This document shows, piece by piece, positions 1 to 64,000 of a DNA stretch of 64,000 bases. The notes beneath the pieces were generated by a model. It had not been told where the DNA came from. It made no database searches and was given only the letters and a program-made list of their open reading frames with translations. This DNA is from an uncultured Erythrobacter sp. (lineage in GTDB: Bacteria > Pseudomonadota > Alphaproteobacteria > Sphingomonadales > Sphingomonadaceae). The stretch is taken from positions 1 to 64,000 of the forward strand of contig CANKYZ010000001.1 in the NCBI GenBank assembly GCA_947488325.1, written 5' to 3'. Positions within the stretch are counted from its first letter, which is position 1. The number at the start of each line of letters is the position of its first letter. The position numbers and the translations under genes were made by a program.

Positions 1-76
1 CAGTGCAGGATCGCAGGCAACGCCAGATGCGGCATATCCTCGATCTCACCGCGCAAAGGCCGGGCGTTAAAGCCAA
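1..76 (-). pseudogene. Fragment of a C39-peptidase ABC transporter
   Basis: Read on the minus strand, the last 76 bases encode a stretch containing NARPLRGEIEDMPHL and LPAILH. This matches the region around the catalytic histidine of the C39 peptidase domain found at the N-terminus of bacteriocin/RaxB-type ABC exporters, where an ARPLR...LPxILHW pattern precedes the active-site His. It has no start of its own: the frame runs backward into an unrelated RHS piece at about 77. The rest would lie left of the window, so whether a functional exporter exists there cannot be seen. Family assignment rests on a short stretch recalled from the family and is moderate. Confidence 0.5.
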
Positions 77-330
77 TAGTGGATCGTCCGCTTCAACATT
101 CGAGCCATGCCCATAGCGCCGCAGCAAAGTGCCTGAACTGTTATATTCAGCGACCAGCGCGTTGCCATCATGCAGGAAGTTGGACGGCCCTTGGCTGCTC
201 CCTCCGACATAGTTGATCACCTGATACAGCCGCCCAAGCGGATCATAGACCAAAGAAGCTTGTAGCTGGCCGGTAAAGTCTACCGGACATGCGGTGCCGA
301 CCAGACTGCGCAGCGTGATCAGACGGTTAC
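77..330 (-). pseudogene. RHS/YD-repeat protein fragment
   Basis: The minus-strand frame reads VYDPLGRLYQV, then LHDGNALVAEYNSSGTLLRR and YGHGSNVEADDPL. These are hallmark phrases of the C-terminal core of RHS-repeat proteins. In intact proteins the DDPL segment is followed by the rest of the RHS core. Here the similarity stops abruptly and C39-peptidase sequence follows in another frame. No start codon or complete RHS domain is present, so this is an internal piece of a larger toxin-type or cell-surface gene left by deletion or recombination. Confidence 0.6.
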
Positions 331-546
331 GTGGCTTGATCTTGTTACGCCACTCCGGGTCGCTTTCGTAGATGATGTCCTCTGCACCGCTGATGAGCGC
401 CAAGAGCTTCCTGCGGCGGTTATGTAGTCGCTGGAGGATTTCCAGCCGTCTTCGATCCGCTTGACCTCGGCTTCGGCCTCTTCGAGTTCGCCTTTGAAAG
501 CCGCGATACGGTTCTCAAGGCCTGTTTTAACGTTTGTAGTTCCCAT
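331..546 (-). pseudogene. Small coiled-coil protein, frameshifted
   Basis: An ATG at 546 opens a charged, heptad-like segment (GLENRIAAFKGELEEAEAEV...) that continues as sensible protein only for about 38 residues. After the Gly-Trp-Lys near 433 the sensible continuation moves to another minus-strand frame (LQRLHNRRRKLLALISGAED..., then IIYESDPEWRNKIKPR), which runs open into the RHS fragment. The simplest reading is one small coiled-coil gene with a one-step frameshift, fused at its 3' end to RHS sequence near 330. I do not recognise the family. No good ribosome binding site is seen before the ATG. Confidence 0.4.
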
Positions 547-626
547 GAGGAATTAGATAGCAATGAAAGTCCGTTCTTGCTTTGTGCGCTTGCTGCCTAA
601 TGCCGCATTATTTCAAACAATGTGAA

Positions 627-1586
627 TCACACTGTGCAGGATGCCCCACCAAGGACGCAGAAGCGGGCGCAATGCGGGTGATTGAGCGAAACGTCTCGGT
701 TTGCTTCGGCAAGAGTGGAACCTAGGTCGAATTCTCTTTGATAGGGCAGCAGGGTGCATGCTGCCACACGCGGTTCTGCCTCTTGCTTGCGTTTTACAAC
801 CATGCGGCTTGTCGCGCACATTACGCTGTCAGGATGGATATCTAGAATATCCCAGCACGCTGTCGAAATCTCCGCAATATCTGCGGTTTCGTCCATGGCT
901 GGAAACATGACGAGTTGGGCAGGATCATTTGCATCAATCGGAATGTTTTTTGCAGCAAACAGTCTTCCAAATCCTCGCCGCGCATCTCCATCATTCTCAT
1001 AATCGAGATGCCGGCCAGCGACCGCGATGTTGAAACCATTGCGAGCGAGCCACTGAATTCCGTCAATGGCCTTTTCCCAACTCGGCCCGCGTTCAGCCTC
1101 GTGAATCTGTTTTGAAAAATGATCGAGGCTGATCCGGATCGTGAGATTTTCGCGGTGTTCTAAATCAAGCAATTCACGTTCAAACCGCCGCATTGGACGC
1201 ATTGCATTTGATAGTACCAAAACATCAAAGCCTCGCGCAAGGCAGAGCTTCAAGATCGGCAACATTTCCGGGTTCATGAACGGCTCGCCGCCGGTAAAGG
1301 CGATCTCCCGTGTTGGGAGTTTGTCCCGGGCAATCTCGTCGAGAAACGGCTTGACTTCGCTCAGTTTCATATAGGCCAGCGCATCATTGCGAGGCGAGCT
1401 TTCAATATAGCACGAAGTACAGGCAAGATTGCACAGTGTACCCGTGTTGAACCACAGCGTTTCCAACTCGCGCAGCCTAACACGAGCGCGCGGTTCTCCT
1501 TTCACGGTCATATCCGGATCGGAAAATTTCTCCGAAGCGAGTTGTTTGGCGCCGCGCAGGGCGAAGGGAGAAACATCGCAGGTCAT
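627..1586 (-). CDS. Radical SAM protein paired with a DUF2064 enzyme
   Basis: A 319-residue radical SAM enzyme. The [4Fe-4S]/SAM motif CNLACTSC supplies Cys52, Cys56 and Cys59, and a GGEP motif (FTGGEPFMNPEM) follows at about residue 98. The C-terminus has a second cysteine group (Cys306, Cys310, Cys317 in HCARFCVLGGASC) that could hold an auxiliary iron-sulfur cluster; this is inferred from spacing only. The substrate is unknown. The next gene upstream on the same strand (1730-2317) is a TIGR04282/DUF2064 glycosyltransferase-like protein, a family often placed with arsenosugar or other radical SAM pathways. A 143-base gap separates the two, so they may have separate promoters. No ArsM methyltransferase is visible nearby, so an arsenosugar role is not established. 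Confidence 0.8.
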   Translation of the reverse strand: MTCDVSPFALRGAKQLASEKFSDPDMTVKGEPRARVRLRELETLWFNTGTLCNLACTSCYIESSPRNDALAYMKLSEVKPFLDEIARDKLPTREIAFTGGEPFMNPEMLPILKLCLARGFDVLVLSNAMRPMRRFERELLDLEHRENLTIRISLDHFSKQIHEAERGPSWEKAIDGIQWLARNGFNIAVAGRHLDYENDGDARRGFGRLFAAKNIPIDANDPAQLVMFPAMDETADIAEISTACWDILDIHPDSVMCATSRMVVKRKQEAEPRVAACTLLPYQREFDLGSTLAEANRDVSLNHPHCARFCVLGGASCTV

Positions 1587-1729
1587 TAAATCAAGTTCAC
1601 CACAGTTCTAGAAATAGTTACAATTAAAGTGCGATTGACCGACCCGTCTTACATCAGCGTTTCTGGCCAAAGAACAGTCAAATTATGTGTCGCACTATGA
1701 GAGAGACCGAATCGATCACCTGCTGCCGA

Positions 1730-2317
1730 TCATGACATCAATTTCGGCCAGCGAACGAGGTCTTCCGGTCGATCACAATCGGATAGAGTGTCGAGCATTA
1801 GTGGTTCGATCCCCAGCTGTGAGAGCCTGTGGAGCGTTTCAGGAAGCACCTCTGATGTGCTCCATGGCATATCGGCAAACAGTTCAGGCAGCGGATCGCG
1901 CATGCCAATCAGATAATATCCGCCATCTTCCGCTGGACCGATAACGACGCGGTGGGTTGCAAGCCCATCAATTGCGGCTTGCACGATTTCGACCGTCAAA
2001 TCAGGCGTATCCGCGCCGAAGAATATGACTGGCGTTTTGCCGACGAAGGCGAGAAGTCGCTCAGAAAGACCGCCCTCGACCTGCTCTGTGTAGCGCATGC
2101 GCGACCCGAGCCATTGTTCGAAAGCCGATATTGGGGCACCAGTCGCGGCTATCGTCACCGGAGCCGCAGTCTTGCACAACAGCTCTACGGTTTGACTGCA
2201 AAGGCGGCGATGGATTTCGGCTGCACCCTGTGGCCCAACGGCTGGTATGAGCCGAGTCTTGCATTCCCCCGCGATCGGGAAGCGCGTAAACAAGACTAAG
2301 TTGGGGAGGTGATCCAT
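1730..2317 (-). CDS. TIGR04282/DUF2064 glycosyltransferase-like protein
   Basis: 195 residues from the ATG at 2317; a TTG at 2359 would add 14 residues that do not resemble the family. The protein starts LVLFTRFPIAGECKTRL, the nucleotide-binding signature of this NTP-transferase-like family, and contains FFGADTPDL and GPAEDGGYYLIGM, its acidic metal/sugar-nucleotide loops. The family is annotated as arsenosugar biosynthesis glycosyltransferase in genomes where it neighbours ArsS. Here its neighbour is a different radical SAM protein, so the natural substrate is open. Cytoplasmic; no signal peptide. No clear Shine-Dalgarno sequence precedes either start. Confidence 0.75.
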   Translation of the reverse strand: MDHLPNLVLFTRFPIAGECKTRLIPAVGPQGAAEIHRRLCSQTVELLCKTAAPVTIAATGAPISAFEQWLGSRMRYTEQVEGGLSERLLAFVGKTPVIFFGADTPDLTVEIVQAAIDGLATHRVVIGPAEDGGYYLIGMRDPLPELFADMPWSTSEVLPETLHRLSQLGIEPLMLDTLSDCDRPEDLVRWPKLMS

Positions 2318-2526
2318 GCCGCACACATTTGATGACACATCGCCGGTTCTGCAATCCAATTCGGCAGGGCCTCAAACCCCATTCCTGTTGGTTTAATCGT
2401 AATTTCTTGTAAGATTCTTGCCCAACGCGCCACAAACGCTTGCCGTGTTCGCGCATCCGGAGTCTATCGTGATACAAGTCGACTGCGACTTATATTGTTG
2501 TGGGCGTGAAAAAGAGGGCAGCAGGA

Positions 2527-3228
2527 ATGAGAATCGCAATAGCGGACGATGATCCGGAGCTTTTGGAACAGCTGGGGACTGCGATTGATGCGACCGCGCA
2601 TCAATGTGAGCGCTTTCGTTCAGGGACGGAACTGACCACATTCCTGAAACGGGAAACCTGCGATGTTGTGCTGGTTGATTGGAATATGCCGGGGCGCACG
2701 GGGTTAGATCTGGTCAAATGGGCAACCTCCAGCCTGCAAAATCCGCCTGCTTTCATAATTCTCACCAGCCGATCTGACAAAAGCGACGTTGTGCTTGGTC
2801 TGGAAGCAGGCGCGGTTGATTATGTGGTGAAGCCGGAAAGTGAGGAAGTCATCCTCGCCCGGATCGAGGCGGCGCATCGACGGCTGAATGCCGGCGGGCC
2901 TGAACGGTTCGGCAAGTTCGGCGACTATGAGGTCGATCGGGTCACAAAGAGCATTTCGCGCGCTGGCGAAGCACTGAACCTCACCAATAAAGAGGCCGAG
3001 CTTGCCATCCTGTTCTTTGACAATCTCAACCGGCCACTTTCGCGCGCTTACATATTCGGTGAAGTCTGGGGCAGCGTGCCAGAAGTCGAAAGCCGGACGC
3101 TCGATCTGCATGTTTCGAGAATTCGCGCCAAATTGGAATTGCGACCGAAACATGGATTTGCCATTCAAACCGTCTTCGGATTCGGGTATCGCATGGATAA
3201 AGCGCTCGAAACCAATGAGGACATGTGA
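2527..3228 (+). CDS. OmpR-family response regulator
   Basis: Two-domain DNA-binding response regulator of 233 residues. The receiver domain begins at once (MRIAIADDDPELL) with acidic residues Asp7-Asp9, the phosphoacceptor Asp51 in VLVDWNMPG, and the conserved Lys in DYVVKPES. The C-terminal half is an OmpR/PhoB winged helix (LDLHVSRIRAKL, then TVFGFGYRMD). The ATG at 2527 is preferred over the in-frame GTG at 2500 because the receiver fold starts there; GAGGG lies about ten bases upstream. Its stop overlaps the start of the lipoprotein gene, so the two are co-transcribed. The likely partner is the CHASE2 histidine kinase at 3822-6005 on the other strand. Confidence 0.9.
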   Translation: MRIAIADDDPELLEQLGTAIDATAHQCERFRSGTELTTFLKRETCDVVLVDWNMPGRTGLDLVKWATSSLQNPPAFIILTSRSDKSDVVLGLEAGAVDYVVKPESEEVILARIEAAHRRLNAGGPERFGKFGDYEVDRVTKSISRAGEALNLTNKEAELAILFFDNLNRPLSRAYIFGEVWGSVPEVESRTLDLHVSRIRAKLELRPKHGFAIQTVFGFGYRMDKALETNEDM

Positions 3229-3779
3229 TCAACCGTAACCCAAATAACTCCAAGTCTTTCCTAAAAGCGCATTGGATGTTTGCGGGATCGGCCACGCTGC
3301 TCGCGTCCTGCGCGGTTTCGACACCTATCGAAGTCCATTCTATTACGGCTACGGCTGTGGATCAGCCCGCGCAGATTGCTATCGCGCTGTCTGAAGGCGG
3401 CGACGAAGCATTGAAAACCCGGTTTGCGGCCGCGTTGATCGGATCATTTGCAGATCGCGGTATATCAGTGGCTGAAGATGGCATTCTGGTGGCGGACTAC
3501 GCCCTGTCGATCAGCCCGGCTGAAATCGGTGTGCAAAATGCAGAGGCGCGCGACAATCCATCAACCAAACAGGCAGAATGGATCGCTTTACCCAGGTCTC
3601 CGCGGCGGTTCGATAAATGCGAAGCTCTGAGCCTTCGAGGCACGCTCTTTCTTCTGGACCGAACAACGGGCACCGCCGCCTATCGCGGAAGGGGCCACGC
3701 CACCGATTGCGAATTTGATGATGCCGCAATCCGGGAGCTTGCTGACCGCTTGGTCGCGGATTTTATCGTCAAGCAATAG
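3225..3779 (+). CDS. Putative lipoprotein
   Basis: 184 residues starting at a GTG that overlaps the stop codon of the response regulator by four bases, indicating translational coupling. The N-terminus has a positively charged stretch, a short hydrophobic core and a lipobox-like LASC at about residue 29, suggesting lipid modification and outer-membrane or periplasmic location. The rest is a small mixed alpha/beta domain that I do not recognise. Its position between a response regulator and a CHASE2 kinase suggests a sensory or envelope-related job, by context only. Confidence 0.7.
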   Translation: MINRNPNNSKSFLKAHWMFAGSATLLASCAVSTPIEVHSITATAVDQPAQIAIALSEGGDEALKTRFAAALIGSFADRGISVAEDGILVADYALSISPAEIGVQNAEARDNPSTKQAEWIALPRSPRRFDKCEALSLRGTLFLLDRTTGTAAYRGRGHATDCEFDDAAIRELADRLVADFIVKQ

Positions 3780-3821
3780 CGACGTTCGGGCAGGTTGTCG
3801 TCCACCACAGTTGCGAACCAA

Positions 3822-6005
3822 TTACGTCATTAGCGAGATCGTAAACTGTGTCCCTTTGCCGGGGCGTGAGGTGACTTCGATGGTTCCCCCATGCGCATCG
3901 ACAACCTTCTTCACCAACGTGAGCCCCAGTCCTGCGCTTGGCCCGGCATTTGTCGCGTGCGCGCCAAACCTTGCGAAAGGATCTTTGACACGCGCTTCTG
4001 GCAATCCCGTCCCATCATCGGAGACGATTATTTGGTGAGTTCCGCGCGGTGTGACGCCAAGTTCAACTTCGATGTGTGAATTTTCGGGCGAATATTTCAC
4101 CGCATTGCCGATCAAATTATCCAACATTCGCGCGATTAAAGACGCATCGACATCGGCGAAACATGGTTCTTCGGGCAAGTGTTGCTCAATTTGAATGTGC
4201 TTCGCTTCTGCCAGGACATAAGCTCGATCGCAGGCTTCTTCGATCAACGCACAAATGTCGCTGTCTTCGAGTTGGAGTTCAGGGCTTTCCAACCGCGCCA
4301 ATTGCACGAAATCATCGGCGAGCTTCAACGTGCGCTCCGCCTGCTTCTTGATCCGGGTCATGGTGTCTGATGCGTTAGGCAGTTTCATCGGTTTTCGTGT
4401 CAGGCCGATGATCGCGACTTGCGGGGTTCGCATGTCGTGCGAAAGGAATTCCAGCATCTGTTTGCGCTCTTGATCTAGTCGCCGGATATCGGTGATTTCG
4501 CGTAGTGCGAGAATGTCTCCGGAGCTTTGATCAGAGGCTTCATCGGGAATCTGTGAGCCTAGGGAGGCGCGCGCGATCAGGAAGATACGGCCGTCCTGGG
4601 TCATCATTTCATCGCCGTCGCGTTGTATATTGGCTCTGCCAAACTGGAACAGTTCGGATAGCGATAAAGCGCCCTGCCCTTCCCAATTTGAAAATAGTTG
4701 ATCGGCTTTTGCATTGAGCATTTGCACGTGGCCCTGACCGTCAATCACGATCATCGCGTCAGGTGCAGCTTCGATTACTTGGCGTAGGAAAGTGAGCGAA
4801 TCTCGGATCGAGTGAATCAGCCCGCGGACACGTTCAACCTGTCGGGCGACATATTCCATGCCTTGTTTTTGCCGCGCTGGACGTTCGCCGCCCATCATCC
4901 GCGCGGCTTCGCGGTCTAAGTAACGGCTGACATGGCTCAATCGGCGCCAGCTCCATAGCGGGTAGGAGAGGCCGATCATGATGATGGCTGGTGCAATGGG
5001 AAGCCATAACTGACCAAGCGCGAGCAGCCCGATACTGACGGCCACCAATGCGACAACCACAGCCACAGCGACATAGAGAGTTAGGCGAGGCGGAAGATAC
5101 CAGAAGGTCGCGAACAAGACCGACAATGCCAAAGCGGCGAGCACATTTTGCCAAAACTGATCGATAGGATCGATCAACGCATCGGATAACAAAGCATTGA
5201 GAAGGTTGGCCTGGGTTTCAATCCCGGTCATCAGCCCAATATCCCCGGCCGCGACGGAATAGCGGTCACCCATCCCCTGTGCTGTCGCGCCGATCAAAAC
5301 GACTTTGCCGTCGAAGAACCCCGGTAAAACTGCGCCTGCTAACACTTCGCTTGCAGAATGCATGACAAGCGAATCTTCTGGCTGAAACGCGATCAACGCA
5401 ATCTGTTTGGACCGGTGTGCATCGGAGCTCTGGCCAAGCAAGTCCAATACCTGAAGCGCCAGATGCGGATATTCTCCTGTATCCGTCGAATAGACGAGAT
5501 CGAAGCGGCGTAGAATGCCGTCCGCATCGGGTTCTGCAACGACATGGCCGATATTCGCAGCAGCTGACTGAAACTCGGGCAATGGATACAATGGCTCAAT
5601 TCCAGAGGTGGAATCGAGGCGGGCCGAAAAGGTGTGAGGCAGCAGTGTGTTTGACCCCCGCTCCAATGCGCGCGCCAATTCTTCGTCATCGCCTTCATTG
5701 CTGCCTTCGAGGAACAGCACATCGAGTACAATGGCCCGCGCGCCCGCTTCATTCAGGCGGTCCAGCAAAGCGGCATGGGTGCTGCGCGGCCATGGCCAAA
5801 CACCTATCTCTTCCAAGCTGCGATCATCAATCGCAACCAAAGTGATGTCATCAGAAATTGCTGGCCGGGCGAATGATGAAACGGTGTCGAAAAGCTGATT
5901 ATCCAACCGCTGGGTGACCCCACTCGATTGCAAGAACACCGCGCCCAGGATCGACACAGCAAGCAGCACTGCCCATTCGACAATTAGCCGGATCGCTTTC
6001 ATCAT
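3822..6005 (-). CDS. CHASE2-domain sensor histidine kinase
   Basis: A 727-residue membrane sensor kinase. One N-terminal transmembrane helix leads into a periplasmic CHASE2 domain (WPWPRSTHAALLDRL, then VLDVLF). Several hydrophobic helices follow (about residues 285-355), then a PAS-like segment (VIEAAPDAMIVIDGQGHV). The HisKA box has the phosphoacceptor His523 in FLSHDMRTP. The catalytic ATPase domain shows N box NLIGNAVKYS, G1 DDGTGLP and G2 AGLGLTLVKK. It runs convergently toward the regulator/lipoprotein pair, and just upstream on the same strand is the FecR/LysM gene, 19 bases away. CHASE2 kinases, FecR/LysM proteins and OmpR regulators recur together in sphingomonads. The ligand is unknown. 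Confidence 0.9.
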   Translation of the reverse strand: MMKAIRLIVEWAVLLAVSILGAVFLQSSGVTQRLDNQLFDTVSSFARPAISDDITLVAIDDRSLEEIGVWPWPRSTHAALLDRLNEAGARAIVLDVLFLEGSNEGDDEELARALERGSNTLLPHTFSARLDSTSGIEPLYPLPEFQSAAANIGHVVAEPDADGILRRFDLVYSTDTGEYPHLALQVLDLLGQSSDAHRSKQIALIAFQPEDSLVMHSASEVLAGAVLPGFFDGKVVLIGATAQGMGDRYSVAAGDIGLMTGIETQANLLNALLSDALIDPIDQFWQNVLAALALSVLFATFWYLPPRLTLYVAVAVVVALVAVSIGLLALGQLWLPIAPAIIMIGLSYPLWSWRRLSHVSRYLDREAARMMGGERPARQKQGMEYVARQVERVRGLIHSIRDSLTFLRQVIEAAPDAMIVIDGQGHVQMLNAKADQLFSNWEGQGALSLSELFQFGRANIQRDGDEMMTQDGRIFLIARASLGSQIPDEASDQSSGDILALREITDIRRLDQERKQMLEFLSHDMRTPQVAIIGLTRKPMKLPNASDTMTRIKKQAERTLKLADDFVQLARLESPELQLEDSDICALIEEACDRAYVLAEAKHIQIEQHLPEEPCFADVDASLIARMLDNLIGNAVKYSPENSHIEVELGVTPRGTHQIIVSDDGTGLPEARVKDPFARFGAHATNAGPSAGLGLTLVKKVVDAHGGTIEVTSRPGKGTQFTISLMT

Positions 6006-6024
6006 CAGGCCCGTTTTGGGAACA

Positions 6025-7332
6025 TTACTGGGATACAGTCAACGTCTGCGCTTCGCCCCAGACCTTGATCAATCCTTCTTCTGGATCAGTTTCGGTCACG
6101 GCCACGCGCCATTCGTATTTTCCTGCGCTCAAATTGGTCAGGGCAATCTTGGTCGCGGTAAGGCCGACTTCGTCCACCAACAGGGTTTCCGGGGTGTCTT
6201 GGAGCCAGATCTGAAAGGCGAATGTCGCCGATTCACCGCCGCTGGGCGTCCAGCTGAAATTGAAGCTGTCATAATCGGGCGATGCACCTGCCAAAGCCAC
6301 AACACCCAGCTGTTTGCGAAGGAACGAATCGCTGTCCGAATTTCCGCCTTCAAGGCCGCTTTCTGAAATCGACCGCACGCGGACGTAATAACGACCATTT
6401 TCAATGCTCTGCATGGTTGCAGCTTCTGTGTTCACAACCTGCTCACTGACGATATCGAGTAAGCCAGCATCGCGGCCGAGTTGAACCCGATAGCCCTTTG
6501 CTCCGACCACAGGCTCAAACGAGAAATTAAGCAATTCGTCGGTCTGCACCGCTCCGCGATCGAGAAATTGCGGGGATGGGAGCAAGGCTTCCGGTTCACT
6601 CACCCCTGCCGCACTACTTGAAACACCAAACCCAGCAGGCGCGGCGCGCTCTTGCCCTCCGGCAGCGACCTGGACTGCGCCTTCGGTCACTTCGGTGAGG
6701 CTGTTATCGCCATTTTCGGGATCATAGGCGACGCGAAATTCAGTTCCGCGCACCGCCGTTACGGCCACCGGGGTCCGCATCCTGACTCGATCTTGTCCTT
6801 CGAGAGTAGGGGAGCTGGCAGTGGCGCGGCCACGTGTTACAGAAAAATCCACATCCAGTGTGTTGCCCAGAATATATCGCCGCGCCCTGATCAATTGTGC
6901 AGTGGTGTTGGAGGGAAGTGTAATGCGTCCACCAAACCCGCTGGAAAAACGGATGAAGCCGTTTGGTCCTGTCATCACGATATCGTTTTCGTTCAGGATC
7001 ATGTCCGTGGCCGGAGCTTCACCTCCGATTGTAACTGGACCAGAAAACGAAGATACGATCAATTGAACGGGCTCGTGACGAAGCAAATTTCGCGGAATTC
7101 GAAGCCTGCGATTGATGCTCAAATGGCGCGGGTTACGAACGCGGTTGAAGCGTTGAACCTGACGCGCACTTTCAGAGGATACAAGATAGCGATCCGCGAT
7201 GCCATAGAGCGTGTCGTTGCGCTGGACGGTGTAGATCACGGTGCCTTGGCTCTGCGCTGCAGCTTGTCCGGCAAAGAAAGGGGACAGCGCCAACAGGCCG
7301 CCAAACACTATAGTCTTGAATTGCTTCAGCAT
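6025..7332 (-). CDS. FecR and LysM domain periplasmic protein
   Basis: 435 residues from the ATG at 7332, chosen because it opens directly with a typical signal peptide (MLKQFKTIVFGGLLALSPFF, cleavage after AAA-Q). ATGs at 7353 and 7359 would put extra residues before it. A LysM module follows (YTVQRNDTLYGIADRYL, then LSINRRLRIP), which binds peptidoglycan. Next is a FecR-type domain with VAVTAVRGTEFRV. The C-terminal half holds two fibronectin-like segments (YRVQLGRDAGL, FNFSWTPSGG). It is the first gene of a likely two-gene unit with the CHASE2 kinase. A cell-wall-anchored accessory sensor for that kinase is the natural reading, by inference. Confidence 0.85.
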   Translation of the reverse strand: MLKQFKTIVFGGLLALSPFFAGQAAAQSQGTVIYTVQRNDTLYGIADRYLVSSESARQVQRFNRVRNPRHLSINRRLRIPRNLLRHEPVQLIVSSFSGPVTIGGEAPATDMILNENDIVMTGPNGFIRFSSGFGGRITLPSNTTAQLIRARRYILGNTLDVDFSVTRGRATASSPTLEGQDRVRMRTPVAVTAVRGTEFRVAYDPENGDNSLTEVTEGAVQVAAGGQERAAPAGFGVSSSAAGVSEPEALLPSPQFLDRGAVQTDELLNFSFEPVVGAKGYRVQLGRDAGLLDIVSEQVVNTEAATMQSIENGRYYVRVRSISESGLEGGNSDSDSFLRKQLGVVALAGASPDYDSFNFSWTPSGGESATFAFQIWLQDTPETLLVDEVGLTATKIALTNLSAGKYEWRVAVTETDPEEGLIKVWGEAQTLTVSQ

Positions 7333-7548
7333 CGCACTCGCATCCCCAGGCATTCGCATCTTTGGCGTATCAATATGGTCGCATAGACCAACCAGTCAGA
7401 CCAGCATTTGCGTCCGCAATTTACAACAAATTACCTGGCACCCCAAGAGAGGCTCTGACCCTAATACCGCCCGAAGCGCCTTAATTAGAATCGAAGCCTT
7501 TAGAAAAGCGAGCGCAATTTCGGACGCTTCAGCCATATTTGTTGTGCC

Positions 7549-8757
7549 TTAGGCAAATCCGTTGTCGATAAATTCAAGCGCGCAGCCAGCCAGCATCGCG
7601 ACCCCGCGCGGCAAAGCGGCTTCATCGACATGCATGCGCGGTGAGTGGATGGCGCAGCACTGGCTCCAATTGTCGCCATCGGGGGCGACGCCGAGGAAAA
7701 ACATCGCGCCCGGCGCTTTTTCCAGCAGATAGGAGAAGTCTTCTGCGCCCATGATGGGGGCCGGCAGATCGTGCCATCCTTCGGCATTGCCTGCGATTTC
7801 GCGTGCAACCTTCATTCCCAATTGCACCGCGCGATCATCGCAGATCGTGACAGGAAAACCGTGCTCAATCTCGCAAATCGCTTCGACTCCATGCGCGTGG
7901 GCTGTGTCTGCAGCGGTTTGAGCGATCAGTGTGTGAACGGCTTCGCGATGTTCAGCCGAAAGCGTGCGGATCGTCCCCTGCAACATTGCATCGTCGGGGA
8001 TAACATTGAATGTCGTGCCTGTTTGGATGCGCGTAACCGTGACAACAACCGCGCTGGCCGCGTTGAAACGACGCGTGACCATTGCTTGCACCGCACTGAC
8101 AATGGCAGCTGCAGCGGGCACAGGATCGGCGCAATCGTGCGGCATGGAGGCGTGGCCGCCTTTGCCGTTGACGGTGATGGTGAACTGATCTGCTGCGGCC
8201 ATGAGCGGTCCGGCGCGCCCGGCTAGGACGCCGAATTTGGCATTTGGCATGATGTGCAAGGCAAAGGCGGCATCGGGAAGCGGATCGATCAGCCCGTCTT
8301 CGAGCATAAAGCGCGCACCGTGATGCCCCTCCTCACCCGGCTGGAACATGAAATCGACAGTTCCGCAAAGTTCTTCACGCCGCTCTGAGAGCACCCGCGC
8401 TGCCCCAACCAGCATCGCAGTATGCGTGTCATGGCCGCATGCGTGCATCCGTCCGGGAATGGTGGAGGCGAAGTCGAGCCCCGTCTTCTCGTCCATCGGC
8501 AATGCATCCATATCGCCGCGCAGCAAAACGCGTGAGCTGTTGGCTCCTACCTTTGCACCCGTAAGCGTAGCCACCGCGCCCGTTGTCGAAGTACCGGTCT
8601 TCCATTCAAGCGGCAAATCGGCGAGCGCATCGCGCACTTTTGCCATTGTCATCGGGCAATGCAGACCCAATTCTGGTTCGGCATGGATCGCGCGCCGCAA
8701 AGCCACAATATCAGGCGCAAGCGAGCGGGCGGAATCGAGGAGTGTTTCTGTGAACAT
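7549..8757 (-). CDS. M20-family amidohydrolase (hippurate hydrolase type)
   Basis: 402-residue metallopeptidase-fold hydrolase of the M20D/AbgA/HipO group, which removes acyl groups from N-acyl amino acids or related amides. Metal-binding signatures are visible: HACGHDTHTAML near residue 100, PGEEGHHGARFML (general-base Glu and a ligand Glu) near 140, and MGAEDFSYLL near 360. The dimerisation insert lies between. Length is normal for the family. No signal peptide, so probably cytoplasmic. It stands alone between the FecR gene and a divergent diacylglycerol kinase gene. Exact substrate cannot be told from sequence. Confidence 0.88.
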   Translation of the reverse strand: MFTETLLDSARSLAPDIVALRRAIHAEPELGLHCPMTMAKVRDALADLPLEWKTGTSTTGAVATLTGAKVGANSSRVLLRGDMDALPMDEKTGLDFASTIPGRMHACGHDTHTAMLVGAARVLSERREELCGTVDFMFQPGEEGHHGARFMLEDGLIDPLPDAAFALHIMPNAKFGVLAGRAGPLMAAADQFTITVNGKGGHASMPHDCADPVPAAAAIVSAVQAMVTRRFNAASAVVVTVTRIQTGTTFNVIPDDAMLQGTIRTLSAEHREAVHTLIAQTAADTAHAHGVEAICEIEHGFPVTICDDRAVQLGMKVAREIAGNAEGWHDLPAPIMGAEDFSYLLEKAPGAMFFLGVAPDGDNWSQCCAIHSPRMHVDEAALPRGVAMLAGCALEFIDNGFA

Positions 8758-8922
8758 CGCCCTAGATTAACGGGCAAAGTCGCAGAAACCAGCGCGAATT
8801 CCCAAACTGGTGCTAATTCGTCGAATTATCCGATGCAGTCACGCAATGACACTTTGCAAAAAATGTGAGCGAAAATTGAGTTGGCGGTAGTATTTTCGCT
8901 GCCCGACTCTTAGAGGAGCGAT

Positions 8923-9924
8923 ATGGAAAAGCCGATCTTCCCATGTGCGGAGCATCCCCAATCCCAACCTGTTTCGGACGAAGCACCCAAAGTTGGCGTG
9001 ATCTACAATCCGCGCAGCCATGGCAATAGAGGCGCCGATTTCGACTGCGGGATCAGTCCCCAGGTCCATATCGCGCAGCCGGGTCATCGTGAGCAATTGC
9101 CTGTGGCGTTGGCTGAATTTGCGGCGCGGGGGATTGAATTGCTCGTAATCAATGGCGGCGACGGAACGGTTCGGGACGTTTTGACTTGCGGCGCGAAAAT
9201 CTTTGGCGATGACTGGCCCACCATTGCGGTAATTCCGAAAGGAAAGACCAACGCGTTGACAGTTGATCTTGGAATCCCTGCTGGTTGGTCGATGCAGAAT
9301 GCTATTGATGCCTTTGAGCACGGAAACCGCACCTATCGCCATCCCATTGATGTGGATCCACTGAACGAAAATTCGAGCGACCATGTACGCGGCTTTATTC
9401 TTGGCGCGGGTTCTTTCACGGCTGCATCTCAGGCCGCGCAAGGCGCACATAAGCTTGGAGCATTCCACTCAGGGGCTATCGCTGTGACGACCGTTGTGGT
9501 GGTTGCGCAATGGTTTTTTGCGTCTCGCGCCAATCCATGGCGGCGCGGTTCGCGCATGAAAATCCGGCTTGGCGCGCAGCAGGCTTTGATGGAGCACAGC
9601 GGTAAGGGCGATCCAGAATGGCGTCAGATGCTATTTGCCTCGACGCTTGAAACGTTGCCTACCGGGATAAAGCCGTTTGGCCATTTGCGCGAAGGTCTGA
9701 AACTGGTGGTGGTGGACCAGATTTCGCGCCGCACGGCCATGCTGCTTCCGGTAATTTTGCGCGGCAGATATCTAAAAAACTTGCGGGCGCGTGGTATTCA
9801 TCAGATCGCCACGCCGCAGTTCACTTTGGAAATCGAGAACGAACTTATTTTGGACGGTGAAGCTTTCCCTGCGGGCGAATATCGCATCGCGCAGGGGCCA
9901 GAGCTTGAATTCGTCACCCCTTAG
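8923..9924 (+). CDS. Diacylglycerol/lipid kinase family protein
   Basis: 333 residues with the DAGK catalytic fold. VGVIYNPRSHGNRG forms the nucleotide-binding start (residue ~25), INGGDGTVRDVL is the diagnostic GGDGT loop (~residue 82), and VIPKGKTNAL corresponds to the usual P-x-GTxN element, here with Lys-Thr-Asn. The C-terminal beta-sandwich follows. The family phosphorylates diacylglycerol, sphingosine or similar lipids. The start has a strong ribosome binding site (GAGGAG, six bases before ATG). It is followed after 17 bases by a nucleotidyltransferase-like gene, so the two probably form an operon in phospholipid metabolism. Confidence 0.85.
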   Translation: MEKPIFPCAEHPQSQPVSDEAPKVGVIYNPRSHGNRGADFDCGISPQVHIAQPGHREQLPVALAEFAARGIELLVINGGDGTVRDVLTCGAKIFGDDWPTIAVIPKGKTNALTVDLGIPAGWSMQNAIDAFEHGNRTYRHPIDVDPLNENSSDHVRGFILGAGSFTAASQAAQGAHKLGAFHSGAIAVTTVVVVAQWFFASRANPWRRGSRMKIRLGAQQALMEHSGKGDPEWRQMLFASTLETLPTGIKPFGHLREGLKLVVVDQISRRTAMLLPVILRGRYLKNLRARGIHQIATPQFTLEIENELILDGEAFPAGEYRIAQGPELEFVTP

Positions 9925-9941
9925 AGCGAAAAGCGCGGCTT

Positions 9942-10847
9942 ATGTTCCGCGAATCCCCTTCTCTTACAGATAGAATTTCCGCGCGCCTCGATGCTGCGAT
10001 TGACCCTGCCGTTGCTGTCTATGCAGAATCTCTTGCTGAAGTGGTTGGGGCGAGCGCAGTCCTGTTTTATGGATCGAACCTGCGCACAGGATCGCTTGAC
10101 GGCGTGCTCGATTTCTATGTGTTGCTGCCGGGTAAAGAGCAATCAAAGATCTGGCCGCGCGTGAGTTATCATGAGCGCGATCATCAGGGGCAGATCTTGC
10201 GCGCAAAGGTTGCGACAATGGCGCTGTCGACATTTGCCGAGGCTGCGTCTGGCGATTTGACTGACACCACAATCTGGGCGCGGTTCGTGCAGCCTTCCGC
10301 CTTGGTTTGGCAGCGTGATGACACAGCGCACGATAAGGTGGTTGAAGCGATTCAAGCTGCGGCAATCACCTCAGCCCGCCTAGCTGCTGCGCTGGGACCT
10401 GAGAGCGGTACGGCACAGGATTACTGGCGTGCACTGTTCCACGCGACTTACAAGGCTGAATTCAGGGTCGAAAAAGCAGGTCGTGAAAATGACATTCTCA
10501 GCGTCAATGCAGAGCATTTTGCGGGACTTCTTCCGCTGGCGCTGGATGCTGCAAATGTCAGCTACACACAACAAAGCGACCACTTGTCGCCTAGCCTGTC
10601 AGCAAGCGAGCGAAGGCGTATTCTAAACTGGTGGAAATGGAGGCGACGGCTTGGAAAGCCGCTCAACTTTATGCGGCTGGTCAAAGCCAGCACGACCTTT
10701 GAGGGGGCAACGCGTTACGCCGCGTGGAAGATTGAGCGCCATACCGGAATGCCGGTTGAGGTGACGCCTTTTCGCGAACGCCATCCGGTATTGTCTGCAC
10801 CAGGAGTACTCTGGGCGCTCAGAAAGCACCGCAATCAAGCCAAATGA
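9942..10847 (+). CDS. Tam41-like nucleotidyltransferase (possible phosphatidate cytidylyltransferase)
   Basis: 301 residues that I place tentatively in the Tam41/MMP37-like nucleotidyltransferase group. The evidence is FYGSNLRTG (the nucleotidyltransferase GS loop, ~residue 42), then LDGVLDFYVLLPG with the acidic residues expected to bind metal. These are followed by a Trp and a downstream Tyr-His, and then by an AKVATMALSTF...DLTDTTIWARFVQP segment that parallels the family's KYGVI...DL..W..LY..GR..KP stretch. Tam41 makes CDP-diacylglycerol from phosphatidate and CTP. The adjacent upstream gene encodes a diacylglycerol kinase, the source of phosphatidate, which supports the idea. Similarity is judged by eye only. 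Confidence 0.5.
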   Translation: MFRESPSLTDRISARLDAAIDPAVAVYAESLAEVVGASAVLFYGSNLRTGSLDGVLDFYVLLPGKEQSKIWPRVSYHERDHQGQILRAKVATMALSTFAEAASGDLTDTTIWARFVQPSALVWQRDDTAHDKVVEAIQAAAITSARLAAALGPESGTAQDYWRALFHATYKAEFRVEKAGRENDILSVNAEHFAGLLPLALDAANVSYTQQSDHLSPSLSASERRRILNWWKWRRRLGKPLNFMRLVKASTTFEGATRYAAWKIERHTGMPVEVTPFRERHPVLSAPGVLWALRKHRNQAK

Positions 10848-10882
10848 CGGCCCCAAATTATGGCTCTCGCTAAGTGGTTTGA

Positions 10883-11431
10883 TTAATTGAAATACTTCAT
10901 CGTGATTGCGATGGATTTGACACCGCTGCCCACGCTAAATCGCGTTTCATCAACGGCTGGTTTGCCAAGATTGAAGATGCTGATTGAGGGATTGTTCGAC
11001 ATTGCACCGCCATCGGTTCGGATCTCGGTCGATCCATTACCGTTGATGTCATGGCGCACAGCAACCGCGTAACTTCCGCTTTTTGGAACTGGTAGACAAA
11101 CCGTCATGCGGCCCCGGCGTGCAGGCATTTCGATGCGATTGAGCCAGCGCCCGCTCTCCAACCAATCAGCGCGCGTGCCGTTATAGACCTGCGCCCGGAC
11201 TGTCCCGTTTGCGCTTTTCACACCATTAATGGTCACACGGACGGCTGGGCCGGAGCCCGGTGCACACGAACGCATATTGTTCGAAACAACATTGCGATAA
11301 TCGGTGCTGCTGGATGCCTGAGCGGATGCTGGAATGGCTGGTGCGGAGGCGGCGAGAGCTACTAATGCAGCCGCGCCGATACCGTATGCGCTCTTTTTGA
11401 TCCCAGAAGTGATCTCCCAATTCGAAGCCAT
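10883..11431 (-). CDS. DUF2141 exported protein
   Basis: 182 residues. A signal peptide (hydrophobic core GIGAAALVALAASAPAI, cleavage near ASA-QA) directs export. The mature part contains the DUF2141 pattern: GTVRAQVYNG, then VAVRHDINGNGSTEI, and an SNNPSISIFNLG segment. DUF2141 proteins are small beta-sandwich periplasmic or surface proteins without an established function. The gene stands alone, convergent with the Tam41-like gene and divergent from rpe. Confidence 0.85.
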   Translation of the reverse strand: MASNWEITSGIKKSAYGIGAAALVALAASAPAIPASAQASSSTDYRNVVSNNMRSCAPGSGPAVRVTINGVKSANGTVRAQVYNGTRADWLESGRWLNRIEMPARRGRMTVCLPVPKSGSYAVAVRHDINGNGSTEIRTDGGAMSNNPSISIFNLGKPAVDETRFSVGSGVKSIAITMKYFN

Positions 11432-11700
11432 TTTACCCTACCTGTTTGATCGATCGATGCGGTTCGTATGGCCTAGTGCCAAACGATACTTCGCAGCAAG
11501 AATATGACTAAGAAATGCCACATATGTGCTGAATTCCGGCTGAACTGACCGCTCAGGTAACTGACAATCGATGCAAAACGGCTTCAAGCTAAAGGTCAGT
11601 CATATGAAAAAGGGCGGGGAAAAGCACATTGCGACCGCTTGCTGCCCGATTCGCGCACAGGGTAAGGCACCTTGCAAACGAAAAGGCGCGTTTGTTAACC

Positions 11701-12363
11701 ATGCCAACACCCCTAATCTCTCCCAGTATCCTTTCCGCTGACTTTGCGCGGTTGGGCGAAGAAGTGCGCAATATCGATGAGGCAGGGGCTGATTGGATTC
11801 ATATCGACGTGATGGATGGACATTTCGTCCCCAATATTACGATCGGCCCAGATGTGGTGAAGGCGCTACGCCCGCACACCGATAAGGTGTTTGACGTGCA
11901 CCTGATGATTTCACCGGTCGACCCGTATCTTGAAGCATTCGCTTCGGCTGGCGCGGATATCATCACGGTGCACCCGGAAGCGGGTCCGCATGTGCATCGC
12001 ACATTGCAAGCAATCCGCACATTGGGAAAGAAAGCAGGTGTTGTCATCAATCCGGGCACTCCAGTCGAAGTGCTCGATAATGTGATGGATTTGGTCGATC
12101 TTGTTCTGGTGATGAGTGTCAATCCCGGATTTGGCGGGCAGAGCTTTATTCATTCGCAGTTGGAAAAAGTCCGCCGTATCCGCGCCATGATCGAAACGAC
12201 CGGGCGTGACATCCATCTTGAAGTCGATGGCGGGGTCAATCCTGAGACTGCAAAACTGTGTGTTGAGGCAGGTGCTGATGTGCTGGTGGCGGGATCGGCA
12301 ACGTTTAAAGGCGGGCTGGATCATTACGCATCCAATATCGCTGCGCTGAAGGGGGCAGTCTGA
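11701..12363 (+). CDS. rpe: Ribulose-phosphate 3-epimerase
   Basis: 220-residue TIM-barrel enzyme that interconverts ribulose-5-phosphate and xylulose-5-phosphate in the pentose phosphate pathway. Signatures: [18 protein letters not shown] at the N-terminus, [12 protein letters not shown] with metal-binding His/Asp, [19 protein letters not shown] phosphate loop, and [11 protein letters not shown]. The ATG at 11701 fits the family start; in-frame codons upstream from 11629 encode no family sequence. The stop codon overlaps the ATG of the heparinase II/III gene, so the two are coupled. Confidence 0.95.
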
Positions 12364-14246
12364 TGGAAACTCTGTTTGACGATCAGAAAGCCATCCCTTT
12401 TGAGGATATTGAAGAGGCGGGCGATCGTTCAGCAATCCCTCTGAGCCAAGCAGAAGAGCCGCTGCGCGAAGACACCGCTCCCGCTTTTCCGGTAGACCCA
12501 ATTGAAGCGTCGCGTGCGCTGGCACTTACTGACGTCATTGCGCCGCGTACCCGGCCGGGTGAAGCGCTTATCCGGTTGGCCTATCGTATAGGCGTGCCGG
12601 GTCATGCACTTGCCGCACCATTCCGCCGTGCGGCTGCCGTCCGGGTGTTGGCGACTGTCGAGAGTCCAATCACTGGCGACAGAGCTGCGGGCATCGCTTT
12701 GCGTGCAGGGCATTTTCTGGTTCACGGTGTTAAGCAGCCAATTGGGCGGCTTGATTTTGACAGCAATGCGCGGCTCGGCGTTGGGCTTGAACGCAAAGTG
12801 CACAGCTTTGCTTGGCTTGCCGATCTTGCATCTAGCGCGCCGCGTGCAGATTGCGTCGCGATTGCGGAGCGCATTACCGGGCTGTGGCTCGACGCCAATC
12901 CGTCTCCGCCGAAAAGATCAGTTAAATGTGCGGCTTGGGATGTTGAGAATGTAGGCTTGCGCCTGATGGCGTGGCTGGTTCATGCACCGCTTGTCCTTAC
13001 GGGGCAAGACGGAGAGCTGAAGCCGCAATTGCTCGGTGCGATTGAGGAAACAGCAAATTGGCTTGATCGTAAGGCTCTGCGTAGTGGTGCAGGTCTGGGC
13101 CAGGTCTCCGGCTGGGCTGCTGTAACAGCGGCAGGATTGCTGCTTCCTGATGGCAAGCCACGGCGGCTTTACGGTGAGGCAGCTCTGATCCGTGCATTAG
13201 GCGAATTGGTGGCTGAAGATGGCGGTACGCTGGCTCGTTGTCCTGCGGCGCAGATGGACGCGATCAGGGTGTTGACTGATCTGATCGCTTGTTACGAAGC
13301 GGCCGATCAAGAGGCTCCCGATGCACTTTGGGTGATGCGCGAACTGCTTGTGCCGCCATTGTTGGCATTGCGTCACGGCGACGGTGCGCTTGGCAATTGG
13401 CAGGGGCAGGGGGCAATCCCGGCCGATGCCGTTTCGTCTTTGCTTGTAGCGACTGGCATTCGTTCGCGCCCACTGAATGAGCCGCAGCATTGGGGCTACC
13501 AACGGATGCGCGGTGGCCAAACCATCGTGCAATTCGATGCAGGTCCTCCACCGCGTGCGCGCCACACGCGCTCCGGTTGTGCCTCTACTTTGGCGTTTGA
13601 GATGTCTGATGGACCGTCACGGGTGATCGTCAATTGCGGTGGCGCTGCGATGGCTGGCGGGCAAGTGCCCGCGCGGATCGCTCAGGGGCTGCGCGCCACG
13701 GCTGCGCATTCGACATTGGTTCTGGATGACGCAAACAGCACAGCTGTGCTGCTGCACGGCAAGTTGGGTCGCGGGGCGGAAACGGTTGAGGTTGAACGTC
13801 GCACAAGCAATCGTAATGGGCGTGAAGTCACAAGCGTCGATGCCAGCCATGATGGCTATGCCGCGCGTTTTGGTCTGACTCACAATCGCGTGCTCTCTAT
13901 GCGCAGCGATGGGAGCGAATTGTCCGGCGACGACATCCTCATTCCCGCTTCTCGCAAAGGAAAACGAGGCAAGGTCAGCTTTGCTATACGTTTCCATCTG
14001 GGGTGCGGTGTTGAGGCGCATTTGTCGGAGGATAAGCGCGGTGCAAGTTTGGTCACATCTGATGGCCGATTGTGGCAATTCCGCTTGCGCGGCGATGCGG
14101 CGACAGACGATGTGAAGCTGTCTTGCGAGGACAGTCTATGGGTTGATGGCGAAGGTCGTCCCCATGCAACAGAGCAATTGGTTATAGAGGGTCTGACCTC
14201 GCGCAGCGGGGGGCAATTCTCCTGGCTTTTTAAGAAAATGGGATAA
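12363..14246 (+). CDS. Heparinase II/III family protein
   Basis: 627 residues. The N-terminal two thirds is an alpha/alpha-toroid of the alginate-lyase/heparinase type. The C-terminal third is the heparinase II/III beta-sandwich, marked by GGQTIVQFDAGPPPRARHTRSGCASTL-type sequence around residue 385 (conserved Asp and His) and AAHSTLVLDDANSTAVL around 440. No signal peptide is apparent, unlike secreted polysaccharide lyases. Alphaproteobacterial members are commonly found beside rpe and purH, as here, so the role is probably envelope polysaccharide turnover rather than degradation of imported heparin. The start overlaps the rpe stop by one base. Confidence 0.85.
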   Translation: METLFDDQKAIPFEDIEEAGDRSAIPLSQAEEPLREDTAPAFPVDPIEASRALALTDVIAPRTRPGEALIRLAYRIGVPGHALAAPFRRAAAVRVLATVESPITGDRAAGIALRAGHFLVHGVKQPIGRLDFDSNARLGVGLERKVHSFAWLADLASSAPRADCVAIAERITGLWLDANPSPPKRSVKCAAWDVENVGLRLMAWLVHAPLVLTGQDGELKPQLLGAIEETANWLDRKALRSGAGLGQVSGWAAVTAAGLLLPDGKPRRLYGEAALIRALGELVAEDGGTLARCPAAQMDAIRVLTDLIACYEAADQEAPDALWVMRELLVPPLLALRHGDGALGNWQGQGAIPADAVSSLLVATGIRSRPLNEPQHWGYQRMRGGQTIVQFDAGPPPRARHTRSGCASTLAFEMSDGPSRVIVNCGGAAMAGGQVPARIAQGLRATAAHSTLVLDDANSTAVLLHGKLGRGAETVEVERRTSNRNGREVTSVDASHDGYAARFGLTHNRVLSMRSDGSELSGDDILIPASRKGKRGKVSFAIRFHLGCGVEAHLSEDKRGASLVTSDGRLWQFRLRGDAATDDVKLSCEDSLWVDGEGRPHATEQLVIEGLTSRSGGQFSWLFKKMG

Positions 14247-14255
14247 GTTTCAGAC

Positions 14256-15878
14256 ATGACTAAGGCGATTATCAAGCGGGCTCTGCTGTCGGTGTCTGAC
14301 AAAACCGGCTTGGCTGAGCTGGGCGTGGTTCTGGCGGCGCGCGGGGTCGAGCTGGTCAGTACGGGCGGCACTGCGCGGACTTTGCGCGAGGCCGGGTTGG
14401 ATGTACGCGATGTTTCCGACCTCACCGGATTTCCTGAAATGATGGATGGCCGGGTGAAAACGCTTCATCCCAAAGTGCATGGCGGTCTTTTGGCGCTGCG
14501 CGACAATGAAGAACATGTCGAGGCGATGGACGCTCATGACATTGGGGCGATCGACCTTGTAGTGGTCAATCTCTATCCGTTTGAGGCCACCGTCGCCAAA
14601 GGTGCAGATCGCGCCGAAATCATCGAGAATATCGATATTGGCGGCCCCAGCATGGTGCGCTCTGCTGCAAAAAACCATGGTTTCGTGACGATCCTAACTG
14701 ACCCGGAAGATTACGGCACTCTTACCGAAGAACTGGCTGGGAATGACGGTGCCACCACTGAGGCATTCCGTACCCGCATGGCGGGTAAGGCCTACGCGCG
14801 CACTGCGTCTTATGATGCGGCGATTGCCAATTGGTTTGCCTTTGGCGATGCCTACACCCACCCGCTGGGTCCAGAAGCGCTTCAGGCGACGCCGTTTGTT
14901 GAGACCATGCCGCTGGCGTTCAAACGCGCGGATACTCTGCGGTATGGTGAGAACCCGCATCAGGCTGCCGCAATCTATGTTCCTCAAGTAACGGGTGCCC
15001 AAGGTGTCGCGCAGGCTGAGCAATTGCAGGGAAAGGCGCTGAGCTACAACAATCTCAACGATGCCGATGCGGCGCTTGAGCTCGTGGCTGAATTTGCGGG
15101 TCAAGATCCAGCGGTTGTGATCGTCAAACACGCCAATCCCTGCGGCGTCGCACAAAGCGGTTCGCTGCTTGATGCATGGAACGACGCACTGCAATGCGAC
15201 AGTGTTTCGGCCTTTGGCGGGATCGTCGCGGTGAACACCGAATTGAACGGCGCAACGGCGGAGGCAATCGCCAGCATCTTTACCGAAGTCGTGATCGCAC
15301 CATCGGTGAGTGCCGAAGCGCGCGAAGTTTTTGCCAAGAAGAAGAATTTGCGCCTGCTCGAATGCGGCACTTTGCCTGACCCGCGGCGCGGCGGCTTTGC
15401 GATGAAGACTATTGCAGGTGGAATGTTGATCCAGAGCCGGGACAATGGCGCGTTGAGTGAAGCCGACCTGAAAGTCGTGAGCCAGCGCGAGCCAACCCAG
15501 CAAGAGCTGAAAGACTGCTTGTTTGCATGGACAGTTGCCCGGCACGTAAAATCCAATGCGATCGTCTATGCCAAGAATGGTGCGACCGCAGGCATCGGTG
15601 CGGGGCAGATGAACCGGCGCGATTCTGCCCGCATCGCCGCGATCAAAGCGCAAGAGGCGGCGGAAACTTATGAATGGGATGCGGTTAAAACTGTTGGCAG
15701 CGCGGTGGCGTCTGACGCGTTCTTCCCATTCGCCGATGGTCTGAGAGCTGCGGCAGAGGCTGGCGCAACCGCGGTTATTCAACCGGGCGGCTCAATTCGC
15801 GACGACGAAGTGATTGCTGCTGCTGATGAAGCAGGACTGGCCATGGTTCTCACCGGTATGCGCCACTTCAGGCATTAA
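14256..15878 (+). CDS. purH: Bifunctional AICAR transformylase / IMP cyclohydrolase
   Basis: 540 residues, slightly longer than the usual ~530. It catalyses the last two steps of de novo purine synthesis: formylation of AICAR and closure to IMP. The N-terminal MGS-like cyclohydrolase domain reads [29 protein letters not shown] and [15 protein letters not shown]. The transformylase domain shows [24 protein letters not shown] and [11 protein letters not shown], and ends with [10 protein letters not shown]-like and [12 protein letters not shown] elements. It lies nine bases after the heparinase gene, probably in the rpe operon. It is biosynthetic and distinct from the purine catabolism locus further right. 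Confidence 0.96.
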
Positions 15879-16108
15879 CTTGATTGGCCTCATTCAATTG
15901 ATTGAGCGCCTTATATTCTACTTTCTGGCAACCTTGCGCGCGGGTGCTTGAAGGCGGACGCCAGCATTTCTCATCTTTTTTTCGAGTTGCTGCGTAACTT
16001 TATCCGCAAGCGGAGCGAACCGCTGCATGAAACGTCCATTCATTCCGTCGTAATTTCGCTGGAAGTATTGGACAGCAACACAAGACGATCGAACCCGAGA
16101 GACCGACA

Positions 16109-16300
16109 ATGAACCTCTTCTCTGCTGATCTTTTTCGCAATTTTGGCCTTGGCTTTATGGCAGGCGCAGTGATTTTGGGCGCTGCCACCATTGATCAATG
16201 GGGCGGTCAATTGGAATCGCCTGCACAGGCCGCATCACCGCTTGAAGCGCCTGCTCCAGCGAGTGACTTTGTAATCGAACGTTTCGAGGATGCGGAATGA
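16109..16300 (+). CDS. Small single-span membrane protein
   Basis: 63 residues: one hydrophobic helix (GLGFMAGAVILGAATI, residues ~13-28) followed by an Ala/Pro-rich tail ending DFVIERFEDAE. Its stop overlaps the msrA ATG by four bases (ATGA), which argues for a real, translated gene coupled to msrA. I recognise no family. It could be a membrane partner or simply a leader that sets msrA expression. Confidence 0.65.
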   Translation: MNLFSADLFRNFGLGFMAGAVILGAATIDQWGGQLESPAQAASPLEAPAPASDFVIERFEDAE

Positions 16301-16995
16301 CGCGCATGTCCCAGAAATTTGCAATTCGTTCTACAGCGCTTGCAATTGGCCTCGCGCTCGCAGCGCAGGCGGTTCCTGCAGTGGCGCTTGATGAACCTGT
16401 CAACGCACCCGTCCCGCAGAGAACCGCCAAAGAAGGCGCGGGCCTGAAAACGGCAATCTTTGCCGGTGGTTGTTTCTGGGGTGTCGAAGGCGTGTTTAGC
16501 CACGTGAACGGCGTGAAATCTGCTGAGGTTGGTTATCACGGCGGCGTGTCCGGAACTGCGACCTATAATCGCATTCTATCTGGCGGGACCAATCACGCCG
16601 AAGCCGTTCGGATCACCTATGATCCGTATGTCATTCGCTATGATGAACTACTCCGCATTTTCTTTTCAGTGGTTGCGGACCCCACCTTGCGCAACCGTCA
16701 GGGCCCCGATGTCGGCACGCATTATCGCAGTGCTCTGATCCCAACAAGCGCAGAGCAGCGTGCGGTTGCAGATGCCTATCTTGCTCAGATGCGTCGGTCC
16801 CGTGTCTGGAGCCGCCCGATTGTGACTCGGATTGAGCGTCAGCGGACATTCTATTCTGCTGAAGCGTATCATCAGGACTTCATGGCGAAAAACCCGCGCA
16901 ATGGTTATATTCTGCGCTGGGATAAGCCCAAGATCGACGCTTTGCGCGTGATGTTTCCAAGCGATTTCAGCGCGCGTTTCTTGCGCGACGGTTAA
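16297..16995 (+). CDS. msrA: Peptide-methionine (S)-S-oxide reductase, exported
   Basis: 232 residues. A signal peptide (LAIGLALAAQAVPAVA, cleavage near residue 30) is followed by an MsrA domain with catalytic Cys in AIFAGGCFWGVEGVF (GCFWG, ~residue 58). Other family marks are GYHGGVSGTATYNRILSG, NHAEAVRITYDP, GPDVGTHYRSAL and FYSAEAYHQDF. It repairs oxidised methionine; with a signal peptide it would act on envelope proteins. No obvious C-terminal resolving CxxC pair remains, so recycling may depend on an outside thiol. Translation is coupled to the 63-residue gene upstream. Confidence 0.92.
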   Translation: MTRMSQKFAIRSTALAIGLALAAQAVPAVALDEPVNAPVPQRTAKEGAGLKTAIFAGGCFWGVEGVFSHVNGVKSAEVGYHGGVSGTATYNRILSGGTNHAEAVRITYDPYVIRYDELLRIFFSVVADPTLRNRQGPDVGTHYRSALIPTSAEQRAVADAYLAQMRRSRVWSRPIVTRIERQRTFYSAEAYHQDFMAKNPRNGYILRWDKPKIDALRVMFPSDFSARFLRDG

Positions 16996-17046
16996 CTGCA
17001 AAAGCTCCATCTGGCGCAATTTGAACAGCGGTACTATATTGCCGTC

Positions 17047-17514
17047 ATGGCCAGCCAACATCATCATGCCCATGAAGAACATTCGGGCGAAGATCTGATC
17101 ACTGCGGCGCGTGATGCGCTTACGGCGTCGGGTGAACAATGGACTAGCATGCGCGAGGCGGTTTTTTCCGAACTTGCGCGGCATGCGCGCCCTGTTTCGG
17201 CCTATGATATTGCCGATAACCTGTCCGCATCGCGCGGAAAGCGGGTCGCCCCGAACAGCATTTACCGCATTCTCGATCTGTTTGTGGCAAAGAACCTTGC
17301 GCTGCGGGTCGAGAGCTCAAACGCATTCCTCGCCAACACCCATCCCGGCTGTGAACACGATTGCGTCTTTCTCGTCTGCGATGAATGCGGCGAAACAGTG
17401 CATGTCGATGATGAAGGAGTCAGCCGCTCCGTGCGAGCCCTCGCCAAATCGAAGAACTTTAAGGTGAAACGCCCCGTGCTTGAGATTCGTGGGTATTGCC
17501 AATTGTGTACGTAG
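17047..17514 (+). CDS. Fur-family (Zur-like) metal-responsive repressor
   Basis: 155 residues. A His-rich start (HHHAHEEHSGE) precedes a Fur-type winged helix (WTSMREAVFSELARHARPVSAYDI, then NSIYRILDLF). The C-terminal dimerisation domain has the structural zinc cysteines in CDECGE and the terminal CQLC. The family represses metal uptake when its metal is bound. The CxxC pairs and His-rich N-terminus favour Zur over Fur, but no znu genes are nearby. It may share a transcript with msrA, 51 bases upstream. Confidence 0.85.
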   Translation: MASQHHHAHEEHSGEDLITAARDALTASGEQWTSMREAVFSELARHARPVSAYDIADNLSASRGKRVAPNSIYRILDLFVAKNLALRVESSNAFLANTHPGCEHDCVFLVCDECGETVHVDDEGVSRSVRALAKSKNFKVKRPVLEIRGYCQLCT

Positions 17515-17669
17515 GATATCAAATTCTGGCCTTGCGCGACGGGCCATCTTAAAGGCGATATTGACGATTTGATTGTCATCTATGATCCATAATTACTGCG
17601 ATGAAGCGTTCTGTAGCGTAGATGAACTGTTCATCGACAGGCCAGTTTCAAAAGTGTAATGCCAATTTC

Positions 17670-19592
17670 ATGAGTCTACCGCCTGAAACTCCGCTCCTCG
17701 ATCAAGTGCCAACGCCAGACGAGCTCCGTCAATTGAAACCGGAACAGCTTCGGCAATTGTCCGATGAACTGCGGTCTGAAATGATCGATGCCGTCAGCAC
17801 TTCTGGCGGGCATCTTGGGTCGGGATTGGGCGTGGTCGAGCTGACCGTTGCGCTCCATTATGTTTTTAACACACCCGATGACCGGTTGATCTGGGATGTG
17901 GGACATCAATGCTATCCGCATAAAATCCTGACCGGCAGGCGTGATCGCATCCGCACTCTGCGGCAGGGTGGCGGATTGTCTGGTTTCACAAAGCGGAGCG
18001 AGAGTGAGTACGATCCGTTCGGCGCAGCCCACAGCTCAACCTCGATCTCGGCAGCGCTTGGCTTTGCGATGGCCAATAAGATGCAGGACAAACCGGGACG
18101 CGGCATCGCCGTGATCGGCGACGGCGCGATGAGCGCTGGGATGGCCTATGAAGCGATGAACAATGCGGAACAGGCGGGCAATCGTCTGGTCGTGATCTTG
18201 AATGATAATGATATGTCGATAGCGCCACCCGTTGGCGGATTGTCTGCCTATCTTGCCCGGATGGTATCCTCCAGCGAATATCTGGGAATCCGCAGCCTCG
18301 CTTCTCGCGCCGTGAAGAAGATGAGTCGACGGATGCACCAAGGCATCCGCAAAGCCGAAGAATATACGCGCGGCATGGTGACCGGCGGCACCTTGTTTGA
18401 AGAGCTAGGCTTTTATTATGTTGGGCCGATTGATGGCCATAATTTGGACCACTTAATCCCAGTGCTCGAGAATGTGCGCGACGCATCCGAGGGCCCCGTC
18501 TTGATTCATGTCGTGACGAAGAAGGGTAAGGGCTACAAATTTGCAGAGGAAAGCGCTGATAAATATCACGGCGTGCCCAAATTTGATGTCATCACCGGCG
18601 AGAAGAAGAAGAGCGCAGCTGGGCCACCAGCCTATCAGAATGTTTTCGGCGACACGCTTGCCAAACTGGCAGAGACCGACAGCCGGATTTGCGCAATTAC
18701 AGCGGCTATGCCTTCGGGAACGGGTGTCGACCGATTCGCCAAAGCACACCCAGAACGCAGCTTTGACGTGGGCATTGCCGAACAGCACGGCGTGACCTTT
18801 GCGGCCGGGCTTGCTGCGCAGGGAATGCGTCCATTTGCGGCGATCTATTCGACCTTCCTTCAGCGCGCCTATGATCAGGTGGTCCATGACGTGGCGATCC
18901 AGAACTTGCCAGTCCGATTCGCGATCGATCGCGCGGGCCTGGTCGGAGCCGATGGCTGCACTCATGCAGGATCATTCGACATCACTTATCTGGCGACATT
19001 GCCGAATATGGTGGTGATGGCTGCCGCTGATGAGGCTGAATTGGCCAATATGACCTATACCGCCGCTGAATATGACGATGGCCCGATTGCGCTGCGTTAT
19101 CCGCGCGGATCGGGAACAGGGGTCGCGATCCCTGAAGTGCTAGAGAAGCTGAAAATCGGCAAGGGTCGCATCATGCGCGAAGGCACCAAGGTTGCGATCT
19201 TGTCGCTGGGCGCTCGGCTTGAAGAAGCGAAGAAGGCTGCTGACACATTGGAGGCAAAGGGCCTGTCGACGACGGTGGCGGACCTTCGCTTTGCTAAACC
19301 TTTAGATGAAGAACTGATCGCAAAACTGATGCGCACGCATGAGGTTGTGGTGACAGTAGAAGAAGGCGCGATTGGCGGACTGGGTGCACATGTGCTGACC
19401 TATGCCAGTGATGAAGGACTGACCGATGGTGGTCTGAAAGTGCGCACACTGCGCCTGCCAGACATCTTCATCGACCATGAAGCACCTGAGAAACAATATG
19501 ACGAGGCAGGCCTCAACGCGCCGCAGATCGTCGAGTGCGTGCTGAAAGCGTTAAAATACAATTCTACAAGCGTCGAAGAGGCGCGGGCTTAG
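17670..19592 (+). CDS. dxs: 1-deoxy-D-xylulose-5-phosphate synthase
   Basis: 640 residues. It condenses pyruvate and glyceraldehyde-3-phosphate to DXP, the first step of the MEP isoprenoid pathway, using thiamine diphosphate. Visible signatures are [36 protein letters not shown], the ThDP-binding [47 protein letters not shown], and the [14 protein letters not shown] segment with catalytic residues. The ATG at 17670 gives the normal N-terminus; an upstream in-frame start at 17622 adds residues not typical of the family. No riboswitch is evident in the short leader. Confidence 0.95.
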
Positions 19593-19658
19593 CGTCACTT
19601 AAGCGAAGCAGTTCCAGAGTGGATTGCTTGCAAGACGAGGCAGTGACGACCTAAAGCT

Positions 19659-20762
19659 CTATCGCGTTTGCGGTTGAGTGATTGTCACAGCCGCAGCGAC
19701 AGAAATTGGCGGCAATTCGCGGGCGCTGATAGGCGGTGGTGTATCCGCTTCGAGATCGTTTTGATCCAGATCATCGCTCTCATCATCACGAGACCGCTCT
19801 TCCAGCTCAGCCTCAAGCTCGCGCAAGATTTCAGGTTCCTCAGGAGGTTCTTCGCCTCTTAGCAGCGCAATCTCGCGCTCACGCCGGGCAAGATATGTGT
19901 CGCGCCGCGTGGCATAGGGATCGATGGTTTCACCGATCACTTCCAACTCACGGTCGATTTCCAAGCGCGAATCGAGCGAGTTAATAACGAAGTAAGGGAC
20001 CACATATTCAGGTCGATCGAAAGGTGCGCCAATTGCCGTCGGCAAAACCGCTTGGTCAAGCGTGTTTCCAATCACGTCACGCAAAGTGGTCGCTCCGGTG
20101 ACAGGCAGGTAGAGAAAAGGACCCGTACCGACCCCGTAAAATCCCATTGTGTTGGCAAAACCGTTGCGCCTGTAAGGCAGATCAATACCTGGCTTCCCAG
20201 CAACATCAATCAGTCCGCCTAACCCCAATGTGGAGTTGATTGCGAACCGGCCAAGGGTTTCAAATGCCTTCCCAATTTTAAACTGAAGCAGGAAATTGAG
20301 GAAGTTCGCAGGTTCGCCCAGATTGCGCACGATATTGCCCAATCCATCGCGGATTGGCCCCGGCAAACCGTCGCGATAGGCATAGGCTACAGGCCCGACA
20401 AACACCTCATCCAGTTCTTGTGTGATGCGGAAACTGGTCTCGTTCATGGCGCCGAGCGCTGTGTTTTCGCGAGGGCCATATTCACCCTCGACTACAATCT
20501 CGTTTTCATCTTGCGGATCTGTGTCGCTCTCGGGTGGAACGCCTTCCTCTTGCGGGCCTTCGGTTTGGTCCTGCGCAGACGCAAGTGACCAACTGAGAGA
20601 AAGCAAAGCTGAACTGGGGCTAGGTCTCATTCCGTGGGTATCGAGGGTCGCTTCAACCGCGATCTTAGGAGCTGCATCCATTCCCGCGTCGATCATTTCG
20701 ACAGGGGGAACTGGACCAAGCAGCATTGGGGATGTCATTACTAGCAATGCTGCGTGAGGCAT
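19659..20762 (-). CDS. mlaA: MlaA/VacJ-family outer-membrane lipid asymmetry protein
   Basis: 367 residues. The core domain carries the family pattern: YRDGLPGPIRDGLGNIVRNL (residues ~128-147), then NFLLQFKIGKAFETLGRFAINSTLGLGGLIDVA and GFYGVGTGPFLYLPV. MlaA removes mislocalised phospholipid from the outer leaflet of the outer membrane. The N-terminus has a hydrophobic SALLSLSWSLASAQ segment without a clear lipobox cysteine, so export may use a plain signal peptide. The true start is uncertain. A long acidic, coiled-coil-like C-terminal extension (EEPPEEPEILRELEAELEER) is unusual in length. No other mla genes are seen here. Confidence 0.82.
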   Translation of the reverse strand: MPHAALLVMTSPMLLGPVPPVEMIDAGMDAAPKIAVEATLDTHGMRPSPSSALLSLSWSLASAQDQTEGPQEEGVPPESDTDPQDENEIVVEGEYGPRENTALGAMNETSFRITQELDEVFVGPVAYAYRDGLPGPIRDGLGNIVRNLGEPANFLNFLLQFKIGKAFETLGRFAINSTLGLGGLIDVAGKPGIDLPYRRNGFANTMGFYGVGTGPFLYLPVTGATTLRDVIGNTLDQAVLPTAIGAPFDRPEYVVPYFVINSLDSRLEIDRELEVIGETIDPYATRRDTYLARREREIALLRGEEPPEEPEILRELEAELEERSRDDESDDLDQNDLEADTPPPISARELPPISVAAAVTITQPQTR

Positions 20763-20874
20763 TCAGCTACTCCTACCCGATGAATTTCATAGACTTACTG
20801 GAAGGCGGGGTAACTTCCATAGGTCATTATGTCGGTTACGAAACCATATTTTCAAGCTTGGAATCGATAGCTGA

Positions 20875-20889
20875 TATACCAATGGTATA
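20875..20889. promoter_or_regulatory. 15-bp palindrome in a divergent intergenic region
   Basis: TATACCAATGGTATA is a perfect inverted repeat with a single central base. It lies in the 227-base gap between mlaA (minus, start 20762) and the alpha/beta hydrolase gene (plus, start 20990). The position fits an operator for either gene. No second copy was noticed in the window, and no regulator can be assigned. Confidence 0.3.
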
Positions 20890-20989
20890 ACTGCCCCAGA
20901 ACGCAAGCGGCAATGGCGAGTTTACGTGCTCCCAATGGGACGAACCGCGCGATCATTGAATGGAGAGCTGAGTCATCGCTCGTATCGCA

Positions 20990-21769
20990 ATGAATATCCT
21001 AATAGGGGCTAGCACGTTCTATATCGTGCTCCTTGCGATTGTGTTCTTCCTGCAGTCGCGCTTCCTCTTTCCCGCACCGCAGGAACACCATGATCCTGCC
21101 AGTGGTTTTGAGGCCGTGACCCTTATCACGTCGGACGGGTTAGAATTGACGGGACATTGGCGCGAAGCCGGTGCTGGCAAGCCCACAATTGTGTGGTTTC
21201 ACGGCAATGCCAGTTCGCTGGCCGGATCTGTTTATGAAACACGCCTTTTGGCGTCTAAAGGTTATGGGCTGCTGCTGGCACCCTACCGCGGGTATGGTGG
21301 CAACCCCGGAGAGCCGTCGGAACAGGGGTTTTACCGGGATGGGCGCAGCGCGATGGAGTTTCTTGAAATTCAGAGCGTTCCTAATACCATGACAATAGTG
21401 GCGGGCAATTCCATCGGGTCAGGAACTGCCGTGCAGATGGCGAGTGAATTCACGCCCGCTGGCCTTTTCCTCATCGCCCCCTTTACCAGCCTGACCGATG
21501 TGGCATCGGAAGCTCTACCGATTTTCCCCGTGCAACTTATTATGCGTCACCGATTTGAAAATGCGCGTAAGATCTCCTCATTGGAGCTCCCAATTTTGAT
21601 TTTACACGGGAATGCCGATGATGTTGTACCGCTTACGCATGGTCAAAACCTCGCGGCCCGCAATGCTGAGGCGGAATTCATCGCGTTTGAAGGTGCCGGA
21701 CACGATCTGAGCTTTTGGCAAGAGGCACAGCAGGCCCAGTTAGAATGGCTCGAAAGGCTGAAGTTTTAG
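20990..21769 (+). CDS. Membrane-anchored alpha/beta hydrolase
   Basis: 259 residues. An N-terminal hydrophobic helix (FYIVLLAIVFFLQSRFLF) anchors a hydrolase domain of the BEM46/serine aminopeptidase type. The oxyanion region is VWFHGNASSLAG, the nucleophile elbow GNSIGSGTAV (Ser ~139), the acid lies in LHGNADDVVPL and the catalytic His in GAGHDLSFW. The substrate is unknown. Its 3' end overlaps the convergent nnrU-like gene by four bases. Confidence 0.85.
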   Translation: MNILIGASTFYIVLLAIVFFLQSRFLFPAPQEHHDPASGFEAVTLITSDGLELTGHWREAGAGKPTIVWFHGNASSLAGSVYETRLLASKGYGLLLAPYRGYGGNPGEPSEQGFYRDGRSAMEFLEIQSVPNTMTIVAGNSIGSGTAVQMASEFTPAGLFLIAPFTSLTDVASEALPIFPVQLIMRHRFENARKISSLELPILILHGNADDVVPLTHGQNLAARNAEAEFIAFEGAGHDLSFWQEAQQAQLEWLERLKF

Positions 21770-22440
21770 AACCAGCGCCAGATCCCCGCTGAGATTCCGG
21801 CAATTGGTAGGTGCAGCCAGCTCAAAAAGACAAACAGGATAAGGCCAACGGCCCATGGAAGCGCGCCAGCGGTAGCGAGTGCACCCCAACGCGGCCAGAA
21901 CGTAGTTTTGCTCTCCCACATTTCCCAAGCTTCGCCCATCTGAACCCGTTTCTTGCGGTCTTGCAACTTCGCTCCGACCAGCGCGAGGACAGCGATGGAT
22001 AGGGCTGTGATTGCTGAGCGCAGGCTCCAGAATAAGATGATGTGAGAAAGCGCCCATAGTGCGAACGCCCACATCATGGGGTGGCGTGTGACCTTGAACA
22101 CACCTTTAGGTTCGGCGCGTGCTTGTTTCTGTGCTTTGGGAGTGGGCATGGCCGGATTGCCCATCATTGATCCTGCATACAAGACCAAAGCAGGAAGAAT
22201 AATGAGTGTTGCGATGATCCAACCGATCTGACCTGTACCCGGCAGGTCTGCGGGCGGTGCATCAATATAGGCGAAATAGATCCACGCGAGCGTGCCGAGG
22301 CTTACGGCGGAATAGGCGATTTGAAAGCCCATATTGCCCAGCACACCTACCATCCGCGCGCGTAAAGTGTGTGACATGAGGAAATGCGTCCCAACAAAGG
22401 CCACATTCGCCAGGATGAGTTCAAACATTGCCCCGTTCAT
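21766..22440 (-). CDS. NnrU-family membrane protein
   Basis: 224 residues with about five to six transmembrane segments. Family features are the first helix with FVGTHFLMSHTLR, an RARMVGVLG loop, VTRHPMMWAFALWALSHI around residue 115, and GAKLQDRKKR. The HPMMWAF segment resembles that of isoprenylcysteine methyltransferase-like and NnrU proteins. NnrU was named in denitrifiers, but members occur in many non-denitrifying alphaproteobacteria with unknown function; no denitrification genes are nearby. Confidence 0.85.
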   Translation of the reverse strand: MNGAMFELILANVAFVGTHFLMSHTLRARMVGVLGNMGFQIAYSAVSLGTLAWIYFAYIDAPPADLPGTGQIGWIIATLIILPALVLYAGSMMGNPAMPTPKAQKQARAEPKGVFKVTRHPMMWAFALWALSHIILFWSLRSAITALSIAVLALVGAKLQDRKKRVQMGEAWEMWESKTTFWPRWGALATAGALPWAVGLILFVFLSWLHLPIAGISAGIWRWF

Positions 22441-22494
22441 GGGAGCAATTGTAGCACTTTTCCAATTTGGGGTCTAATCGGCGTTACCCGATGT

Positions 22495-22989
22495 TCAAGG
22501 TCCAGCAATTTCAATCAACTGGACCTCGAACAACAGTGTCGCACCGCCCGGAATCGACCTGCGCCCTCGCGGCCCATAGGCAAGATTCGATGGAGCAGCG
22601 ATTTCAATCGTGTCGCCAACGCCCATTTGCGGGATTGCCATTTCCCATGCTGTGATCAGCCCGCTTAATGGGAATGTCGCAGGCGTGCCTCGGTTGAAAG
22701 AGCTGTCGAAGGTCTCACCATCGATAAACCTGCCTGTATAATGCACGGTAACGGTGTCTGATACTGTCGGTTTATCTCCTGTTCCGACATATTCGATATA
22801 GCGCCAGCGCAGCCCGCCTTCCATTGTGTACCAACCATCGCTGGCCATCAGGCCAGACAGATAGAGCTGCTGGGCATTGTGATAGGCGCGCTCGGCTGCT
22901 TCCGCAGCTTGCTCCGGCGCCGCCGAACGGTTGTCGGCAAGTGCCGGAGCAGCCAGTGCGATTGCGCAAAGTGCTATGAGGGCCCTCAC
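22495..22989 (-). CDS. FKBP-type peptidyl-prolyl isomerase, exported
   Basis: 164 residues. A signal peptide (ALIALCAIALAAPALA) is followed by a short helical region and one FKBP domain: DTVTVHYTGRFIDGETFDSS, then FPLSGLITAWEMAIPQMGVGD and LAYGPRGRRSIPGGATLLFEV. It would assist folding of envelope proteins by proline isomerisation. Its ATG overlaps the stop codon of the upstream amidohydrolase by four bases, so it is the last gene of a three-gene operon. Confidence 0.9.
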   Translation of the reverse strand: MRALIALCAIALAAPALADNRSAAPEQAAEAAERAYHNAQQLYLSGLMASDGWYTMEGGLRWRYIEYVGTGDKPTVSDTVTVHYTGRFIDGETFDSSFNRGTPATFPLSGLITAWEMAIPQMGVGDTIEIAAPSNLAYGPRGRRSIPGGATLLFEVQLIEIAGP

Positions 22990-24296
22990 CAGTCATACGC
23001 CTTTGGCAGATTGCTTTCATCGAGATCCCGGTACCGTTCCCTCAGTCGGCTCTGATGGCTTTCGAGTGATTGTTCGACCCCACTGATAAAGACCATTGTC
23101 GGCACTGAGCCCACCTCCAATGGATCACCATCCCAGATCACAACATCGCCCATCGCACCGGGAGTGAGAACGCCCGCTTTACCATCATACCCGCTGATCG
23201 CAGCGGGAACGGAGCTAACCGCGGCGAAAGCCTGACCCCAGCTGAGCCCGGCTGCACCTGGAATGCGATTGAGCGCAACAAGGTTACCCGCAGCCTGCGA
23301 CATATTACGCGGATTGTTGCCTGAATTTGCGCTGATCGCGACTTGCACACCGGCGTGCACCATGCGGCCAATATTGCTTTGGGTAGCGGCAAGCACTTCG
23401 AAACTTTCCGGCAGATCATCAAGCGCATCGGCGATCACGGGAACGCCAGCAGCAGCGATTGAATCCGCTACGAGCCATCCTTCACCAGCACCAATAAGAA
23501 CCATGTCGAGCCGAGGGAAATCCTCCCGCATGGCCAGAACTGCTCTAATGTCAGAAGCGCGCTCTACCGCGACATAAAGTGGCTGTTGGCCGGTCACGAC
23601 TGGGACCAAAGCCTCCGCATCGAAACGCCCAAGCAGAACATCATCGCCGCCGCTGATTTCGGTGGTTTGCGGGGTTCCGCGTGCACCGGACAATGCCTGC
23701 GCCTCGCGCAAAGCTGCCCGGAACAGCACATGCGCCGATGCCCGGCTTCCGCCTGACAAACGCGCCCCGCCTTCGCCAAGATGCACCATCTGGAATGCAC
23801 GTTCGCGCATTACCGGATTGCTGTCGCCATCCAAATCAATGATCGCGCCCTGACCTGCGAAGATAGAGCCTGATGGCATCGTGCTGGTCGCTGCACGGGT
23901 GATGCCCGCAGCGCGGTGAATCAATATATGCTGCGAATTGGGATTGACGATAGGGGCAGTATTGAGCGCCGCGCTGAACGGAGATCCGCCTGCGCGCGTG
24001 TCATTGGATTGACTGACCGCGCCAACATCCGACAGCCCAAAGGTTGTGACAGTGGCGAACAGACCGGGAGTAACCCACGCATCATTGGCGTCGATGGCTG
24101 GTATGTCAGCTGGGGTCGTAATATCTGCTCCGGCTGCAACAACCTTGCCGTCGCGCACGATAACGGTCGCATTCTTAATCGGTTCGCTACCGTCACCAAG
24201 AGCGACAGTTGCATTGGTGATGGCAACATCCTGCGCCGCCGCTGGAACAGCCGATAGTGCGATAGCCGAAGCTGCGAGTGTTAGGAGGCGCTTCAT
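22986..24296 (-). CDS. Exported amidohydrolase-family protein
   Basis: 436 residues with a signal peptide (LLTLAASAIALSAVPAAA) and an amidohydrolase/dihydroorotase-like fold. It has a composite N-terminal beta domain (ATVIVRDGKVVAAGADI), DANDAWVTPGLF in place of the usual VxPGxxDxHxH, and a C-terminal YDGKAGVLTPGAMGDVVIWDGDPLE. The usual HxH metal motif after VTPGL is missing (ATVTTF), so metal binding and activity may be lost. Its ATG overlaps the stop of the next upstream amidohydrolase, which keeps the motif; the two may form a heteromer. Confidence 0.82.
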   Translation of the reverse strand: MKRLLTLAASAIALSAVPAAAQDVAITNATVALGDGSEPIKNATVIVRDGKVVAAGADITTPADIPAIDANDAWVTPGLFATVTTFGLSDVGAVSQSNDTRAGGSPFSAALNTAPIVNPNSQHILIHRAAGITRAATSTMPSGSIFAGQGAIIDLDGDSNPVMRERAFQMVHLGEGGARLSGGSRASAHVLFRAALREAQALSGARGTPQTTEISGGDDVLLGRFDAEALVPVVTGQQPLYVAVERASDIRAVLAMREDFPRLDMVLIGAGEGWLVADSIAAAGVPVIADALDDLPESFEVLAATQSNIGRMVHAGVQVAISANSGNNPRNMSQAAGNLVALNRIPGAAGLSWGQAFAAVSSVPAAISGYDGKAGVLTPGAMGDVVIWDGDPLEVGSVPTMVFISGVEQSLESHQSRLRERYRDLDESNLPKAYDW

Positions 24297-25729
24297 TTCA
24301 CATCTCCTTCACCGGGTTGACCGAGTTCAAAATCGCTCACCGGACGTCGGCTACGGTCATTTGCATCATATAACAGTGCGCCATCTACCCAGACCCGCTC
24401 TGGCCGCGAATAAACGCTGAGTGGGTCGCCGTTCCACAGGACCACATCGGCCATCTTGCCAGGTTCAAGGCTGCCGGTCATATCATCAATGCCCATCGCT
24501 TTGGCAGCGTTGAGAGTGATCCAGCTGATCACGTCAGCATCGGAAAGGTCAATGCCCAAACGAAGCCCCGCAGCCTGCGCCTTGGCAGCTTCTTGATTGA
24601 GGCGCTGGATGTCGTTTTCGCTGTCCGAGTGAATGACAACGCATGCCCCCGCCTGTTGCAGCAAAGCGGCGTTTTCGAGGATGCCGTCATAAGCCTCCAT
24701 CTTAAAGCCATACCAGTCCGCCCAGATCGCACTGCATACACCATTCTCGCGCAGCAAATCGCCGATCTTGTAGGCTTCAACGGCATGGTGGAACGCCGTT
24801 ACGCGGTATCCCATTTCTTTCGCCATATCCATGACGAGCGCCATTTCGTCGGCGCGGTAGCAGTGATTGTGAACAAGGATGTCGCCCTCAAGCACGCCGA
24901 CCAGCGTTTCCATTCCAAGGTCGCGGTCAGCACTGTCGTTGTTGGCGTAATCAATCGCGTCGAACCAAGTTTGGCGGTTGACCGCAAAATTGCCCATTCG
25001 GGTCGAAGGCGCCCGTCCGCGACCACCATAAACACGCTTGGGGTTTTCACCGCAGGCCATTTTAAAGCCGTAAGGTGCGCCTGGGAACTTCATGCCCTGC
25101 ACCGTGCGGCTCGGCACATTCTTAAGCGTGACAGAGCGCCCGCCCATTAGGTTCGCTGATCCGGGCAAGATTTGCAGCGACGTAATCCCGCCATTGGCTA
25201 GCGCGCGGCTGAAGCCGGGGTCTTGCGGCCAGACCGAATGTTCGGCCCATACTTCAGGAGTGGTAGGGCTGGTTGCTTCGTTGCCGTCATTATGAGCATC
25301 GACGCTGGGGGTTGGATAATCGCCGAGATGCGAGTGGATATCGATGATGCCGGGAGTGACGAACTTTCCGCTCGCATCGAAGACATCATAGCCTTCTGTC
25401 GACAGGTCGCTGCCACCAATTGCGACGACTTCGCCATCGCGGAACAGGACGGTGCCGCCTTCAAGTCTGCCGCCGGCACCGTCAAAAACGGTTGCTCCTA
25501 CCAATGCGGTGGGGCGCCCCGGATAGCGCGAATAGGTGGAGGCGAAAGGGCCTTCCTCCGGCGTCATAGCGGCGAAGCGTGGAGCCTCATCATCGCTGTC
25601 AGAATTATCAGTTGAGGCGTTGACTGAACCCGTTGTGGCACAGGCCGTGAGAGCTAATGTGCTGGCGAGCGTGCCCAAGGCAGCACTCCGCATCATACCT
25701 TGAATTCTAATTCGCCAAGTGTGCGACAT
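24293..25729 (-). CDS. Amidohydrolase-family lipoprotein
   Basis: 478 residues from the ATG at 25729, which has AGGGGA seven bases upstream. A TTG at 25753 is rejected. The signal peptide ends at a lipobox (ALTACATT). The amidohydrolase fold shows VTPGIIDIHSHLGDYP with the HxH metal ligands, VHNHCYRADEM, VTAFHHAVEAYKIGD, and VIHSDSEND for the catalytic Asp; it ends GSLEPGKMADVVLWNGDPL. Related periplasmic enzymes act on imidazolone, dipeptides or similar amides; the substrate here is unknown. It is the first gene of the operon with a second amidohydrolase and the FKBP. Confidence 0.85.
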   Translation of the reverse strand: MSHTWRIRIQGMMRSAALGTLASTLALTACATTGSVNASTDNSDSDDEAPRFAAMTPEEGPFASTYSRYPGRPTALVGATVFDGAGGRLEGGTVLFRDGEVVAIGGSDLSTEGYDVFDASGKFVTPGIIDIHSHLGDYPTPSVDAHNDGNEATSPTTPEVWAEHSVWPQDPGFSRALANGGITSLQILPGSANLMGGRSVTLKNVPSRTVQGMKFPGAPYGFKMACGENPKRVYGGRGRAPSTRMGNFAVNRQTWFDAIDYANNDSADRDLGMETLVGVLEGDILVHNHCYRADEMALVMDMAKEMGYRVTAFHHAVEAYKIGDLLRENGVCSAIWADWYGFKMEAYDGILENAALLQQAGACVVIHSDSENDIQRLNQEAAKAQAAGLRLGIDLSDADVISWITLNAAKAMGIDDMTGSLEPGKMADVVLWNGDPLSVYSRPERVWVDGALLYDANDRSRRPVSDFELGQPGEGDVK

Positions 25730-25819
25730 CGCTGGTCCCCTGATAACTCGCAAAGCACTTACTTGGCGAGGAATCAGGGGCTTGTCCAGCGTGATGGCAG
25801 GGCTTTTTCTGCCTGAAAT

Positions 25820-27655
25820 TTAGTCCGCCTGACGTGTCGCCGGGTGAACCCCTGCAGCTTGAGGTTCGCCCACTTCGCCTTGGCCAAGCAGGTCGTTATC
25901 GACCGTGTCGTCTGTGAGCGTGTCGAGATGCATCAACTTCTTGACCAGAGGGCTGATAACCATGACCGCGACGCCGATACCGACAGCGTACCAGCCAACT
26001 GTTGAATAGACATCCAAAACGACTTGCTTGCCTGCTGCCTCGCTTACACCTTCGCCACCCGTGGCTTCTGCGATCTTGCCCGCGGCGAAATTGCCTGTCG
26101 CCGAAGCAAAGAACCACATGCCCATGATGAGCGAGGCCATATGTGCAGGGCTAAGCCGATTCATCGCCGATAGACCCACTGGGCTAAGGCAAAGTTCACC
26201 AGTCGTGTGCAGCAGATAGATCAAGAAGATGAAGAGAACGGGCGTCGGCACGCTCACGCCGACGCTTTCCGCACCCCACACCAAGACCAAGAAACCAAGG
26301 CCAACCTGAATGACGGCCAAACCAAATTTCATTGGCGTCGATGGTTCTGCCCCCCTGCTTCCCAGCACCTGCCACACGATGGCGAATAACGGTGCGAGCA
26401 GCACGATGTAGATCGCGTTGATCGATTGGAACATCGATGCGTTCACGCCTTGTGTGTCGACGTGACGATCCGTGAACAAGTTCAGCGATGAGCCAGCTTG
26501 TTCAAACAACGCCCAGAAAACAACGGATACAATAATGAGGAACATCGCAGCCAAAATTCGATCACGGTCATGCGCTACCTTATTCACCATTTGCAGGATC
26601 AAGACGGTCAAGACCGTGCCGCCGCCAATGACTGCAGGCCAATTAGCATTCTCGTTGCCCATCGAAACGAAAAGCATCGACACGACCAACAATGCTGTAC
26701 CCGCCAAGAACGTCATAACGGCCGGGCGAGGTGCCTTTTCGAAGCTCCCATAAGGAAGCTGGAACGTAGCAACACCGAGCACGTAGCAAACCAACGCAGC
26801 ACCGAAAGTACCAAGAAACACTCCAACTGCGTCTTGGAATTGAATAGCAGCCCAACAGAAGGCCACCATTGCAAGGCCAACACCGTAGATGCCCCATTCC
26901 TTGCCGCCGGCAATTTTGGCTGGGTCCTTTGGCTCGCCCTGGCCGAGTAGTAAAGGCTTACCCAGAACGAAGAAAATGAGACCCAACAGCATGCCGAACC
27001 CAGCGAGGCCAAAACCGTACTGCCAACCATAAGTCTGGCCAAGGTAACCGCAAATGATGGCCGCAGTCGCAGCGCCGACATTAATGCCCATGTAGAAGAT
27101 GGTGTAGGCCGGATCGCGTCGAATATCGGTGCGCGAATAGAGCTGGCCGACAATGACTGAGATGTTCGCTTTCAAAAAGCCAGAGCCTACAATGATCAAT
27201 GCTAGCGCCGCCCAGAACACATTGATGACCGGGTCTTCCTGGCCTCCATTGCCTTCAAACGCCATGAAGAAGTGACCGATTGTCAGCAAGACCGCGCCAA
27301 ACAGGACTGCCTTGCGCTGCCCGATATAACGATCAGCCAAATAGCCGCCGACAACCGGGGTGATGTATACCAACGCCGTGTAAGCGCCGTAAATTACGGA
27401 CGCTTCGCCGTCAGAAAACAGCCAATGTTCCACAAGATAGAAAATCAGCAGAGCGCGCATGCCGTAATAGGAGAACCGCTCCCACATCTCTGCCATGAAC
27501 AAGAGGAACAGACCCTTGGGATGGCCGATCACTTCGGCCTGAGGCCGGGTGACAAGAAAGACGCCGCCAAGAAGGAAGCCAGCGAGCGCGATAACCGCGA
27601 TCCAGAACGCCCACAATTCGTAGAGCGAATCAAAGGTAAAAATGAATTCGTGCAT
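25820..27655 (-). CDS. POT-family proton-coupled peptide transporter
   Basis: 611 residues with about 14 predicted transmembrane helices. The ExxER proton-coupling motif appears as EMWERFSYYGMRALL. The second POT signature is FYMGINVGAATAAIICGYLGQ. A long inserted pair of helices in the middle is normal for bacterial POT. The start at 27655 has GGAGGG about ten bases upstream; the upstream in-frame codon at 27709 is not needed. It imports di- and tripeptides with protons. The divergent gntR gene may regulate it, by position only. Confidence 0.92.
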   Translation of the reverse strand: MHEFIFTFDSLYELWAFWIAVIALAGFLLGGVFLVTRPQAEVIGHPKGLFLLFMAEMWERFSYYGMRALLIFYLVEHWLFSDGEASVIYGAYTALVYITPVVGGYLADRYIGQRKAVLFGAVLLTIGHFFMAFEGNGGQEDPVINVFWAALALIIVGSGFLKANISVIVGQLYSRTDIRRDPAYTIFYMGINVGAATAAIICGYLGQTYGWQYGFGLAGFGMLLGLIFFVLGKPLLLGQGEPKDPAKIAGGKEWGIYGVGLAMVAFCWAAIQFQDAVGVFLGTFGAALVCYVLGVATFQLPYGSFEKAPRPAVMTFLAGTALLVVSMLFVSMGNENANWPAVIGGGTVLTVLILQMVNKVAHDRDRILAAMFLIIVSVVFWALFEQAGSSLNLFTDRHVDTQGVNASMFQSINAIYIVLLAPLFAIVWQVLGSRGAEPSTPMKFGLAVIQVGLGFLVLVWGAESVGVSVPTPVLFIFLIYLLHTTGELCLSPVGLSAMNRLSPAHMASLIMGMWFFASATGNFAAGKIAEATGGEGVSEAAGKQVVLDVYSTVGWYAVGIGVAVMVISPLVKKLMHLDTLTDDTVDNDLLGQGEVGEPQAAGVHPATRQAD

Positions 27656-27845
27656 TTGCGCGCGGCCCTCCAGCCAAACTCTTGCGGACCTCTTTCCCCG
27701 TGGGCCCACTTCAAGCCGCGCACCCTAGCGAGCAATTTGTGCATGTGAAGCTTTTGTTTCGTGCGGCATCTGTAATCTTGCTTGGCTGCCGGAAACTTGA
27801 CGCGCATGGCTGTATTATGGCACTGATGCACCTTGTGAGAAATTC

Positions 27846-28178
27846 ATGATCCAATCCAGACCCGTCTACCTAAGGCTTCGCGATCAGATCGCGGCTGCCA
27901 TTATTCAGGGAGATTACCCCGAAGGCGCAATGCTGCCGTCTGTTCGGGCGCTTGCTGCAGAACAGGGTGCCAACCCGCTTACTGTGGCCAAAGCTTACCA
28001 GCAATTTCAAAATGATGGCTTGGTAGAGGTCCAGCGCGGGGTCGGCATGTATGTGGTCGAAGGCGCAGCGGAACTACTTCGAAAGCGAGAGCGCGATCAG
28101 TTTCTCAGCGAAGAATGGCCAGAGATTCGCGCACGGATGAAACGCCTTGGGCTCACACCTGCGGATATGGTTGAGTAA
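27846..28178 (+). CDS. Short GntR-family regulator (YtrA type)
   Basis: 110 residues: a GntR winged helix (PVYLRLRDQIAAAIIQGDYPEGAMLPSVR..., then NPLTVAKAYQQFQNDGLV and GVGMYVVEGA) plus a short C-terminal helix pair. YtrA-type members lack a large effector domain and usually control neighbouring transporters. The closest candidate is the divergent peptide transporter gene. No operator was identified. Confidence 0.85.
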   Translation: MIQSRPVYLRLRDQIAAAIIQGDYPEGAMLPSVRALAAEQGANPLTVAKAYQQFQNDGLVEVQRGVGMYVVEGAAELLRKRERDQFLSEEWPEIRARMKRLGLTPADMVE

Positions 28179-28407
28179 AGTTAATACGCTCCGCTCACCG
28201 AAGGCGGTTGGGATCGGTTGATATGGTTGGTGAATTTTTGGCGAACATATTTATTCACCGTCCTTGCGGGGATTGCGTGATTCTGGCACTTAAACGTAAT
28301 GAGTGATGCTCGCCGGGTCCGGGCAATTGTGAAAATAATCGCGGGCAATGGACTCGCAGTGGTAGCGAAGCGGAAGCAGGGTCTGCGGCGCATATCGGGA
28401 GGGCAGA

Positions 28408-28689
28408 ATGATCAGATCTGAACTGTTGCAGGAATTGCACAAAGACAATCCAGAACTGCGAGCAGAAGAGATCGAACAGGTGGTCGATGTCTTTTTTGAT
28501 GAGATCGCCCAGCGGTTAGCTGAGGGTGGTCGAATTGAACTGCGTGGTTTTGGCGCTTTTTCCACCCGTGATCGTGAAGCGCGTACAGGGCGCAATCCGC
28601 GCACTGGCGAAGCGGTTCCTGTTCCGGCCAAGCGGGTACCTTATTTCAAGGCCGGCAAGGAAATTCGCAAGCGACTCAACGGCGATTAG
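28408..28689 (+). CDS. ihfB: Integration host factor subunit beta
   Basis: 93-residue HU/IHF-fold DNA-bending protein. It opens MIRSELLQELHKDNPEL and has the arm region IELRGFGAFSTRDREAR, then GRNPRTGEAVPVPAKRVPYFKAGKE. The MIRSELLQ opening and the FSxRxR element point to IHF beta rather than HU. It bends DNA for recombination, replication and transcription, and could assist the tyrosine integrases encoded a few kilobases away. Start has a GGGAGGG stretch about seven bases upstream. Confidence 0.92.
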   Translation: MIRSELLQELHKDNPELRAEEIEQVVDVFFDEIAQRLAEGGRIELRGFGAFSTRDREARTGRNPRTGEAVPVPAKRVPYFKAGKEIRKRLNGD

Positions 28690-28698
28690 GTTTACGCT

Positions 28699-30384
28699 TT
28701 AAGCATATTCGAGCGCGTGATCCTCATCTGTCAGTTTTGACACAGGCAGTTTGCGTTCGCGACCCAATGCTTGAAAGACCATTTCAACGATCCGTTCGGC
28801 ACCGCGCGGAGCCTTTGCGTCAACAGCGATCATTCCAAACTGGGTGAACTCCTCGATGCTATCGGGGCCGTGCAACGCTATTACTCTGGTGATATTGGGC
28901 ATTCGTTCCTGTGAGAGCGGAGCCAATTCGCGCGATACCGACAGATTTCCTGCGGCAATAACCAACACTTCGCGCTTGCCCATTCCAAGTGCGTCCCAAC
29001 TGCGCGGATCCGCTGGGTTGGCTTGGTGAACCTGATAGCCATCCGCAAGCGCGACTTCGAAACGTTCGGCATTCGCTTCGACTGCGAGATATCCAATCTT
29101 ATTGTAGGTAAGCGCATCGGCAACGGTGCGTCCGGATGGACCTAACCCGATGATTACGACGGGAGCATTGTCCCCTTCAAGCTTTTTATCGGTAGGTCCC
29201 TGGCGCAATTTGCCCGCAAGCTTTCGTCCCAAGTTTGATATGAACGGAGTCACTGCAAGACTGATCGCGATCGCTGTAACTAGGATTGAGGCAAGGCGGG
29301 GCTCTATCAATCCCGCAATCGCCGGAAGAGCAAAGATCACCAAAGCAAATTCACTTCCTTGACCCAACAGAAACCCAAGTTGGATAGATCCGGGAACCGA
29401 CCAGCGATTAGTCATGCCGGCCAACACATTGAACAGGCATTTGAGCGCGATCAATCCGGCCGCTGCTGCAATCGCTGCAAACCAGTTTTCCGCAAGAATT
29501 GCCGGGTCGATAGAGAGCCCGACGGAAATGAAGAAGAAGCTCAAGAACAGACCGCGAAATGCGTCGATTTCGGTCTGCACCATTATACGATAGCGAGAAT
29601 CCGCCACCGCCATACCGCCCAGAAACGCACCCAAGGTGAGCGATAATCCGGCCATGCCCGTCGCCCAACCCGCCGCGAGCGCAATAAACAGAGCAGTCGC
29701 AGTGTAGACTTCGCTGCTGCCTGCGCGCGCGATTAAACGGAACAAACGCCCGGTTAGGTAACGCGCGAACAAGACAGCGATGATGAAGGCGGCAAACGCC
29801 TTCACCCCAGCAAGCCCAAGTGCTGGAGCGATGGCTCCACCTGAACTCAACGCTCCCGCTGCGACCAGCAATAGAATTGCTGCGATATCCTGAAAGATCA
29901 AAATTGACTGTGCTGCGCGCCCAACTGGGCAGTCTTCTTGGTCGCGCTCGCGCACAAGCCCGATGACCACGGCTGTCGATGATAGCCCCATGGCAAAACC
30001 GCCAATGATCGCGAATTCCGTTGGTAATCCAAATGCAAAAAATAGCGCAGAAAAGCCGCTACCCGCTACCAACATCTGCAAGCTGCCAAAGCCGAAAATA
30101 TTGGAAGCTTCTGCCCGGATGCGCCCGAGTGAGAAGTGCAGGCCGAGATTGAACAGCAGAAACATCACGCCTGCCTCTGCCATTGCGGCAACGACCGGCC
30201 CGTCGAAATCACCCGCAAATCCGAGCGCTCCGATCCCCAACCCAAGTCCGATATACCCAACAATTGGGTTCAGGCGACAAGCACGGGATACTAGTGCGAC
30301 ACCTATTCCCAACCCCAACAACATGATCGCCGGTTGGATGGTGGTGACCACTGAATGCGCATCGTGAACACTTTCGCTTGCCAT
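28699..30384 (-). CDS. CPA2-family cation:proton antiporter with TrkA-N domain
   Basis: 561 residues from the ATG at 30384, which has GGGGA just upstream; in-frame starts up to 30528 lie in non-membrane sequence and are rejected. About 12 membrane helices of the Na+/H+ exchanger fold (NLGLHFSLGRI, GFAMGLSSTAVVIGL) are followed by a cytosolic nucleotide-binding TrkA-N domain (VVIIGLGPSGRTVADAL). This is the YbaL/KefB layout: potassium or sodium efflux against protons, gated by nucleotide or thiol ligands. Convergent with ihfB with only nine bases between them. Confidence 0.88.
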   Translation of the reverse strand: MASESVHDAHSVVTTIQPAIMLLGLGIGVALVSRACRLNPIVGYIGLGLGIGALGFAGDFDGPVVAAMAEAGVMFLLFNLGLHFSLGRIRAEASNIFGFGSLQMLVAGSGFSALFFAFGLPTEFAIIGGFAMGLSSTAVVIGLVRERDQEDCPVGRAAQSILIFQDIAAILLLVAAGALSSGGAIAPALGLAGVKAFAAFIIAVLFARYLTGRLFRLIARAGSSEVYTATALFIALAAGWATGMAGLSLTLGAFLGGMAVADSRYRIMVQTEIDAFRGLFLSFFFISVGLSIDPAILAENWFAAIAAAAGLIALKCLFNVLAGMTNRWSVPGSIQLGFLLGQGSEFALVIFALPAIAGLIEPRLASILVTAIAISLAVTPFISNLGRKLAGKLRQGPTDKKLEGDNAPVVIIGLGPSGRTVADALTYNKIGYLAVEANAERFEVALADGYQVHQANPADPRSWDALGMGKREVLVIAAGNLSVSRELAPLSQERMPNITRVIALHGPDSIEEFTQFGMIAVDAKAPRGAERIVEMVFQALGRERKLPVSKLTDEDHALEYA

Positions 30385-30576
30385 GAATTCCCCGTTCGCC
30401 CGCCAATGCTTGATCGAATGGGCTTTAGCTGACCATCGCGCAAGGCTGAAACTTCGCCTCGCAAGTGTTGCCTGATACTTCTTGCGACCAATCATATAGC
30501 AGAACAGGTACGTTCCCCGTTGCTCCATGCCTCGTGTCTGGCTATCGCCCCTTTCTGGCCGATGAAAAGGCCTGAA

Positions 30577-30663
30577 GCGGGTGTGGCGGAATGGTAGACG
30601 CCGGGGACTTAAAATCCCCTGATCCTATAGATCGTGTGGGTTCGAGTCCCACCACCCGCACCA
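30577..30663 (+). tRNA. tRNA-Leu (anticodon UAA)
   Basis: 87 nt cloverleaf. The acceptor stem GCGGGTG pairs with CACCCGC, followed by A and an encoded CCA. The anticodon stem GGGGA/TCCCC encloses CTTAAAA (anticodon TAA). There is a long variable arm typical of class II tRNA-Leu, and a T arm GTGGG/CCCAC with TTCGAGT. The gene is complete. A truncated integrase gene ends within seven bases of its 3' end, marking it as a probable old integration site. Confidence 0.95.
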
Positions 30664-30669
30664 TTGTTT

Positions 30670-31377
30670 TTATTGAATAAACATAGAACGGTCTCTGAGG
30701 GTCTTTCGGTTCGTTACCTTGATGAACTCCCGAAGATGCCGAACCAGCGTTCTCCACGCTTTAGAATCGAAATGAGGACGTCTTGAGGCTTGGGTTTTAA
30801 TCCGAGGAAATTTCGGAAGCTCGTCGATGAAGCCCACTTCGATGGACCGGTTGAAAAAGTGTCTCAGGTCGGATTGTATCCGCTTGATCGAATTTTCGGA
30901 GAGTGCCCCCTTGGCCGATTGCTTTGAAAGTTCATCGTAGAGCTGTAAAATCGTTCTGGTGTCGAGCTGATCGAAGGTTTTCTTTTCCAAGAACGGTCGA
31001 CATCGCTCAATCAACAACAGCTTGTAATGGATAGACAAAGACGAACGCTGGCCATCGAATCTCTCCACGTATTCATCGATAGCTTTACCAATTCGCTTTC
31101 CATGTTGTTCCGGACCACCAAGAGCCTTCACTAACTCCTTGTGATAAAGGTCGTCAGCAAACTTGTACGCTTCGTGTTCGTCAGTCGTTCGGGTGGATCG
31201 GTTGATGTATCATCGTCGACCGGGAACCTTCAGCCGACAGAACCATGTTGGCTTTTTGTAGTCCCCACGGATGTAGAGATAGATAGCTCCGTCCTTAAAA
31301 CTCTTTGATTCAAGGACGTTCTTTGTCGAGTTGACCGATGCTTGATCGTCCGAAGCCGATTTCCCTGACCCTGTCAT
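30670..31377 (-). pseudogene. Broken tyrosine-type phage integrase
   Basis: From the ATG at 31377 a minus-strand frame encodes an integrase N-terminal half (KDGAIYLYIRGDYKKPTWFCR, then a SAM-like domain with RIQSDLRHFFNRSIEVGFID). An in-frame TGA at 31210-31212 interrupts it (GRR-stop-YINRSTRTTDEHEAYKFADD), and sensible sequence resumes directly after. The frame ends at 30670, a few bases from tRNA-Leu, before any of the catalytic R-HxxR-Y residues. It is therefore dead twice over: nonsense mutation and loss of the catalytic domain. It reads away from the tRNA-Gly fragment at 31499-31544. Confidence 0.75.
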
Positions 31378-31498
31378 GATTCTATCAACCCCAAACGAAT
31401 TCCCCTAAAATCCGGATATCCGAATATGATCCGAACATGCACGAAAACAGCCCCTAAGAAAACGGAGGCATGCAAAAGCATTGATTTTAAAGAGAAAA

Positions 31499-31544
31499 TG
31501 GAGCGGGCGAGGCGATTCGAACGCCCGACCCCAACCTTGGCAAG
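31499..31544 (-). repeat. 3' fragment of tRNA-Gly(GCC): probable attachment-site remnant
   Basis: The minus strand reads from the anticodon loop (CTTGCCAAGG) through the T arm (GGCG-TTCGAAT-CGCC) to CGCCCGCTCCA. This is the 3' half of a tRNA-Gly(GCC) including CCA. The 5' half (acceptor strand, D arm, 5' anticodon stem) is absent. Such 3'-half duplicates are the usual trace of tyrosine-recombinase elements integrating in a tRNA gene. Its 5' side faces the intact integrase at 31731, so the element should extend rightward from here. The intact tRNA-Gly copy was not found inside the window. Confidence 0.75.
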
Positions 31545-31730
31545 CATCTCCAGGCATTATTCGGGGCTTTCCGATTCTACGCCAAAACCCTCCAAAGCAG
31601 TTGATTTATTGACTGTTTTCAGAACTGGCCTACGCTATCTTGCGCTGCGAGCATCCGGTGATTTCCGTTCTCGTGGTCACCCGGTGGACACCTAGTCCGG
31701 AGGGAGCAGTCCTGTCCATGGAGTCACGTT

Positions 31731-32996
31731 ATGGCAAACCCTCGATCCGTGATCATCACTAAGCGGATGCTTGAAGCTGCGCTACCGAAAGCAAAGCGCT
31801 TTGAGATTTGGGATAGCCAAATCTCCGGCTTTGGAGTGCGAATTGGACCAAGCGGCATAATGTCCTTCATTGTCCGTTACCGCGCCGATGGCGGTGGCCG
31901 TTCGGCCCCAAAGCGCTTTGTAACGATCGGGCGGTTTGGGGTACTTACTGTGGAGCAGGCTCGAAAACGCGCCAAAGAGATTTTGGGTGCTGTTGCCCTT
32001 GGCAAAGACCCGGCCGCTGATCGGAATGCCAAGCGACTTGAACTTAGTGTCACCGCGCTGGTCGATCTCTATGAAGAGGAAGGCTGCTATATCCAGCGCG
32101 GAGTTCGGCAGGGTGAGGCGATGAAACCGTTGACCAAGAAATACACGATCGGGCGGCTGCGCCATCACGTCGTACGCTTACTAGGCCACAAGCGGATCAC
32201 CGAGTTGACGCCGGGAGACATCGAACGCTTTTTTCATGACGTTGAACAAGGCAAGTCGCGCAAAGACAGTAAGGTCGGCCACCGCAAGCGTGTGATCGTA
32301 CGCGGCGGCCCTGGTGCAGCACGCAAAGCATTTCGTGACCTCTCCGCGATGTATAGCTTCGCGGTCCGGCGCGGTCTGGTGGATACCAACCCCTGCGAGA
32401 AAGCGGTAGTGCGAAAAACCGACGGCCAGAGAAAGCGATTCCTCTCACTCGCCGAGGTCAGGAAGCTGGGGAAGGCATGCGAAGCGCTCGAGACTGAAGG
32501 CTTCAACCCCAAGGCGCTCAACATCACCCGGATGTGGATTTTGACCGGTTGCCGAAGACAAGAAATCGTCGAACTGAAGTGGTGCGAGATCGACTTTGAT
32601 CGCGGACTGTTGCGATTGGAAGATACCAAAACCGGCCAATCCGTTCGGCCGCTCTCTGGCGCAGCAATCGGCCTGCTACGCAGTATTCCACGGGAGGACA
32701 GCGAGTACGTTTTCCCAGCGGATGTCGGCGACAGCTATTTCCAAGGAACCAAGAAGCTCTGGCCCAAGATCGTCGCCAAAGCGGGGCTCAAAGGCGTGAC
32801 CCCGCACACTTTGCGACACACGATGGGTGCTATCGCAACGTCAAGCGGAGAGGCGCTAGCAATCACCGGCGCAATCCTAGGCCACACCAATATGCGCTCT
32901 ACTATGATCTATGCTCATGTTGACTATGACCCGGCAAGAGAAGCTGCCGATAGAGTTGGTGATCAACTCGCAAAGGCATTAATGGCACAACACTAG
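31731..32996 (+). CDS. P4-type tyrosine integrase with DUF4102 domain
   Basis: 421 residues, apparently intact. The N-terminal arm-binding DUF4102 domain reads EIWDSQISGFGVRIGPSG, with FVTIGRFGVLTVEQARKRAK. A core-binding domain follows (ELTPGDIERFFHDVEQGK). The catalytic domain has Arg in LTGCRRQEIVELKW, His359-x-x-Arg362 in HTLRHT, His385 in LGHTNMRST and nucleophile Tyr394 in MIYAHV. The family inserts genomic islands into tRNA 3' ends. It sits 186 bases from a tRNA-Gly 3' fragment and is the only mobility gene before the purine locus, which it may have delivered. Confidence 0.9.
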   Translation: MANPRSVIITKRMLEAALPKAKRFEIWDSQISGFGVRIGPSGIMSFIVRYRADGGGRSAPKRFVTIGRFGVLTVEQARKRAKEILGAVALGKDPAADRNAKRLELSVTALVDLYEEEGCYIQRGVRQGEAMKPLTKKYTIGRLRHHVVRLLGHKRITELTPGDIERFFHDVEQGKSRKDSKVGHRKRVIVRGGPGAARKAFRDLSAMYSFAVRRGLVDTNPCEKAVVRKTDGQRKRFLSLAEVRKLGKACEALETEGFNPKALNITRMWILTGCRRQEIVELKWCEIDFDRGLLRLEDTKTGQSVRPLSGAAIGLLRSIPREDSEYVFPADVGDSYFQGTKKLWPKIVAKAGLKGVTPHTLRHTMGAIATSSGEALAITGAILGHTNMRSTMIYAHVDYDPAREAADRVGDQLAKALMAQH

Positions 32997-33062
32997 GAAG
33001 AGCGAGAAAAACGCATCCCTCTTGGAGTGGGGCTGCAAACGCAGGCGTAGCAATGCCGGATA

Positions 33063-33785
33063 TCAAAAGCTGGATGCGACAGATATGATCGCAATGTCTA
33101 AACTTTGGGTGCCGTCCTCGCGTCGATCGAACTGATTGAGATAGCCTGCATTCAAGGACGTTCGTTCCGATAGATCGTAGCGAAGACCGAGGTAATTTCT
33201 CCACTGATCAAGTCCCCGTTCTCCGGAGGTGTTAGGATTATCCAGGTGAAAGTAAGGCTCGGTCCAGATTCTGAGCGAAGCATTTGAAGACAGGCCATAA
33301 CTGAAACTCACACGATTGCGCATACGAAGTCCAATTTCTCCGCTTGATCTGAAACGTTGCTCCAGTCGAGCACGCGAGGCGACCGAAATGGGAGACCCCG
33401 TATCGGTAAGCATAAACTCGACCTGCTGAAATGGGCGATACTCGACGGTATCGGCTGTGCGGGACTTCAAGGATCGGCGGTAGGCGAAACCACCACCGAC
33501 CGAAACACGTGGCGACAAGGCTTGGTCGACCAGAAAAGTAGCCGCTAGTCTATCGGATTCCCCTGTCTCAACCGGTGTCCGGAACTCCAATTGACCGGAA
33601 ACCGAGGTATCATCCGATAAATCTGTCCTGAGCGAAACGGAGGTCCATACTTGATCTTGCGCATGCAGGGGAACCGCGAGCCCGAGACTGCATAAGAGCG
33701 GCAACGAAATCCACAAAAGCGAAACAAGAATTTTCTCGCCGGAATTCGGTAAGCGAACCTGTGGAATCTTTGAATTCCCATGCAT
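33063..33785 (-). CDS. DUF2490 outer-membrane beta-barrel protein
   Basis: 240 residues from the ATG at 33785, with GAGGT upstream; a GTG two codons earlier is possible. A signal peptide (LLWISLPLLCSLGLAVPLHAQ) precedes a mature part made of alternating amphipathic strands (TSVSLRTDLSDDTSVSGQLEF, ASRARLEQRFRSS, WRNYLGLRYDLSERTSLNAGYL), as in DUF2490 barrels. It ends with a hydrophobic strand and Phe, the usual BAM signal. It is transcribed leftward from the region that holds a TTAAACGTTTAA palindrome at 33878, so it probably belongs to the purine regulon as an outer-membrane component. Function unproven. Confidence 0.75.
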   Translation of the reverse strand: MHGNSKIPQVRLPNSGEKILVSLLWISLPLLCSLGLAVPLHAQDQVWTSVSLRTDLSDDTSVSGQLEFRTPVETGESDRLAATFLVDQALSPRVSVGGGFAYRRSLKSRTADTVEYRPFQQVEFMLTDTGSPISVASRARLEQRFRSSGEIGLRMRNRVSFSYGLSSNASLRIWTEPYFHLDNPNTSGERGLDQWRNYLGLRYDLSERTSLNAGYLNQFDRREDGTQSLDIAIISVASSF

Positions 33786-33877
33786 GTGCACCTCAGCCTT
33801 CTAGGGCGGACGGCAAGGAACTCACCGTAGCCAGACCCACTTTTCACTTCCTTCAAATAGCCGAAAGAGCATCAAGC

Positions 33878-33889
33878 TTAAACGTTTAA
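33878..33889. promoter_or_regulatory. LacI-type operator, perfect copy
   Basis: TTAAACGTTTAA, a perfect palindrome with the central CG typical of LacI-family operators. It lies 92 bases before the DUF2490 ATG (minus) and 54 bases before the TTG of the YdcZ-type gene (plus), so it can control both divergent genes. Identical copies occur at 40839 and 61076. Confidence 0.7.
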
Positions 33890-33943
33890 TTTAGCCGAAA
33901 AGCACGCTAGAGGCGGCCCATTAAGACTAAGGGCAGACAGCAA

Positions 33944-34411
33944 TTGCATCACTCCATCATCCTAATTCTGTTAGGCATTCTCGTAGGCGCAAGCATTCCG
34001 CTTCAGGCAGCGGCCAATGCCAAGTTGGGCCAATCTCTTGGCCAGCCACTCTGGTCTGCTGCCATTGCCCTGTCCATCAGCGCGCTCGTGGCCTTTTGCG
34101 CGATTGCGATGACCCGCTCGCCACGTCCGCCCCTCGATACAGCGTTTCAGGTTCCGGCTTGGTGTTGGCTCGGGGGACTATCTGGAGCAGCGTTCGTAAT
34201 TTCTGGGATTTACCTGCTGCCTAAGATTGGTGCCGCTCAGTTCTTAGTTGCAACCGTAGTTGGACAGCTAATCCTAGCAGTTGTTATCGACCACAATGGC
34301 TGGCTCGGCGTGGCTACAAAACCAATCGAACTCAATCGTTTGATCGGTCTAGCACTAGTCCTTGTTGGAACGGCGCTGGTGGTATCGACACAGCCACAGC
34401 GATCAATCTAG
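33944..34411 (+). CDS. YdcZ/DUF606-type DMT membrane protein
   Basis: 155 residues, five predicted membrane helices: SIILILLGILVGASIPLQAAANAKLG, the family's characteristic first helix with an Asn-rich end, then PAWCWLGGLSGAAFVISGIY and ends LVLVGTALVVST. The start is a TTG; no ATG fits the first helix. DUF606 proteins belong to the drug/metabolite transporter superfamily and usually form small transporters of unknown substrate. Sharing a divergent promoter with an operator of the purine regulon suggests a role in moving a purine or pathway by-product. Convergent with the lacI gene, one base apart. Confidence 0.8.
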   Translation: MHHSIILILLGILVGASIPLQAAANAKLGQSLGQPLWSAAIALSISALVAFCAIAMTRSPRPPLDTAFQVPAWCWLGGLSGAAFVISGIYLLPKIGAAQFLVATVVGQLILAVVIDHNGWLGVATKPIELNRLIGLALVLVGTALVVSTQPQRSI

Positions 34412-34412
34412 A

Positions 34413-35438
34413 TCAGGCTGCCTGAACTCCAGACACACGTCCAGGAAACGATCTGCGTACAGCAAGCTTTACCGGCAAGACAACGTCGTCGATCTTTGCT
34501 TCGGGATTTTCCATCCGTCGATTGAGAAGCCCAAAGGCTTCTCTTCCAAGGTCGCTGAGAGGCTGCGAGATTGTCGTCAAAGGTGGGGATACGATGTCAG
34601 CAAACTGAATATCGCCGAAACCGGTTACCGCGATATCGTCGGGCACTTTCAGCCCGAGGGATGCAAGATAACGGATCGCCTCAATCGCGATCAAATCGTT
34701 TGGGCAAATTAAAACCTCAGCCTCAGATCTTGCCAGCCTGGCCAGAACGTTATCAGCAAGAGGTGGCGAGAAACTGTTTACCTCCTCCCAAACTACTTCA
34801 GCTTGCGGCCCAAGATTCTCGACAAATCCGTCTCGCCGAAGGGACGCTGACCTGAAATTTTCCGGTCCACGAACGAGCCCGACTTTCGTCCTCTCAGACT
34901 GATTGACCAAGCTCGCCAGCATTTTTCCTCCCACCCAGTGGTCGGAGGTGACCATATCGAATCCGTCAATTTTGGTGTCAACCAACACGGCGGGAACTGT
35001 GATGTCGGCAATCTTTTCACAATTTCCTGCATGTGAGGGCCACCAAATAATTCCGTCGACCCCTTGTTTCCCAAGACGATTGACCCCTTCGAGTTCTCGC
35101 TGACTATCCCCATCTGAATCGAACAAGAGAACACTCAGACCTTCGCTGCTCGCCGCTTGCTGGACTGCTTTTGCGAATTGCGGAAAGAACGGGTTACTCA
35201 GGTCCGGCAAGACCAGTCCGACTGTGTCCGTCTTTCCCGTCCGCATAGTTTGGGCGGACTTGCTTGGGCGGTATTGCAGCTTTTCGGCTACCGCTAATAT
35301 TCGCTCTCTAGTGGCGCGTCCGACACCTTCCCGACCGTTGAGAGCATAGGAAGCAGCGGCAATCGAAACATTAGCCTCACGCGCGACATCCTTGATTGAG
35401 GGCGGCTTGGTGCCAGTCTTCACCTTATTGTCCGGCAC
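34413..35438 (-). CDS. LacI-family repressor, likely regulator of the purine locus
   Basis: 341 residues. The N-terminal HTH reads PSIKDVAREANVSIAAASYALNG, with hinge RPSKSAQTMRTGKTDTVGL. A periplasmic-binding-protein-like effector domain follows (VLPDLSNPFFPQFAKAV, GVDGIIWWPSHAG, then CPNDLIAIEAIRYLASLG and VTGFGDIQFADIVSPPLTTI). It is the only LacI-type gene in the window. Five palindromes of the kind LacI proteins bind lie in promoters of the surrounding genes, so I infer it represses the locus and is released by a nucleoside, purine or pentose phosphate. No copy of the site lies before its own gene. Confidence 0.9.
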   Translation of the reverse strand: MPDNKVKTGTKPPSIKDVAREANVSIAAASYALNGREGVGRATRERILAVAEKLQYRPSKSAQTMRTGKTDTVGLVLPDLSNPFFPQFAKAVQQAASSEGLSVLLFDSDGDSQRELEGVNRLGKQGVDGIIWWPSHAGNCEKIADITVPAVLVDTKIDGFDMVTSDHWVGGKMLASLVNQSERTKVGLVRGPENFRSASLRRDGFVENLGPQAEVVWEEVNSFSPPLADNVLARLARSEAEVLICPNDLIAIEAIRYLASLGLKVPDDIAVTGFGDIQFADIVSPPLTTISQPLSDLGREAFGLLNRRMENPEAKIDDVVLPVKLAVRRSFPGRVSGVQAA

Positions 35439-35536
35439 TCTCTGCTTCTCCCTACGTCCAAGTCTTTTGTCGAATCACTCTAGGTGCAGAGTTTAGATTC
35501 TGGAAGGCCGCGAGACGAAACTCGACGTAAGAGACG

Positions 35537-36775
35537 CTACACCAAGAACATAAGTCCAGCCAGAGCGGCGCTCATAAGATTCGCCAGACTTCCCGCTAGC
35601 AATGCACGCAAGCCAAGCGACGCGACGTTGGCTCGCTGACTAGGTGCGAGTCCGCCGAGCACTGCAAGCTGGATTGCAATCGAACCAAAGTTTGCAAAAC
35701 CGCACAGAGCAAAGGTTGCGACTATGACTGATCCTGGCGAGAGGGTTTCACGAATTTGGGCCAAATCGGCGAATGCAACGAACTCGTTCAATACAACCTT
35801 TGTCCCGAAAAGTCCGCCAACCGTCGCTGCCTCGTCCCAAGGCACGTTGAGCAAGTACATAACAGGAGCGAATAGGGTGCCGATTACCTGCTGAAAGCTG
35901 AGATCTGGATAACCAAACCAGCCACCGATACCTCCCAAAAGCCCATTACCAAGAGAGACCAGTGCAACGAATGCTAAGACAAGCGCTCCGACAGCTGCGG
36001 CTATCTTGAGACCCGTTTGCGCTCCTTCCGCGGCAGCCATGATGATGTTTGCAGGCTTGTCCTCTTCGTCCACTCCGTCGAGGTCGACTTCTGGGTCCTT
36101 ACCAAGTGCATCGGGTTCATCTGGGACAATGATCTTTGCCATCATGATACCACCGGGCGCAGACATGAAACTAGCTGACAGCAGGTATGGAAGAATGTCC
36201 GTTCCGAGCACAGCGGCATAAGCAGCCAATATCGTCCCTGCCACGCCTGCCATGCCGACCGACATCATCACGAAAAGCTGTGACCGGGTCATGTTGGAAA
36301 TGTAAGGCCGAACCACGAGCGGAGACTCGCTCTGCCCTACGAAAATATTGGAGGCCGCAGCAAGCGATTCCACTCGTGAGATACCGGTAATGGCCTGCAG
36401 TGCCCCGCCCACCCATTTGACGATAAATCCCATCACCTTGAGGTAATAGAGGATTGATATCAGAGTTGAGAAAAAGACAATGGCTGGGAGGGCAGCAATA
36501 GCGAAGCTCAGTCCTCCCTGATCTGCACTCGCGAGGTTGCCGAACACGAAATCCACGCCGGCTTGCGCATGACCAAGAAGAGCAGCAACGGCGCTTGCCA
36601 TTGCAAGCACCACAGATTTGCCAAGCTCGGTACGCAGCACCAGAAACCCGATCGTGGCTTGGAGGGCGAAAGCCGCAAGGATCACTCGCAGTCTGATCGC
36701 TTTTCGGTCAACTGACGCCAGAACGGCAATACAAAAAATCGCAAGAATGCCGGCTAGGCTGATTAAACTTTCCAA
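35537..36775 (-). CDS. Concentrative nucleoside transporter (NupC/CNT family)
   Basis: 412 residues, about ten hydrophobic segments. Family marks include LPAIVFFSTLISILYYLKVM, IFVGQSESPLVVRPYI (the nucleoside/Na+ site region GQSESP), GMAGVAGTILAAYAAVLG, the S-x-PGGIMMAK segment, and FALCGFANFGSIAIQLAVLGGL near the C-terminus. CNT proteins import nucleosides with Na+ or H+. Lying next to the repressor gene, and upstream of phosphatase and receptor genes on the same strand's other side, it is the inner-membrane step of the uptake route. No operator copy was seen in its own upstream region. Confidence 0.92.
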   Translation of the reverse strand: MESLISLAGILAIFCIAVLASVDRKAIRLRVILAAFALQATIGFLVLRTELGKSVVLAMASAVAALLGHAQAGVDFVFGNLASADQGGLSFAIAALPAIVFFSTLISILYYLKVMGFIVKWVGGALQAITGISRVESLAAASNIFVGQSESPLVVRPYISNMTRSQLFVMMSVGMAGVAGTILAAYAAVLGTDILPYLLSASFMSAPGGIMMAKIIVPDEPDALGKDPEVDLDGVDEEDKPANIIMAAAEGAQTGLKIAAAVGALVLAFVALVSLGNGLLGGIGGWFGYPDLSFQQVIGTLFAPVMYLLNVPWDEAATVGGLFGTKVVLNEFVAFADLAQIRETLSPGSVIVATFALCGFANFGSIAIQLAVLGGLAPSQRANVASLGLRALLAGSLANLMSAALAGLMFLV

Positions 36776-36887
36776 AATTTCTTATCCAAATCTTTGCTTG
36801 AGTTCGTCGACCACCTGTCAACCGATCGACGTCACGTGCACAGTATCAATGTGCTAACTAAGCCTATCGCGGGGCCTTCCGACTGCG

Positions 36888-38432
36888 TTAACCCTGCTCG
36901 ATGCCGTAGCTTCCATAGGGAATGTTGATGTCGCGCAGGGCGCTGGTCTTTGCGTCAGGGACAAGAACGCTATCCACTTTTCGCGCTTGGGCGGAAAAAC
37001 TGTTTCGTGTCACGTCGCATAGAAGATAGCCGTTCGCCCGGTTTTCAAAATAGAACGGTTGACCAAGACCATTGTAGAAAATGGTTTCGCTCTCGTGGCG
37101 CCCATCCCCCCCACCACCGGACGAAATGGCTGCGCATACGACTTCACTGGCCAACGCAGCTCCTTGCCCCTCACCCCGGACTTCACTGGCGAAGAAAGCA
37201 TGGATGTCCCCGCCGAGAAAAACCGTGTGACTATCAGGTCGGGATGCCACCAAATCGCACAGGCGACTTCTAGCCTGCGGATAGGCGCCCCAGCGATCCG
37301 AGTGATAACTCGCGACGCCTTCGTGTTGTCCATAGTAGGTGTTGAGCTGAGTCGTTTGGGCTATCAGGTTCCACCTTGCACCTGCAATACCAAACCCTCT
37401 TTCTAACCAGCGCTCTTGCTGCGCTCCAAGAAGGGTTCTTGCCGGGTCATCCGAAGGGCAGCTAACCCAAGTCGGAAACTGACCATCAGGCTCCGGGCAG
37501 GGGTGCGGGCTGCGAAATTGACGCGTGTCAAGCTGGTCTAGTTGCACCAGATCGCCGAAAACGGAGCGTTGGTATAACGCCATTGGCGAACGATTGAAGA
37601 TTGCCCGCTTGCGGAGCGGCATATGTTCGTAGAATGCTTGAGAGGCAGCGCGGCGTTTCTGCTCGATCTGCTCGGCTGAAAATCCAGCAAGCGGCTGGCC
37701 TGGCTTGTAGTCGTCCCAGACCTCATGATCGTCCCAAATGACAAGCCAAGGCGCAGCGGCATGCGCCCTTTGCAAGCTCGGATCGAGTTTTGCAGCGAAG
37801 TGCAGAGCTCTGTAATCATCCAGAGTATGTGGGGCAGAGACCGGGACCCTGCGTGTCGGCGAGGCCCAAGGCTCCTCATAGATGTAGTCCCCTACATGAA
37901 GAACAAAGTCGGGTCGTTGTGCTGCCACATCAGCATAGGCACCAAAGTAGCCGTCTCCGTAGCTTTGACACGAACAAAGCGCGAAGCGAAGCCTATCAAG
38001 TCGAGAGCCAAAAGGAGGAGCTGTTCTTGCCGCGCCGACCGGACTTTCCGCGTCTCGAAACAGGAAACGATAATAGTATTGAGCTCCCGCACGAAGCCCA
38101 CTGACCTCGACGTGCACAGAGTGTGCTAGAGACCTTGCGGCAAATTGCGTTCCCTTTGCCACGATCGTGCGAAAGGATGCATCAGTCGCAACCTCCCACG
38201 ACACCCGCACCGACTTGTCCTCAACTGCGTGTGCGGTGCCACCCGGGAAGATGCGTGTCCAGATGACGAACCCATCCGGCAGGGGATCACCGGACGCCAC
38301 CCCAAGCAAAAAAGGGTAATCACCATCGAAAACGGAGCCTAATTCCCGAGCATGGGCTTGTGAAATCAATGAGGGTGCACAGGCAATAGCTGCCAAGGCC
38401 CCTGTCAAGGCTGTCCTTCTATTAGTTTGCAT
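36888..38432 (-). CDS. PhoD-family alkaline phosphatase/phosphodiesterase, Tat-exported
   Basis: 514 residues. A twin-arginine signal (TNRRTALTGALAAIACAPSL) is followed by the PhoD N-terminal domain (FLLGVASGDPLPDGFVIWTR). The metallophosphoesterase core contains FVLHVGDYIYEEPW, VIWDDHEVWDDYKPG and VFLGGDIHAFFAS. PhoD enzymes hydrolyse phosphate mono- and diesters outside the cytoplasm with Fe/Ca. Placed directly downstream of the TonB receptor gene, it would dephosphorylate nucleotides or cleave nucleic-acid pieces to nucleosides for the CNT transporter. This role is inferred from context. Confidence 0.9.
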   Translation of the reverse strand: MQTNRRTALTGALAAIACAPSLISQAHARELGSVFDGDYPFLLGVASGDPLPDGFVIWTRIFPGGTAHAVEDKSVRVSWEVATDASFRTIVAKGTQFAARSLAHSVHVEVSGLRAGAQYYYRFLFRDAESPVGAARTAPPFGSRLDRLRFALCSCQSYGDGYFGAYADVAAQRPDFVLHVGDYIYEEPWASPTRRVPVSAPHTLDDYRALHFAAKLDPSLQRAHAAAPWLVIWDDHEVWDDYKPGQPLAGFSAEQIEQKRRAASQAFYEHMPLRKRAIFNRSPMALYQRSVFGDLVQLDQLDTRQFRSPHPCPEPDGQFPTWVSCPSDDPARTLLGAQQERWLERGFGIAGARWNLIAQTTQLNTYYGQHEGVASYHSDRWGAYPQARSRLCDLVASRPDSHTVFLGGDIHAFFASEVRGEGQGAALASEVVCAAISSGGGGDGRHESETIFYNGLGQPFYFENRANGYLLCDVTRNSFSAQARKVDSVLVPDAKTSALRDINIPYGSYGIEQG

Positions 38433-38453
38433 AGCGCATTCCCCCGCTCGGTT

Positions 38454-38484
38454 GTGGTTCTCGAACTGATTGCCCGAGAACCAC
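38454..38484. other. 10-bp stem hairpin between receptor and phosphatase genes
   Basis: GTGGTTCTCG pairs perfectly with CGAGAACCAC around an 11-base loop. It sits between the stop of the TonB receptor gene (38505) and the start of the PhoD gene (38432), which are read in the same direction. No T-run follows on the minus strand, so it is not a classical terminator. It could stabilise the upstream message or reduce read-through into phoD. Confidence 0.45.
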
Positions 38485-38504
38485 GGGAGAGCAAGCCAAC
38501 TTGA

Positions 38505-40799
38505 TCAGAACTTGAATTCGGCTTCGACGCCCCAAATCCGGGGATCGTTGACGAAACCTGTAAGGTTGTTGAAATCGATCCCACCAATCAGATTTTCTTC
38601 ATTGGTCAAGTTCCGCACAAAAGCAGCGATTTCAAAGCCATTGTCAAAATCGATGTATCCAGCGCGAAGGCCGACCTCGAAGTTGCCATTCACTTGGAAT
38701 TCTTCTGATTCATAAAGGAAGAAGTTGGTACGGCCGAGACGACTATAATCACCGAAGAGATATATCTCGCCGCCGCCAACCGGAATTGCATAACGTCCAG
38801 TTGCAGTCAGAATTGTGCGAGGAGCCTGCGGGAATGGATTTCCGTCGATTGATGCACGCGTTGTTGTACCAACGGTCACCAGTGGATCCGTCACCGTACA
38901 ACCCCCTCCGCAGGGTGCGACTAATAGATCGGCATCCTTGATTTCAGTGTCGTTAAAACTGTATCCGAGCGACAAGTCGAGGTTGTCGACTGGGCTGAAA
39001 TCGATATCGAGTTCAAAACCCTTACCGACACCCTTGTCCGCATTGATCAACTGGTTGAAGTTGCCAAGGCCGCCAATCGCCGTGAACTGCTGGTCGTCAA
39101 CTTCATAGTAGAAGCCCGCCAGATTGATTCTTAGCGCATTATCGAGCAATGCCGCTTTAACACCGACATCGAAAGAAATGACGTCTTCACTGTCCGCTAT
39201 CGTGACATTATTGCTGAATGTCAGCCTGCCCTGTATCGAGGGCCCTCGGAAACCTGTGGCAACGCGTGAGAACAGAGTAACGCCGTCACTGATTTCATAG
39301 TTTAAAGCCAAATCCCAATTGATTGAATCGTCTTGCGTTCTGGCTTCAGCATTAATCGGGCCAAGGAACCCCAAAGGACGCGTACCACGAAATACCTTCC
39401 GTTCGTCAGAATAACGAACACCGCCGGTTACGGTCAGCGCGTCAGTAAGATCATAGCTCAGCTGACCAAAAAATGCGTATGCCTCGCTTTGCTGCGTCGT
39501 AATGGCAATGATTGTTGGATCGGGACCGGCTGGCGTATTGATTGAGATGCTGTCCGCCGTAAATTCGTCCCAGAAATAAAAGGCTCCAACTTGCCAATTC
39601 AGCGGACCACTTCCACTGCTCGAGACTCGGAACTCTTGGGTAAATTGCTCGACGTCAGTGTCTGAACTGCCGGTTTCGGATGGGAACGGAATAAAACCGG
39701 GAAACGATCCTGACGGCAAAAATCCCGCACCGACACCGCCATCAATATCGCCAATGCCATCGCTGTCGCCTACATAGTAGCCACTCACCGAGGTCAGAAT
39801 AACGCTGCCTGTATCTAGCTCATTACGCCAAGTGGCGCCAAAGATTTCGGTATTGGATTCATTGTTCCGGCCGCCGTCAAAGGCAACCTCAAAACGATCA
39901 AAATTGTCGTTCAATTCGTTCGAGCCCGGCGACAAAATGTTTGCCCGGAAAAGCGTCGTTGTGCCTTTGAGGCGCTGATACTGGAAAGTTAGGAGAGAAG
40001 AAAAGTCGAGAGCAGTGTCAGGTTCGAACAGCAAATGCGAACGCAATGCGACTGACGAGAAACCGCCCAGGTCAGGATCGCCATCATTGTTGCCAGCAAA
40101 GTCAGCACCAGGATTAACGTTCTCCACAAAGTCCGAACGGCGCGTGAACTCACCGGCCACACGAGCCGACAGGCTGTCGCTCAATGGTCCGCTCAGCGCC
40201 GCATTAAGCTTTACTGAGTCGAAGCGGCCATAGGATCCTGAGACATACCCCTCGAAAGACTGGGTCGGCTTCGCCGTATCGAATTTTACGATGCCGGCAG
40301 GCGTGTTTCGACCAAACAACGTCCCCTGCGGCCCGCGCAAAATCTCCGTTTGCGCGATGTCGAATATTGGGAAACCTTTCAGCAAGACGTTCTCTAGCAC
40401 TACCTCGTCCGAAATAATCGAGACCGGCTGCGAGGCAGATAGGTCGAAGTCGACGTTACCCAAGCCACGAACGTAGAACCTTGGTGCCGTGCGGCCACTC
40501 GAACCCTCGACATAAAGGCTAGGGACCCGCGCCGAAAGACCACGAATGTCAGCACCAGCATCGAGGATGGAAGAGAGCTTTTCCTCTGAAACCGTCGCAA
40601 CGGAAATCGGAACGTCGAGAATACTCTGCGCACGCTTTTGGGCCGTGACAATGATTACCCCGGAATCTTCTGGATCACCTTGTTCAGCTTCCGCACTTGG
40701 TTCGGCGTTCTGGGCCGATGCTGGATTAACCAGCCCAGCCGTCATCATCAATGCAGCAGCGCAAGATGAATATTTCAACACAGCAGTTCTATGAGACAT
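38505..40799 (-). CDS. TonB-dependent outer-membrane receptor
   Basis: 764 residues from the ATG at 40799, which has GGGAGGAA just upstream; a start eight codons earlier is less likely. A signal peptide (AALMMTAGLVNPASAQ) precedes the TonB-box/plug region (GVIIVTAQKRAQSILDVPIS, then LYVEGSSGRTAPRFYVRGLG, LRGPQGTLFGRNTPAG). A 22-strand barrel ends in the usual terminal Phe (WGVEAEFKF). The family takes up large or scarce solutes with energy from TonB. A perfect operator copy 39 bases upstream ties it to the purine regulon, so its substrate may be nucleotides or oligonucleotides rather than siderophores. No siderophore genes are near. Confidence 0.92.
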   Translation of the reverse strand: MSHRTAVLKYSSCAAALMMTAGLVNPASAQNAEPSAEAEQGDPEDSGVIIVTAQKRAQSILDVPISVATVSEEKLSSILDAGADIRGLSARVPSLYVEGSSGRTAPRFYVRGLGNVDFDLSASQPVSIISDEVVLENVLLKGFPIFDIAQTEILRGPQGTLFGRNTPAGIVKFDTAKPTQSFEGYVSGSYGRFDSVKLNAALSGPLSDSLSARVAGEFTRRSDFVENVNPGADFAGNNDGDPDLGGFSSVALRSHLLFEPDTALDFSSLLTFQYQRLKGTTTLFRANILSPGSNELNDNFDRFEVAFDGGRNNESNTEIFGATWRNELDTGSVILTSVSGYYVGDSDGIGDIDGGVGAGFLPSGSFPGFIPFPSETGSSDTDVEQFTQEFRVSSSGSGPLNWQVGAFYFWDEFTADSISINTPAGPDPTIIAITTQQSEAYAFFGQLSYDLTDALTVTGGVRYSDERKVFRGTRPLGFLGPINAEARTQDDSINWDLALNYEISDGVTLFSRVATGFRGPSIQGRLTFSNNVTIADSEDVISFDVGVKAALLDNALRINLAGFYYEVDDQQFTAIGGLGNFNQLINADKGVGKGFELDIDFSPVDNLDLSLGYSFNDTEIKDADLLVAPCGGGCTVTDPLVTVGTTTRASIDGNPFPQAPRTILTATGRYAIPVGGGEIYLFGDYSRLGRTNFFLYESEEFQVNGNFEVGLRAGYIDFDNGFEIAAFVRNLTNEENLIGGIDFNNLTGFVNDPRIWGVEAEFKF

Positions 40800-40838
40800 T
40801 TCATTCCTCCCCAAGGCTTCCATACGACCAAACTTTAG

Positions 40839-40850
40839 TTAAACGTTTAA
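40839..40850. promoter_or_regulatory. LacI-type operator, perfect copy
   Basis: TTAAACGTTTAA located 39 bases before the ATG of the TonB receptor gene on the minus strand, where it would overlap or flank the promoter. On the other side lies the end of the adenosine kinase gene, so only the receptor (and phoD downstream) would be affected. Confidence 0.7.
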
Positions 40851-40906
40851 GACTGTCTTTCCAAGTCCGCAACGGTTTTCTCCCATTGCCCTTGTTCCTG
40901 ATGTAA

Positions 40907-41917
40907 CTAGGCCACACGAATGTCGGAGCCTCCGTGCGTCGTTAGTCTCTTAAGGTCCGTTTCAGGGCGAGGTCCAAAATGGCTTATCGCCTCAGAGGCA
41001 CAGAGCGTTCCGATACGCAAACACTCTCGGATTGTTGCACCTCTCAAGAGCCCCGACAAGAATCCTGCGGCAAACAGATCTCCCGCGCCTGTTGTGTCAA
41101 CAACGGTTATGTCCTTGTCGGCAGGAACACTTTCGACCTCACCTTGGCGCAAACAAGTCGCTCCGCTCTCGCCATCTGTGCCCACGAGCACTGGGACTAG
41201 CCGCGCCAACTTCCGCAACGCCTCTTCAAATGTGCCCGTCTGTGCCATTGAAATCGCTTCGAGCCGATTGGCGAAGAGGATCGAAATTTTTTCCGCTTGC
41301 AAAAGCCCTTCGAACTCATCACGATATCGCCCAACCACAAACGCATCCGATAGCGTCAACGCGACTTGGCAATCGTGCGCTAGTGCGAATTCTATGGCAG
41401 CATTCATTGCCGGCCGCGCTTCATCCGAATCCCACAGATAGCCCTCAAGCAGTAGAATGCGCGACGCTTTGATAGCGTCTTCATTGATGGCTTCGGTCGG
41501 TAGGGTTTGAGATGCGCCGAGAAACGTATTCATCGTCCGCTGACCATCGGGCGTCACCAAAATCAAGGAATGCGCCGTCGGCTTCCCATCAATTGCTGGC
41601 TCCACTGTGTATTTTACGCCAGATGCGCGAATGTCATGCGAAAACACGCGTCCCAACTGATCGTTAGCCACCTGACCTACGAATGAGCATGAATGACCAA
41701 GATGGGCAAGACCAGCGATTGTGTTCGCGACTGAGCCCCCACTAAGCTCTCTAGCAGGCGCCATTCTGTCATAGAGTTCCTCTGCTCTCGATGCGTCGAT
41801 CAGTTGCATAGATCCTTTGGCGAGACCCTCTGCCTGTAAGAATTCGTACGTCGATTGGGCGATGACATCAACAATCGCATTCCCAATGCCTATCACGTCA
41901 AGTTGCTTCTCAATCAT
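40907..41917 (-). CDS. Adenosine kinase (PfkB family)
   Basis: 336 residues. It transfers phosphate from ATP to adenosine to give AMP. PfkB signatures are IGIGNAIVDVIA at the N-terminus, SGGSVANTIAGLAHLG, and the ATP/anion-hole motif VDTTGAGDLFAAGFL with the catalytic Asp. The overall pattern (DVIGIGNAIVDV, NTFLGAS) is of bacterial adenosine kinase rather than ribokinase. It lies 36 bases after the AMP nucleosidase gene and is read with it. The pair makes adenosine kinase followed by AMP cleavage, giving adenine and ribose-5-phosphate. Confidence 0.88.
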   Translation of the reverse strand: MIEKQLDVIGIGNAIVDVIAQSTYEFLQAEGLAKGSMQLIDASRAEELYDRMAPARELSGGSVANTIAGLAHLGHSCSFVGQVANDQLGRVFSHDIRASGVKYTVEPAIDGKPTAHSLILVTPDGQRTMNTFLGASQTLPTEAINEDAIKASRILLLEGYLWDSDEARPAMNAAIEFALAHDCQVALTLSDAFVVGRYRDEFEGLLQAEKISILFANRLEAISMAQTGTFEEALRKLARLVPVLVGTDGESGATCLRQGEVESVPADKDITVVDTTGAGDLFAAGFLSGLLRGATIRECLRIGTLCASEAISHFGPRPETDLKRLTTHGGSDIRVA

Positions 41918-41953
41918 TTACCATCCCTTCGATGACCGCTCCGCGAAAGCACA

Positions 41954-43459
41954 TCAACGGAATGGTGGCTCTTCGAAGCTACGAAGTTTCCTGGAGTGCA
42001 TTTGATCTCCCTGCCCTCGGAGCACTTCCATCGCCTCAATGCCGATCAGCATGTGCTCGGAGATCGCACGCTCATAGAAACGGTTCGCTGCGCCGGGCAG
42101 CTTGATTTCCCCATGGAGCGGCTTGTCGGAAACGCAGAGCAATGTGCCGTAGGGAACGCGAAAGCGGTATCCGTTTGCAGCTAGCGTTGCGCTTTCCATA
42201 TCGATTGCGATCGCACGAGACTGGTTGAAGCGGAGGGACTCGCTGTGGAATCTCAACTCCCAATTACGGTCATCGTTCGTAACCACTGTACCCGTGCGCA
42301 GGCGGGTCTTAAGATCTGCACCTGCATCACCGGTCACTCTCTTGGCTGCCTCAAACAGAGCTTGCTGAACCTCCGCAATCGGGGGCACTGGAACTTCGGG
42401 CGGTAAGTCCTCATCCAAGACACCGTCGAGCCTTAGATAGGCGTGAGCCAGCACGTAATCGCCAAGCCGCTGTGAATGGCGAAGGCCGCCGCAATGCCCG
42501 ATCATGATCCAGCAATGCGGCCTCAGAACTGCGAGGTGATCCGTAATCGTCTTTGAGTTGGAAGGGCCGACACCGATGTTAATGAGCGTAATACCCTGCC
42601 CGTTTTTTCCGGTCAGGTGGTAAGCCGGCATCTGGAACTTGCCGAGCTCGGATTCCAGAATCTTTTCTCTGGCATTGGCAGTACCTTTGCCGACGCGAAC
42701 ACCGCCTGGAGCGACCAACTCTTCGTAGAAGTCGTCATTCTCGATCCGGTCGATCGCAAGATCGACGAACTTTTCCATGTAGCGGTGGTAATTGGTAAAG
42801 AGGATGAAGCTCTGAAAATCGCTCGCCTTCGTACCCGTGTAGTGTTGCAAGCGATGAAGGGAGTAGTCCGTTCTGAGGGCAGAGAACAGGTTTAGAGGTT
42901 GAGTGTCCTCAAGATCATCGCCGAGTCTGTCCAGCGTGAACTCCGAAGGCTTGTCAGCCTCGCCATTGGCGATCTTGTCATCGATCATTGCCAAGTTCGG
43001 GACAGGAAAGAACCGGGCCAATTCCGAAGGAGGCACCAGATCGGCGTCGACCCCCTTTGCGCCATCAAGAACGTAAGGGTAGGGAATTTCGGAGTCAGAG
43101 AGCGAGACGGCGATCTCGCAATCATAGGTGTTCGTCAAGATTTCGAGTTGCGAAACTAGGTAGTCACGAAACAGTTCTGGTTGAGCGATGTCGGTCTGAT
43201 ACACTCCAGGGCCGTTGAAGTTACCAAAGGCACGCGAGAAAGCCGGTGTCGCACCATCAGGCTGGTAGGTCACCGTCAGTAAGGGATAACTAAAGCGCCC
43301 AGACTTTCGTTCGTCGACATTTGGCGCCTCGCCAGACTCGACAAAAGTATCAAAAGCAGAGCGAAGAGCGGTTTTGCTCTCGGCATAGAGCGCCTCGAGT
43401 TTGTCGACAGCCTCCTCAGGTGTCGCACATTTGATGAGTGTACCGCGATCTGTTGTCAT
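41954..43459 (-). CDS. amn: AMP nucleosidase
   Basis: 501 residues from the ATG at 43459, with AAGGA upstream; codons back to 43516 are not needed. It hydrolyses AMP to adenine and ribose-5-phosphate. An N-terminal AMP-nucleosidase domain (ECATPEEAV-like start, RFSYPLLTVTYQP, then DYSLHRLQHYTGT) precedes a nucleoside-phosphorylase-fold catalytic domain (LINIGVGPSNSKTITDHLAVL, WIMIGHCGGLRHSQRLGDYVLA, and AIDMESATLAANGYRFRVPYG). Length is normal. First gene of an amn-adenosine kinase unit whose upstream region holds an operator variant at 43577. Confidence 0.93.
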   Translation of the reverse strand: MTTDRGTLIKCATPEEAVDKLEALYAESKTALRSAFDTFVESGEAPNVDERKSGRFSYPLLTVTYQPDGATPAFSRAFGNFNGPGVYQTDIAQPELFRDYLVSQLEILTNTYDCEIAVSLSDSEIPYPYVLDGAKGVDADLVPPSELARFFPVPNLAMIDDKIANGEADKPSEFTLDRLGDDLEDTQPLNLFSALRTDYSLHRLQHYTGTKASDFQSFILFTNYHRYMEKFVDLAIDRIENDDFYEELVAPGGVRVGKGTANAREKILESELGKFQMPAYHLTGKNGQGITLINIGVGPSNSKTITDHLAVLRPHCWIMIGHCGGLRHSQRLGDYVLAHAYLRLDGVLDEDLPPEVPVPPIAEVQQALFEAAKRVTGDAGADLKTRLRTGTVVTNDDRNWELRFHSESLRFNQSRAIAIDMESATLAANGYRFRVPYGTLLCVSDKPLHGEIKLPGAANRFYERAISEHMLIGIEAMEVLRGQGDQMHSRKLRSFEEPPFR

Positions 43460-43576
43460 TATTGTTCGTCCTTCATTTTTTGCCGCGGACGGCCGCGTTT
43501 TTTCATTTGGTTGCAAAATATCTCCCGAACCCGTTGGTCGGGTCGGCGCGGTAAGTTGACATCTATTTCTATTTAC

Positions 43577-43588
43577 TTAATCGTTTCA
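43577..43588. promoter_or_regulatory. LacI-type operator, variant (10 of 12)
   Basis: TTAATCGTTTCA, differing from the palindrome TTAAACGTTTAA at two positions while keeping the central CG and GTTT half. It lies 118 bases before the amn ATG (minus) and 49 bases before the HAD-protein ATG (plus), in a divergent promoter region like most other copies. Confidence 0.5.
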
Positions 43589-43636
43589 GTTAGTCGTCCG
43601 AACCGGACTTGTCAACGCCCTGGAAGTGGAGATGAA

Positions 43637-44566
43637 ATGAGGAACCTTAGATTTCGAAACTGGCTGAATCTGGCTGTTTGCCTGCCAGGTTTCGTCGGGC
43701 TGTCATTGATCGCATCGGCCACAGCAACTGCACAAAGTCGGCCATCCAATCAGGTTATGCAAACTGACGATCTGGCTGAGCCTGTTGGGAAAGCCCATGA
43801 GCTTCAGGTAAACTCTGGCACTCGCAATATCCTCTTGGTGTTCGACATCGACAACACCCTTCTAACAATGCCGACCCGGCTCGGCAGCGATGCTTGGTTC
43901 AACCATAACGCAACTGAGATTGAGCAGGGCAACTCATCCGATTTCCGCTCGTTCGAGGCGCTCGTAGAAGCTCAGAACTTGCTTTTCGCCGCATCTAGAA
44001 TGAGGCCAACCCAAAACAACACGGCGGCGCTGCTACAATCGGTCAGGGACGCAGAAATGGATGTTTACCTGATGAGTGCGCGGGGACCGGAATTGTTCAA
44101 CGCTACAGTTCGGGAAACCGAACGGCATGGTATCGATCCTTCCCCTATTCGCGCCTGCGCGCTCTTCATTTGCAATCAAGGTGGGCAGTACGATGGTTCC
44201 GATGTGTCCCGGGCGCTTTTGGCTATTGGATACACCCCGAGACACGCTCCCTATCGCCCAATATCAATACGCGACGGCGTCATGCTTCTTGCAGGACAGC
44301 ACAAGGGGGAGATGCTGGCGTTGCTGTTAGCTGGCGTCGATATAGACGATTATGCTGCTGTGATTTTCGTAGATGACAATGCAGAGAACGTCCGGAAAGT
44401 TGCGGAGACCATGTACCCGCTGCCGGTTTTCGTCTACCATTATACACGCTGGAACGGCCCACTTACGACCGCCGAAATAGCCCAAACTGGCCAGGAATAT
44501 CGTACGTTGCAAAATGTTATCTGCTCTACCTTGGTAGCGACGATTTGCTCGACCGATCCTCAATAA
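43637..44566 (+). CDS. Exported HAD-superfamily protein (DUF2608 type)
   Basis: 309 residues from the ATG at 43637, with GGAG eight bases upstream; the frame opens earlier but that part is non-coding leader. A signal peptide (LAVCLPGFVGLSLIASATATA) precedes a HAD domain with nucleophile motif VFDIDNTLLTM (~residue 70), motif II-like YLMSARG, and motif IV-like VIFVDDNAENV. The periplasmic location and HAD catalytic Asp suggest a phosphatase. In this locus a 5'-nucleotidase role is the attractive guess, by context only. Its 3' end overlaps the phosphoribosyltransferase gene by 22 bases, so the two are co-transcribed. Confidence 0.75.
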   Translation: MRNLRFRNWLNLAVCLPGFVGLSLIASATATAQSRPSNQVMQTDDLAEPVGKAHELQVNSGTRNILLVFDIDNTLLTMPTRLGSDAWFNHNATEIEQGNSSDFRSFEALVEAQNLLFAASRMRPTQNNTAALLQSVRDAEMDVYLMSARGPELFNATVRETERHGIDPSPIRACALFICNQGGQYDGSDVSRALLAIGYTPRHAPYRPISIRDGVMLLAGQHKGEMLALLLAGVDIDDYAAVIFVDDNAENVRKVAETMYPLPVFVYHYTRWNGPLTTAEIAQTGQEYRTLQNVICSTLVATICSTDPQ

Positions 44567-45123
44567 CGAACAAACTGTTTCTTGATGCTCAGCGTCTTCT
44601 GGAGATGTCATTTTCTTTAGGTGACATGGTCATAGATTCCGGCTTCCGACCAACGCACATTGTTGGCATTTGGCGAGGGGGCGCTCCTATCGGTATTGCA
44701 GTGCAGGAGCTGTTGGAGTTCCGCGGCATCGCGTGCGATCACAGCGCGATCAGGACGTCCTCCTATACCGGCATCGATTGCCAAGAGCCGATGGTGAAAG
44801 TGTATGCTCTTGGCTACCTGATCGACACACTCAATGCAGAAGATGCTCTCCTGGTTGTGGACGATGTATTCGACTCAGGTCGGTCCATAGAAGCCTTCTT
44901 GCACGAACTGCATGAGAAGTGCCGACGGAACATGCCTCGAGCGGTTAAGATTGCGACCGTCTTCTACAAGCCGTCACGCAACCGAACAGATCTCGCTCCC
45001 GATTTCTATGTCGAGGAGACCGAAGATTGGCTGGTCTTCCCGCACGAACTTCAGGGATTAAGCGATGCGGAAATACGCGCTCACAAACCGGCCGCATCGC
45101 AGATTCTCCGCCCTACTTCATAA
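44545..45123 (+). CDS. Purine-type phosphoribosyltransferase
   Basis: 192 residues. The type I PRTase fold is clear: HIVGIWRGGAPIGIAVQELL near residue 38 and the PRPP-binding loop LLVVDDVFDSGRSIEAFL near residue 100 (two Asp, Gly-Arg-Ser). It resembles hypoxanthine/xanthine phosphoribosyltransferases that return bases to nucleotides. The start is uncertain: no ATG precedes the core, and a TTG at 44545 inside the upstream gene fits best; an ATG at 44605 would cut the first helix. It would give a salvage branch beside the catabolic genes. Convergent with puuD. Confidence 0.78.
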   Translation: MLDRSSITNKLFLDAQRLLEMSFSLGDMVIDSGFRPTHIVGIWRGGAPIGIAVQELLEFRGIACDHSAIRTSSYTGIDCQEPMVKVYALGYLIDTLNAEDALLVVDDVFDSGRSIEAFLHELHEKCRRNMPRAVKIATVFYKPSRNRTDLAPDFYVEETEDWLVFPHELQGLSDAEIRAHKPAASQILRPTS

Positions 45124-45145
45124 AGCCGCTCAAAGAGGACAACCG

Positions 45146-46339
45146 CTAGGGTTTGGCACCCGCCGCTATCCATGCACCCAACACGTCCCGTTCGCTCTGC
45201 ATCATGCCTGACGTATTGCCGAGAGGCATCGAATTAGTTTTGACTGCGCGAGCCTCGATCTGAGAAGCGGCTTGCTGGGCATGCTCAAAAGTGTCCAATC
45301 GCAAGCCCACAGCGGTCACGGGAAATGCTGGATCAGTCGGATTAGCGCTATGGCACGAGGTGCAATGCTGTTGCAGTATCGGAGCGACGGTAGCGTAAGT
45401 CGCCGGCTCCGGTTTGCTTGCTTGCGATGGTGGCCGCGGATCATCTCTTTCAAGTGAAACATAAGTCACGGCACTGAGCGCCAGAATTGCAATCAACAGA
45501 TACAGGGGTTCTGAGGATTGCCCACGATGGCGGAGATTAAATGCGTGCCGAATGGCAACGCCAAGTAGCGCAATGATCCCGAGCACCAGCCAAGGTCGCT
45601 CCGCGCCATAAGTCATCGGATGATGCTGGCTGATCATTATGAACAACACAGGAAGTGTCATATAGTTGTTGTGGACTGATCGCTGTTTGGCCTGCTGACC
45701 AAGCTTCGGATCCGGTGTCTTGCCGGAAACCAGGTCCGCAACCACCTTTCGTTGATTGGGAATGATAACGAAAAAGACGTTCGCCACCATCACTGTGCCT
45801 GCCATTGCGCCAATATGGATATATGCGGCCTTGGAGCTGAAATAGCTGTCGAGCAGAGCCGCGGCGCCCAGGAGAAACGAAAACCACAGCGCTCCGAGCC
45901 AACGATTATCCCGGCCAACAGGGGTTCGGCACAGTAAATCGTAGAAGAGCCAAGATACGACGATCGCTGCAAGCGCAAGGGCGATCGCCCATGGCACGCT
46001 TATGCCTGATTTCGCAGGGTCGATCAGGTAGTTATTGGCACCCCAGTAATAAATGAGCACCAGTAGCGAAAAGCCACTTATCCAAGTGAAATATGCTTCC
46101 CATTTGAACCAGTGAAGGTCTTGAGGCATCTTGGCAGGGGCGACTTGGTACTTCTGTTTATGATAGAAGCCGCCTCCGTGAACCGACCAGACTTCACCGG
46201 AAGCGTTGCCTTCTTCAGGAGGTTTGAGATGATTGTCGAGCCAGACAAAGTAAAACGATGACCCGATCCACGCGATCCCTGCAGTAATGTGTAGCCATCG
46301 GAAGGCCAGGTTAAGCCATTCCACAAAATCAATCGACAT
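45146..46339 (-). CDS. puuD: Urate hydroxylase PuuD with C-terminal cytochrome c
   Basis: 397 residues. The N-terminal part has about eight membrane helices of the PuuD/DUF989 type (WLHITAGIAWIGSSFYFVWLD, GGGFYHKQKYQVAP, then SVHNNYMTLPVLFIMISQHHP). The C-terminal periplasmic domain has a single heme c site (LQQHCTSCHSANP) with Met ligands further on. It oxidises urate to 5-hydroxyisourate, passing electrons to the respiratory chain. It is the last gene of the hiuH-xdhABC-puuD operon and its ATG overlaps the xdhC stop. Confidence 0.93.
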   Translation of the reverse strand: MSIDFVEWLNLAFRWLHITAGIAWIGSSFYFVWLDNHLKPPEEGNASGEVWSVHGGGFYHKQKYQVAPAKMPQDLHWFKWEAYFTWISGFSLLVLIYYWGANNYLIDPAKSGISVPWAIALALAAIVVSWLFYDLLCRTPVGRDNRWLGALWFSFLLGAAALLDSYFSSKAAYIHIGAMAGTVMVANVFFVIIPNQRKVVADLVSGKTPDPKLGQQAKQRSVHNNYMTLPVLFIMISQHHPMTYGAERPWLVLGIIALLGVAIRHAFNLRHRGQSSEPLYLLIAILALSAVTYVSLERDDPRPPSQASKPEPATYATVAPILQQHCTSCHSANPTDPAFPVTAVGLRLDTFEHAQQAASQIEARAVKTNSMPLGNTSGMMQSERDVLGAWIAAGAKP

Positions 46340-47367
46340 CAGGCATTTTCCGAAATTGTGTTGTTGACGTGCGTCTCGCAGCGCACGTTTGGTGCGATTG
46401 CGCGTGGCGGATTGGGAGTGAGAAATGGCAACAGTTGTGCAGCGGTAGAGAGCGCAACTGTTCCAGGATCCTTGGATTTGGTACCAGGTAGTCCAATGGG
46501 CGACGTGAGATGATCGATCTCATCTTGTGTGAGACCGTCCTGGCGCAATCTCCGCACGAACCGAGCCCGCTTCGTTTTTGACCCAACCAATCCGCAATAG
46601 GCGCTATTGCCTGATCGCAGGATCGATTTCACCCAAGCATAGTCGAGACTGTGACTATGGGTAAGGATGATGGCTAAGACCTTGTCTTCCCATAAGTAGG
46701 CAATCTCATCCATTCGTTCAGTCAGCACCACTTCAAACCGAGGAGACAGTTCGGCGACAACCTCCTCCCGCGGATCGACAACGATTGTCTTGCAACGCAC
46801 GGGCTCGAGAATGTGAGCGAGAGCGCGACCGATATGGCCTCCACCGAATATGAAGACTCTTCGAAGGTTCGCCGTGGTCTTCTCTTCCCAAAAGGTGCCA
46901 TCAAACCCGTCAATCGGATCGCTTGGCCCCGCTACCTCTCGACCTCCCAACGACGCCAAGCAGAATCCGTCTGGTGCCAACAGCCACTTCCCGTATTCGT
47001 CGGGAAGGCAGTTTGTCCGGATAGTTGCATACTCAGTCTTGGCAGCCTCAACGAAGGCCTGGTCAGCTGGCGTATATTTCTCGTAGACAAGCCTCACGCG
47101 CCCGCCACAGCACTGAGAGAGAAGCGGTCCGAGCGGCAAATCCTGGTTGAGGCAGCGCTGCTCATGCTCGATAAGACGGCGCGACTGTTCAATTGCTTGA
47201 AATTCGAGGTTTCCCCCGCCGATCGTGCCCCATATCCGGTCTTGTGCAACCAGCATTCGTGATCCAACAGAGCATGGCGCTGATCCACGCACGTCAACGC
47301 ACGTAACACTAACGATAGCTTTTCCGTCTTTTAGATTTTCGCTGAGCGATGAAAGCCAATCAATCAT
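46339..47367 (-). CDS. xdhC: Xanthine dehydrogenase accessory protein XdhC
   Basis: 342 residues from the ATG at 47367. It inserts sulfurated molybdenum cofactor into XdhB. The XdhC N-terminal domain has VSVTCVDVRGSAPCSVGSRMLV, GTIGGGNLEFQAI and LGPLLSQCCGGRVRLVYE. The Rossmann-type C-terminal domain has VFIFGGGHIGRALAHIL, ILTHSHSLDYAWV, YCGLVGSKTKRARF and SPIGLPGTKSKDP. The start overlaps the xdhB stop by eight bases, indicating tight coupling inside the operon. Confidence 0.94.
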   Translation of the reverse strand: MIDWLSSLSENLKDGKAIVSVTCVDVRGSAPCSVGSRMLVAQDRIWGTIGGGNLEFQAIEQSRRLIEHEQRCLNQDLPLGPLLSQCCGGRVRLVYEKYTPADQAFVEAAKTEYATIRTNCLPDEYGKWLLAPDGFCLASLGGREVAGPSDPIDGFDGTFWEEKTTANLRRVFIFGGGHIGRALAHILEPVRCKTIVVDPREEVVAELSPRFEVVLTERMDEIAYLWEDKVLAIILTHSHSLDYAWVKSILRSGNSAYCGLVGSKTKRARFVRRLRQDGLTQDEIDHLTSPIGLPGTKSKDPGTVALSTAAQLLPFLTPNPPRAIAPNVRCETHVNNTISENA

Positions 47368-49681
47368 TGCTTCCCTCTCTTGCCATTTCCTCAATCGTCA
47401 TCAGCACGCGCTCGGGTGTGATTGGAGTATCTATCTGCGGCAATGTCTTTTCAGGATTGGTCTGAGCAATCGCCATCTCAAGCGCAGAAACCACCGAGAT
47501 CGCCAACATAAATGGTGGCTCGCCAACCGCCTTGGAGCGGTAGATTGTCGGCTCCTTGTTCTCACCCTTTTCCCAAAGGTGCATGTTAAAGGTCTTGGGG
47601 CGATCTCCGGCAGAAGGGATCTTGTAGGTTGATGGAGCATGCGTCCGAAGGCGCAGCGATTGGTCGAAAAAGAGCTCCTCCGTGGTAAGCCATCCCATCC
47701 CTTGAATAAAGGCGCCCTCTACTTGCCCTAGATCAATTGCGGGATTGAGAGACCGACCAACATCATGCAGAATGTCCGTTCGAATGACTCTGTATTCTCC
47801 GGTCAATGTATCGACCAGCACCTCGGAAACCGCAGCTCCGTAAGCAAAGTAGTAAAATGGCCTCCCTTTGCCTTTTTCGCGATCGAAATCGAGATCGGGT
47901 GTCTTGTAAAAGCCAGCAGCTGAAAGCTGCACTCGGCCAAAGTAAGCCCGCTTGATAAACTCAGCGAAAGTTCCTTTGAAACTGCCCGCCACGACCCGGC
48001 CATCGCGAAATTCGACTTCATCGCGATTGCACCCAAACTCGTCACGCGCAAAGTCGATCAATCGTGACTTGATCTGCCGCACGGCATCAAATGCCGCCAT
48101 TCCGTTGAGGTCGCTTCCAGATGAAGCGGCGGTGGCCGAGGTGTTGGGAACTTTACCGGTCGTTGTTGCCGTTATCTTGATGGAGTCGAGAGGAACCTGG
48201 AATTCCTGAGCGACGACTTGACCCACTTTCACAAATAGGCCTTGCCCCATCTCGGTGCCACCGTGATTGAGATGGATGCTCCCGTCAGAATAGACATGCA
48301 CCAGCGCGCCGGCTTGGTTGTAATGTTTGGCCGTGAAAGAGATACCAAATTTTACGGGCGTGAGGGCAATGCCTCTCTTGGAAAACTTATTCTGCCGATT
48401 GTAATCAAGCACATCCGCCCGGCGCTCCTGATAGTCACTGCTCTTTTCCAATTCCGAAACAATCTGGTCAGCGACGAAATCCTCGACCCGCATACCGTAA
48501 GGTGTCTCGCAGTGCGCGCCGTGACGATAGAAGTTGCGCTTGCGAACATCCAGAGGATCGAGGCCAAGCTCGGCAGCGACTGCATCCATTACGCGCTCAA
48601 TAGCCAGCATCCCTTGAGGGCCACCAAAACCACGGAAAGCGGTGTTAGAAACCGTATGTGTCTTATAGCGATGGGAGATGATCTCGACGTCAGGCAAATG
48701 ATAGCAATTGTCGGAGTGAAACATCGCTCGGTCATTGATGGCGTTAGAGAGATCAAGCGAACGCCCGCATCGTGAAGCAAGCTCAAGACGCAAAGCCGAC
48801 ACCAAACCATCTTCCTGAAACCCGACATCAAAACTTACGTGAAAATCATGACGCTTACCGGTCATGATCATGTCGTCATCACGGTCGAGGCGCAGCTTGG
48901 CCGGACGCCCTGTTTTCTGCGCCGCAAGTGCGGCAATTGCAGCAACATGTGCTGGTGTCGTCTCTTTACCGCCAAAACCGCCGCCCATTCGGCGCACCTC
49001 TACAGTGACAGCATTGTCGCGCTGGTTGAGCGAACGCGCGACTAGGTGCTGTACTTCGGTGGGATGCTGCGTGGAGCTATACACGAGCATGTCGCTGTCT
49101 TCGGCCGGAGTAGCCATCGCTACTTGGCCTTCGAGGTAGAAGTGATCTTGCCCGCCAATGGCAAAAGCACCCGATGCGCGGCGTGCCGAGTTTGCAAATC
49201 CAGACACGACATCACCCTGCGTAAAGGTCATGCTGGGGGCAATCTTGTGATCGAGTTCGCGAGCGGCGGAAATGTCGCCGATGGCGGGGAGCGGAGTGTA
49301 ATCGATCACCGCAAGCTTTCGCGCGGCTATGGCCGCGTCTCGCGAGGTGGCAACAACGGCAAAAATTGCCTGACCAACATACTCGACTTTGCCATCGGCA
49401 AAAATCGGATCGTCACCGGCGATCGGGCTAACGTCGTTTACCCCAATCACATCCTCGGCCGTTAGTACTTCCACGACGCCTGGAAAGTTTCGCACCTTGC
49501 TGAGGTCGACAATCGCAAATTCTGCATGAGCGTGTTCGCTCATTCCAACTTGTACGTGGAGAAGACCACGAGGTTCGGCGATGTCATCGGTATAGATCGC
49601 CGATCCGGTCACATGTTTGTGCGCGCTGTCATGCTTGACCGGCTGATGACTAAATTCGGTTGCTATGCCTTGCTTGGTCAT
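47360..49681 (-). CDS. xdhB: Xanthine dehydrogenase large (molybdenum) subunit
   Basis: 773 residues from the ATG at 49681, which overlaps the xdhA stop (ATGA). It carries the Moco site that oxidises hypoxanthine to xanthine and xanthine to urate. Family elements are HKHVTGSAIYTDDIAEPRG, GGQDHFYLEGQVAMA, RMGGGFGGKETTPAHVAAIAAL, TAFRGFGGPQGM, HLNHGGTEMGQGLFVKV and GVGEPP-type AVGEPPFMLAISV near the end. The glutamate of the active site lies in the final GEPP loop. Length is normal. Confidence 0.95.
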   Translation of the reverse strand: MTKQGIATEFSHQPVKHDSAHKHVTGSAIYTDDIAEPRGLLHVQVGMSEHAHAEFAIVDLSKVRNFPGVVEVLTAEDVIGVNDVSPIAGDDPIFADGKVEYVGQAIFAVVATSRDAAIAARKLAVIDYTPLPAIGDISAARELDHKIAPSMTFTQGDVVSGFANSARRASGAFAIGGQDHFYLEGQVAMATPAEDSDMLVYSSTQHPTEVQHLVARSLNQRDNAVTVEVRRMGGGFGGKETTPAHVAAIAALAAQKTGRPAKLRLDRDDDMIMTGKRHDFHVSFDVGFQEDGLVSALRLELASRCGRSLDLSNAINDRAMFHSDNCYHLPDVEIISHRYKTHTVSNTAFRGFGGPQGMLAIERVMDAVAAELGLDPLDVRKRNFYRHGAHCETPYGMRVEDFVADQIVSELEKSSDYQERRADVLDYNRQNKFSKRGIALTPVKFGISFTAKHYNQAGALVHVYSDGSIHLNHGGTEMGQGLFVKVGQVVAQEFQVPLDSIKITATTTGKVPNTSATAASSGSDLNGMAAFDAVRQIKSRLIDFARDEFGCNRDEVEFRDGRVVAGSFKGTFAEFIKRAYFGRVQLSAAGFYKTPDLDFDREKGKGRPFYYFAYGAAVSEVLVDTLTGEYRVIRTDILHDVGRSLNPAIDLGQVEGAFIQGMGWLTTEELFFDQSLRLRTHAPSTYKIPSAGDRPKTFNMHLWEKGENKEPTIYRSKAVGEPPFMLAISVVSALEMAIAQTNPEKTLPQIDTPITPERVLMTIEEMAREGSND

Positions 49682-51132
49682 GTGGCAGCACACTCCAGAC
49701 GAGGCATGTCGTGTCCAACGGATTGCAGAAGGAATTTCTTAAGCAGGTTTCGCGCCACGAGCCGGCGATAGTCCGCCGACGCACGATGGTCGGCCAAGGG
49801 CTCAAAGTCTCGAGCCAGCGCATCCGCGGCCTTAGTGATTTGCTCCTCAGAAAGAGGCTGCCCGCGCAGCACGCTTTCAGCCGCAGCGGCGCGTTTCGGA
49901 ATGCCAGCCATCCCACCAAAAGCTATTCTGATCTCAGAGACTTTCTTGCCCGCAATCCGGAGATAGAATGCTCCGCAAACCGAAGAGATATCCTGTTCGA
50001 AGCGTTTCGATATCTTGTAGACTTCGAACACGTCATTTTCTGCCGGAAGCGGCATGTTGATGCGAGCAAGGAGTTCGTCTGGCCGACGATCTTGGTGTCC
50101 ATACTCAATATAGAAATCCTGGAGCGGCAGCTCGCGAGCGCCGTCCGAGCCAATAAGCTCGATACTGGCGCCAAGCGCGATCAACGCAGGCGGCAAGTCC
50201 CCAATCGGGGACCCGTTGGCAATGTTCCCCCCAACAGTCGCTCTACTTCGAATTTGCAGGGAGCCAAATCGCGACAACATCGGATCTATCGAAGGGATCG
50301 CTTCGTTCAGCAAACGGCGTAACTGCGCCACCGTTGTCGATGCGCCAACCCGAAGTTGCTTCTCGCTTAGGGAACTCTCTCGAAGCTCTTCGATGCACGA
50401 CACATCAACAACGTGCTCAAAACGCGCTTGGTGCTTGGTGACATGCAATCCGAGATCCGTACCGCCCGCCAAGAAGTGGACACCCGAGCGGGCGCTGACC
50501 ACATCTTTGAGCTGGTCTAAGTTTCGCGGTGCGGCGTAAGTCCGCTTCGCTTTTGACTGCGGACAATGGTACTCGAATTGTAGCATCTCACCATCGTCAA
50601 GCTCGCTCAGCTGATCGCTGATCGATGTTGACGCTTTTTCACTGCCAAGAAGGCCCTCTTCAGCAGCTTCAAGAATGGGGCCGTAGCCTGTGCATCGACA
50701 AAGATTTCCGGCGATGATTTCTTTCGTTCTTTCCGGGCTCAGCCGGTCTCCAGAAGCTGAGGCAGAGAACAACGACATGACAAAGCCAGGAGTGCAAAAT
50801 CCGCACTGCGATGCGTGCCGATCAACAAAAGACTGTTGAATAGGATGCAGTTCACCATTCTCGCCGGCAAGGCTTTCGACGGTAGAAACCGCGCATCCAT
50901 TCACCGCTGGCAAAAAAAGAATGCATGAGTTGACTGCACGAGTTTCGACGTGGCCAGCGCTACGCGTCGTCAGGGCCACCGTGCACGCCCCGCAGTCGCC
51001 CTCACGGCATCCCTCTTTCGTCCCCGTCAGCGCTCTTTGGTCTCTCAAAAAATCGAGGAGCGTCTGCGTAGGATCGCAGCCACTCACTTCAACCAGTTCT
51101 CCATTCAGGAGAAATCTTATTGCTGCACCCAC
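49678..51132 (-). CDS. xdhA: Xanthine dehydrogenase small (FeS/FAD) subunit
   Basis: 484 residues. Two [2Fe-2S] clusters: plant-type GCREGDCGACT (about residues 42-52) with a later Cys, and CGFCTPGF plus CRCTGYGPI (about 113-150). The FAD domain follows (FLAGGTDLGL, then RSRATVGGNIANGSPIGDLPPALIALGA) and a CO-dehydrogenase-type C-terminal domain ends it. It accepts electrons from the Moco subunit and passes them to NAD+. The gene starts five bases after the hiuH stop. Confidence 0.95.
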   Translation of the reverse strand: MGAAIRFLLNGELVEVSGCDPTQTLLDFLRDQRALTGTKEGCREGDCGACTVALTTRSAGHVETRAVNSCILFLPAVNGCAVSTVESLAGENGELHPIQQSFVDRHASQCGFCTPGFVMSLFSASASGDRLSPERTKEIIAGNLCRCTGYGPILEAAEEGLLGSEKASTSISDQLSELDDGEMLQFEYHCPQSKAKRTYAAPRNLDQLKDVVSARSGVHFLAGGTDLGLHVTKHQARFEHVVDVSCIEELRESSLSEKQLRVGASTTVAQLRRLLNEAIPSIDPMLSRFGSLQIRSRATVGGNIANGSPIGDLPPALIALGASIELIGSDGARELPLQDFYIEYGHQDRRPDELLARINMPLPAENDVFEVYKISKRFEQDISSVCGAFYLRIAGKKVSEIRIAFGGMAGIPKRAAAAESVLRGQPLSEEQITKAADALARDFEPLADHRASADYRRLVARNLLKKFLLQSVGHDMPRLECAAT

Positions 51133-51137
51133 CTTCG

Positions 51138-51503
51138 TTAGCTCCCGCGATATGTCGAGTAGCCAAACGGCGAGAGAATCAGCGGAACGTGGTAATGCGA
51201 GTCCGGGTCCGATACCTGAAAATTCAACGCAACAATGCCCAAGAACGGGTCGACAGGCACGGAGCGGTCCAACTTAAAATAGGCTTCCGCATCGAATTCA
51301 AGGCAATACGCTCCGGCCGCCAGGCGATCACCTTCCAGCATTGGCGAAGCTGGGCGACCATCAGGTCCAGTCACGCCGCGCGCGACCTCTTCTCGTGCAG
51401 ACCTGAACCCATCCAAGTGCTGGAACAGTACGAAGCCCAAACCCGACGCAGGCTTGCCTGATCGCGTATCCAGCGCGTGCGTTGTCAATCGCCCAGTTGG
51501 CAC
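51138..51503 (-). CDS. hiuH: 5-hydroxyisourate hydrolase (transthyretin-related)
   Basis: 121 residues from a GTG at 51503 with GGAGGG six bases upstream. It hydrolyses 5-hydroxyisourate to OHCU. Signatures are LTTHALDTRSGKPA at the N-terminus (active-site His), the PLI..SPFGYSTYRGS end with the family's YRGS, and HYHVPLILSPF. First gene of the leftward operon hiuH-xdhA-xdhB-xdhC-puuD, under the operator at 51564. Confidence 0.94.
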   Translation of the reverse strand: MPTGRLTTHALDTRSGKPASGLGFVLFQHLDGFRSAREEVARGVTGPDGRPASPMLEGDRLAAGAYCLEFDAEAYFKLDRSVPVDPFLGIVALNFQVSDPDSHYHVPLILSPFGYSTYRGS

Positions 51504-51563
51504 TCGTCACCCTCCTCTCTCATCAATATTGAATCCATTGATTGACTAGCACACTCTTAGAAC

Positions 51564-51575
51564 TTAAACGTTTCA
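51564..51575. promoter_or_regulatory. LacI-type operator, variant (11 of 12)
   Basis: TTAAACGTTTCA, one mismatch from the palindrome. It sits between the two largest operons of the locus: 61 bases before the hiuH GTG (minus) and 47 bases before the puuE ATG (plus). One repressor site here would govern xanthine oxidation on one side and allantoin and urea breakdown on the other. Confidence 0.65.
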
Positions 51576-51622
51576 TCTGACAAGGCATATAAACACTCTA
51601 CTAGGAAATTTTTCTGCGCGCG

Positions 51623-52537
51623 ATGAATAAAAACGACCGAAATCTAGCTGGTTACGGGGAGGAGCGCCCAAACCCTCATTGGCCAGATGACGCTCGGATC
51701 GCGGTCCAGTTCGTACTAAATTACGAAGAGGGTGGCGAGAATTGCGTTCTCTACGGCGATGAGCGCGCGGAAACTTTCCTTTCTGATATACTACCTGCGC
51801 CGGATATCGTCGGCATGCGCCATATGAGTATGGAGTCGCTTTTCGAGTATGGCAGCCGAGCTGGCGTCTGGCGAATACTTCGCTTGTTTGAAGAACGCGG
51901 CTGGCCGCTTACGATCTTCGCTGTCGCTAGCGCGTTGGCGAATTATCCTGCGTTGGCGCGACGGTTTTTACGCGGCGGTCACGAAGTCGCCGCTCACGGC
52001 TACCGCTGGATCGACTATCAGAATGTTACGGTGGACGAGGAGAGAGATCACATAGCGAAAGCTATCGAAACTCTTACGGAACTGCTCGGAGAACGACCGC
52101 GCGGTTGGTACACGGGCCGGACAAGTCCGAATACCCTCAATATCATCTCCAATGAGCACGATTTGGTTTATTGCGCAGATGACTACAGCGATGACCTTCC
52201 CTTCTGGGACCATCGCTTTGGCAGCCCTCTGCTTATCGTGCCTTACGCTTTGGATACCAATGACATGCGCTATGCTGCGGCACACGGGTTCGCAAATGGG
52301 GAGCAGTTCTTTGCGTATTTGAAGGACGCTTTCGATACTCTGTATTCCGAGGGTGCGGAGCGGCCCGCCATGATGTCGGTGGGGCTACATTGCCGCCTTG
52401 CAGGAAAGCCCGGCCGGTTTGCAGGTCTGAAGAAGTTCGTTGAGTACGTTGCCGATCACGATCGTGTGTGGGTCTGTCGGCGGCTAGATATCGCCAACCA
52501 TTGGCGTGCGAACTTCCCCTCTGAAGAGACCCGCTAA
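51623..52537 (+). CDS. puuE: Allantoinase PuuE (polysaccharide-deacetylase fold)
   Basis: 304 residues. It opens allantoin to allantoate without the usual amidohydrolase metal site. The family pattern is visible: GYGEERPNPHWPDDARIAVQFVLNYEEG at the start, YGSRAGVWRILRLFEERGWP, HEVAAHGYRWIDYQ, RPRGWYTGRTSPNT, and the C-terminal MMSVGLHCRLAGKPGRF. Length is normal. It opens a twelve-gene rightward operon (51623-60551); its stop codon overlaps the uraD ATG. Confidence 0.93.
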   Translation: MNKNDRNLAGYGEERPNPHWPDDARIAVQFVLNYEEGGENCVLYGDERAETFLSDILPAPDIVGMRHMSMESLFEYGSRAGVWRILRLFEERGWPLTIFAVASALANYPALARRFLRGGHEVAAHGYRWIDYQNVTVDEERDHIAKAIETLTELLGERPRGWYTGRTSPNTLNIISNEHDLVYCADDYSDDLPFWDHRFGSPLLIVPYALDTNDMRYAAAHGFANGEQFFAYLKDAFDTLYSEGAERPAMMSVGLHCRLAGKPGRFAGLKKFVEYVADHDRVWVCRRLDIANHWRANFPSEETR

Positions 52538-53082
52538 TGCACGACTGGCTCGACACTTTGCTTCCGCAGAAGACCATGGCCACCCTTGCCAGATTCCTGG
52601 GGGTATTCGGCGAAGTCTACGAGCACTCGCGTTGGATTCCAGAAGCGGCATGGCGGGATTTGAAAGAAGAGAAATCGCCTTCTTTCGCTTTGCTCGCGCA
52701 AAAGATGGAGCAACTCGTATGCGCAGCTCCAGAAGATAGGCAGTTGGCATTGCTGCGCGCGCATCCCGAACTTGCAGGACGCACAGCTCTGGAGGGCGAT
52801 CTGACCAAAAGCTCTCAATCGGAACAGGCGGGTGCTGGCCTGGACCAATGCAACCCCAGTGAGCTTGCCGAGATTAGGCGGCTAAACGCGGTCTACCAAG
52901 CGCGTTTCGGCTTTCCGTTCATCATCGCGGTGCGGGGATTGTCGCGCGCTGACGTTTTAGCATCGATGCGCAAACGCAGCGAGCTTGGCGCAGATGAGGA
53001 ACGCGTCGAAGCTCTAAAGCAGGTCAATAGAATCGCGAAAATGAGGTTGGAAAAGATTGCCACATGCAAAGGAACTTCTTGA
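52537..53082 (+). CDS. uraD: OHCU decarboxylase
   Basis: 181 residues. It decarboxylates 2-oxo-4-hydroxy-4-carboxy-5-ureidoimidazoline to S-allantoin. Visible marks are FLGVFGEVYEHSRWIPEAA, then LLRAHPELAG (catalytic His), LNAVYQARFGFPFIIAVRG and ELGADEERVEALKQVNRIAKMRLEKI-type C-terminal helix. The start overlaps the puuE stop by one base. Confidence 0.94.
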   Translation: MHDWLDTLLPQKTMATLARFLGVFGEVYEHSRWIPEAAWRDLKEEKSPSFALLAQKMEQLVCAAPEDRQLALLRAHPELAGRTALEGDLTKSSQSEQAGAGLDQCNPSELAEIRRLNAVYQARFGFPFIIAVRGLSRADVLASMRKRSELGADEERVEALKQVNRIAKMRLEKIATCKGTS

Positions 53083-53083
53083 C

Positions 53084-54100
53084 GTGACCGCTCCCGAGAC
53101 GATTCCGATTTGGGCTCAACGAGCCGTCAATTTGGCACAGCCGCGCCTCGGAGCCAAAGTGATAGGCTCGAGCGATGATTTCTTCGCTTCCCATGATCGT
53201 CTTATCGACCCGGCCGATCCTGTTTTCAAACCAGACGTATACGACGAAAACGGCAAGTGGATGGATGGTTGGGAGTCGCGTCGAAAACGTGGTCAAGGAC
53301 ATGATCACTGTGTAATAGCGCTCGGCCAGCCCGGCTTTGTCTTGGGCGTAGAAGTGGACACCCGCCACTTTACCGGCAACTACGTCCCTGCCGTGGCCTT
53401 AGACGCTTGCGTCTCGAAAGAAGACGGTGACCCGGCCGGGAGTGATTGGGTTCAAGTCCTTGCGCCGAGTGCGCTATCTGGCAATCATCGTCACTTCTTC
53501 AGATTGCCGGATAGCGAGACTGCTTGGACGCACTTGAGGCTGCGAGCCTACCCCGACGGCGGCATCGCGCGTCTTCGAGTTTATGGGCATGTTTGTGGAA
53601 ACTTGGGCACTCACAGCGGCACAGCCCCAATAGATCTAGCAGCACTTGAGAATGGCGGAAGAGCAGTGGTCGCGAGCGATGCTCACTTCGGTGAGCTTGC
53701 GAACTTGATCGCGCCCGGCAGAGGCAAAGATATGGGAGATGGTTGGGAAACGCGTCGGCGGCGCGAACCCGGCTTTGATTGGGGTATTATCAAGCTGGCG
53801 CATCCAGGTGCGATAGAGCGGCTCGAGATTGATACGGCGCATTTCAAGGGCAACTTTGCGTTTGAGACGATTGTCTATGGCGGGATGGTTGGTGATCTAC
53901 CCGATCTCGCTCTGCCCGCTTTGGCGATCTACTGGCCTGTCTTGTTGCCTGCCACACATCTCACGGCTGACGCTGTGCATGAATTCATCACAGAATTGCA
54001 AGACATCGGGCCAGTCGATCACCTCCGTATCGACATGATTCCCGATGGAGGGATTTCCCGCCTGCGCGCCCTCGGAACCATTGCAAAGGGACACCAATAA
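53084..54100 (+). CDS. alc: Allantoicase
   Basis: 338 residues from a GTG at 53084, one base after the uraD stop, with AAAGGA ten bases upstream. A TTG at 53057 inside uraD is the alternative. It splits allantoate into urea and ureidoglycolate. Two homologous jelly-roll halves are visible: [23 protein letters not shown] with [15 protein letters not shown], and [23 protein letters not shown] with [15 protein letters not shown]. This repeat is the family hallmark. Confidence 0.94.
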
Positions 54101-54102
54101 TC

Positions 54103-55134
54103 ATGTCAGACACTCGTAACGGCCTCATCGCGAAACTGATCGATCAGTTGCCCAAGGCGGAACTTCACCTCCATATCGAGGGATCGCTCGAGCCAGAACT
54201 CATGTTCGCTCTCGCGCAGCGAAACAAGATCGATATCCCGTTCAAGAACGTCGAAGAAGTGCGTGCGGCTTATGACTTCAGTAATCTGCAGGACTTCCTC
54301 GACATCTACTATCAAGGCATGGGCGTGCTGCAGCAAGAGCAGGACTTCTACGACCTTACGATCGCCTATCTCGAAAGAGCCCATGCCGACAACGTCCGTC
54401 ACGTAGAGATATTCTTCGACCCGCAAGGACATACCGACCGAGGCATATCATTTGATACAGCGATAGGCGGCATCCTGTGCGGACTTGAGGAAGGTGAAGC
54501 GCGCCTTGGTATCTCGTACCGCCTTATTATGTGCTTCCTGCGCCACCTTGACGAGGCGTCTGCCTTCAACACGCTCGAGCAGGCAGAGCCGTGGATTGAC
54601 CGGATCGCCGGTGTCGGGCTTGATTCTTCCGAACTCGGCCACCCCCCGTCGAAATTCGCTCGGGTTTTCGGAGCAGCGCGAGCCAAGGGTCTCAAGATCG
54701 TCGCCCATGCCGGTGAGGAAGGACCGCCTGACTACGTCTGGGAAGCATTGGATGATTTGAAGGTTGACCGCATCGATCATGGCAATCGTGCTCTCGAGGA
54801 CAAAGAGCTTGTCCAGCGGATTGTAGATGATGGGCAGACCTTGACCGTATGCCCGCTTTCAAACCTCAAACTCTGTGTAATCGACACCATCGACCAAAGC
54901 CCGGTCAAGCGCATGTTGGACATGGGTATCAAGGCGACCATCAATTCCGATGATCCGGCCTATTTCGGCGGCTATGTGAACGATAATTTTCACGCTATTG
55001 CCCAGGCTCTTGCGCTTTCACCCGATCAGATCGTCGTGCTGGTGAAGAACTCTTTCACGGGCTCATTCCTCCCCGAGGAGGAAAAAGCCCAACGCGTAAA
55101 GGAAATTGATTCTGTCGCGAAACAGCTTTCCTGA
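54103..55134 (+). CDS. Adenine deaminase-type enzyme of the adenosine deaminase superfamily
   Basis: 343 residues. Zinc motif HLHIEG ([14 protein letters not shown]), then [68 protein letters not shown] and [11 protein letters not shown]. The FFDPQxHT and DPAYFGGY elements fit the ADE subgroup that deaminates adenine rather than adenosine, as in Pseudomonas and yeast Aah1. That fits the AMP nucleosidase product, which is adenine. Adenosine deamination cannot be excluded by eye. Its stop overlaps the ureD ATG. Confidence 0.85.
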
Positions 55135-55997
55135 TGGCGAGCCAGCCAGCAGAAAGTGTTCAAAGGTCCGATCGCTATTTGGGCATCCCTGATAGCGTCA
55201 AATCCTTTGGCAACTTGACGCTGGATTTTGTAGCAAAACAGGGACGAACCCAGCTTCAAAAGGAACATCAGTCGGGTTGTCTTCGAGCGCGTATGATCAA
55301 GACCGCAACCCAAGGATGGCCTACTTTGGCGACCATTAACACTGCGGGCGGTTTGACCGGCGGTGACCATCTGAAACAAACCCTTTTTTGGCAGCGCAAT
55401 GCCGAGGCGTGCGTGACTTCGGTTGCGGCAGAAAAAATCTATCGCTCACAATCAGGCAAAGCTCGAATTTGCACGCATATCTCCGTCAGTTCAGGCGCTT
55501 CTGCAGAGTGGCTGCCTCAGGAAACCATACTGTTTGACGGCGCTCATCTCGACCGAGAGCTTGAGGTACATCTTGATGGAGAAGCCAATTTCGTCGGCTG
55601 CGAAGCCATCGTTTTTGGCAGATTAGCTCGAGGTGAAAGCCTGCGGACGGGCTCCATTTGCGAACAGCTTAAAGTCTTCCGTGATGGCGAGTTGATCCTC
55701 TTTGATCGCACGCAGCAGTCAGGCGCCTTGAACGCCTGGTTGGATCGCAATTCGTGCGGGGCAGCCAACCGGGCCAGCGGCACGATTGTCATCGCGGCAT
55801 CAGAGCCGGGAGAGAAGCTCAAAGAACTGCGCGAGGCTTTGAGCGATGCCCAGGGGCTGGTTGGCGCGACGCTTGTTCGCGGCCTGGTGCACGCGCGTTT
55901 CCTTGCCAAGACTGATTGTGCGCTGCGCCACGACATGAGCCTTGCTCTGATTGCAGCTCGCGGCGGTCATGACCTTCCTCGTAACTGGAGTTGCTGA
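55134..55997 (+). CDS. ureD: Urease accessory protein UreD
   Basis: 287 residues. It acts with UreF and UreG as scaffold for nickel delivery to apo-urease. Visible marks are [47 protein letters not shown] and the [23 protein letters not shown]-terminal region. It is the first urease gene, following the adenine deaminase by overlap, so urease is part of the purine operon rather than an independent unit. Confidence 0.93.
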
Positions 55998-55999
55998 CT

Positions 56000-56302
56000 A
56001 TGAGACTGTCGCCCAGAGAGAAAGACAAAATGCTTATCTCGGTTGCAGCCATGGTTGCGCAGCGGCGCCTGGAGCGTGGCGTCAAGCTGAATCACCCTGA
56101 AGCCATCGCGCTGATTTCGGATTTCGTTCTGGAGGGCGCGCGAGATGGCACTAGCGTGACAGACCTCATGGAAGCGGGTGCGAAAGTCTTGACGGTTGAT
56201 CAGGTGATGCCGGGAATCGCGGAAATGATCCACGATGTTCAAGTTGAAGCCACGTTTCCCGACGGCACCAAGCTTGTAACCGTCCACAGGCCGATCCGAT
56301 GA
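56000..56302 (+). CDS. ureA: Urease gamma subunit
   Basis: 100 residues from the ATG at 56000; a TTG three codons upstream is less likely. The sequence [20 protein letters not shown], with [20 protein letters not shown], is standard for UreA, and the end is [11 protein letters not shown]. With UreB and UreC it forms the (alpha-beta-gamma)3 holoenzyme that splits urea. Overlaps ureB by four bases. Confidence 0.96.
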
Positions 56303-56607
56303 TTCCGGGACAGCTGATCCCTGCCAACGGGCATCTGGTGCTCAATGCCCGTAGTGATGCCGTGCAGGTGACCGTCTGTAATCTTGGCGATCGCCCGGTT
56401 CAGGTGGGCAGCCACTACCATTTCGCTGAAGCGAATGCGGGTCTCGATTTTGACCGTGCCAAAGCCTGGGCGTGTCGTCTGGATATCCCAGCAGGCTCAG
56501 CCGTTCGATTTGAGCCGGGGCAGACGCGCGAAGTCGATCTGGTGCCTTATGCGGGCGATGAAATCGTGTGCGGTTTCAGGGGATTGACCAGAAAGGAACT
56601 GGGCTGA
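56299..56607 (+). CDS. ureB: Urease beta subunit
   Basis: 102 residues. [37 protein letters not shown] and [17 protein letters not shown] are the usual UreB elements. The stop overlaps the ureC ATG by one base. The subunit carries no metal and stabilises the trimer. Confidence 0.96.
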
Positions 56608-58317
56608 TGCCGTTCAAGATATCGCGCCATGACTACGCGCATATGTTTGGCCCCACAAAAGGCGATCGGCTACGGCTCGCGGATACCGAACTCATCATCG
56701 AGATCGAGAGCGATGCGACCGTCTATGGCGATGAAATCAAGTTTGGTGGCGGCAAGGTTATCCGTGACGGAATGGGCCAGAGCCAACGAACCAACGCTCA
56801 AGGTGTTGTCGATACCGTCATTACCAACGCTGTCATCATTGACCATGACAAGGTGATCAAAGCAGACATCGGTATCAAAGCCGGGCGGATCCACGCAATT
56901 GGCAAAGCGGGTAATCCCGATACACAACCGGGCGTCGAAATCGTCGTCGGACCGGGCACTGATGTCATCGCAGGCGAAGGCAAGATCGTGACTGCCGGGG
57001 GGGGTCGATTGCCACATCCACATGATCTGTCCGCAACAGGTGGACGAAGCGGTAGCAAGCGGGATCACAACCTTTGTTGGAGGCGGCACTGGGCCGTCTA
57101 CCGGAAGCAACGCCACGACGTGCACGCCGGGACCCTTCCATATTGAGCAGATACTGCGCGCGGTTGACGGGCTGCCGATCAATTTTGCGATTGTCGGCAA
57201 AGGTAACAGCAGTCGGCCTGAAGCGCTCATCGAGCAGATCGAGGCCGGGGCAACTGCGCTCAAACTGCACGAAGATTGGGGCACGACACCTGCCACAATC
57301 GATTGCTGTCTCACAGCTGCCGATGATCACGATGTGCAGGTTATGATCCACACCGATACCCTCAATGAAAGCGGTTTCGTCGACGACACAATCGCCGCGT
57401 TTAAGGGGCGCACGATTCACGCTTTTCATACCGAGGGCGCTGGCGGTGGGCACGCGCCCGACGTCATCAAGCTGGCAGGCCTATCCCACGTCATTCCCTC
57501 GTCGACTAACCCGACACGGCCCTTCACCGTCAATACGATTGAAGAGCATCTCGACATGCTCATGGTGTGCCATCACCTCGACCCCTCTATTGCAGAGGAC
57601 ATTGCTTTTGCAGAAAGCCGCATTCGCAAGGAGACGATTGCGGCCGAGGACATCTTTCACGATGTCGGCGCGATATCGATCATCTCTTCCGACAGTCAGG
57701 CGATGGGCCGTGTCGGCGAAGTGATTACACGCACGTGGCAGACTGCCGACAAGATGAAACGGCAGCGTGGTCAGCTCGAAGGCGAGACTGGCGATAATGA
57801 CAACCTGCGGGTTCGACGGTACATTTCCAAATACACGCTGAACCCGGCTATCGCCCAAGGGTTGTCGGCCGAGATCGGATCGGTTGATATAGGCAAGCTT
57901 GCCGACCTCATCGTGTGGGATCCCGCCTTCTTTGGGGTCAAACCTGATCTGGTTATCAAAGGCGGAACCATCAGCTTTGCCGCTATCGGCGACCCCAATG
58001 CCAGCATACCAACACCGCAACCGGTGCATGGTCGGCCCATGTTCGGGATGTATGGCAAGGCGCTATCCAGCTCATCGCTCACATTCGTCTCACAGGCTGC
58101 ATTCGGCGGTGGAGTAAAACAAAGGTTATCGCTGGAAAAAGACGTCGTTGCCGTGAGCAAATGCCGAGATATCGGCAAGAAAGACATGATCTTAAACGAT
58201 ACCCTCCCAGAAATCGACGTAGATCCCGAAACTTACGAAGTGCGCATGGACGGCGAGCTTGCGACTTGCGAGCCGGCGAACGTCGTTCCGATGGCCCAAC
58301 GTTATTTCCTGTACTGA
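56607..58317 (+). pseudogene. ureC: Urease alpha subunit with a one-base frameshift in a G run
   Basis: Catalytic subunit, 569 residues if one G is removed. As given, an ATG at 56607 opens [20 protein letters not shown] and continues in frame to residue ~131, where eight Gs (56997-57004) put the reading off frame and stop it at 57146. With seven Gs it reads [16 protein letters not shown], placing the nickel ligands His136 and His138, and goes on in the frame that is open to 58317. The rest is complete: carbamylated Lys in [32 protein letters not shown], the Asp ligand in SSDSQAMGR, and PMAQRYFLY end. All genes around are intact, so sequence error or phase variation is as likely as true decay. 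Confidence 0.9.
56997..57004. repeat. Eight-G homopolymer inside ureC
   Basis: A run of eight Gs in codons just before the first two nickel-ligand histidines. Seven Gs restore the ureC frame exactly. Runs of this length are prone to slippage in replication and to miscounting in sequencing, so the site could switch urease on and off or be an artefact. Confidence 0.85.
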
Positions 58318-58320
58318 GCT

Positions 58321-58806
58321 ATGACCGAACCCACTCTCATCAGCGCCATTGTTGAAAACGCATTCCAAGCCGGTGACAGTGTTGCGCTCGATTACGATGC
58401 TCGCAGCAAGCGCCGCGCGGTTTGGACCACAGCGAGCGGTAAGAAAATTCTGCTCGATCAGGAGCGACCCACAACACTTCGATCTGGTCAGGGCTTCGAG
58501 CTACCTGACGGCTCGGTCATAAGGATTGAAGCGGCTGAAGAAGACCTCATCGCCATCGCGACACCAAGCATTGAGCTTCTGACACAACTGGCGTGGCATC
58601 TCGGAAATCGGCACTTACCCACTCAGGTAATAGCTAGCATTGATGGGGTTAGCCTCCATATTAGGGCCGACCACGTCATCGAGGAAATGGTCGTAGGGCT
58701 TGGCGGGCAAACTCGCAAAATTCGGGCTGGTTTCGATCCTGAGCGCGGAGCCTACGCTCGTGTTGCGCAGCATAAAGATCATCAGAATGGTCATGCGCAT
58801 GGCTAA
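58321..58806 (+). CDS. ureE: Urease accessory protein UreE
   Basis: 161 residues. Nickel metallochaperone with an N-terminal domain (DYDARSKRRAVWTTASGKKILLDQ) and a C-terminal metal-binding domain with LTQLAWHLGNRHLPTQV, containing the conserved His. It ends [11 protein letters not shown], a short His-containing tail rather than the long polyhistidine tail of some enterobacteria. Starts three bases after ureC. Confidence 0.92.
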   Translation: MTEPTLISAIVENAFQAGDSVALDYDARSKRRAVWTTASGKKILLDQERPTTLRSGQGFELPDGSVIRIEAAEEDLIAIATPSIELLTQLAWHLGNRHLPTQVIASIDGVSLHIRADHVIEEMVVGLGGQTRKIRAGFDPERGAYARVAQHKDHQNGHAHG

Positions 58807-59530
58807 TCAAACAGATGATCGAAGCTGGCTCTACAGCATTCTCAGTTGGATGTCGCCCTCTTGGCCAATTGGCGCTTTTGCCTATTCGAGCGGGCTCGAA
58901 TGGGCTCATGAAGCGGGCTGGCTTAATGATGCCAATGCGGTGGCGGAATGGATCCGCGATAGTCTCGACTGCGGTAGTCTGTCAGCGGATGCCGCCTGTT
59001 TTGTCCGATGCTTTAAACCATTGGATGGAAATGCTGGTGCTGTCGAGTTCAAAGAACTGGCTACTTTTTCGCTTGCTGCTCAAATTTCGCGAGAACGCTC
59101 CATTGAAACGACTGCGCAGGGCGATGCTTTCCGCGCGATCGCCATAAACGCTAACAGGCAGGTGCACCCCGGCAAGATCGCCGCCTATGAACGGGCGACA
59201 AGCAGCATCGAAAAGGGAAAACTGCCCTATCCGGTAGCAGCTGGCGCCTTGTTCGCTATTTTTAGAATTCCAGAAGAAGCGGCGCTTCTGTCTTTCCTGC
59301 ATGCTGCGGTTGCCAACCTATTGTCAGCTTCCCAGCGCATCGTGCCGCTAGGACATACCGATACTCAAGTCCTTGCCTCTACCTTGCAGCATGACGTCCA
59401 GCACGCCGTCGACACCAGTCTCGAACGGCGCTTACTCCCCATAGAACAGGCATTCGCAAGCGCCAATCTCGCCGCTGAAATTGCCTGTATCCAACATGAA
59501 ACGCAATACACGAGGCTTTTCAGGACATGA
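58799..59530 (+). CDS. ureF: Urease accessory protein UreF
   Basis: 243 residues from the ATG at 58799, overlapping ureE by eight bases; in-frame ATGs at 58793 and 58787 are alternatives. The UreF pattern is [24 protein letters not shown] at the start, then [14 protein letters not shown] and a C-terminal end typical of the family ([16 protein letters not shown]). It joins UreD and UreG in the nickel-loading complex. Stop overlaps the ureG ATG. Confidence 0.93.
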
Positions 59531-60162
59531 CCAACAAGAGGCTCTCACCACTCAGAGTGGGGATCGGCGGTCCCGTCGGAACGGGCAAGACCGCGCTTAT
59601 GGACGCCCTTTGTAAACGGCTCCGCAATCAGCTCGAAGTCGCCGCCATTACAAATGACATTTATACCAAAGAGGATGCAGAGTTTCTGCTTCGTGCAGGC
59701 TCCCTAGCAGCAGACCGTATCGTGGGTGTTGAAACAGGTGGTTGTCCCCATACGGCGATCAGGGAAGATGCATCGATGAACCTTGCGGCCGTCGAGGACA
59801 TTACCGCTCGCCATGATGGGCTCGACCTCATCCTCATTGAAAGCGGCGGAGACAATCTGGCCGCGACATTCAGCCCGGAATTGGCTGACCTCACAATCTA
59901 CGTCATTGATGTGTCGGCGGGCGACAAAATTCCCAGAAAGGGTGGTCCGGGTATTACACGGTCGGATCTTCTCGTCATCAACAAGACCGACCTTGCGCCC
60001 TTGGTGGGAGCGGATCTGGACGTGATGGACCGGGATGCCCGGCGCATGCGTGGTCAGCGGCCATTTGTGTTTGCGAACATCAAAGCGGGAACTGCTGTTG
60101 AGGAGATTGCTAATTTCCTCATCGAAAACGGCGGCCTGCCAATTGAAGGAGACGACTTGTGA
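59527..60162 (+). CDS. ureG: Urease accessory GTPase UreG
   Basis: 211 residues. SIMIBI-type GTPase that drives nickel transfer. P-loop [30 protein letters not shown], the nickel-binding CPH in [35 protein letters not shown] and the specificity motif NKTDL are all present. Stop overlaps the GTG of the HupE-like gene. Confidence 0.96.
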
Positions 60163-60551
60163 AGAAGCTGACGCCAATGAAAACTGGGGCGACGATTGCC
60201 TTGCTCACCATGTCGGCAAGCGGGGCTGCGCATGAAGGTCATCATCTAGCTGATCATGCTCTTATGAGCGGACTCTTACATCCTCTCACCGGTATTGAGC
60301 ATCTTGTCGGACTTCTGGGTTTAGGCAGCGTGATTGGGGTTGCGAGCGCGATACGGTTGCGAGAGGAATCATATCTGCTCCCGATGCTGCTACTCTCAGT
60401 GGCTTGTCTTGTACTGTCACTGGGTAAGGCCAATGGGGCCTTTGCTATCGGCTTCTTTGCGTCAAGCCTCTTGCTGTCGGGCGTTGCATACGCGCTTGGA
60501 AGATTCCTGACCGAGAAGGGTTCAGATTGGCAACAATCCCGCAAGTTCTGA
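60159..60551 (+). CDS. Short HupE/UreJ-like membrane protein
   Basis: 130 residues from a GTG overlapping the ureG stop. A signal sequence ending [11 protein letters not shown] is followed by [20 protein letters not shown], the HupE/UreJ nickel-permease motif (HPLxGxxHL). The family usually has about 190 residues and a further His-containing helix region (GHAHG); here the protein ends after about four helices, with a charged tail. It may be a shortened nickel permease or one that has lost its last part. Its 3' end overlaps the convergent ureidoglycolate lyase gene by 30 bases. Confidence 0.7.
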
Positions 60552-61046
60552 TTCTTCAATACACACTTTCTGATCATCGAGGAGGAGCACCTCCTCGCAG
60601 TCTTCTTCTCGTGCAACTCGGTCGATAACGAGGAAATCGCTCATCTCGCCGAGCGCCAAACAAAAGTGGTGCCAAGTGCCAGCGGAAAACTGGATACCCT
60701 GAGTGCCCTTCGCAGCGAATATGCGAATGCCATCGCTATCAAGATCGCCAGCAGGTGCGACGACCACCAGAAAGGGATTGCCGCTGAGTGGTACAAAGGT
60801 TTGCGAACCCTGCCGATGCCTTTCCATTGCCTCGACGATGAAAGGCATGGAGCGTGGTTTGGCACGGTAAATATGGATTGCCGGGCGGCCTGACGCGCGC
60901 CCGCAATCAGGCCGCGCAAGTTCTGCAAACTTTAGACACGTGCCGTTGTTGATGATTGATGCGGACGATTCATCGCCAGCTTCAATCACGTCCCCAAAGG
61001 GGCGAAACGCATCATCTGTCAACTGCTCTACGGGAACTGCCTTCAT
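60522..61046 (-). CDS. allA: Ureidoglycolate lyase
   Basis: 174 residues. It breaks ureidoglycolate into glyoxylate and urea. AllA marks are VEQLTDDAFRPFGDVIEAG, INNGTCLKFAEL, MERHRQGSQTFVPLSGNPFLVVVA and FSAGTWHHFCLALG. The ATG at 61046 has GAGG upstream, and an operator copy lies 29 bases before it. It is the only allantoin-pathway gene on the minus strand at this end, divergent from transketolase and convergent with the urease operon. Confidence 0.93.
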   Translation of the reverse strand: MKAVPVEQLTDDAFRPFGDVIEAGDESSASIINNGTCLKFAELARPDCGRASGRPAIHIYRAKPRSMPFIVEAMERHRQGSQTFVPLSGNPFLVVVAPAGDLDSDGIRIFAAKGTQGIQFSAGTWHHFCLALGEMSDFLVIDRVAREEDCEEVLLLDDQKVCIEESELAGLLPI

Positions 61047-61075
61047 CTACTCTGCCTCTTTCCAATCAATCTTGC

Positions 61076-61087
61076 TTAAACGTTTAA
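61076..61087. promoter_or_regulatory. LacI-type operator, perfect copy
   Basis: TTAAACGTTTAA in the divergent gap between allA (minus, 29 bases to ATG) and the transketolase gene (plus, 38 bases to GTG). Its presence ties pentose-phosphate metabolism to the purine regulon. Confidence 0.7.
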
Positions 61088-61125
61088 TCAAAGCTAGGCC
61101 AGAGAGAATTCTGAAAGGAGTAAGG

Positions 61126-63120
61126 GTGGAAAAAGCCGAACAATCTCTGACTGAAATGGCGACCATGTTGCGGGTGCTATGCGCCGATATGGTCGAAAAT
61201 GCCGGATCGGGCCATCCCGGTATGCCCATGGGCATGGCGGATGCAGCGACCGTACTGTTTGCAAACCATCTCAGATTTGACCCGCAAAACCCGCAATGGG
61301 CTGCTCGCGATCGGTTTGTCCTTTCTGCAGGGCACGGATCGGCGCTTATCTACGCACTACTTCACTTGATCGGTCTTCCAGAGATGGGCCTTGAGCAGTT
61401 GCAGACGTTGCGTCGGAAAGGCAGCCTTACACCTGGACACCCTGAGCACGGCCACACAGCAGGGATCGAATGCACTACGGGCCCTCTTGGCCAAGGCTTC
61501 GCGACGTCCGTTGGTATGGCGATCTCTGAAAAAAAGCTCCGCGCTGAGCTAGAGTCCGACATCGCATCGCATCGCGTCTTCGCTATCGCAGGGGATGGCT
61601 GCCTGATGGAAGGCATTAGCCATGAAGCGGCCGCGCTTGCTGGTCACTTACAACTCGACAACCTCACGGTCTTGTTCGACGACAACTCCATTTCCATCGA
61701 CGGAAAGATCTCGATCACGTCCTCGGAAGACGTTCTGTCACGCTTTACTTCTTATGGATGGAACACGATCAAAGTTGATGGGCATTCCCAGCCGTCGGTC
61801 AATCAGGCGCTTCTTCAGGCCAAAGATGCATGTCGACCTACCCTGATTGCCTGCAAAACCAAAATTGGGTTTGGCGCACCGACTAAAGCCGGCAAAGCTG
61901 CCATTCATGGTGCCCCGCTAGGGCCAGATGAAGTGACCGGACTACGAAAACTCGTAGGCTGGGAATCAGAACCGTTTCATCTCCCCAGCAGGCTTCTGGA
62001 AATGTGGCGCGAAGTAGGGCGTCGCAACACAAATTTGCATCGAGATTGGCAGAGCCGCCTAACTGCCGAGAACGGCGAGGTTCGCTCTCGCCTTAAGGCT
62101 ATTGAACAGGGGGAGTTGCCTGCTCTCTCAACGGAGGCTGTCGAATCGCTGCGCACCGTAGCTTTGGCACAATCAGATCCGCAAGCGACACGAGTATCGT
62201 CCAAGAACGCGCTCGAAAGCATCGTCCCTGGAATGCCTTCGCTTGTTGGAGGTTCGGCTGACTTGAGCGGATCGAACGGCACAAGAACGGATCATCACTC
62301 GGACTTCAGCAACGAAATTAGGTCAGGCAACTATATCCGTTACGGCGTGCGCGAACACGCTATGGCCGCAATAATGAACGGTATAGCTCTGTCCGGGGCA
62401 TACACACCCTATGGCGGAACGTTTCTGGTGTTTAGCGACTATTGCCGCCCAGCGATCCGCTTGTCAGCCCTAATGCGGCTTCGAGTGATCTACGTCTTCA
62501 CGCATGACTCCATCGGTTTGGGTGAGGACGGACCGACCCACCAACCCGTTGAGCATCTGGCCAGCCTGCGCCTGATTCCGGGTCTACAGGTCTTGCGGCC
62601 TGCAGACGCCGTCGAGGTCGCCGAATGCTGGGAGATGGCACTCAACAGTGACGGGCCGACCGCCTTGGTTTTGTCTCGCCAGAATCTCCCTCAGTTCCGC
62701 GTTCATGCAGATAAGAACCTTAGCGCCAATGGAGCCTATCGAGTTGCCTCGTGCCAAGAGCCTGCGGATGTGAGAATTTTTGCAAGCGGGTCCGAAGTCC
62801 ATTTGGCGATAGAGGCCGGAGAACACCTTATGAAGAAAGGGGTCAAAACCGAGGTCTTTTCGGTTCCTCGTCTCGACCGTGTGGCCCGCTCCGATTCCGG
62901 GCAATCAACACTCAAGGCACCGCCCGCGCTCCAAGTCGCGATCGAGGCTGGGTTGCCAGATCCTTGGCGACCGATTGTCGGAGATGAAGGCTTGATCTTT
63001 GGCGTCGATCATTTCGGTGAATCCGCGTCCGCCGAAGAGCTCTTTGAGCAATTCGGACTGACACCCGAGCAGGTCGTCGCAGGGATACAGAATCATCTAA
63101 TTTCAAAGGTACAAAAATGA
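61126..63120 (+). CDS. tkt: Transketolase of the purine locus
   Basis: 664 residues from a GTG at 61126 with AAGGAG five bases upstream; earlier in-frame codons lie in the operator region. ThDP-dependent transfer of two-carbon units between sugar phosphates. Signatures are [81 protein letters not shown] and [21 protein letters not shown]. With ribose-5-phosphate from AMP nucleosidase as input, its place in this regulon makes sense. The stop overlaps the next gene's ATG (ATGA). Confidence 0.95.
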
Positions 63121-63773
63121 AATTCTTTGCCGACACAGCCGAACTCGACGACATTAAAGAACTCGCCGCAACCGGCCTCCTCGATGGCGTCACCACCAAT
63201 CCTTCGCTGATCGCCAAGTCGGGTCGCGATTTCATGGAAGTGACGAAGGAAATCTGCGATATCGTTGACGGTCCGGTCAGCGCCGAAGTTGTCGCATTGG
63301 ACCATGAGACGATGATGAAAGAGGCAGAAGTCCTGCGCAAGATCGCGGACAATGTCTGCATCAAGGTGCCGCTGACGATTGATGGCCTGAAGACCTGCAA
63401 GTCGCTGACCAGCGACGGTACAATGGTCAACGTCACGCTATGTTTCTCTGCCAATCAGGCGCTGCTTGCAGCCAAGGCCGGGGCGAGCTTCATCAGCCCG
63501 TTTGTCGGGCGGCACGATGACAACGGCTTCAACGGAATGGAACTGATCGAAGATATCCGTCTGGTTTATGACAACTACGAATACGGCACAGAAATTCTGG
63601 TCGCGAGCGTGCGGCATGTGATCCACGTGCTGGAAAGCGCAAAGATCGGCGCCGATGTTATGACCGCTCCACCAAAGGTTATCCAGCAACTCTTCAATCA
63701 CACGCTGACTGACAAGGGCATCGAGGGCTTTTTGAAAGACTGGAAATCGACCGGACAGAGTATTTTGGCGTGA
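63117..63773 (+). CDS. Transaldolase-family protein (fructose-6-phosphate aldolase type)
   Basis: 218 residues. Short transaldolase/FSA subfamily: [34 protein letters not shown], and the Schiff-base lysine in NVCIKVPLT, then [26 protein letters not shown]. The short class includes both transaldolases and fructose-6-phosphate aldolases; which it is cannot be told. It starts inside the transketolase stop codon, so the two are translationally coupled. It may be an old chromosomal gene that the locus now precedes. Confidence 0.9.
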
Positions 63774-64000
63774 CTGCTTTTTCCCCTCGTTCGGGGATTC
63801 AGATCGATACCAATCTTGCTGAATTTCTGGAGCAAGAGGTGCTTGAGCCGCTGGGACGTGATGTGGTTGCTTTCTGGGATGGCTTTACGAAACTGCTGTC
63901 AGACTTTGCGCCGCGCAATGCAGCGCTGCTTGAAAAGCGCGAAGATCTCCAGGCGAAGATCGATGCTTGGCATAAAGAGCGCGCAGGAAAGCTGCATGAT
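63770..64000 (+). CDS. glcB: Malate synthase G, N-terminal part (cut by window end)
   Basis: 77 codons from a GTG overlapping the stop of the transaldolase gene. The sequence [20 protein letters not shown], then [15 protein letters not shown], matches the N-terminal clasp of malate synthase G, which condenses glyoxylate with acetyl-CoA. The rest is beyond the window. Glyoxylate is the carbon end-product of the ureidoglycolate step, so this gene would close the pathway. Whether it belongs to the locus or to the original chromosome is not clear. Confidence 0.8.

Follow-up and report, generated by a model that had tools for sequence, protein, structure and literature searches.

A predicted regulon for adenosine and adenosine nucleotide utilisation carried by an integrative and conjugative element in an uncultured Erythrobacter species

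RESULTS

Gene content and extent of the locus

The window analysed comprises positions 1–64,000 of contig CANKYZ010000001.1 from an uncultured Erythrobacter sp., and all coordinates given here are those of the contig. The unit spans approximately 33877–66303 (~32 kb), its right end lying beyond the window, and is larger than first described: the sequence-only reading had ended it at 63120, after which genes for TalC, malate synthase G and a 129-aa ORF still follow. That reading also counted as a member the DUF2490 outer-membrane-barrel-like protein (33063–33791, minus strand), which has a predicted operator upstream and lies outside the block common to a second species. The enzymes that it named were each found at the expected place using Pfam or NCBIfam profile matches. 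XdhA, XdhB, XdhC, HiuH, PuuE, UraD, allantoicase, AMP nucleosidase, the adenosine-deaminase-family protein and transketolase scored above NCBIfam cut-offs, and Pfam cut-offs only were passed by PuuD (Urate_ox_N), AllA, the urease subunits, UreD/E/F/G/J, PhoD, the TonB receptor, the PfkB kinase and the LacI protein.

The minus strand encodes a PfkB-family kinase (40907–41917), predicted to be an adenosine kinase from its closest solved relative, 3ubo, and an AMP nucleosidase (41954–43516) that matches NCBIfam models at 710 bits (cut-off 307) and, for TIGR01717, 652 bits (cut-off 365). Beyond a purine phosphoribosyltransferase family protein (44545–45123, plus strand) lie, again on the minus strand, a PuuD-type urate oxidase (45146–46339), the xanthine dehydrogenase accessory protein XdhC (46339–47394), molybdopterin subunit XdhB (47360–49693) and FAD/Fe-S subunit XdhA (49678–51132), and the hydroxyisourate hydrolase HiuH (51138–51503). 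PuuD shows the Urate_ox_N domain (417 bits) followed by a cytochrome-like region with a CxxCH motif within QQHCTSCH, its haem-binding Pfam match reaching just 19.7 bits against a cut-off of 27. The plus strand then encodes PuuE allantoinase (51623–52537), the OHCU decarboxylase UraD (52537–53082) and allantoicase (53057–54100), and the ureidoglycolate lyase AllA (60522–61046, minus strand; Pfam, 177 bits) lies further to the right. PuuE has a polysaccharide-deacetylase fold, and NCBIfam identifies it as allantoinase.

The product of 54103–55134 (plus strand) belongs to a family that NCBIfam names adenosine deaminase. Compared with solved structures, it scores 422 bits against the group 3ou8/3pan/3pao/3pbm, 356 against 3rys and 122 against 6n9m. 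We take the first group to be structures of P. aeruginosa PA0148, the protein that, according to the title of the paper describing it, catalyzes deamination of adenine. Since its closest characterised relative deaminates adenine, the product is a predicted adenine deaminase of the PA0148 type, and the earlier label "adenine-deaminase-type" was right. Guanine deaminase, nucleoside phosphorylase and purine-base permease were all absent from the module genes scanned. The proposal of a purine-utilisation locus is upheld as far as the unit is concerned, with its route narrowed to adenosine rather than purines in general.

The urease genes and a frameshift in ureC

All urease genes are on the plus strand and were assigned with Pfam: UreD (55134–55997), UreA (gamma subunit, 55991–56302), UreB (beta subunit, 56299–56607), ureC (alpha subunit, 56568–58317), UreE (58321–58806), UreF (58700–59530, with a mechanical ORF start), UreG (59527–60162) and a UreJ/HupE-type protein (60159–60551). 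In this assembly ureC is frameshifted into two ORFs (56568–57146 and 57022–58317), the site being a G run near 56998. Hence, of the claim that breakdown proceeds fully to ammonia, the presence of urease genes stands and the outcome is in doubt for this assembly. The pathway may stop at urea in this strain if ureC is a genuine pseudogene rather than an assembly error, a minority possibility that deserves to be taken seriously: the frameshift is the sole insertion or deletion relative to the second species (genome G290) across 55134–60551, and ureC of that species is unbroken at the G run. Against this, the remaining urease intervals have dN/dS values of no more than 0.31, and homopolymer runs are frequent sites of sequencing error.

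Transport, predicted exported phosphatases and the TonB-dependent receptor

At its left side the unit encodes a YdcZ-type DMT transporter (33944–34411, plus strand) and, on the minus strand, a NupC-type concentrative nucleoside transporter (35537–36775; a Pfam match, with an NCBIfam score of 418 bits against a cut-off of 442), a PhoD phosphatase/phosphodiesterase (36888–38432; Pfam) whose N-terminus reads by eye as twin-arginine-like, and a TonB-dependent receptor (38505–40823; Pfam). A DUF2608 HAD-type phosphatase (43637–44566, plus strand) has a signal-peptide-like N-terminus, its DxDxT motif and start having been assigned by eye.

Nucleotide capture by the receptor was part of the sequence-only reading; the receptor is indeed present, and its proposed substrate and role rest on co-regulation. 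It may instead import another substrate, such as an adenosine-containing cofactor, oligonucleotides or a metal complex, which would make the substrate of the locus narrower. Mononucleotides normally pass through porins, and the top NCBIfam match of the receptor is a siderophore-receptor subfamily, under its cut-off; the SusC/RagA model gave 24 bits (cut-off 368). Homologues with 41–48% identity had no other module genes nearby in 21 of 21 family neighbourhoods, and we therefore rejected family membership as evidence of nucleotide uptake. Two unannotated plasmid records (H16, H17) carry the receptor and none of the other module genes. On the other hand, two Caulobacter loci have receptor homologues flanked by PuuD and a nucleoside hydrolase, and another homologue lies beside relatives of the LacI protein and the adenine deaminase on an 8.8-kb contig (L157) from a genome scored as 6% contaminated. 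On balance, we consider a different receptor substrate rather unlikely.

Predicted operators and the LacI-type regulator

The right end of the unit contains transketolase (61126–63120; NCBIfam), a TalC/FSA-type transaldolase (63117–63773) and malate synthase G (63770–65893, crossing the end of the window at 64000), all on the plus strand, with the 129-aa ORF (65883–66272) after malate synthase G and past the window. The transketolase start was chosen downstream of an operator, the mechanical ORF beginning at 60940, and the genome holds another copy that is 50% identical.

A LacI-family, RbsR-like regulator (34413–35438, minus strand) was assigned with Pfam; it falls under every NCBIfam cut-off shown, including 200 bits against 382 for RbsR (NF047341). 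Five LacI-type palindromes precede the main operons of the unit and mark them, as had been proposed, as candidate targets of one regulator. The predicted operator O1 (TTAAACGTTTAA, 33878–33889) lies before YdcZ and DUF2490 at the left edge of the shared block, O2 (40839–40850) before the operon encoding the receptor, PhoD, NupC and LacI, and O3 (TTAATCGTTTCA, two mismatches, 43577–43588) between AMP nucleosidase and the HAD phosphatase, which starts at the ATG at 43637. O4 (one mismatch, 51564–51575) separates HiuH-XdhABC-PuuD from the operon running from PuuE, UraD, allantoicase and adenine deaminase to urease, and O5 (61076–61087) separates AllA from transketolase-TalC-malate synthase.

Within the window, five palindromes with up to two mismatches were found against 1.05 expected, and none of 100 shuffles gave five, figures that are optimistic because the pattern was derived from O1 itself. 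An extended pattern, at the stringency used, located these five places in the 3.27-Mb genome and one other, which is within an ORF. We set aside the genome-wide count (9 rows), which is not high and is exceeded by the reversed control (15), so that only the clustering is informative. All five palindromes are intergenic with the starts chosen, intergenic sequence making up 2.1% of module positions, and a sigma-70 site scan returned fewer sites than shuffled sequence (6 versus 10.7).

It has also to be considered that the cluster serves nitrogen scavenging, with purine-ring nitrogen as its purpose, the ribose and glyoxylate genes incidental and regulation by nitrogen status. The urease genes and complete ureide pathway would fit, and similar HiuH-XdhABC-PuuD-AllA and PuuE-UraD-allantoicase sets occur elsewhere; in three loci, one from Caulobacter and two from Phenylobacterium (L044, L042, L049), urease adjoins them. 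However, a like palindrome precedes the transketolase-TalC-malate synthase G genes, which moved with the rest, and relatives of the regulator in another family adjoin ribokinase-type kinase genes. Several of these relatives carry the same palindrome, with none in two of six neighbourhoods and a single one in another. We therefore regard nitrogen scavenging as improbable.

A second copy inherited as one block

PuuD is present in two of 114 genomes of the genus, including the genome studied here. The region 33877–66303 matches positions 1212751–1245167 of G290 in a single collinear block of 32.4 kb with 94.5% identity, so that another species of the genus has the same gene order and keeps all five palindromes with identical 12-base cores. 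The case considered at the outset, that the cluster might prove to be several unrelated units with no shared inheritance, is answered by this whole and collinear copy. Median dS for the module is 0.15 (28 gene intervals), whereas chromosomal genes have dS values of at least 1.44 in eight of eight comparisons (nine ORF pairs, less one, 24593–25150, that is antisense to a listed gene). On the basis of this comparison, we conclude that the module was inherited as one unit, by transfer. Where computed (28 of 31 intervals), its dN/dS is at most 0.37; G290 lacks one base pair in the alignment of the phosphoribosyltransferase interval. The copy in the second species adjoins other recombinases. No second module was found in the neighbourhoods of G041, G175 and G032, and G164 has just the PuuD core and the deaminase.

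That unrelated catabolic pieces gathered by chance on a mobile element is barely credible: although among 80 PuuD loci (up to 10 kb each side of PuuD, several contigs being shorter) AMP nucleosidase occurs in one, the receptor (>600 bits) in two and NupC and PhoD in none, the common palindromes, the order common to two species with different mobile surroundings and the purifying selection on the module already contradict it.

An integrative and conjugative element carries the module

Judging by the anatomy of the surrounding DNA, the module is carried as cargo within a 76-kb integrative and conjugative element (ICE) in tRNA-Gly(GCC). The left attachment site of the element (attL, 31495–31544) repeats the 3′ end of this tRNA gene exactly over 50 bp in direct orientation; its partner attR lies at 107417–107466, past the window. 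A tyrosine integrase (31731–32996, plus strand; Pfam Phage_integrase and Arm-DNA-bind_3) begins ~187 bp from attL. An intact tRNA-Gly stands beside the same gene in eight of eight relatives, with neither element end within 1.2 kb beyond the tRNA. The transfer genes include a DUF3363 relaxase, a T4SS-DNA_transf coupling protein and TrbI, CagX, VirB8, TrbL, CagE/TrbE and a T2SSE ATPase, and the element also encodes RepA and ParB; it may be able to transfer at present. Tn4371-like ICEs have a trb set, RepA and ParB on a common backbone. We took tRNA-Gly rather than tRNA-Leu (30577–30663) as the integration site because the 50-bp repeat points there; the tRNA-Leu 3′ end (26 bases, up to three mismatches) was found again on no contigs other than C9 and C3, and no empty site was seen beside tRNA-Leu in six relatives.

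DISCUSSION

We propose, with a probability of roughly 0.8 and from sequence evidence, that the locus is a self-contained, horizontally moving regulon for the use of adenosine and its nucleotides as a source of carbon and nitrogen. The TonB receptor would carry nucleotide material to the periplasm, where PhoD and the HAD phosphatase may remove phosphates, and the nucleoside would enter via NupC. Adenosine kinase would convert adenosine to AMP, which AMP nucleosidase would cleave to adenine and ribose 5-phosphate, the latter passing to central metabolism via transketolase and TalC. Adenine would be deaminated to hypoxanthine, oxidised by XdhABC to urate and carried by the PuuD-HiuH-UraD-PuuE-allantoicase-AllA route to glyoxylate and two urea; urease would release ammonia, and malate synthase G would condense glyoxylate with acetyl-CoA. 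A LacI-type repressor of an RbsR-like clade would occupy the five operators until a signal of ribose or nucleoside type releases it.

Evenly poised, in our judgement, is the fuller proposal of a transmissible "adenylate-utilisation island", in which a conjugative element would enable its host to turn adenosine nucleotides from outside the cell all the way into ammonia, malate and intermediates of the pentose-phosphate pathway. Nucleosides would be phosphorylated before being cleaved by AMP nucleosidase, which would here be dedicated to catabolism, and control of the whole would lie with a ribose-type repressor, not a purine sensor. If so, a complete programme of nucleotide use, regulation included, would pass between species in one step, like xenobiotic pathways, and AMP nucleosidase would gain a testable catabolic role. 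One regulator with five operators would predict a single clear phenotype upon deletion, and the proposal bears on purine cross-feeding among microbes.

Comparison with known systems

The alphaproteobacterial purine/ureide clusters of Phenylobacterium, some Caulobacter and Parvularculaceae loci have the same enzymes in a similar divergent layout; among the 80 loci, within 10 kb of PuuD, they lack NupC and PhoD, and AMP nucleosidase is found in one only. A search of the open-licence PMC literature for such a locus gave, among the matches listed, two partial analogues (PMC11698098, PMC10117892). Acinetobacter plasmids such as pA297-3 and pCl107 carry a mobile uric-acid module (hpxO, hiuH, uao, puuE, alC, allA) and a tsx channel, and a figure legend adds a urease module and other purine genes (PMC10117892). 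Both systems have mobile urate-to-glyoxylate genes, with HpxO on a plasmid in Acinetobacter and PuuD on an ICE here; the retrieved portions of that account do not name adenosine kinase, AMP nucleosidase, adenine deaminase, a TonB receptor or ribose and glyoxylate assimilation genes (PMC10117892). In SAR11 and other ocean bacteria, purine operons contain XDH, hiuH, uraD, puuE, alc and ugl, a figure legend also lists CNT, DMT and phosphoribosyltransferase, and urease occurs in ~5% of SAR11 genomes; "TonB" and "mobile" do not occur in the main text as retrieved (PMC11698098).

With a receptor in the outer membrane, exported enzymes for trimming, an importer, breakdown inside the cell and a single regulator, the unit would work like a polysaccharide-utilisation locus, from which it differs in its substrate, probably a nucleotide; no SusC/SusD pair or glycan-active enzyme was found among the genes scanned, and the unit does not qualify as such a locus. 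Finally, as far as the available excerpts on catabolic ICEs (ICEclc, Tn4371-like) describe them, those elements resemble this one in having an integrase close to one of the ends, att repeats, Trb-type genes, RepA/ParB and catabolic cargo, whereas the cargo here would serve natural nucleotides and the target is tRNA-Gly(GCC).

Gene content and proposed route of the module

The host contig (C1, 867 kb, of which the window is the initial 64 kb) belongs to a genome of 3.27 Mb. Pfam and NCBIfam searches agree with the gene list of the purine-nucleotide utilisation locus that the sequence-only reading had placed at 33063..63120. The locus is present, but its right end lies further on, as the module continues to the right of the transketolase gene with TalC, malate synthase G and a 129-aa ORF, followed by a LysR gene and conjugation genes. 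Another transketolase, 50% identical to that of the module, is encoded on contig C9 of the same genome, and the module enzyme is therefore a second copy. The best-placed named relative of PuuD among the matches listed is from Novosphingobium (66% identity), and among solved structures the PfkB kinase is nearest to 3ubo (298 bits), which was deposited as an adenosine kinase. For the adenosine-deaminase-family protein, the top solved-structure group (3ou8 and others, 422 bits) is one that we take to be PA0148. Pa0148 deaminates adenine, according to the title of a reference listed in PMC6281700. Judged by eye, the N-termini of PhoD and the DUF2608 HAD protein resemble export signals. In this assembly the reading frame of ureC is broken at a run of G, where the copy in G290, a second species of the genus that carries the module, is intact; either an assembly error or a mutation may be responsible.

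The predicted chemistry of the module follows from what its enzyme families are established to do. A nucleoside phosphorylase or hydrolase is the usual step, which the kinase and AMP nucleosidase would replace, giving ribose 5-phosphate directly. Ribose phosphate would be taken up by transketolase and TalC, glyoxylate consumed by malate synthase G and urea by urease, such that every end product has a consuming enzyme in the module. The module genes scanned include neither a guanine deaminase nor a base permease, so the best reading puts adenosine at the centre of the module, a narrower scope than the purine-wide one first proposed for it.

The receptor substrate is the weakest point of this route. 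Receptor homologues (E ≤1e-60) occur in 53 of 199 family genomes, own included, and other module genes were found near them in none of the 21 neighbourhoods fetched from the 52 other genomes, one of these homologues lying 2.5 kb from a contig end. Pointing the other way, two Caulobacter loci have a receptor homologue flanked by PuuD and nucleoside hydrolase, and an 8.8-kb contig of another family, from a genome scored 6% contaminated, has one together with LacI and adenine-deaminase relatives.

Candidate operators and the LacI-type regulator

Five LacI-type palindromes are candidate operators: O1 (33878) lies ahead of YdcZ and DUF2490, O2 (40839) ahead of the receptor operon, O3 (43577) separates AMP nucleosidase from the HAD phosphatase, O4 (51564) HiuH-XdhABC-PuuD from PuuE-to-urease, and O5 (61076) AllA from transketolase. 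Allowing two mismatches at most, a search of the window for TTAAACGTTTAA yields five sites where 1.05 would be expected, and none of 100 shuffles gives as many. Scanning the whole genome with CTTAAACGTTTMA (up to one mismatch) returned nine rows, representing the places of O1–O5 and one extra at C1:510244, within an ORF. A reversed control pattern returned 15 rows, so what stands out is not the genome-wide count but the clustering. Five of the six places fall within 1% of the genome (probability about 6e-10) and all five module palindromes are intergenic, against 2.1% of module positions (about 4e-9), although both values are optimistic because they presuppose independent sites and gene starts chosen by the analyst, and the pattern was derived from one site. 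O3 and O5 fall inside mechanical ORFs, 5′ of likelier starts.

The LacI protein scores below every curated cut-off; its top NCBIfam match is RbsR (200 of 382 bits). Relatives (E ≤1e-65) are present in 7 of 396 genomes of the order, own included. Around the other six, TTAA[AT]CG[AT]TTAA occurs 2, 2, 1, 0, 5 and 0 times, compared with means ≤0.01 and a maximum of 1 in 100 first-order simulations per neighbourhood. Kinases adjoining three relatives match ribokinase TIGR02152, two above the cut-off and one slightly below, and two of these three loci additionally encode an MFS transporter and a TonB receptor. We infer that the clade reads the operator seen in the module and responds to ribose or a nucleoside. 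No palindrome lies in the 98 bp upstream of the LacI gene itself, which could additionally be transcribed from a promoter of its own.

Shared inheritance with a second species

PuuD is present in 2 of 199 sampled family genomes and 2 of 114 genus genomes, own included in each. The comparison of gene order with relatives that the sequence-only reading had proposed revealed that contig positions 33877-66303 are collinear with G290 as a single 32.4-kb block of 94.5% identity; the fetched 120 kb of G290 contain no other match to C1:1-180000. Its left boundary coincides with O1. In contrast, chromosomal DNA at 12000-31000 is 69-79% identical to G290 over long matches, and dS for eight chromosomal genes ranges from 1.44 up to saturation. 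Median dS across 28 module gene intervals is 0.15, with dN/dS ≤0.37; PRT, XdhB and transketolase were left out since their mechanical intervals contain a gap or stop in G290. All five operator cores are unchanged in G290. We conclude that at least one of the two species gained the module recently and that selection has maintained its genes. The receptor gene (38505-40823) has a dS of 0.72, far above the module median, yet a dN of 0.03, so that recombination may have replaced it with the version from a different copy of the module.

Carrier element and integration site

The module is cargo of a 76-kb integrative and conjugative element (ICE) in tRNA-Gly(GCC), bounded by an exact 50-bp repeat (31495-31544 and contig 107417-107466) of the 3′ part of this tRNA. 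Within the repeats are the integrase, the module, TrbI/CagX/VirB8/TrbL/TrbE-type/ATPase genes, a coupling protein, a DUF3363 relaxase, RepA and ParB. The tRNA-Gly is intact beside a thioredoxin-TPR gene in all eight genus genomes examined, with neither element end in the 1.2 kb examined past it. G+C content is 63% in the Trb region, 54.5% in the module and about 55% in the adjoining chromosome. The G290 module, near tRNA-Thr, is instead flanked by two tyrosine recombinases on one side and a DUF2924-recombinase pair on the other; hence one cargo occupies two different mobile settings. The two tyrosine recombinase genes adjoin and overlap at the module border (L140:88-2492, a fetched G290 locus), and are perhaps the agent that moved it.

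Also within the element, a 5-hmdU DNA kinase helical-domain protein is followed by a MazG_C protein (contig 85886-88734; fetched locus L003:5886-8734). Such domains are known from phage DNA hypermodification, and the pair could protect element DNA. The chromosomal neighbours of the element (28699-30528 and contig 107727-108665) are on opposite strands, 77 kb apart, whereas in 8 of 8 relatives they share a strand and lie 174-193 kb apart, which indicates that the chromosome was rearranged, with one breakpoint close to the left end of the element. Directly behind tRNA-Leu, an integrase-like fragment (30670-31131, Phage_int_SAM_5) is probably a remnant of another element.

Comparison with known systems

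The PuuD comparison set comprised the best 80 of at least 585 confirmed loci, with up to 10 kb on each side, flanks too short for transketolase at the distance from PuuD found in the module, and the scan may omit genomes very close to that of the window. On a fetched Caulobacteraceae contig (L079), AMP nucleosidase and an adenine-deaminase relative lie close to PuuE-UraD-PuuD, an arrangement that could be an incomplete precursor of the adenylate route. Among the matches listed in the literature searched, we have not seen a precedent for a complete adenosine-to-central-metabolism regulon on an ICE; its parts are known. Purine operons have been described in ocean bacteria, with CNT and DMT transporters among the genes listed (PMC11698098). 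In Acinetobacter, urate-to-glyoxylate modules on conjugative plasmids are already published (PMC10117892), whereas the carrier here is an integrative and conjugative element.
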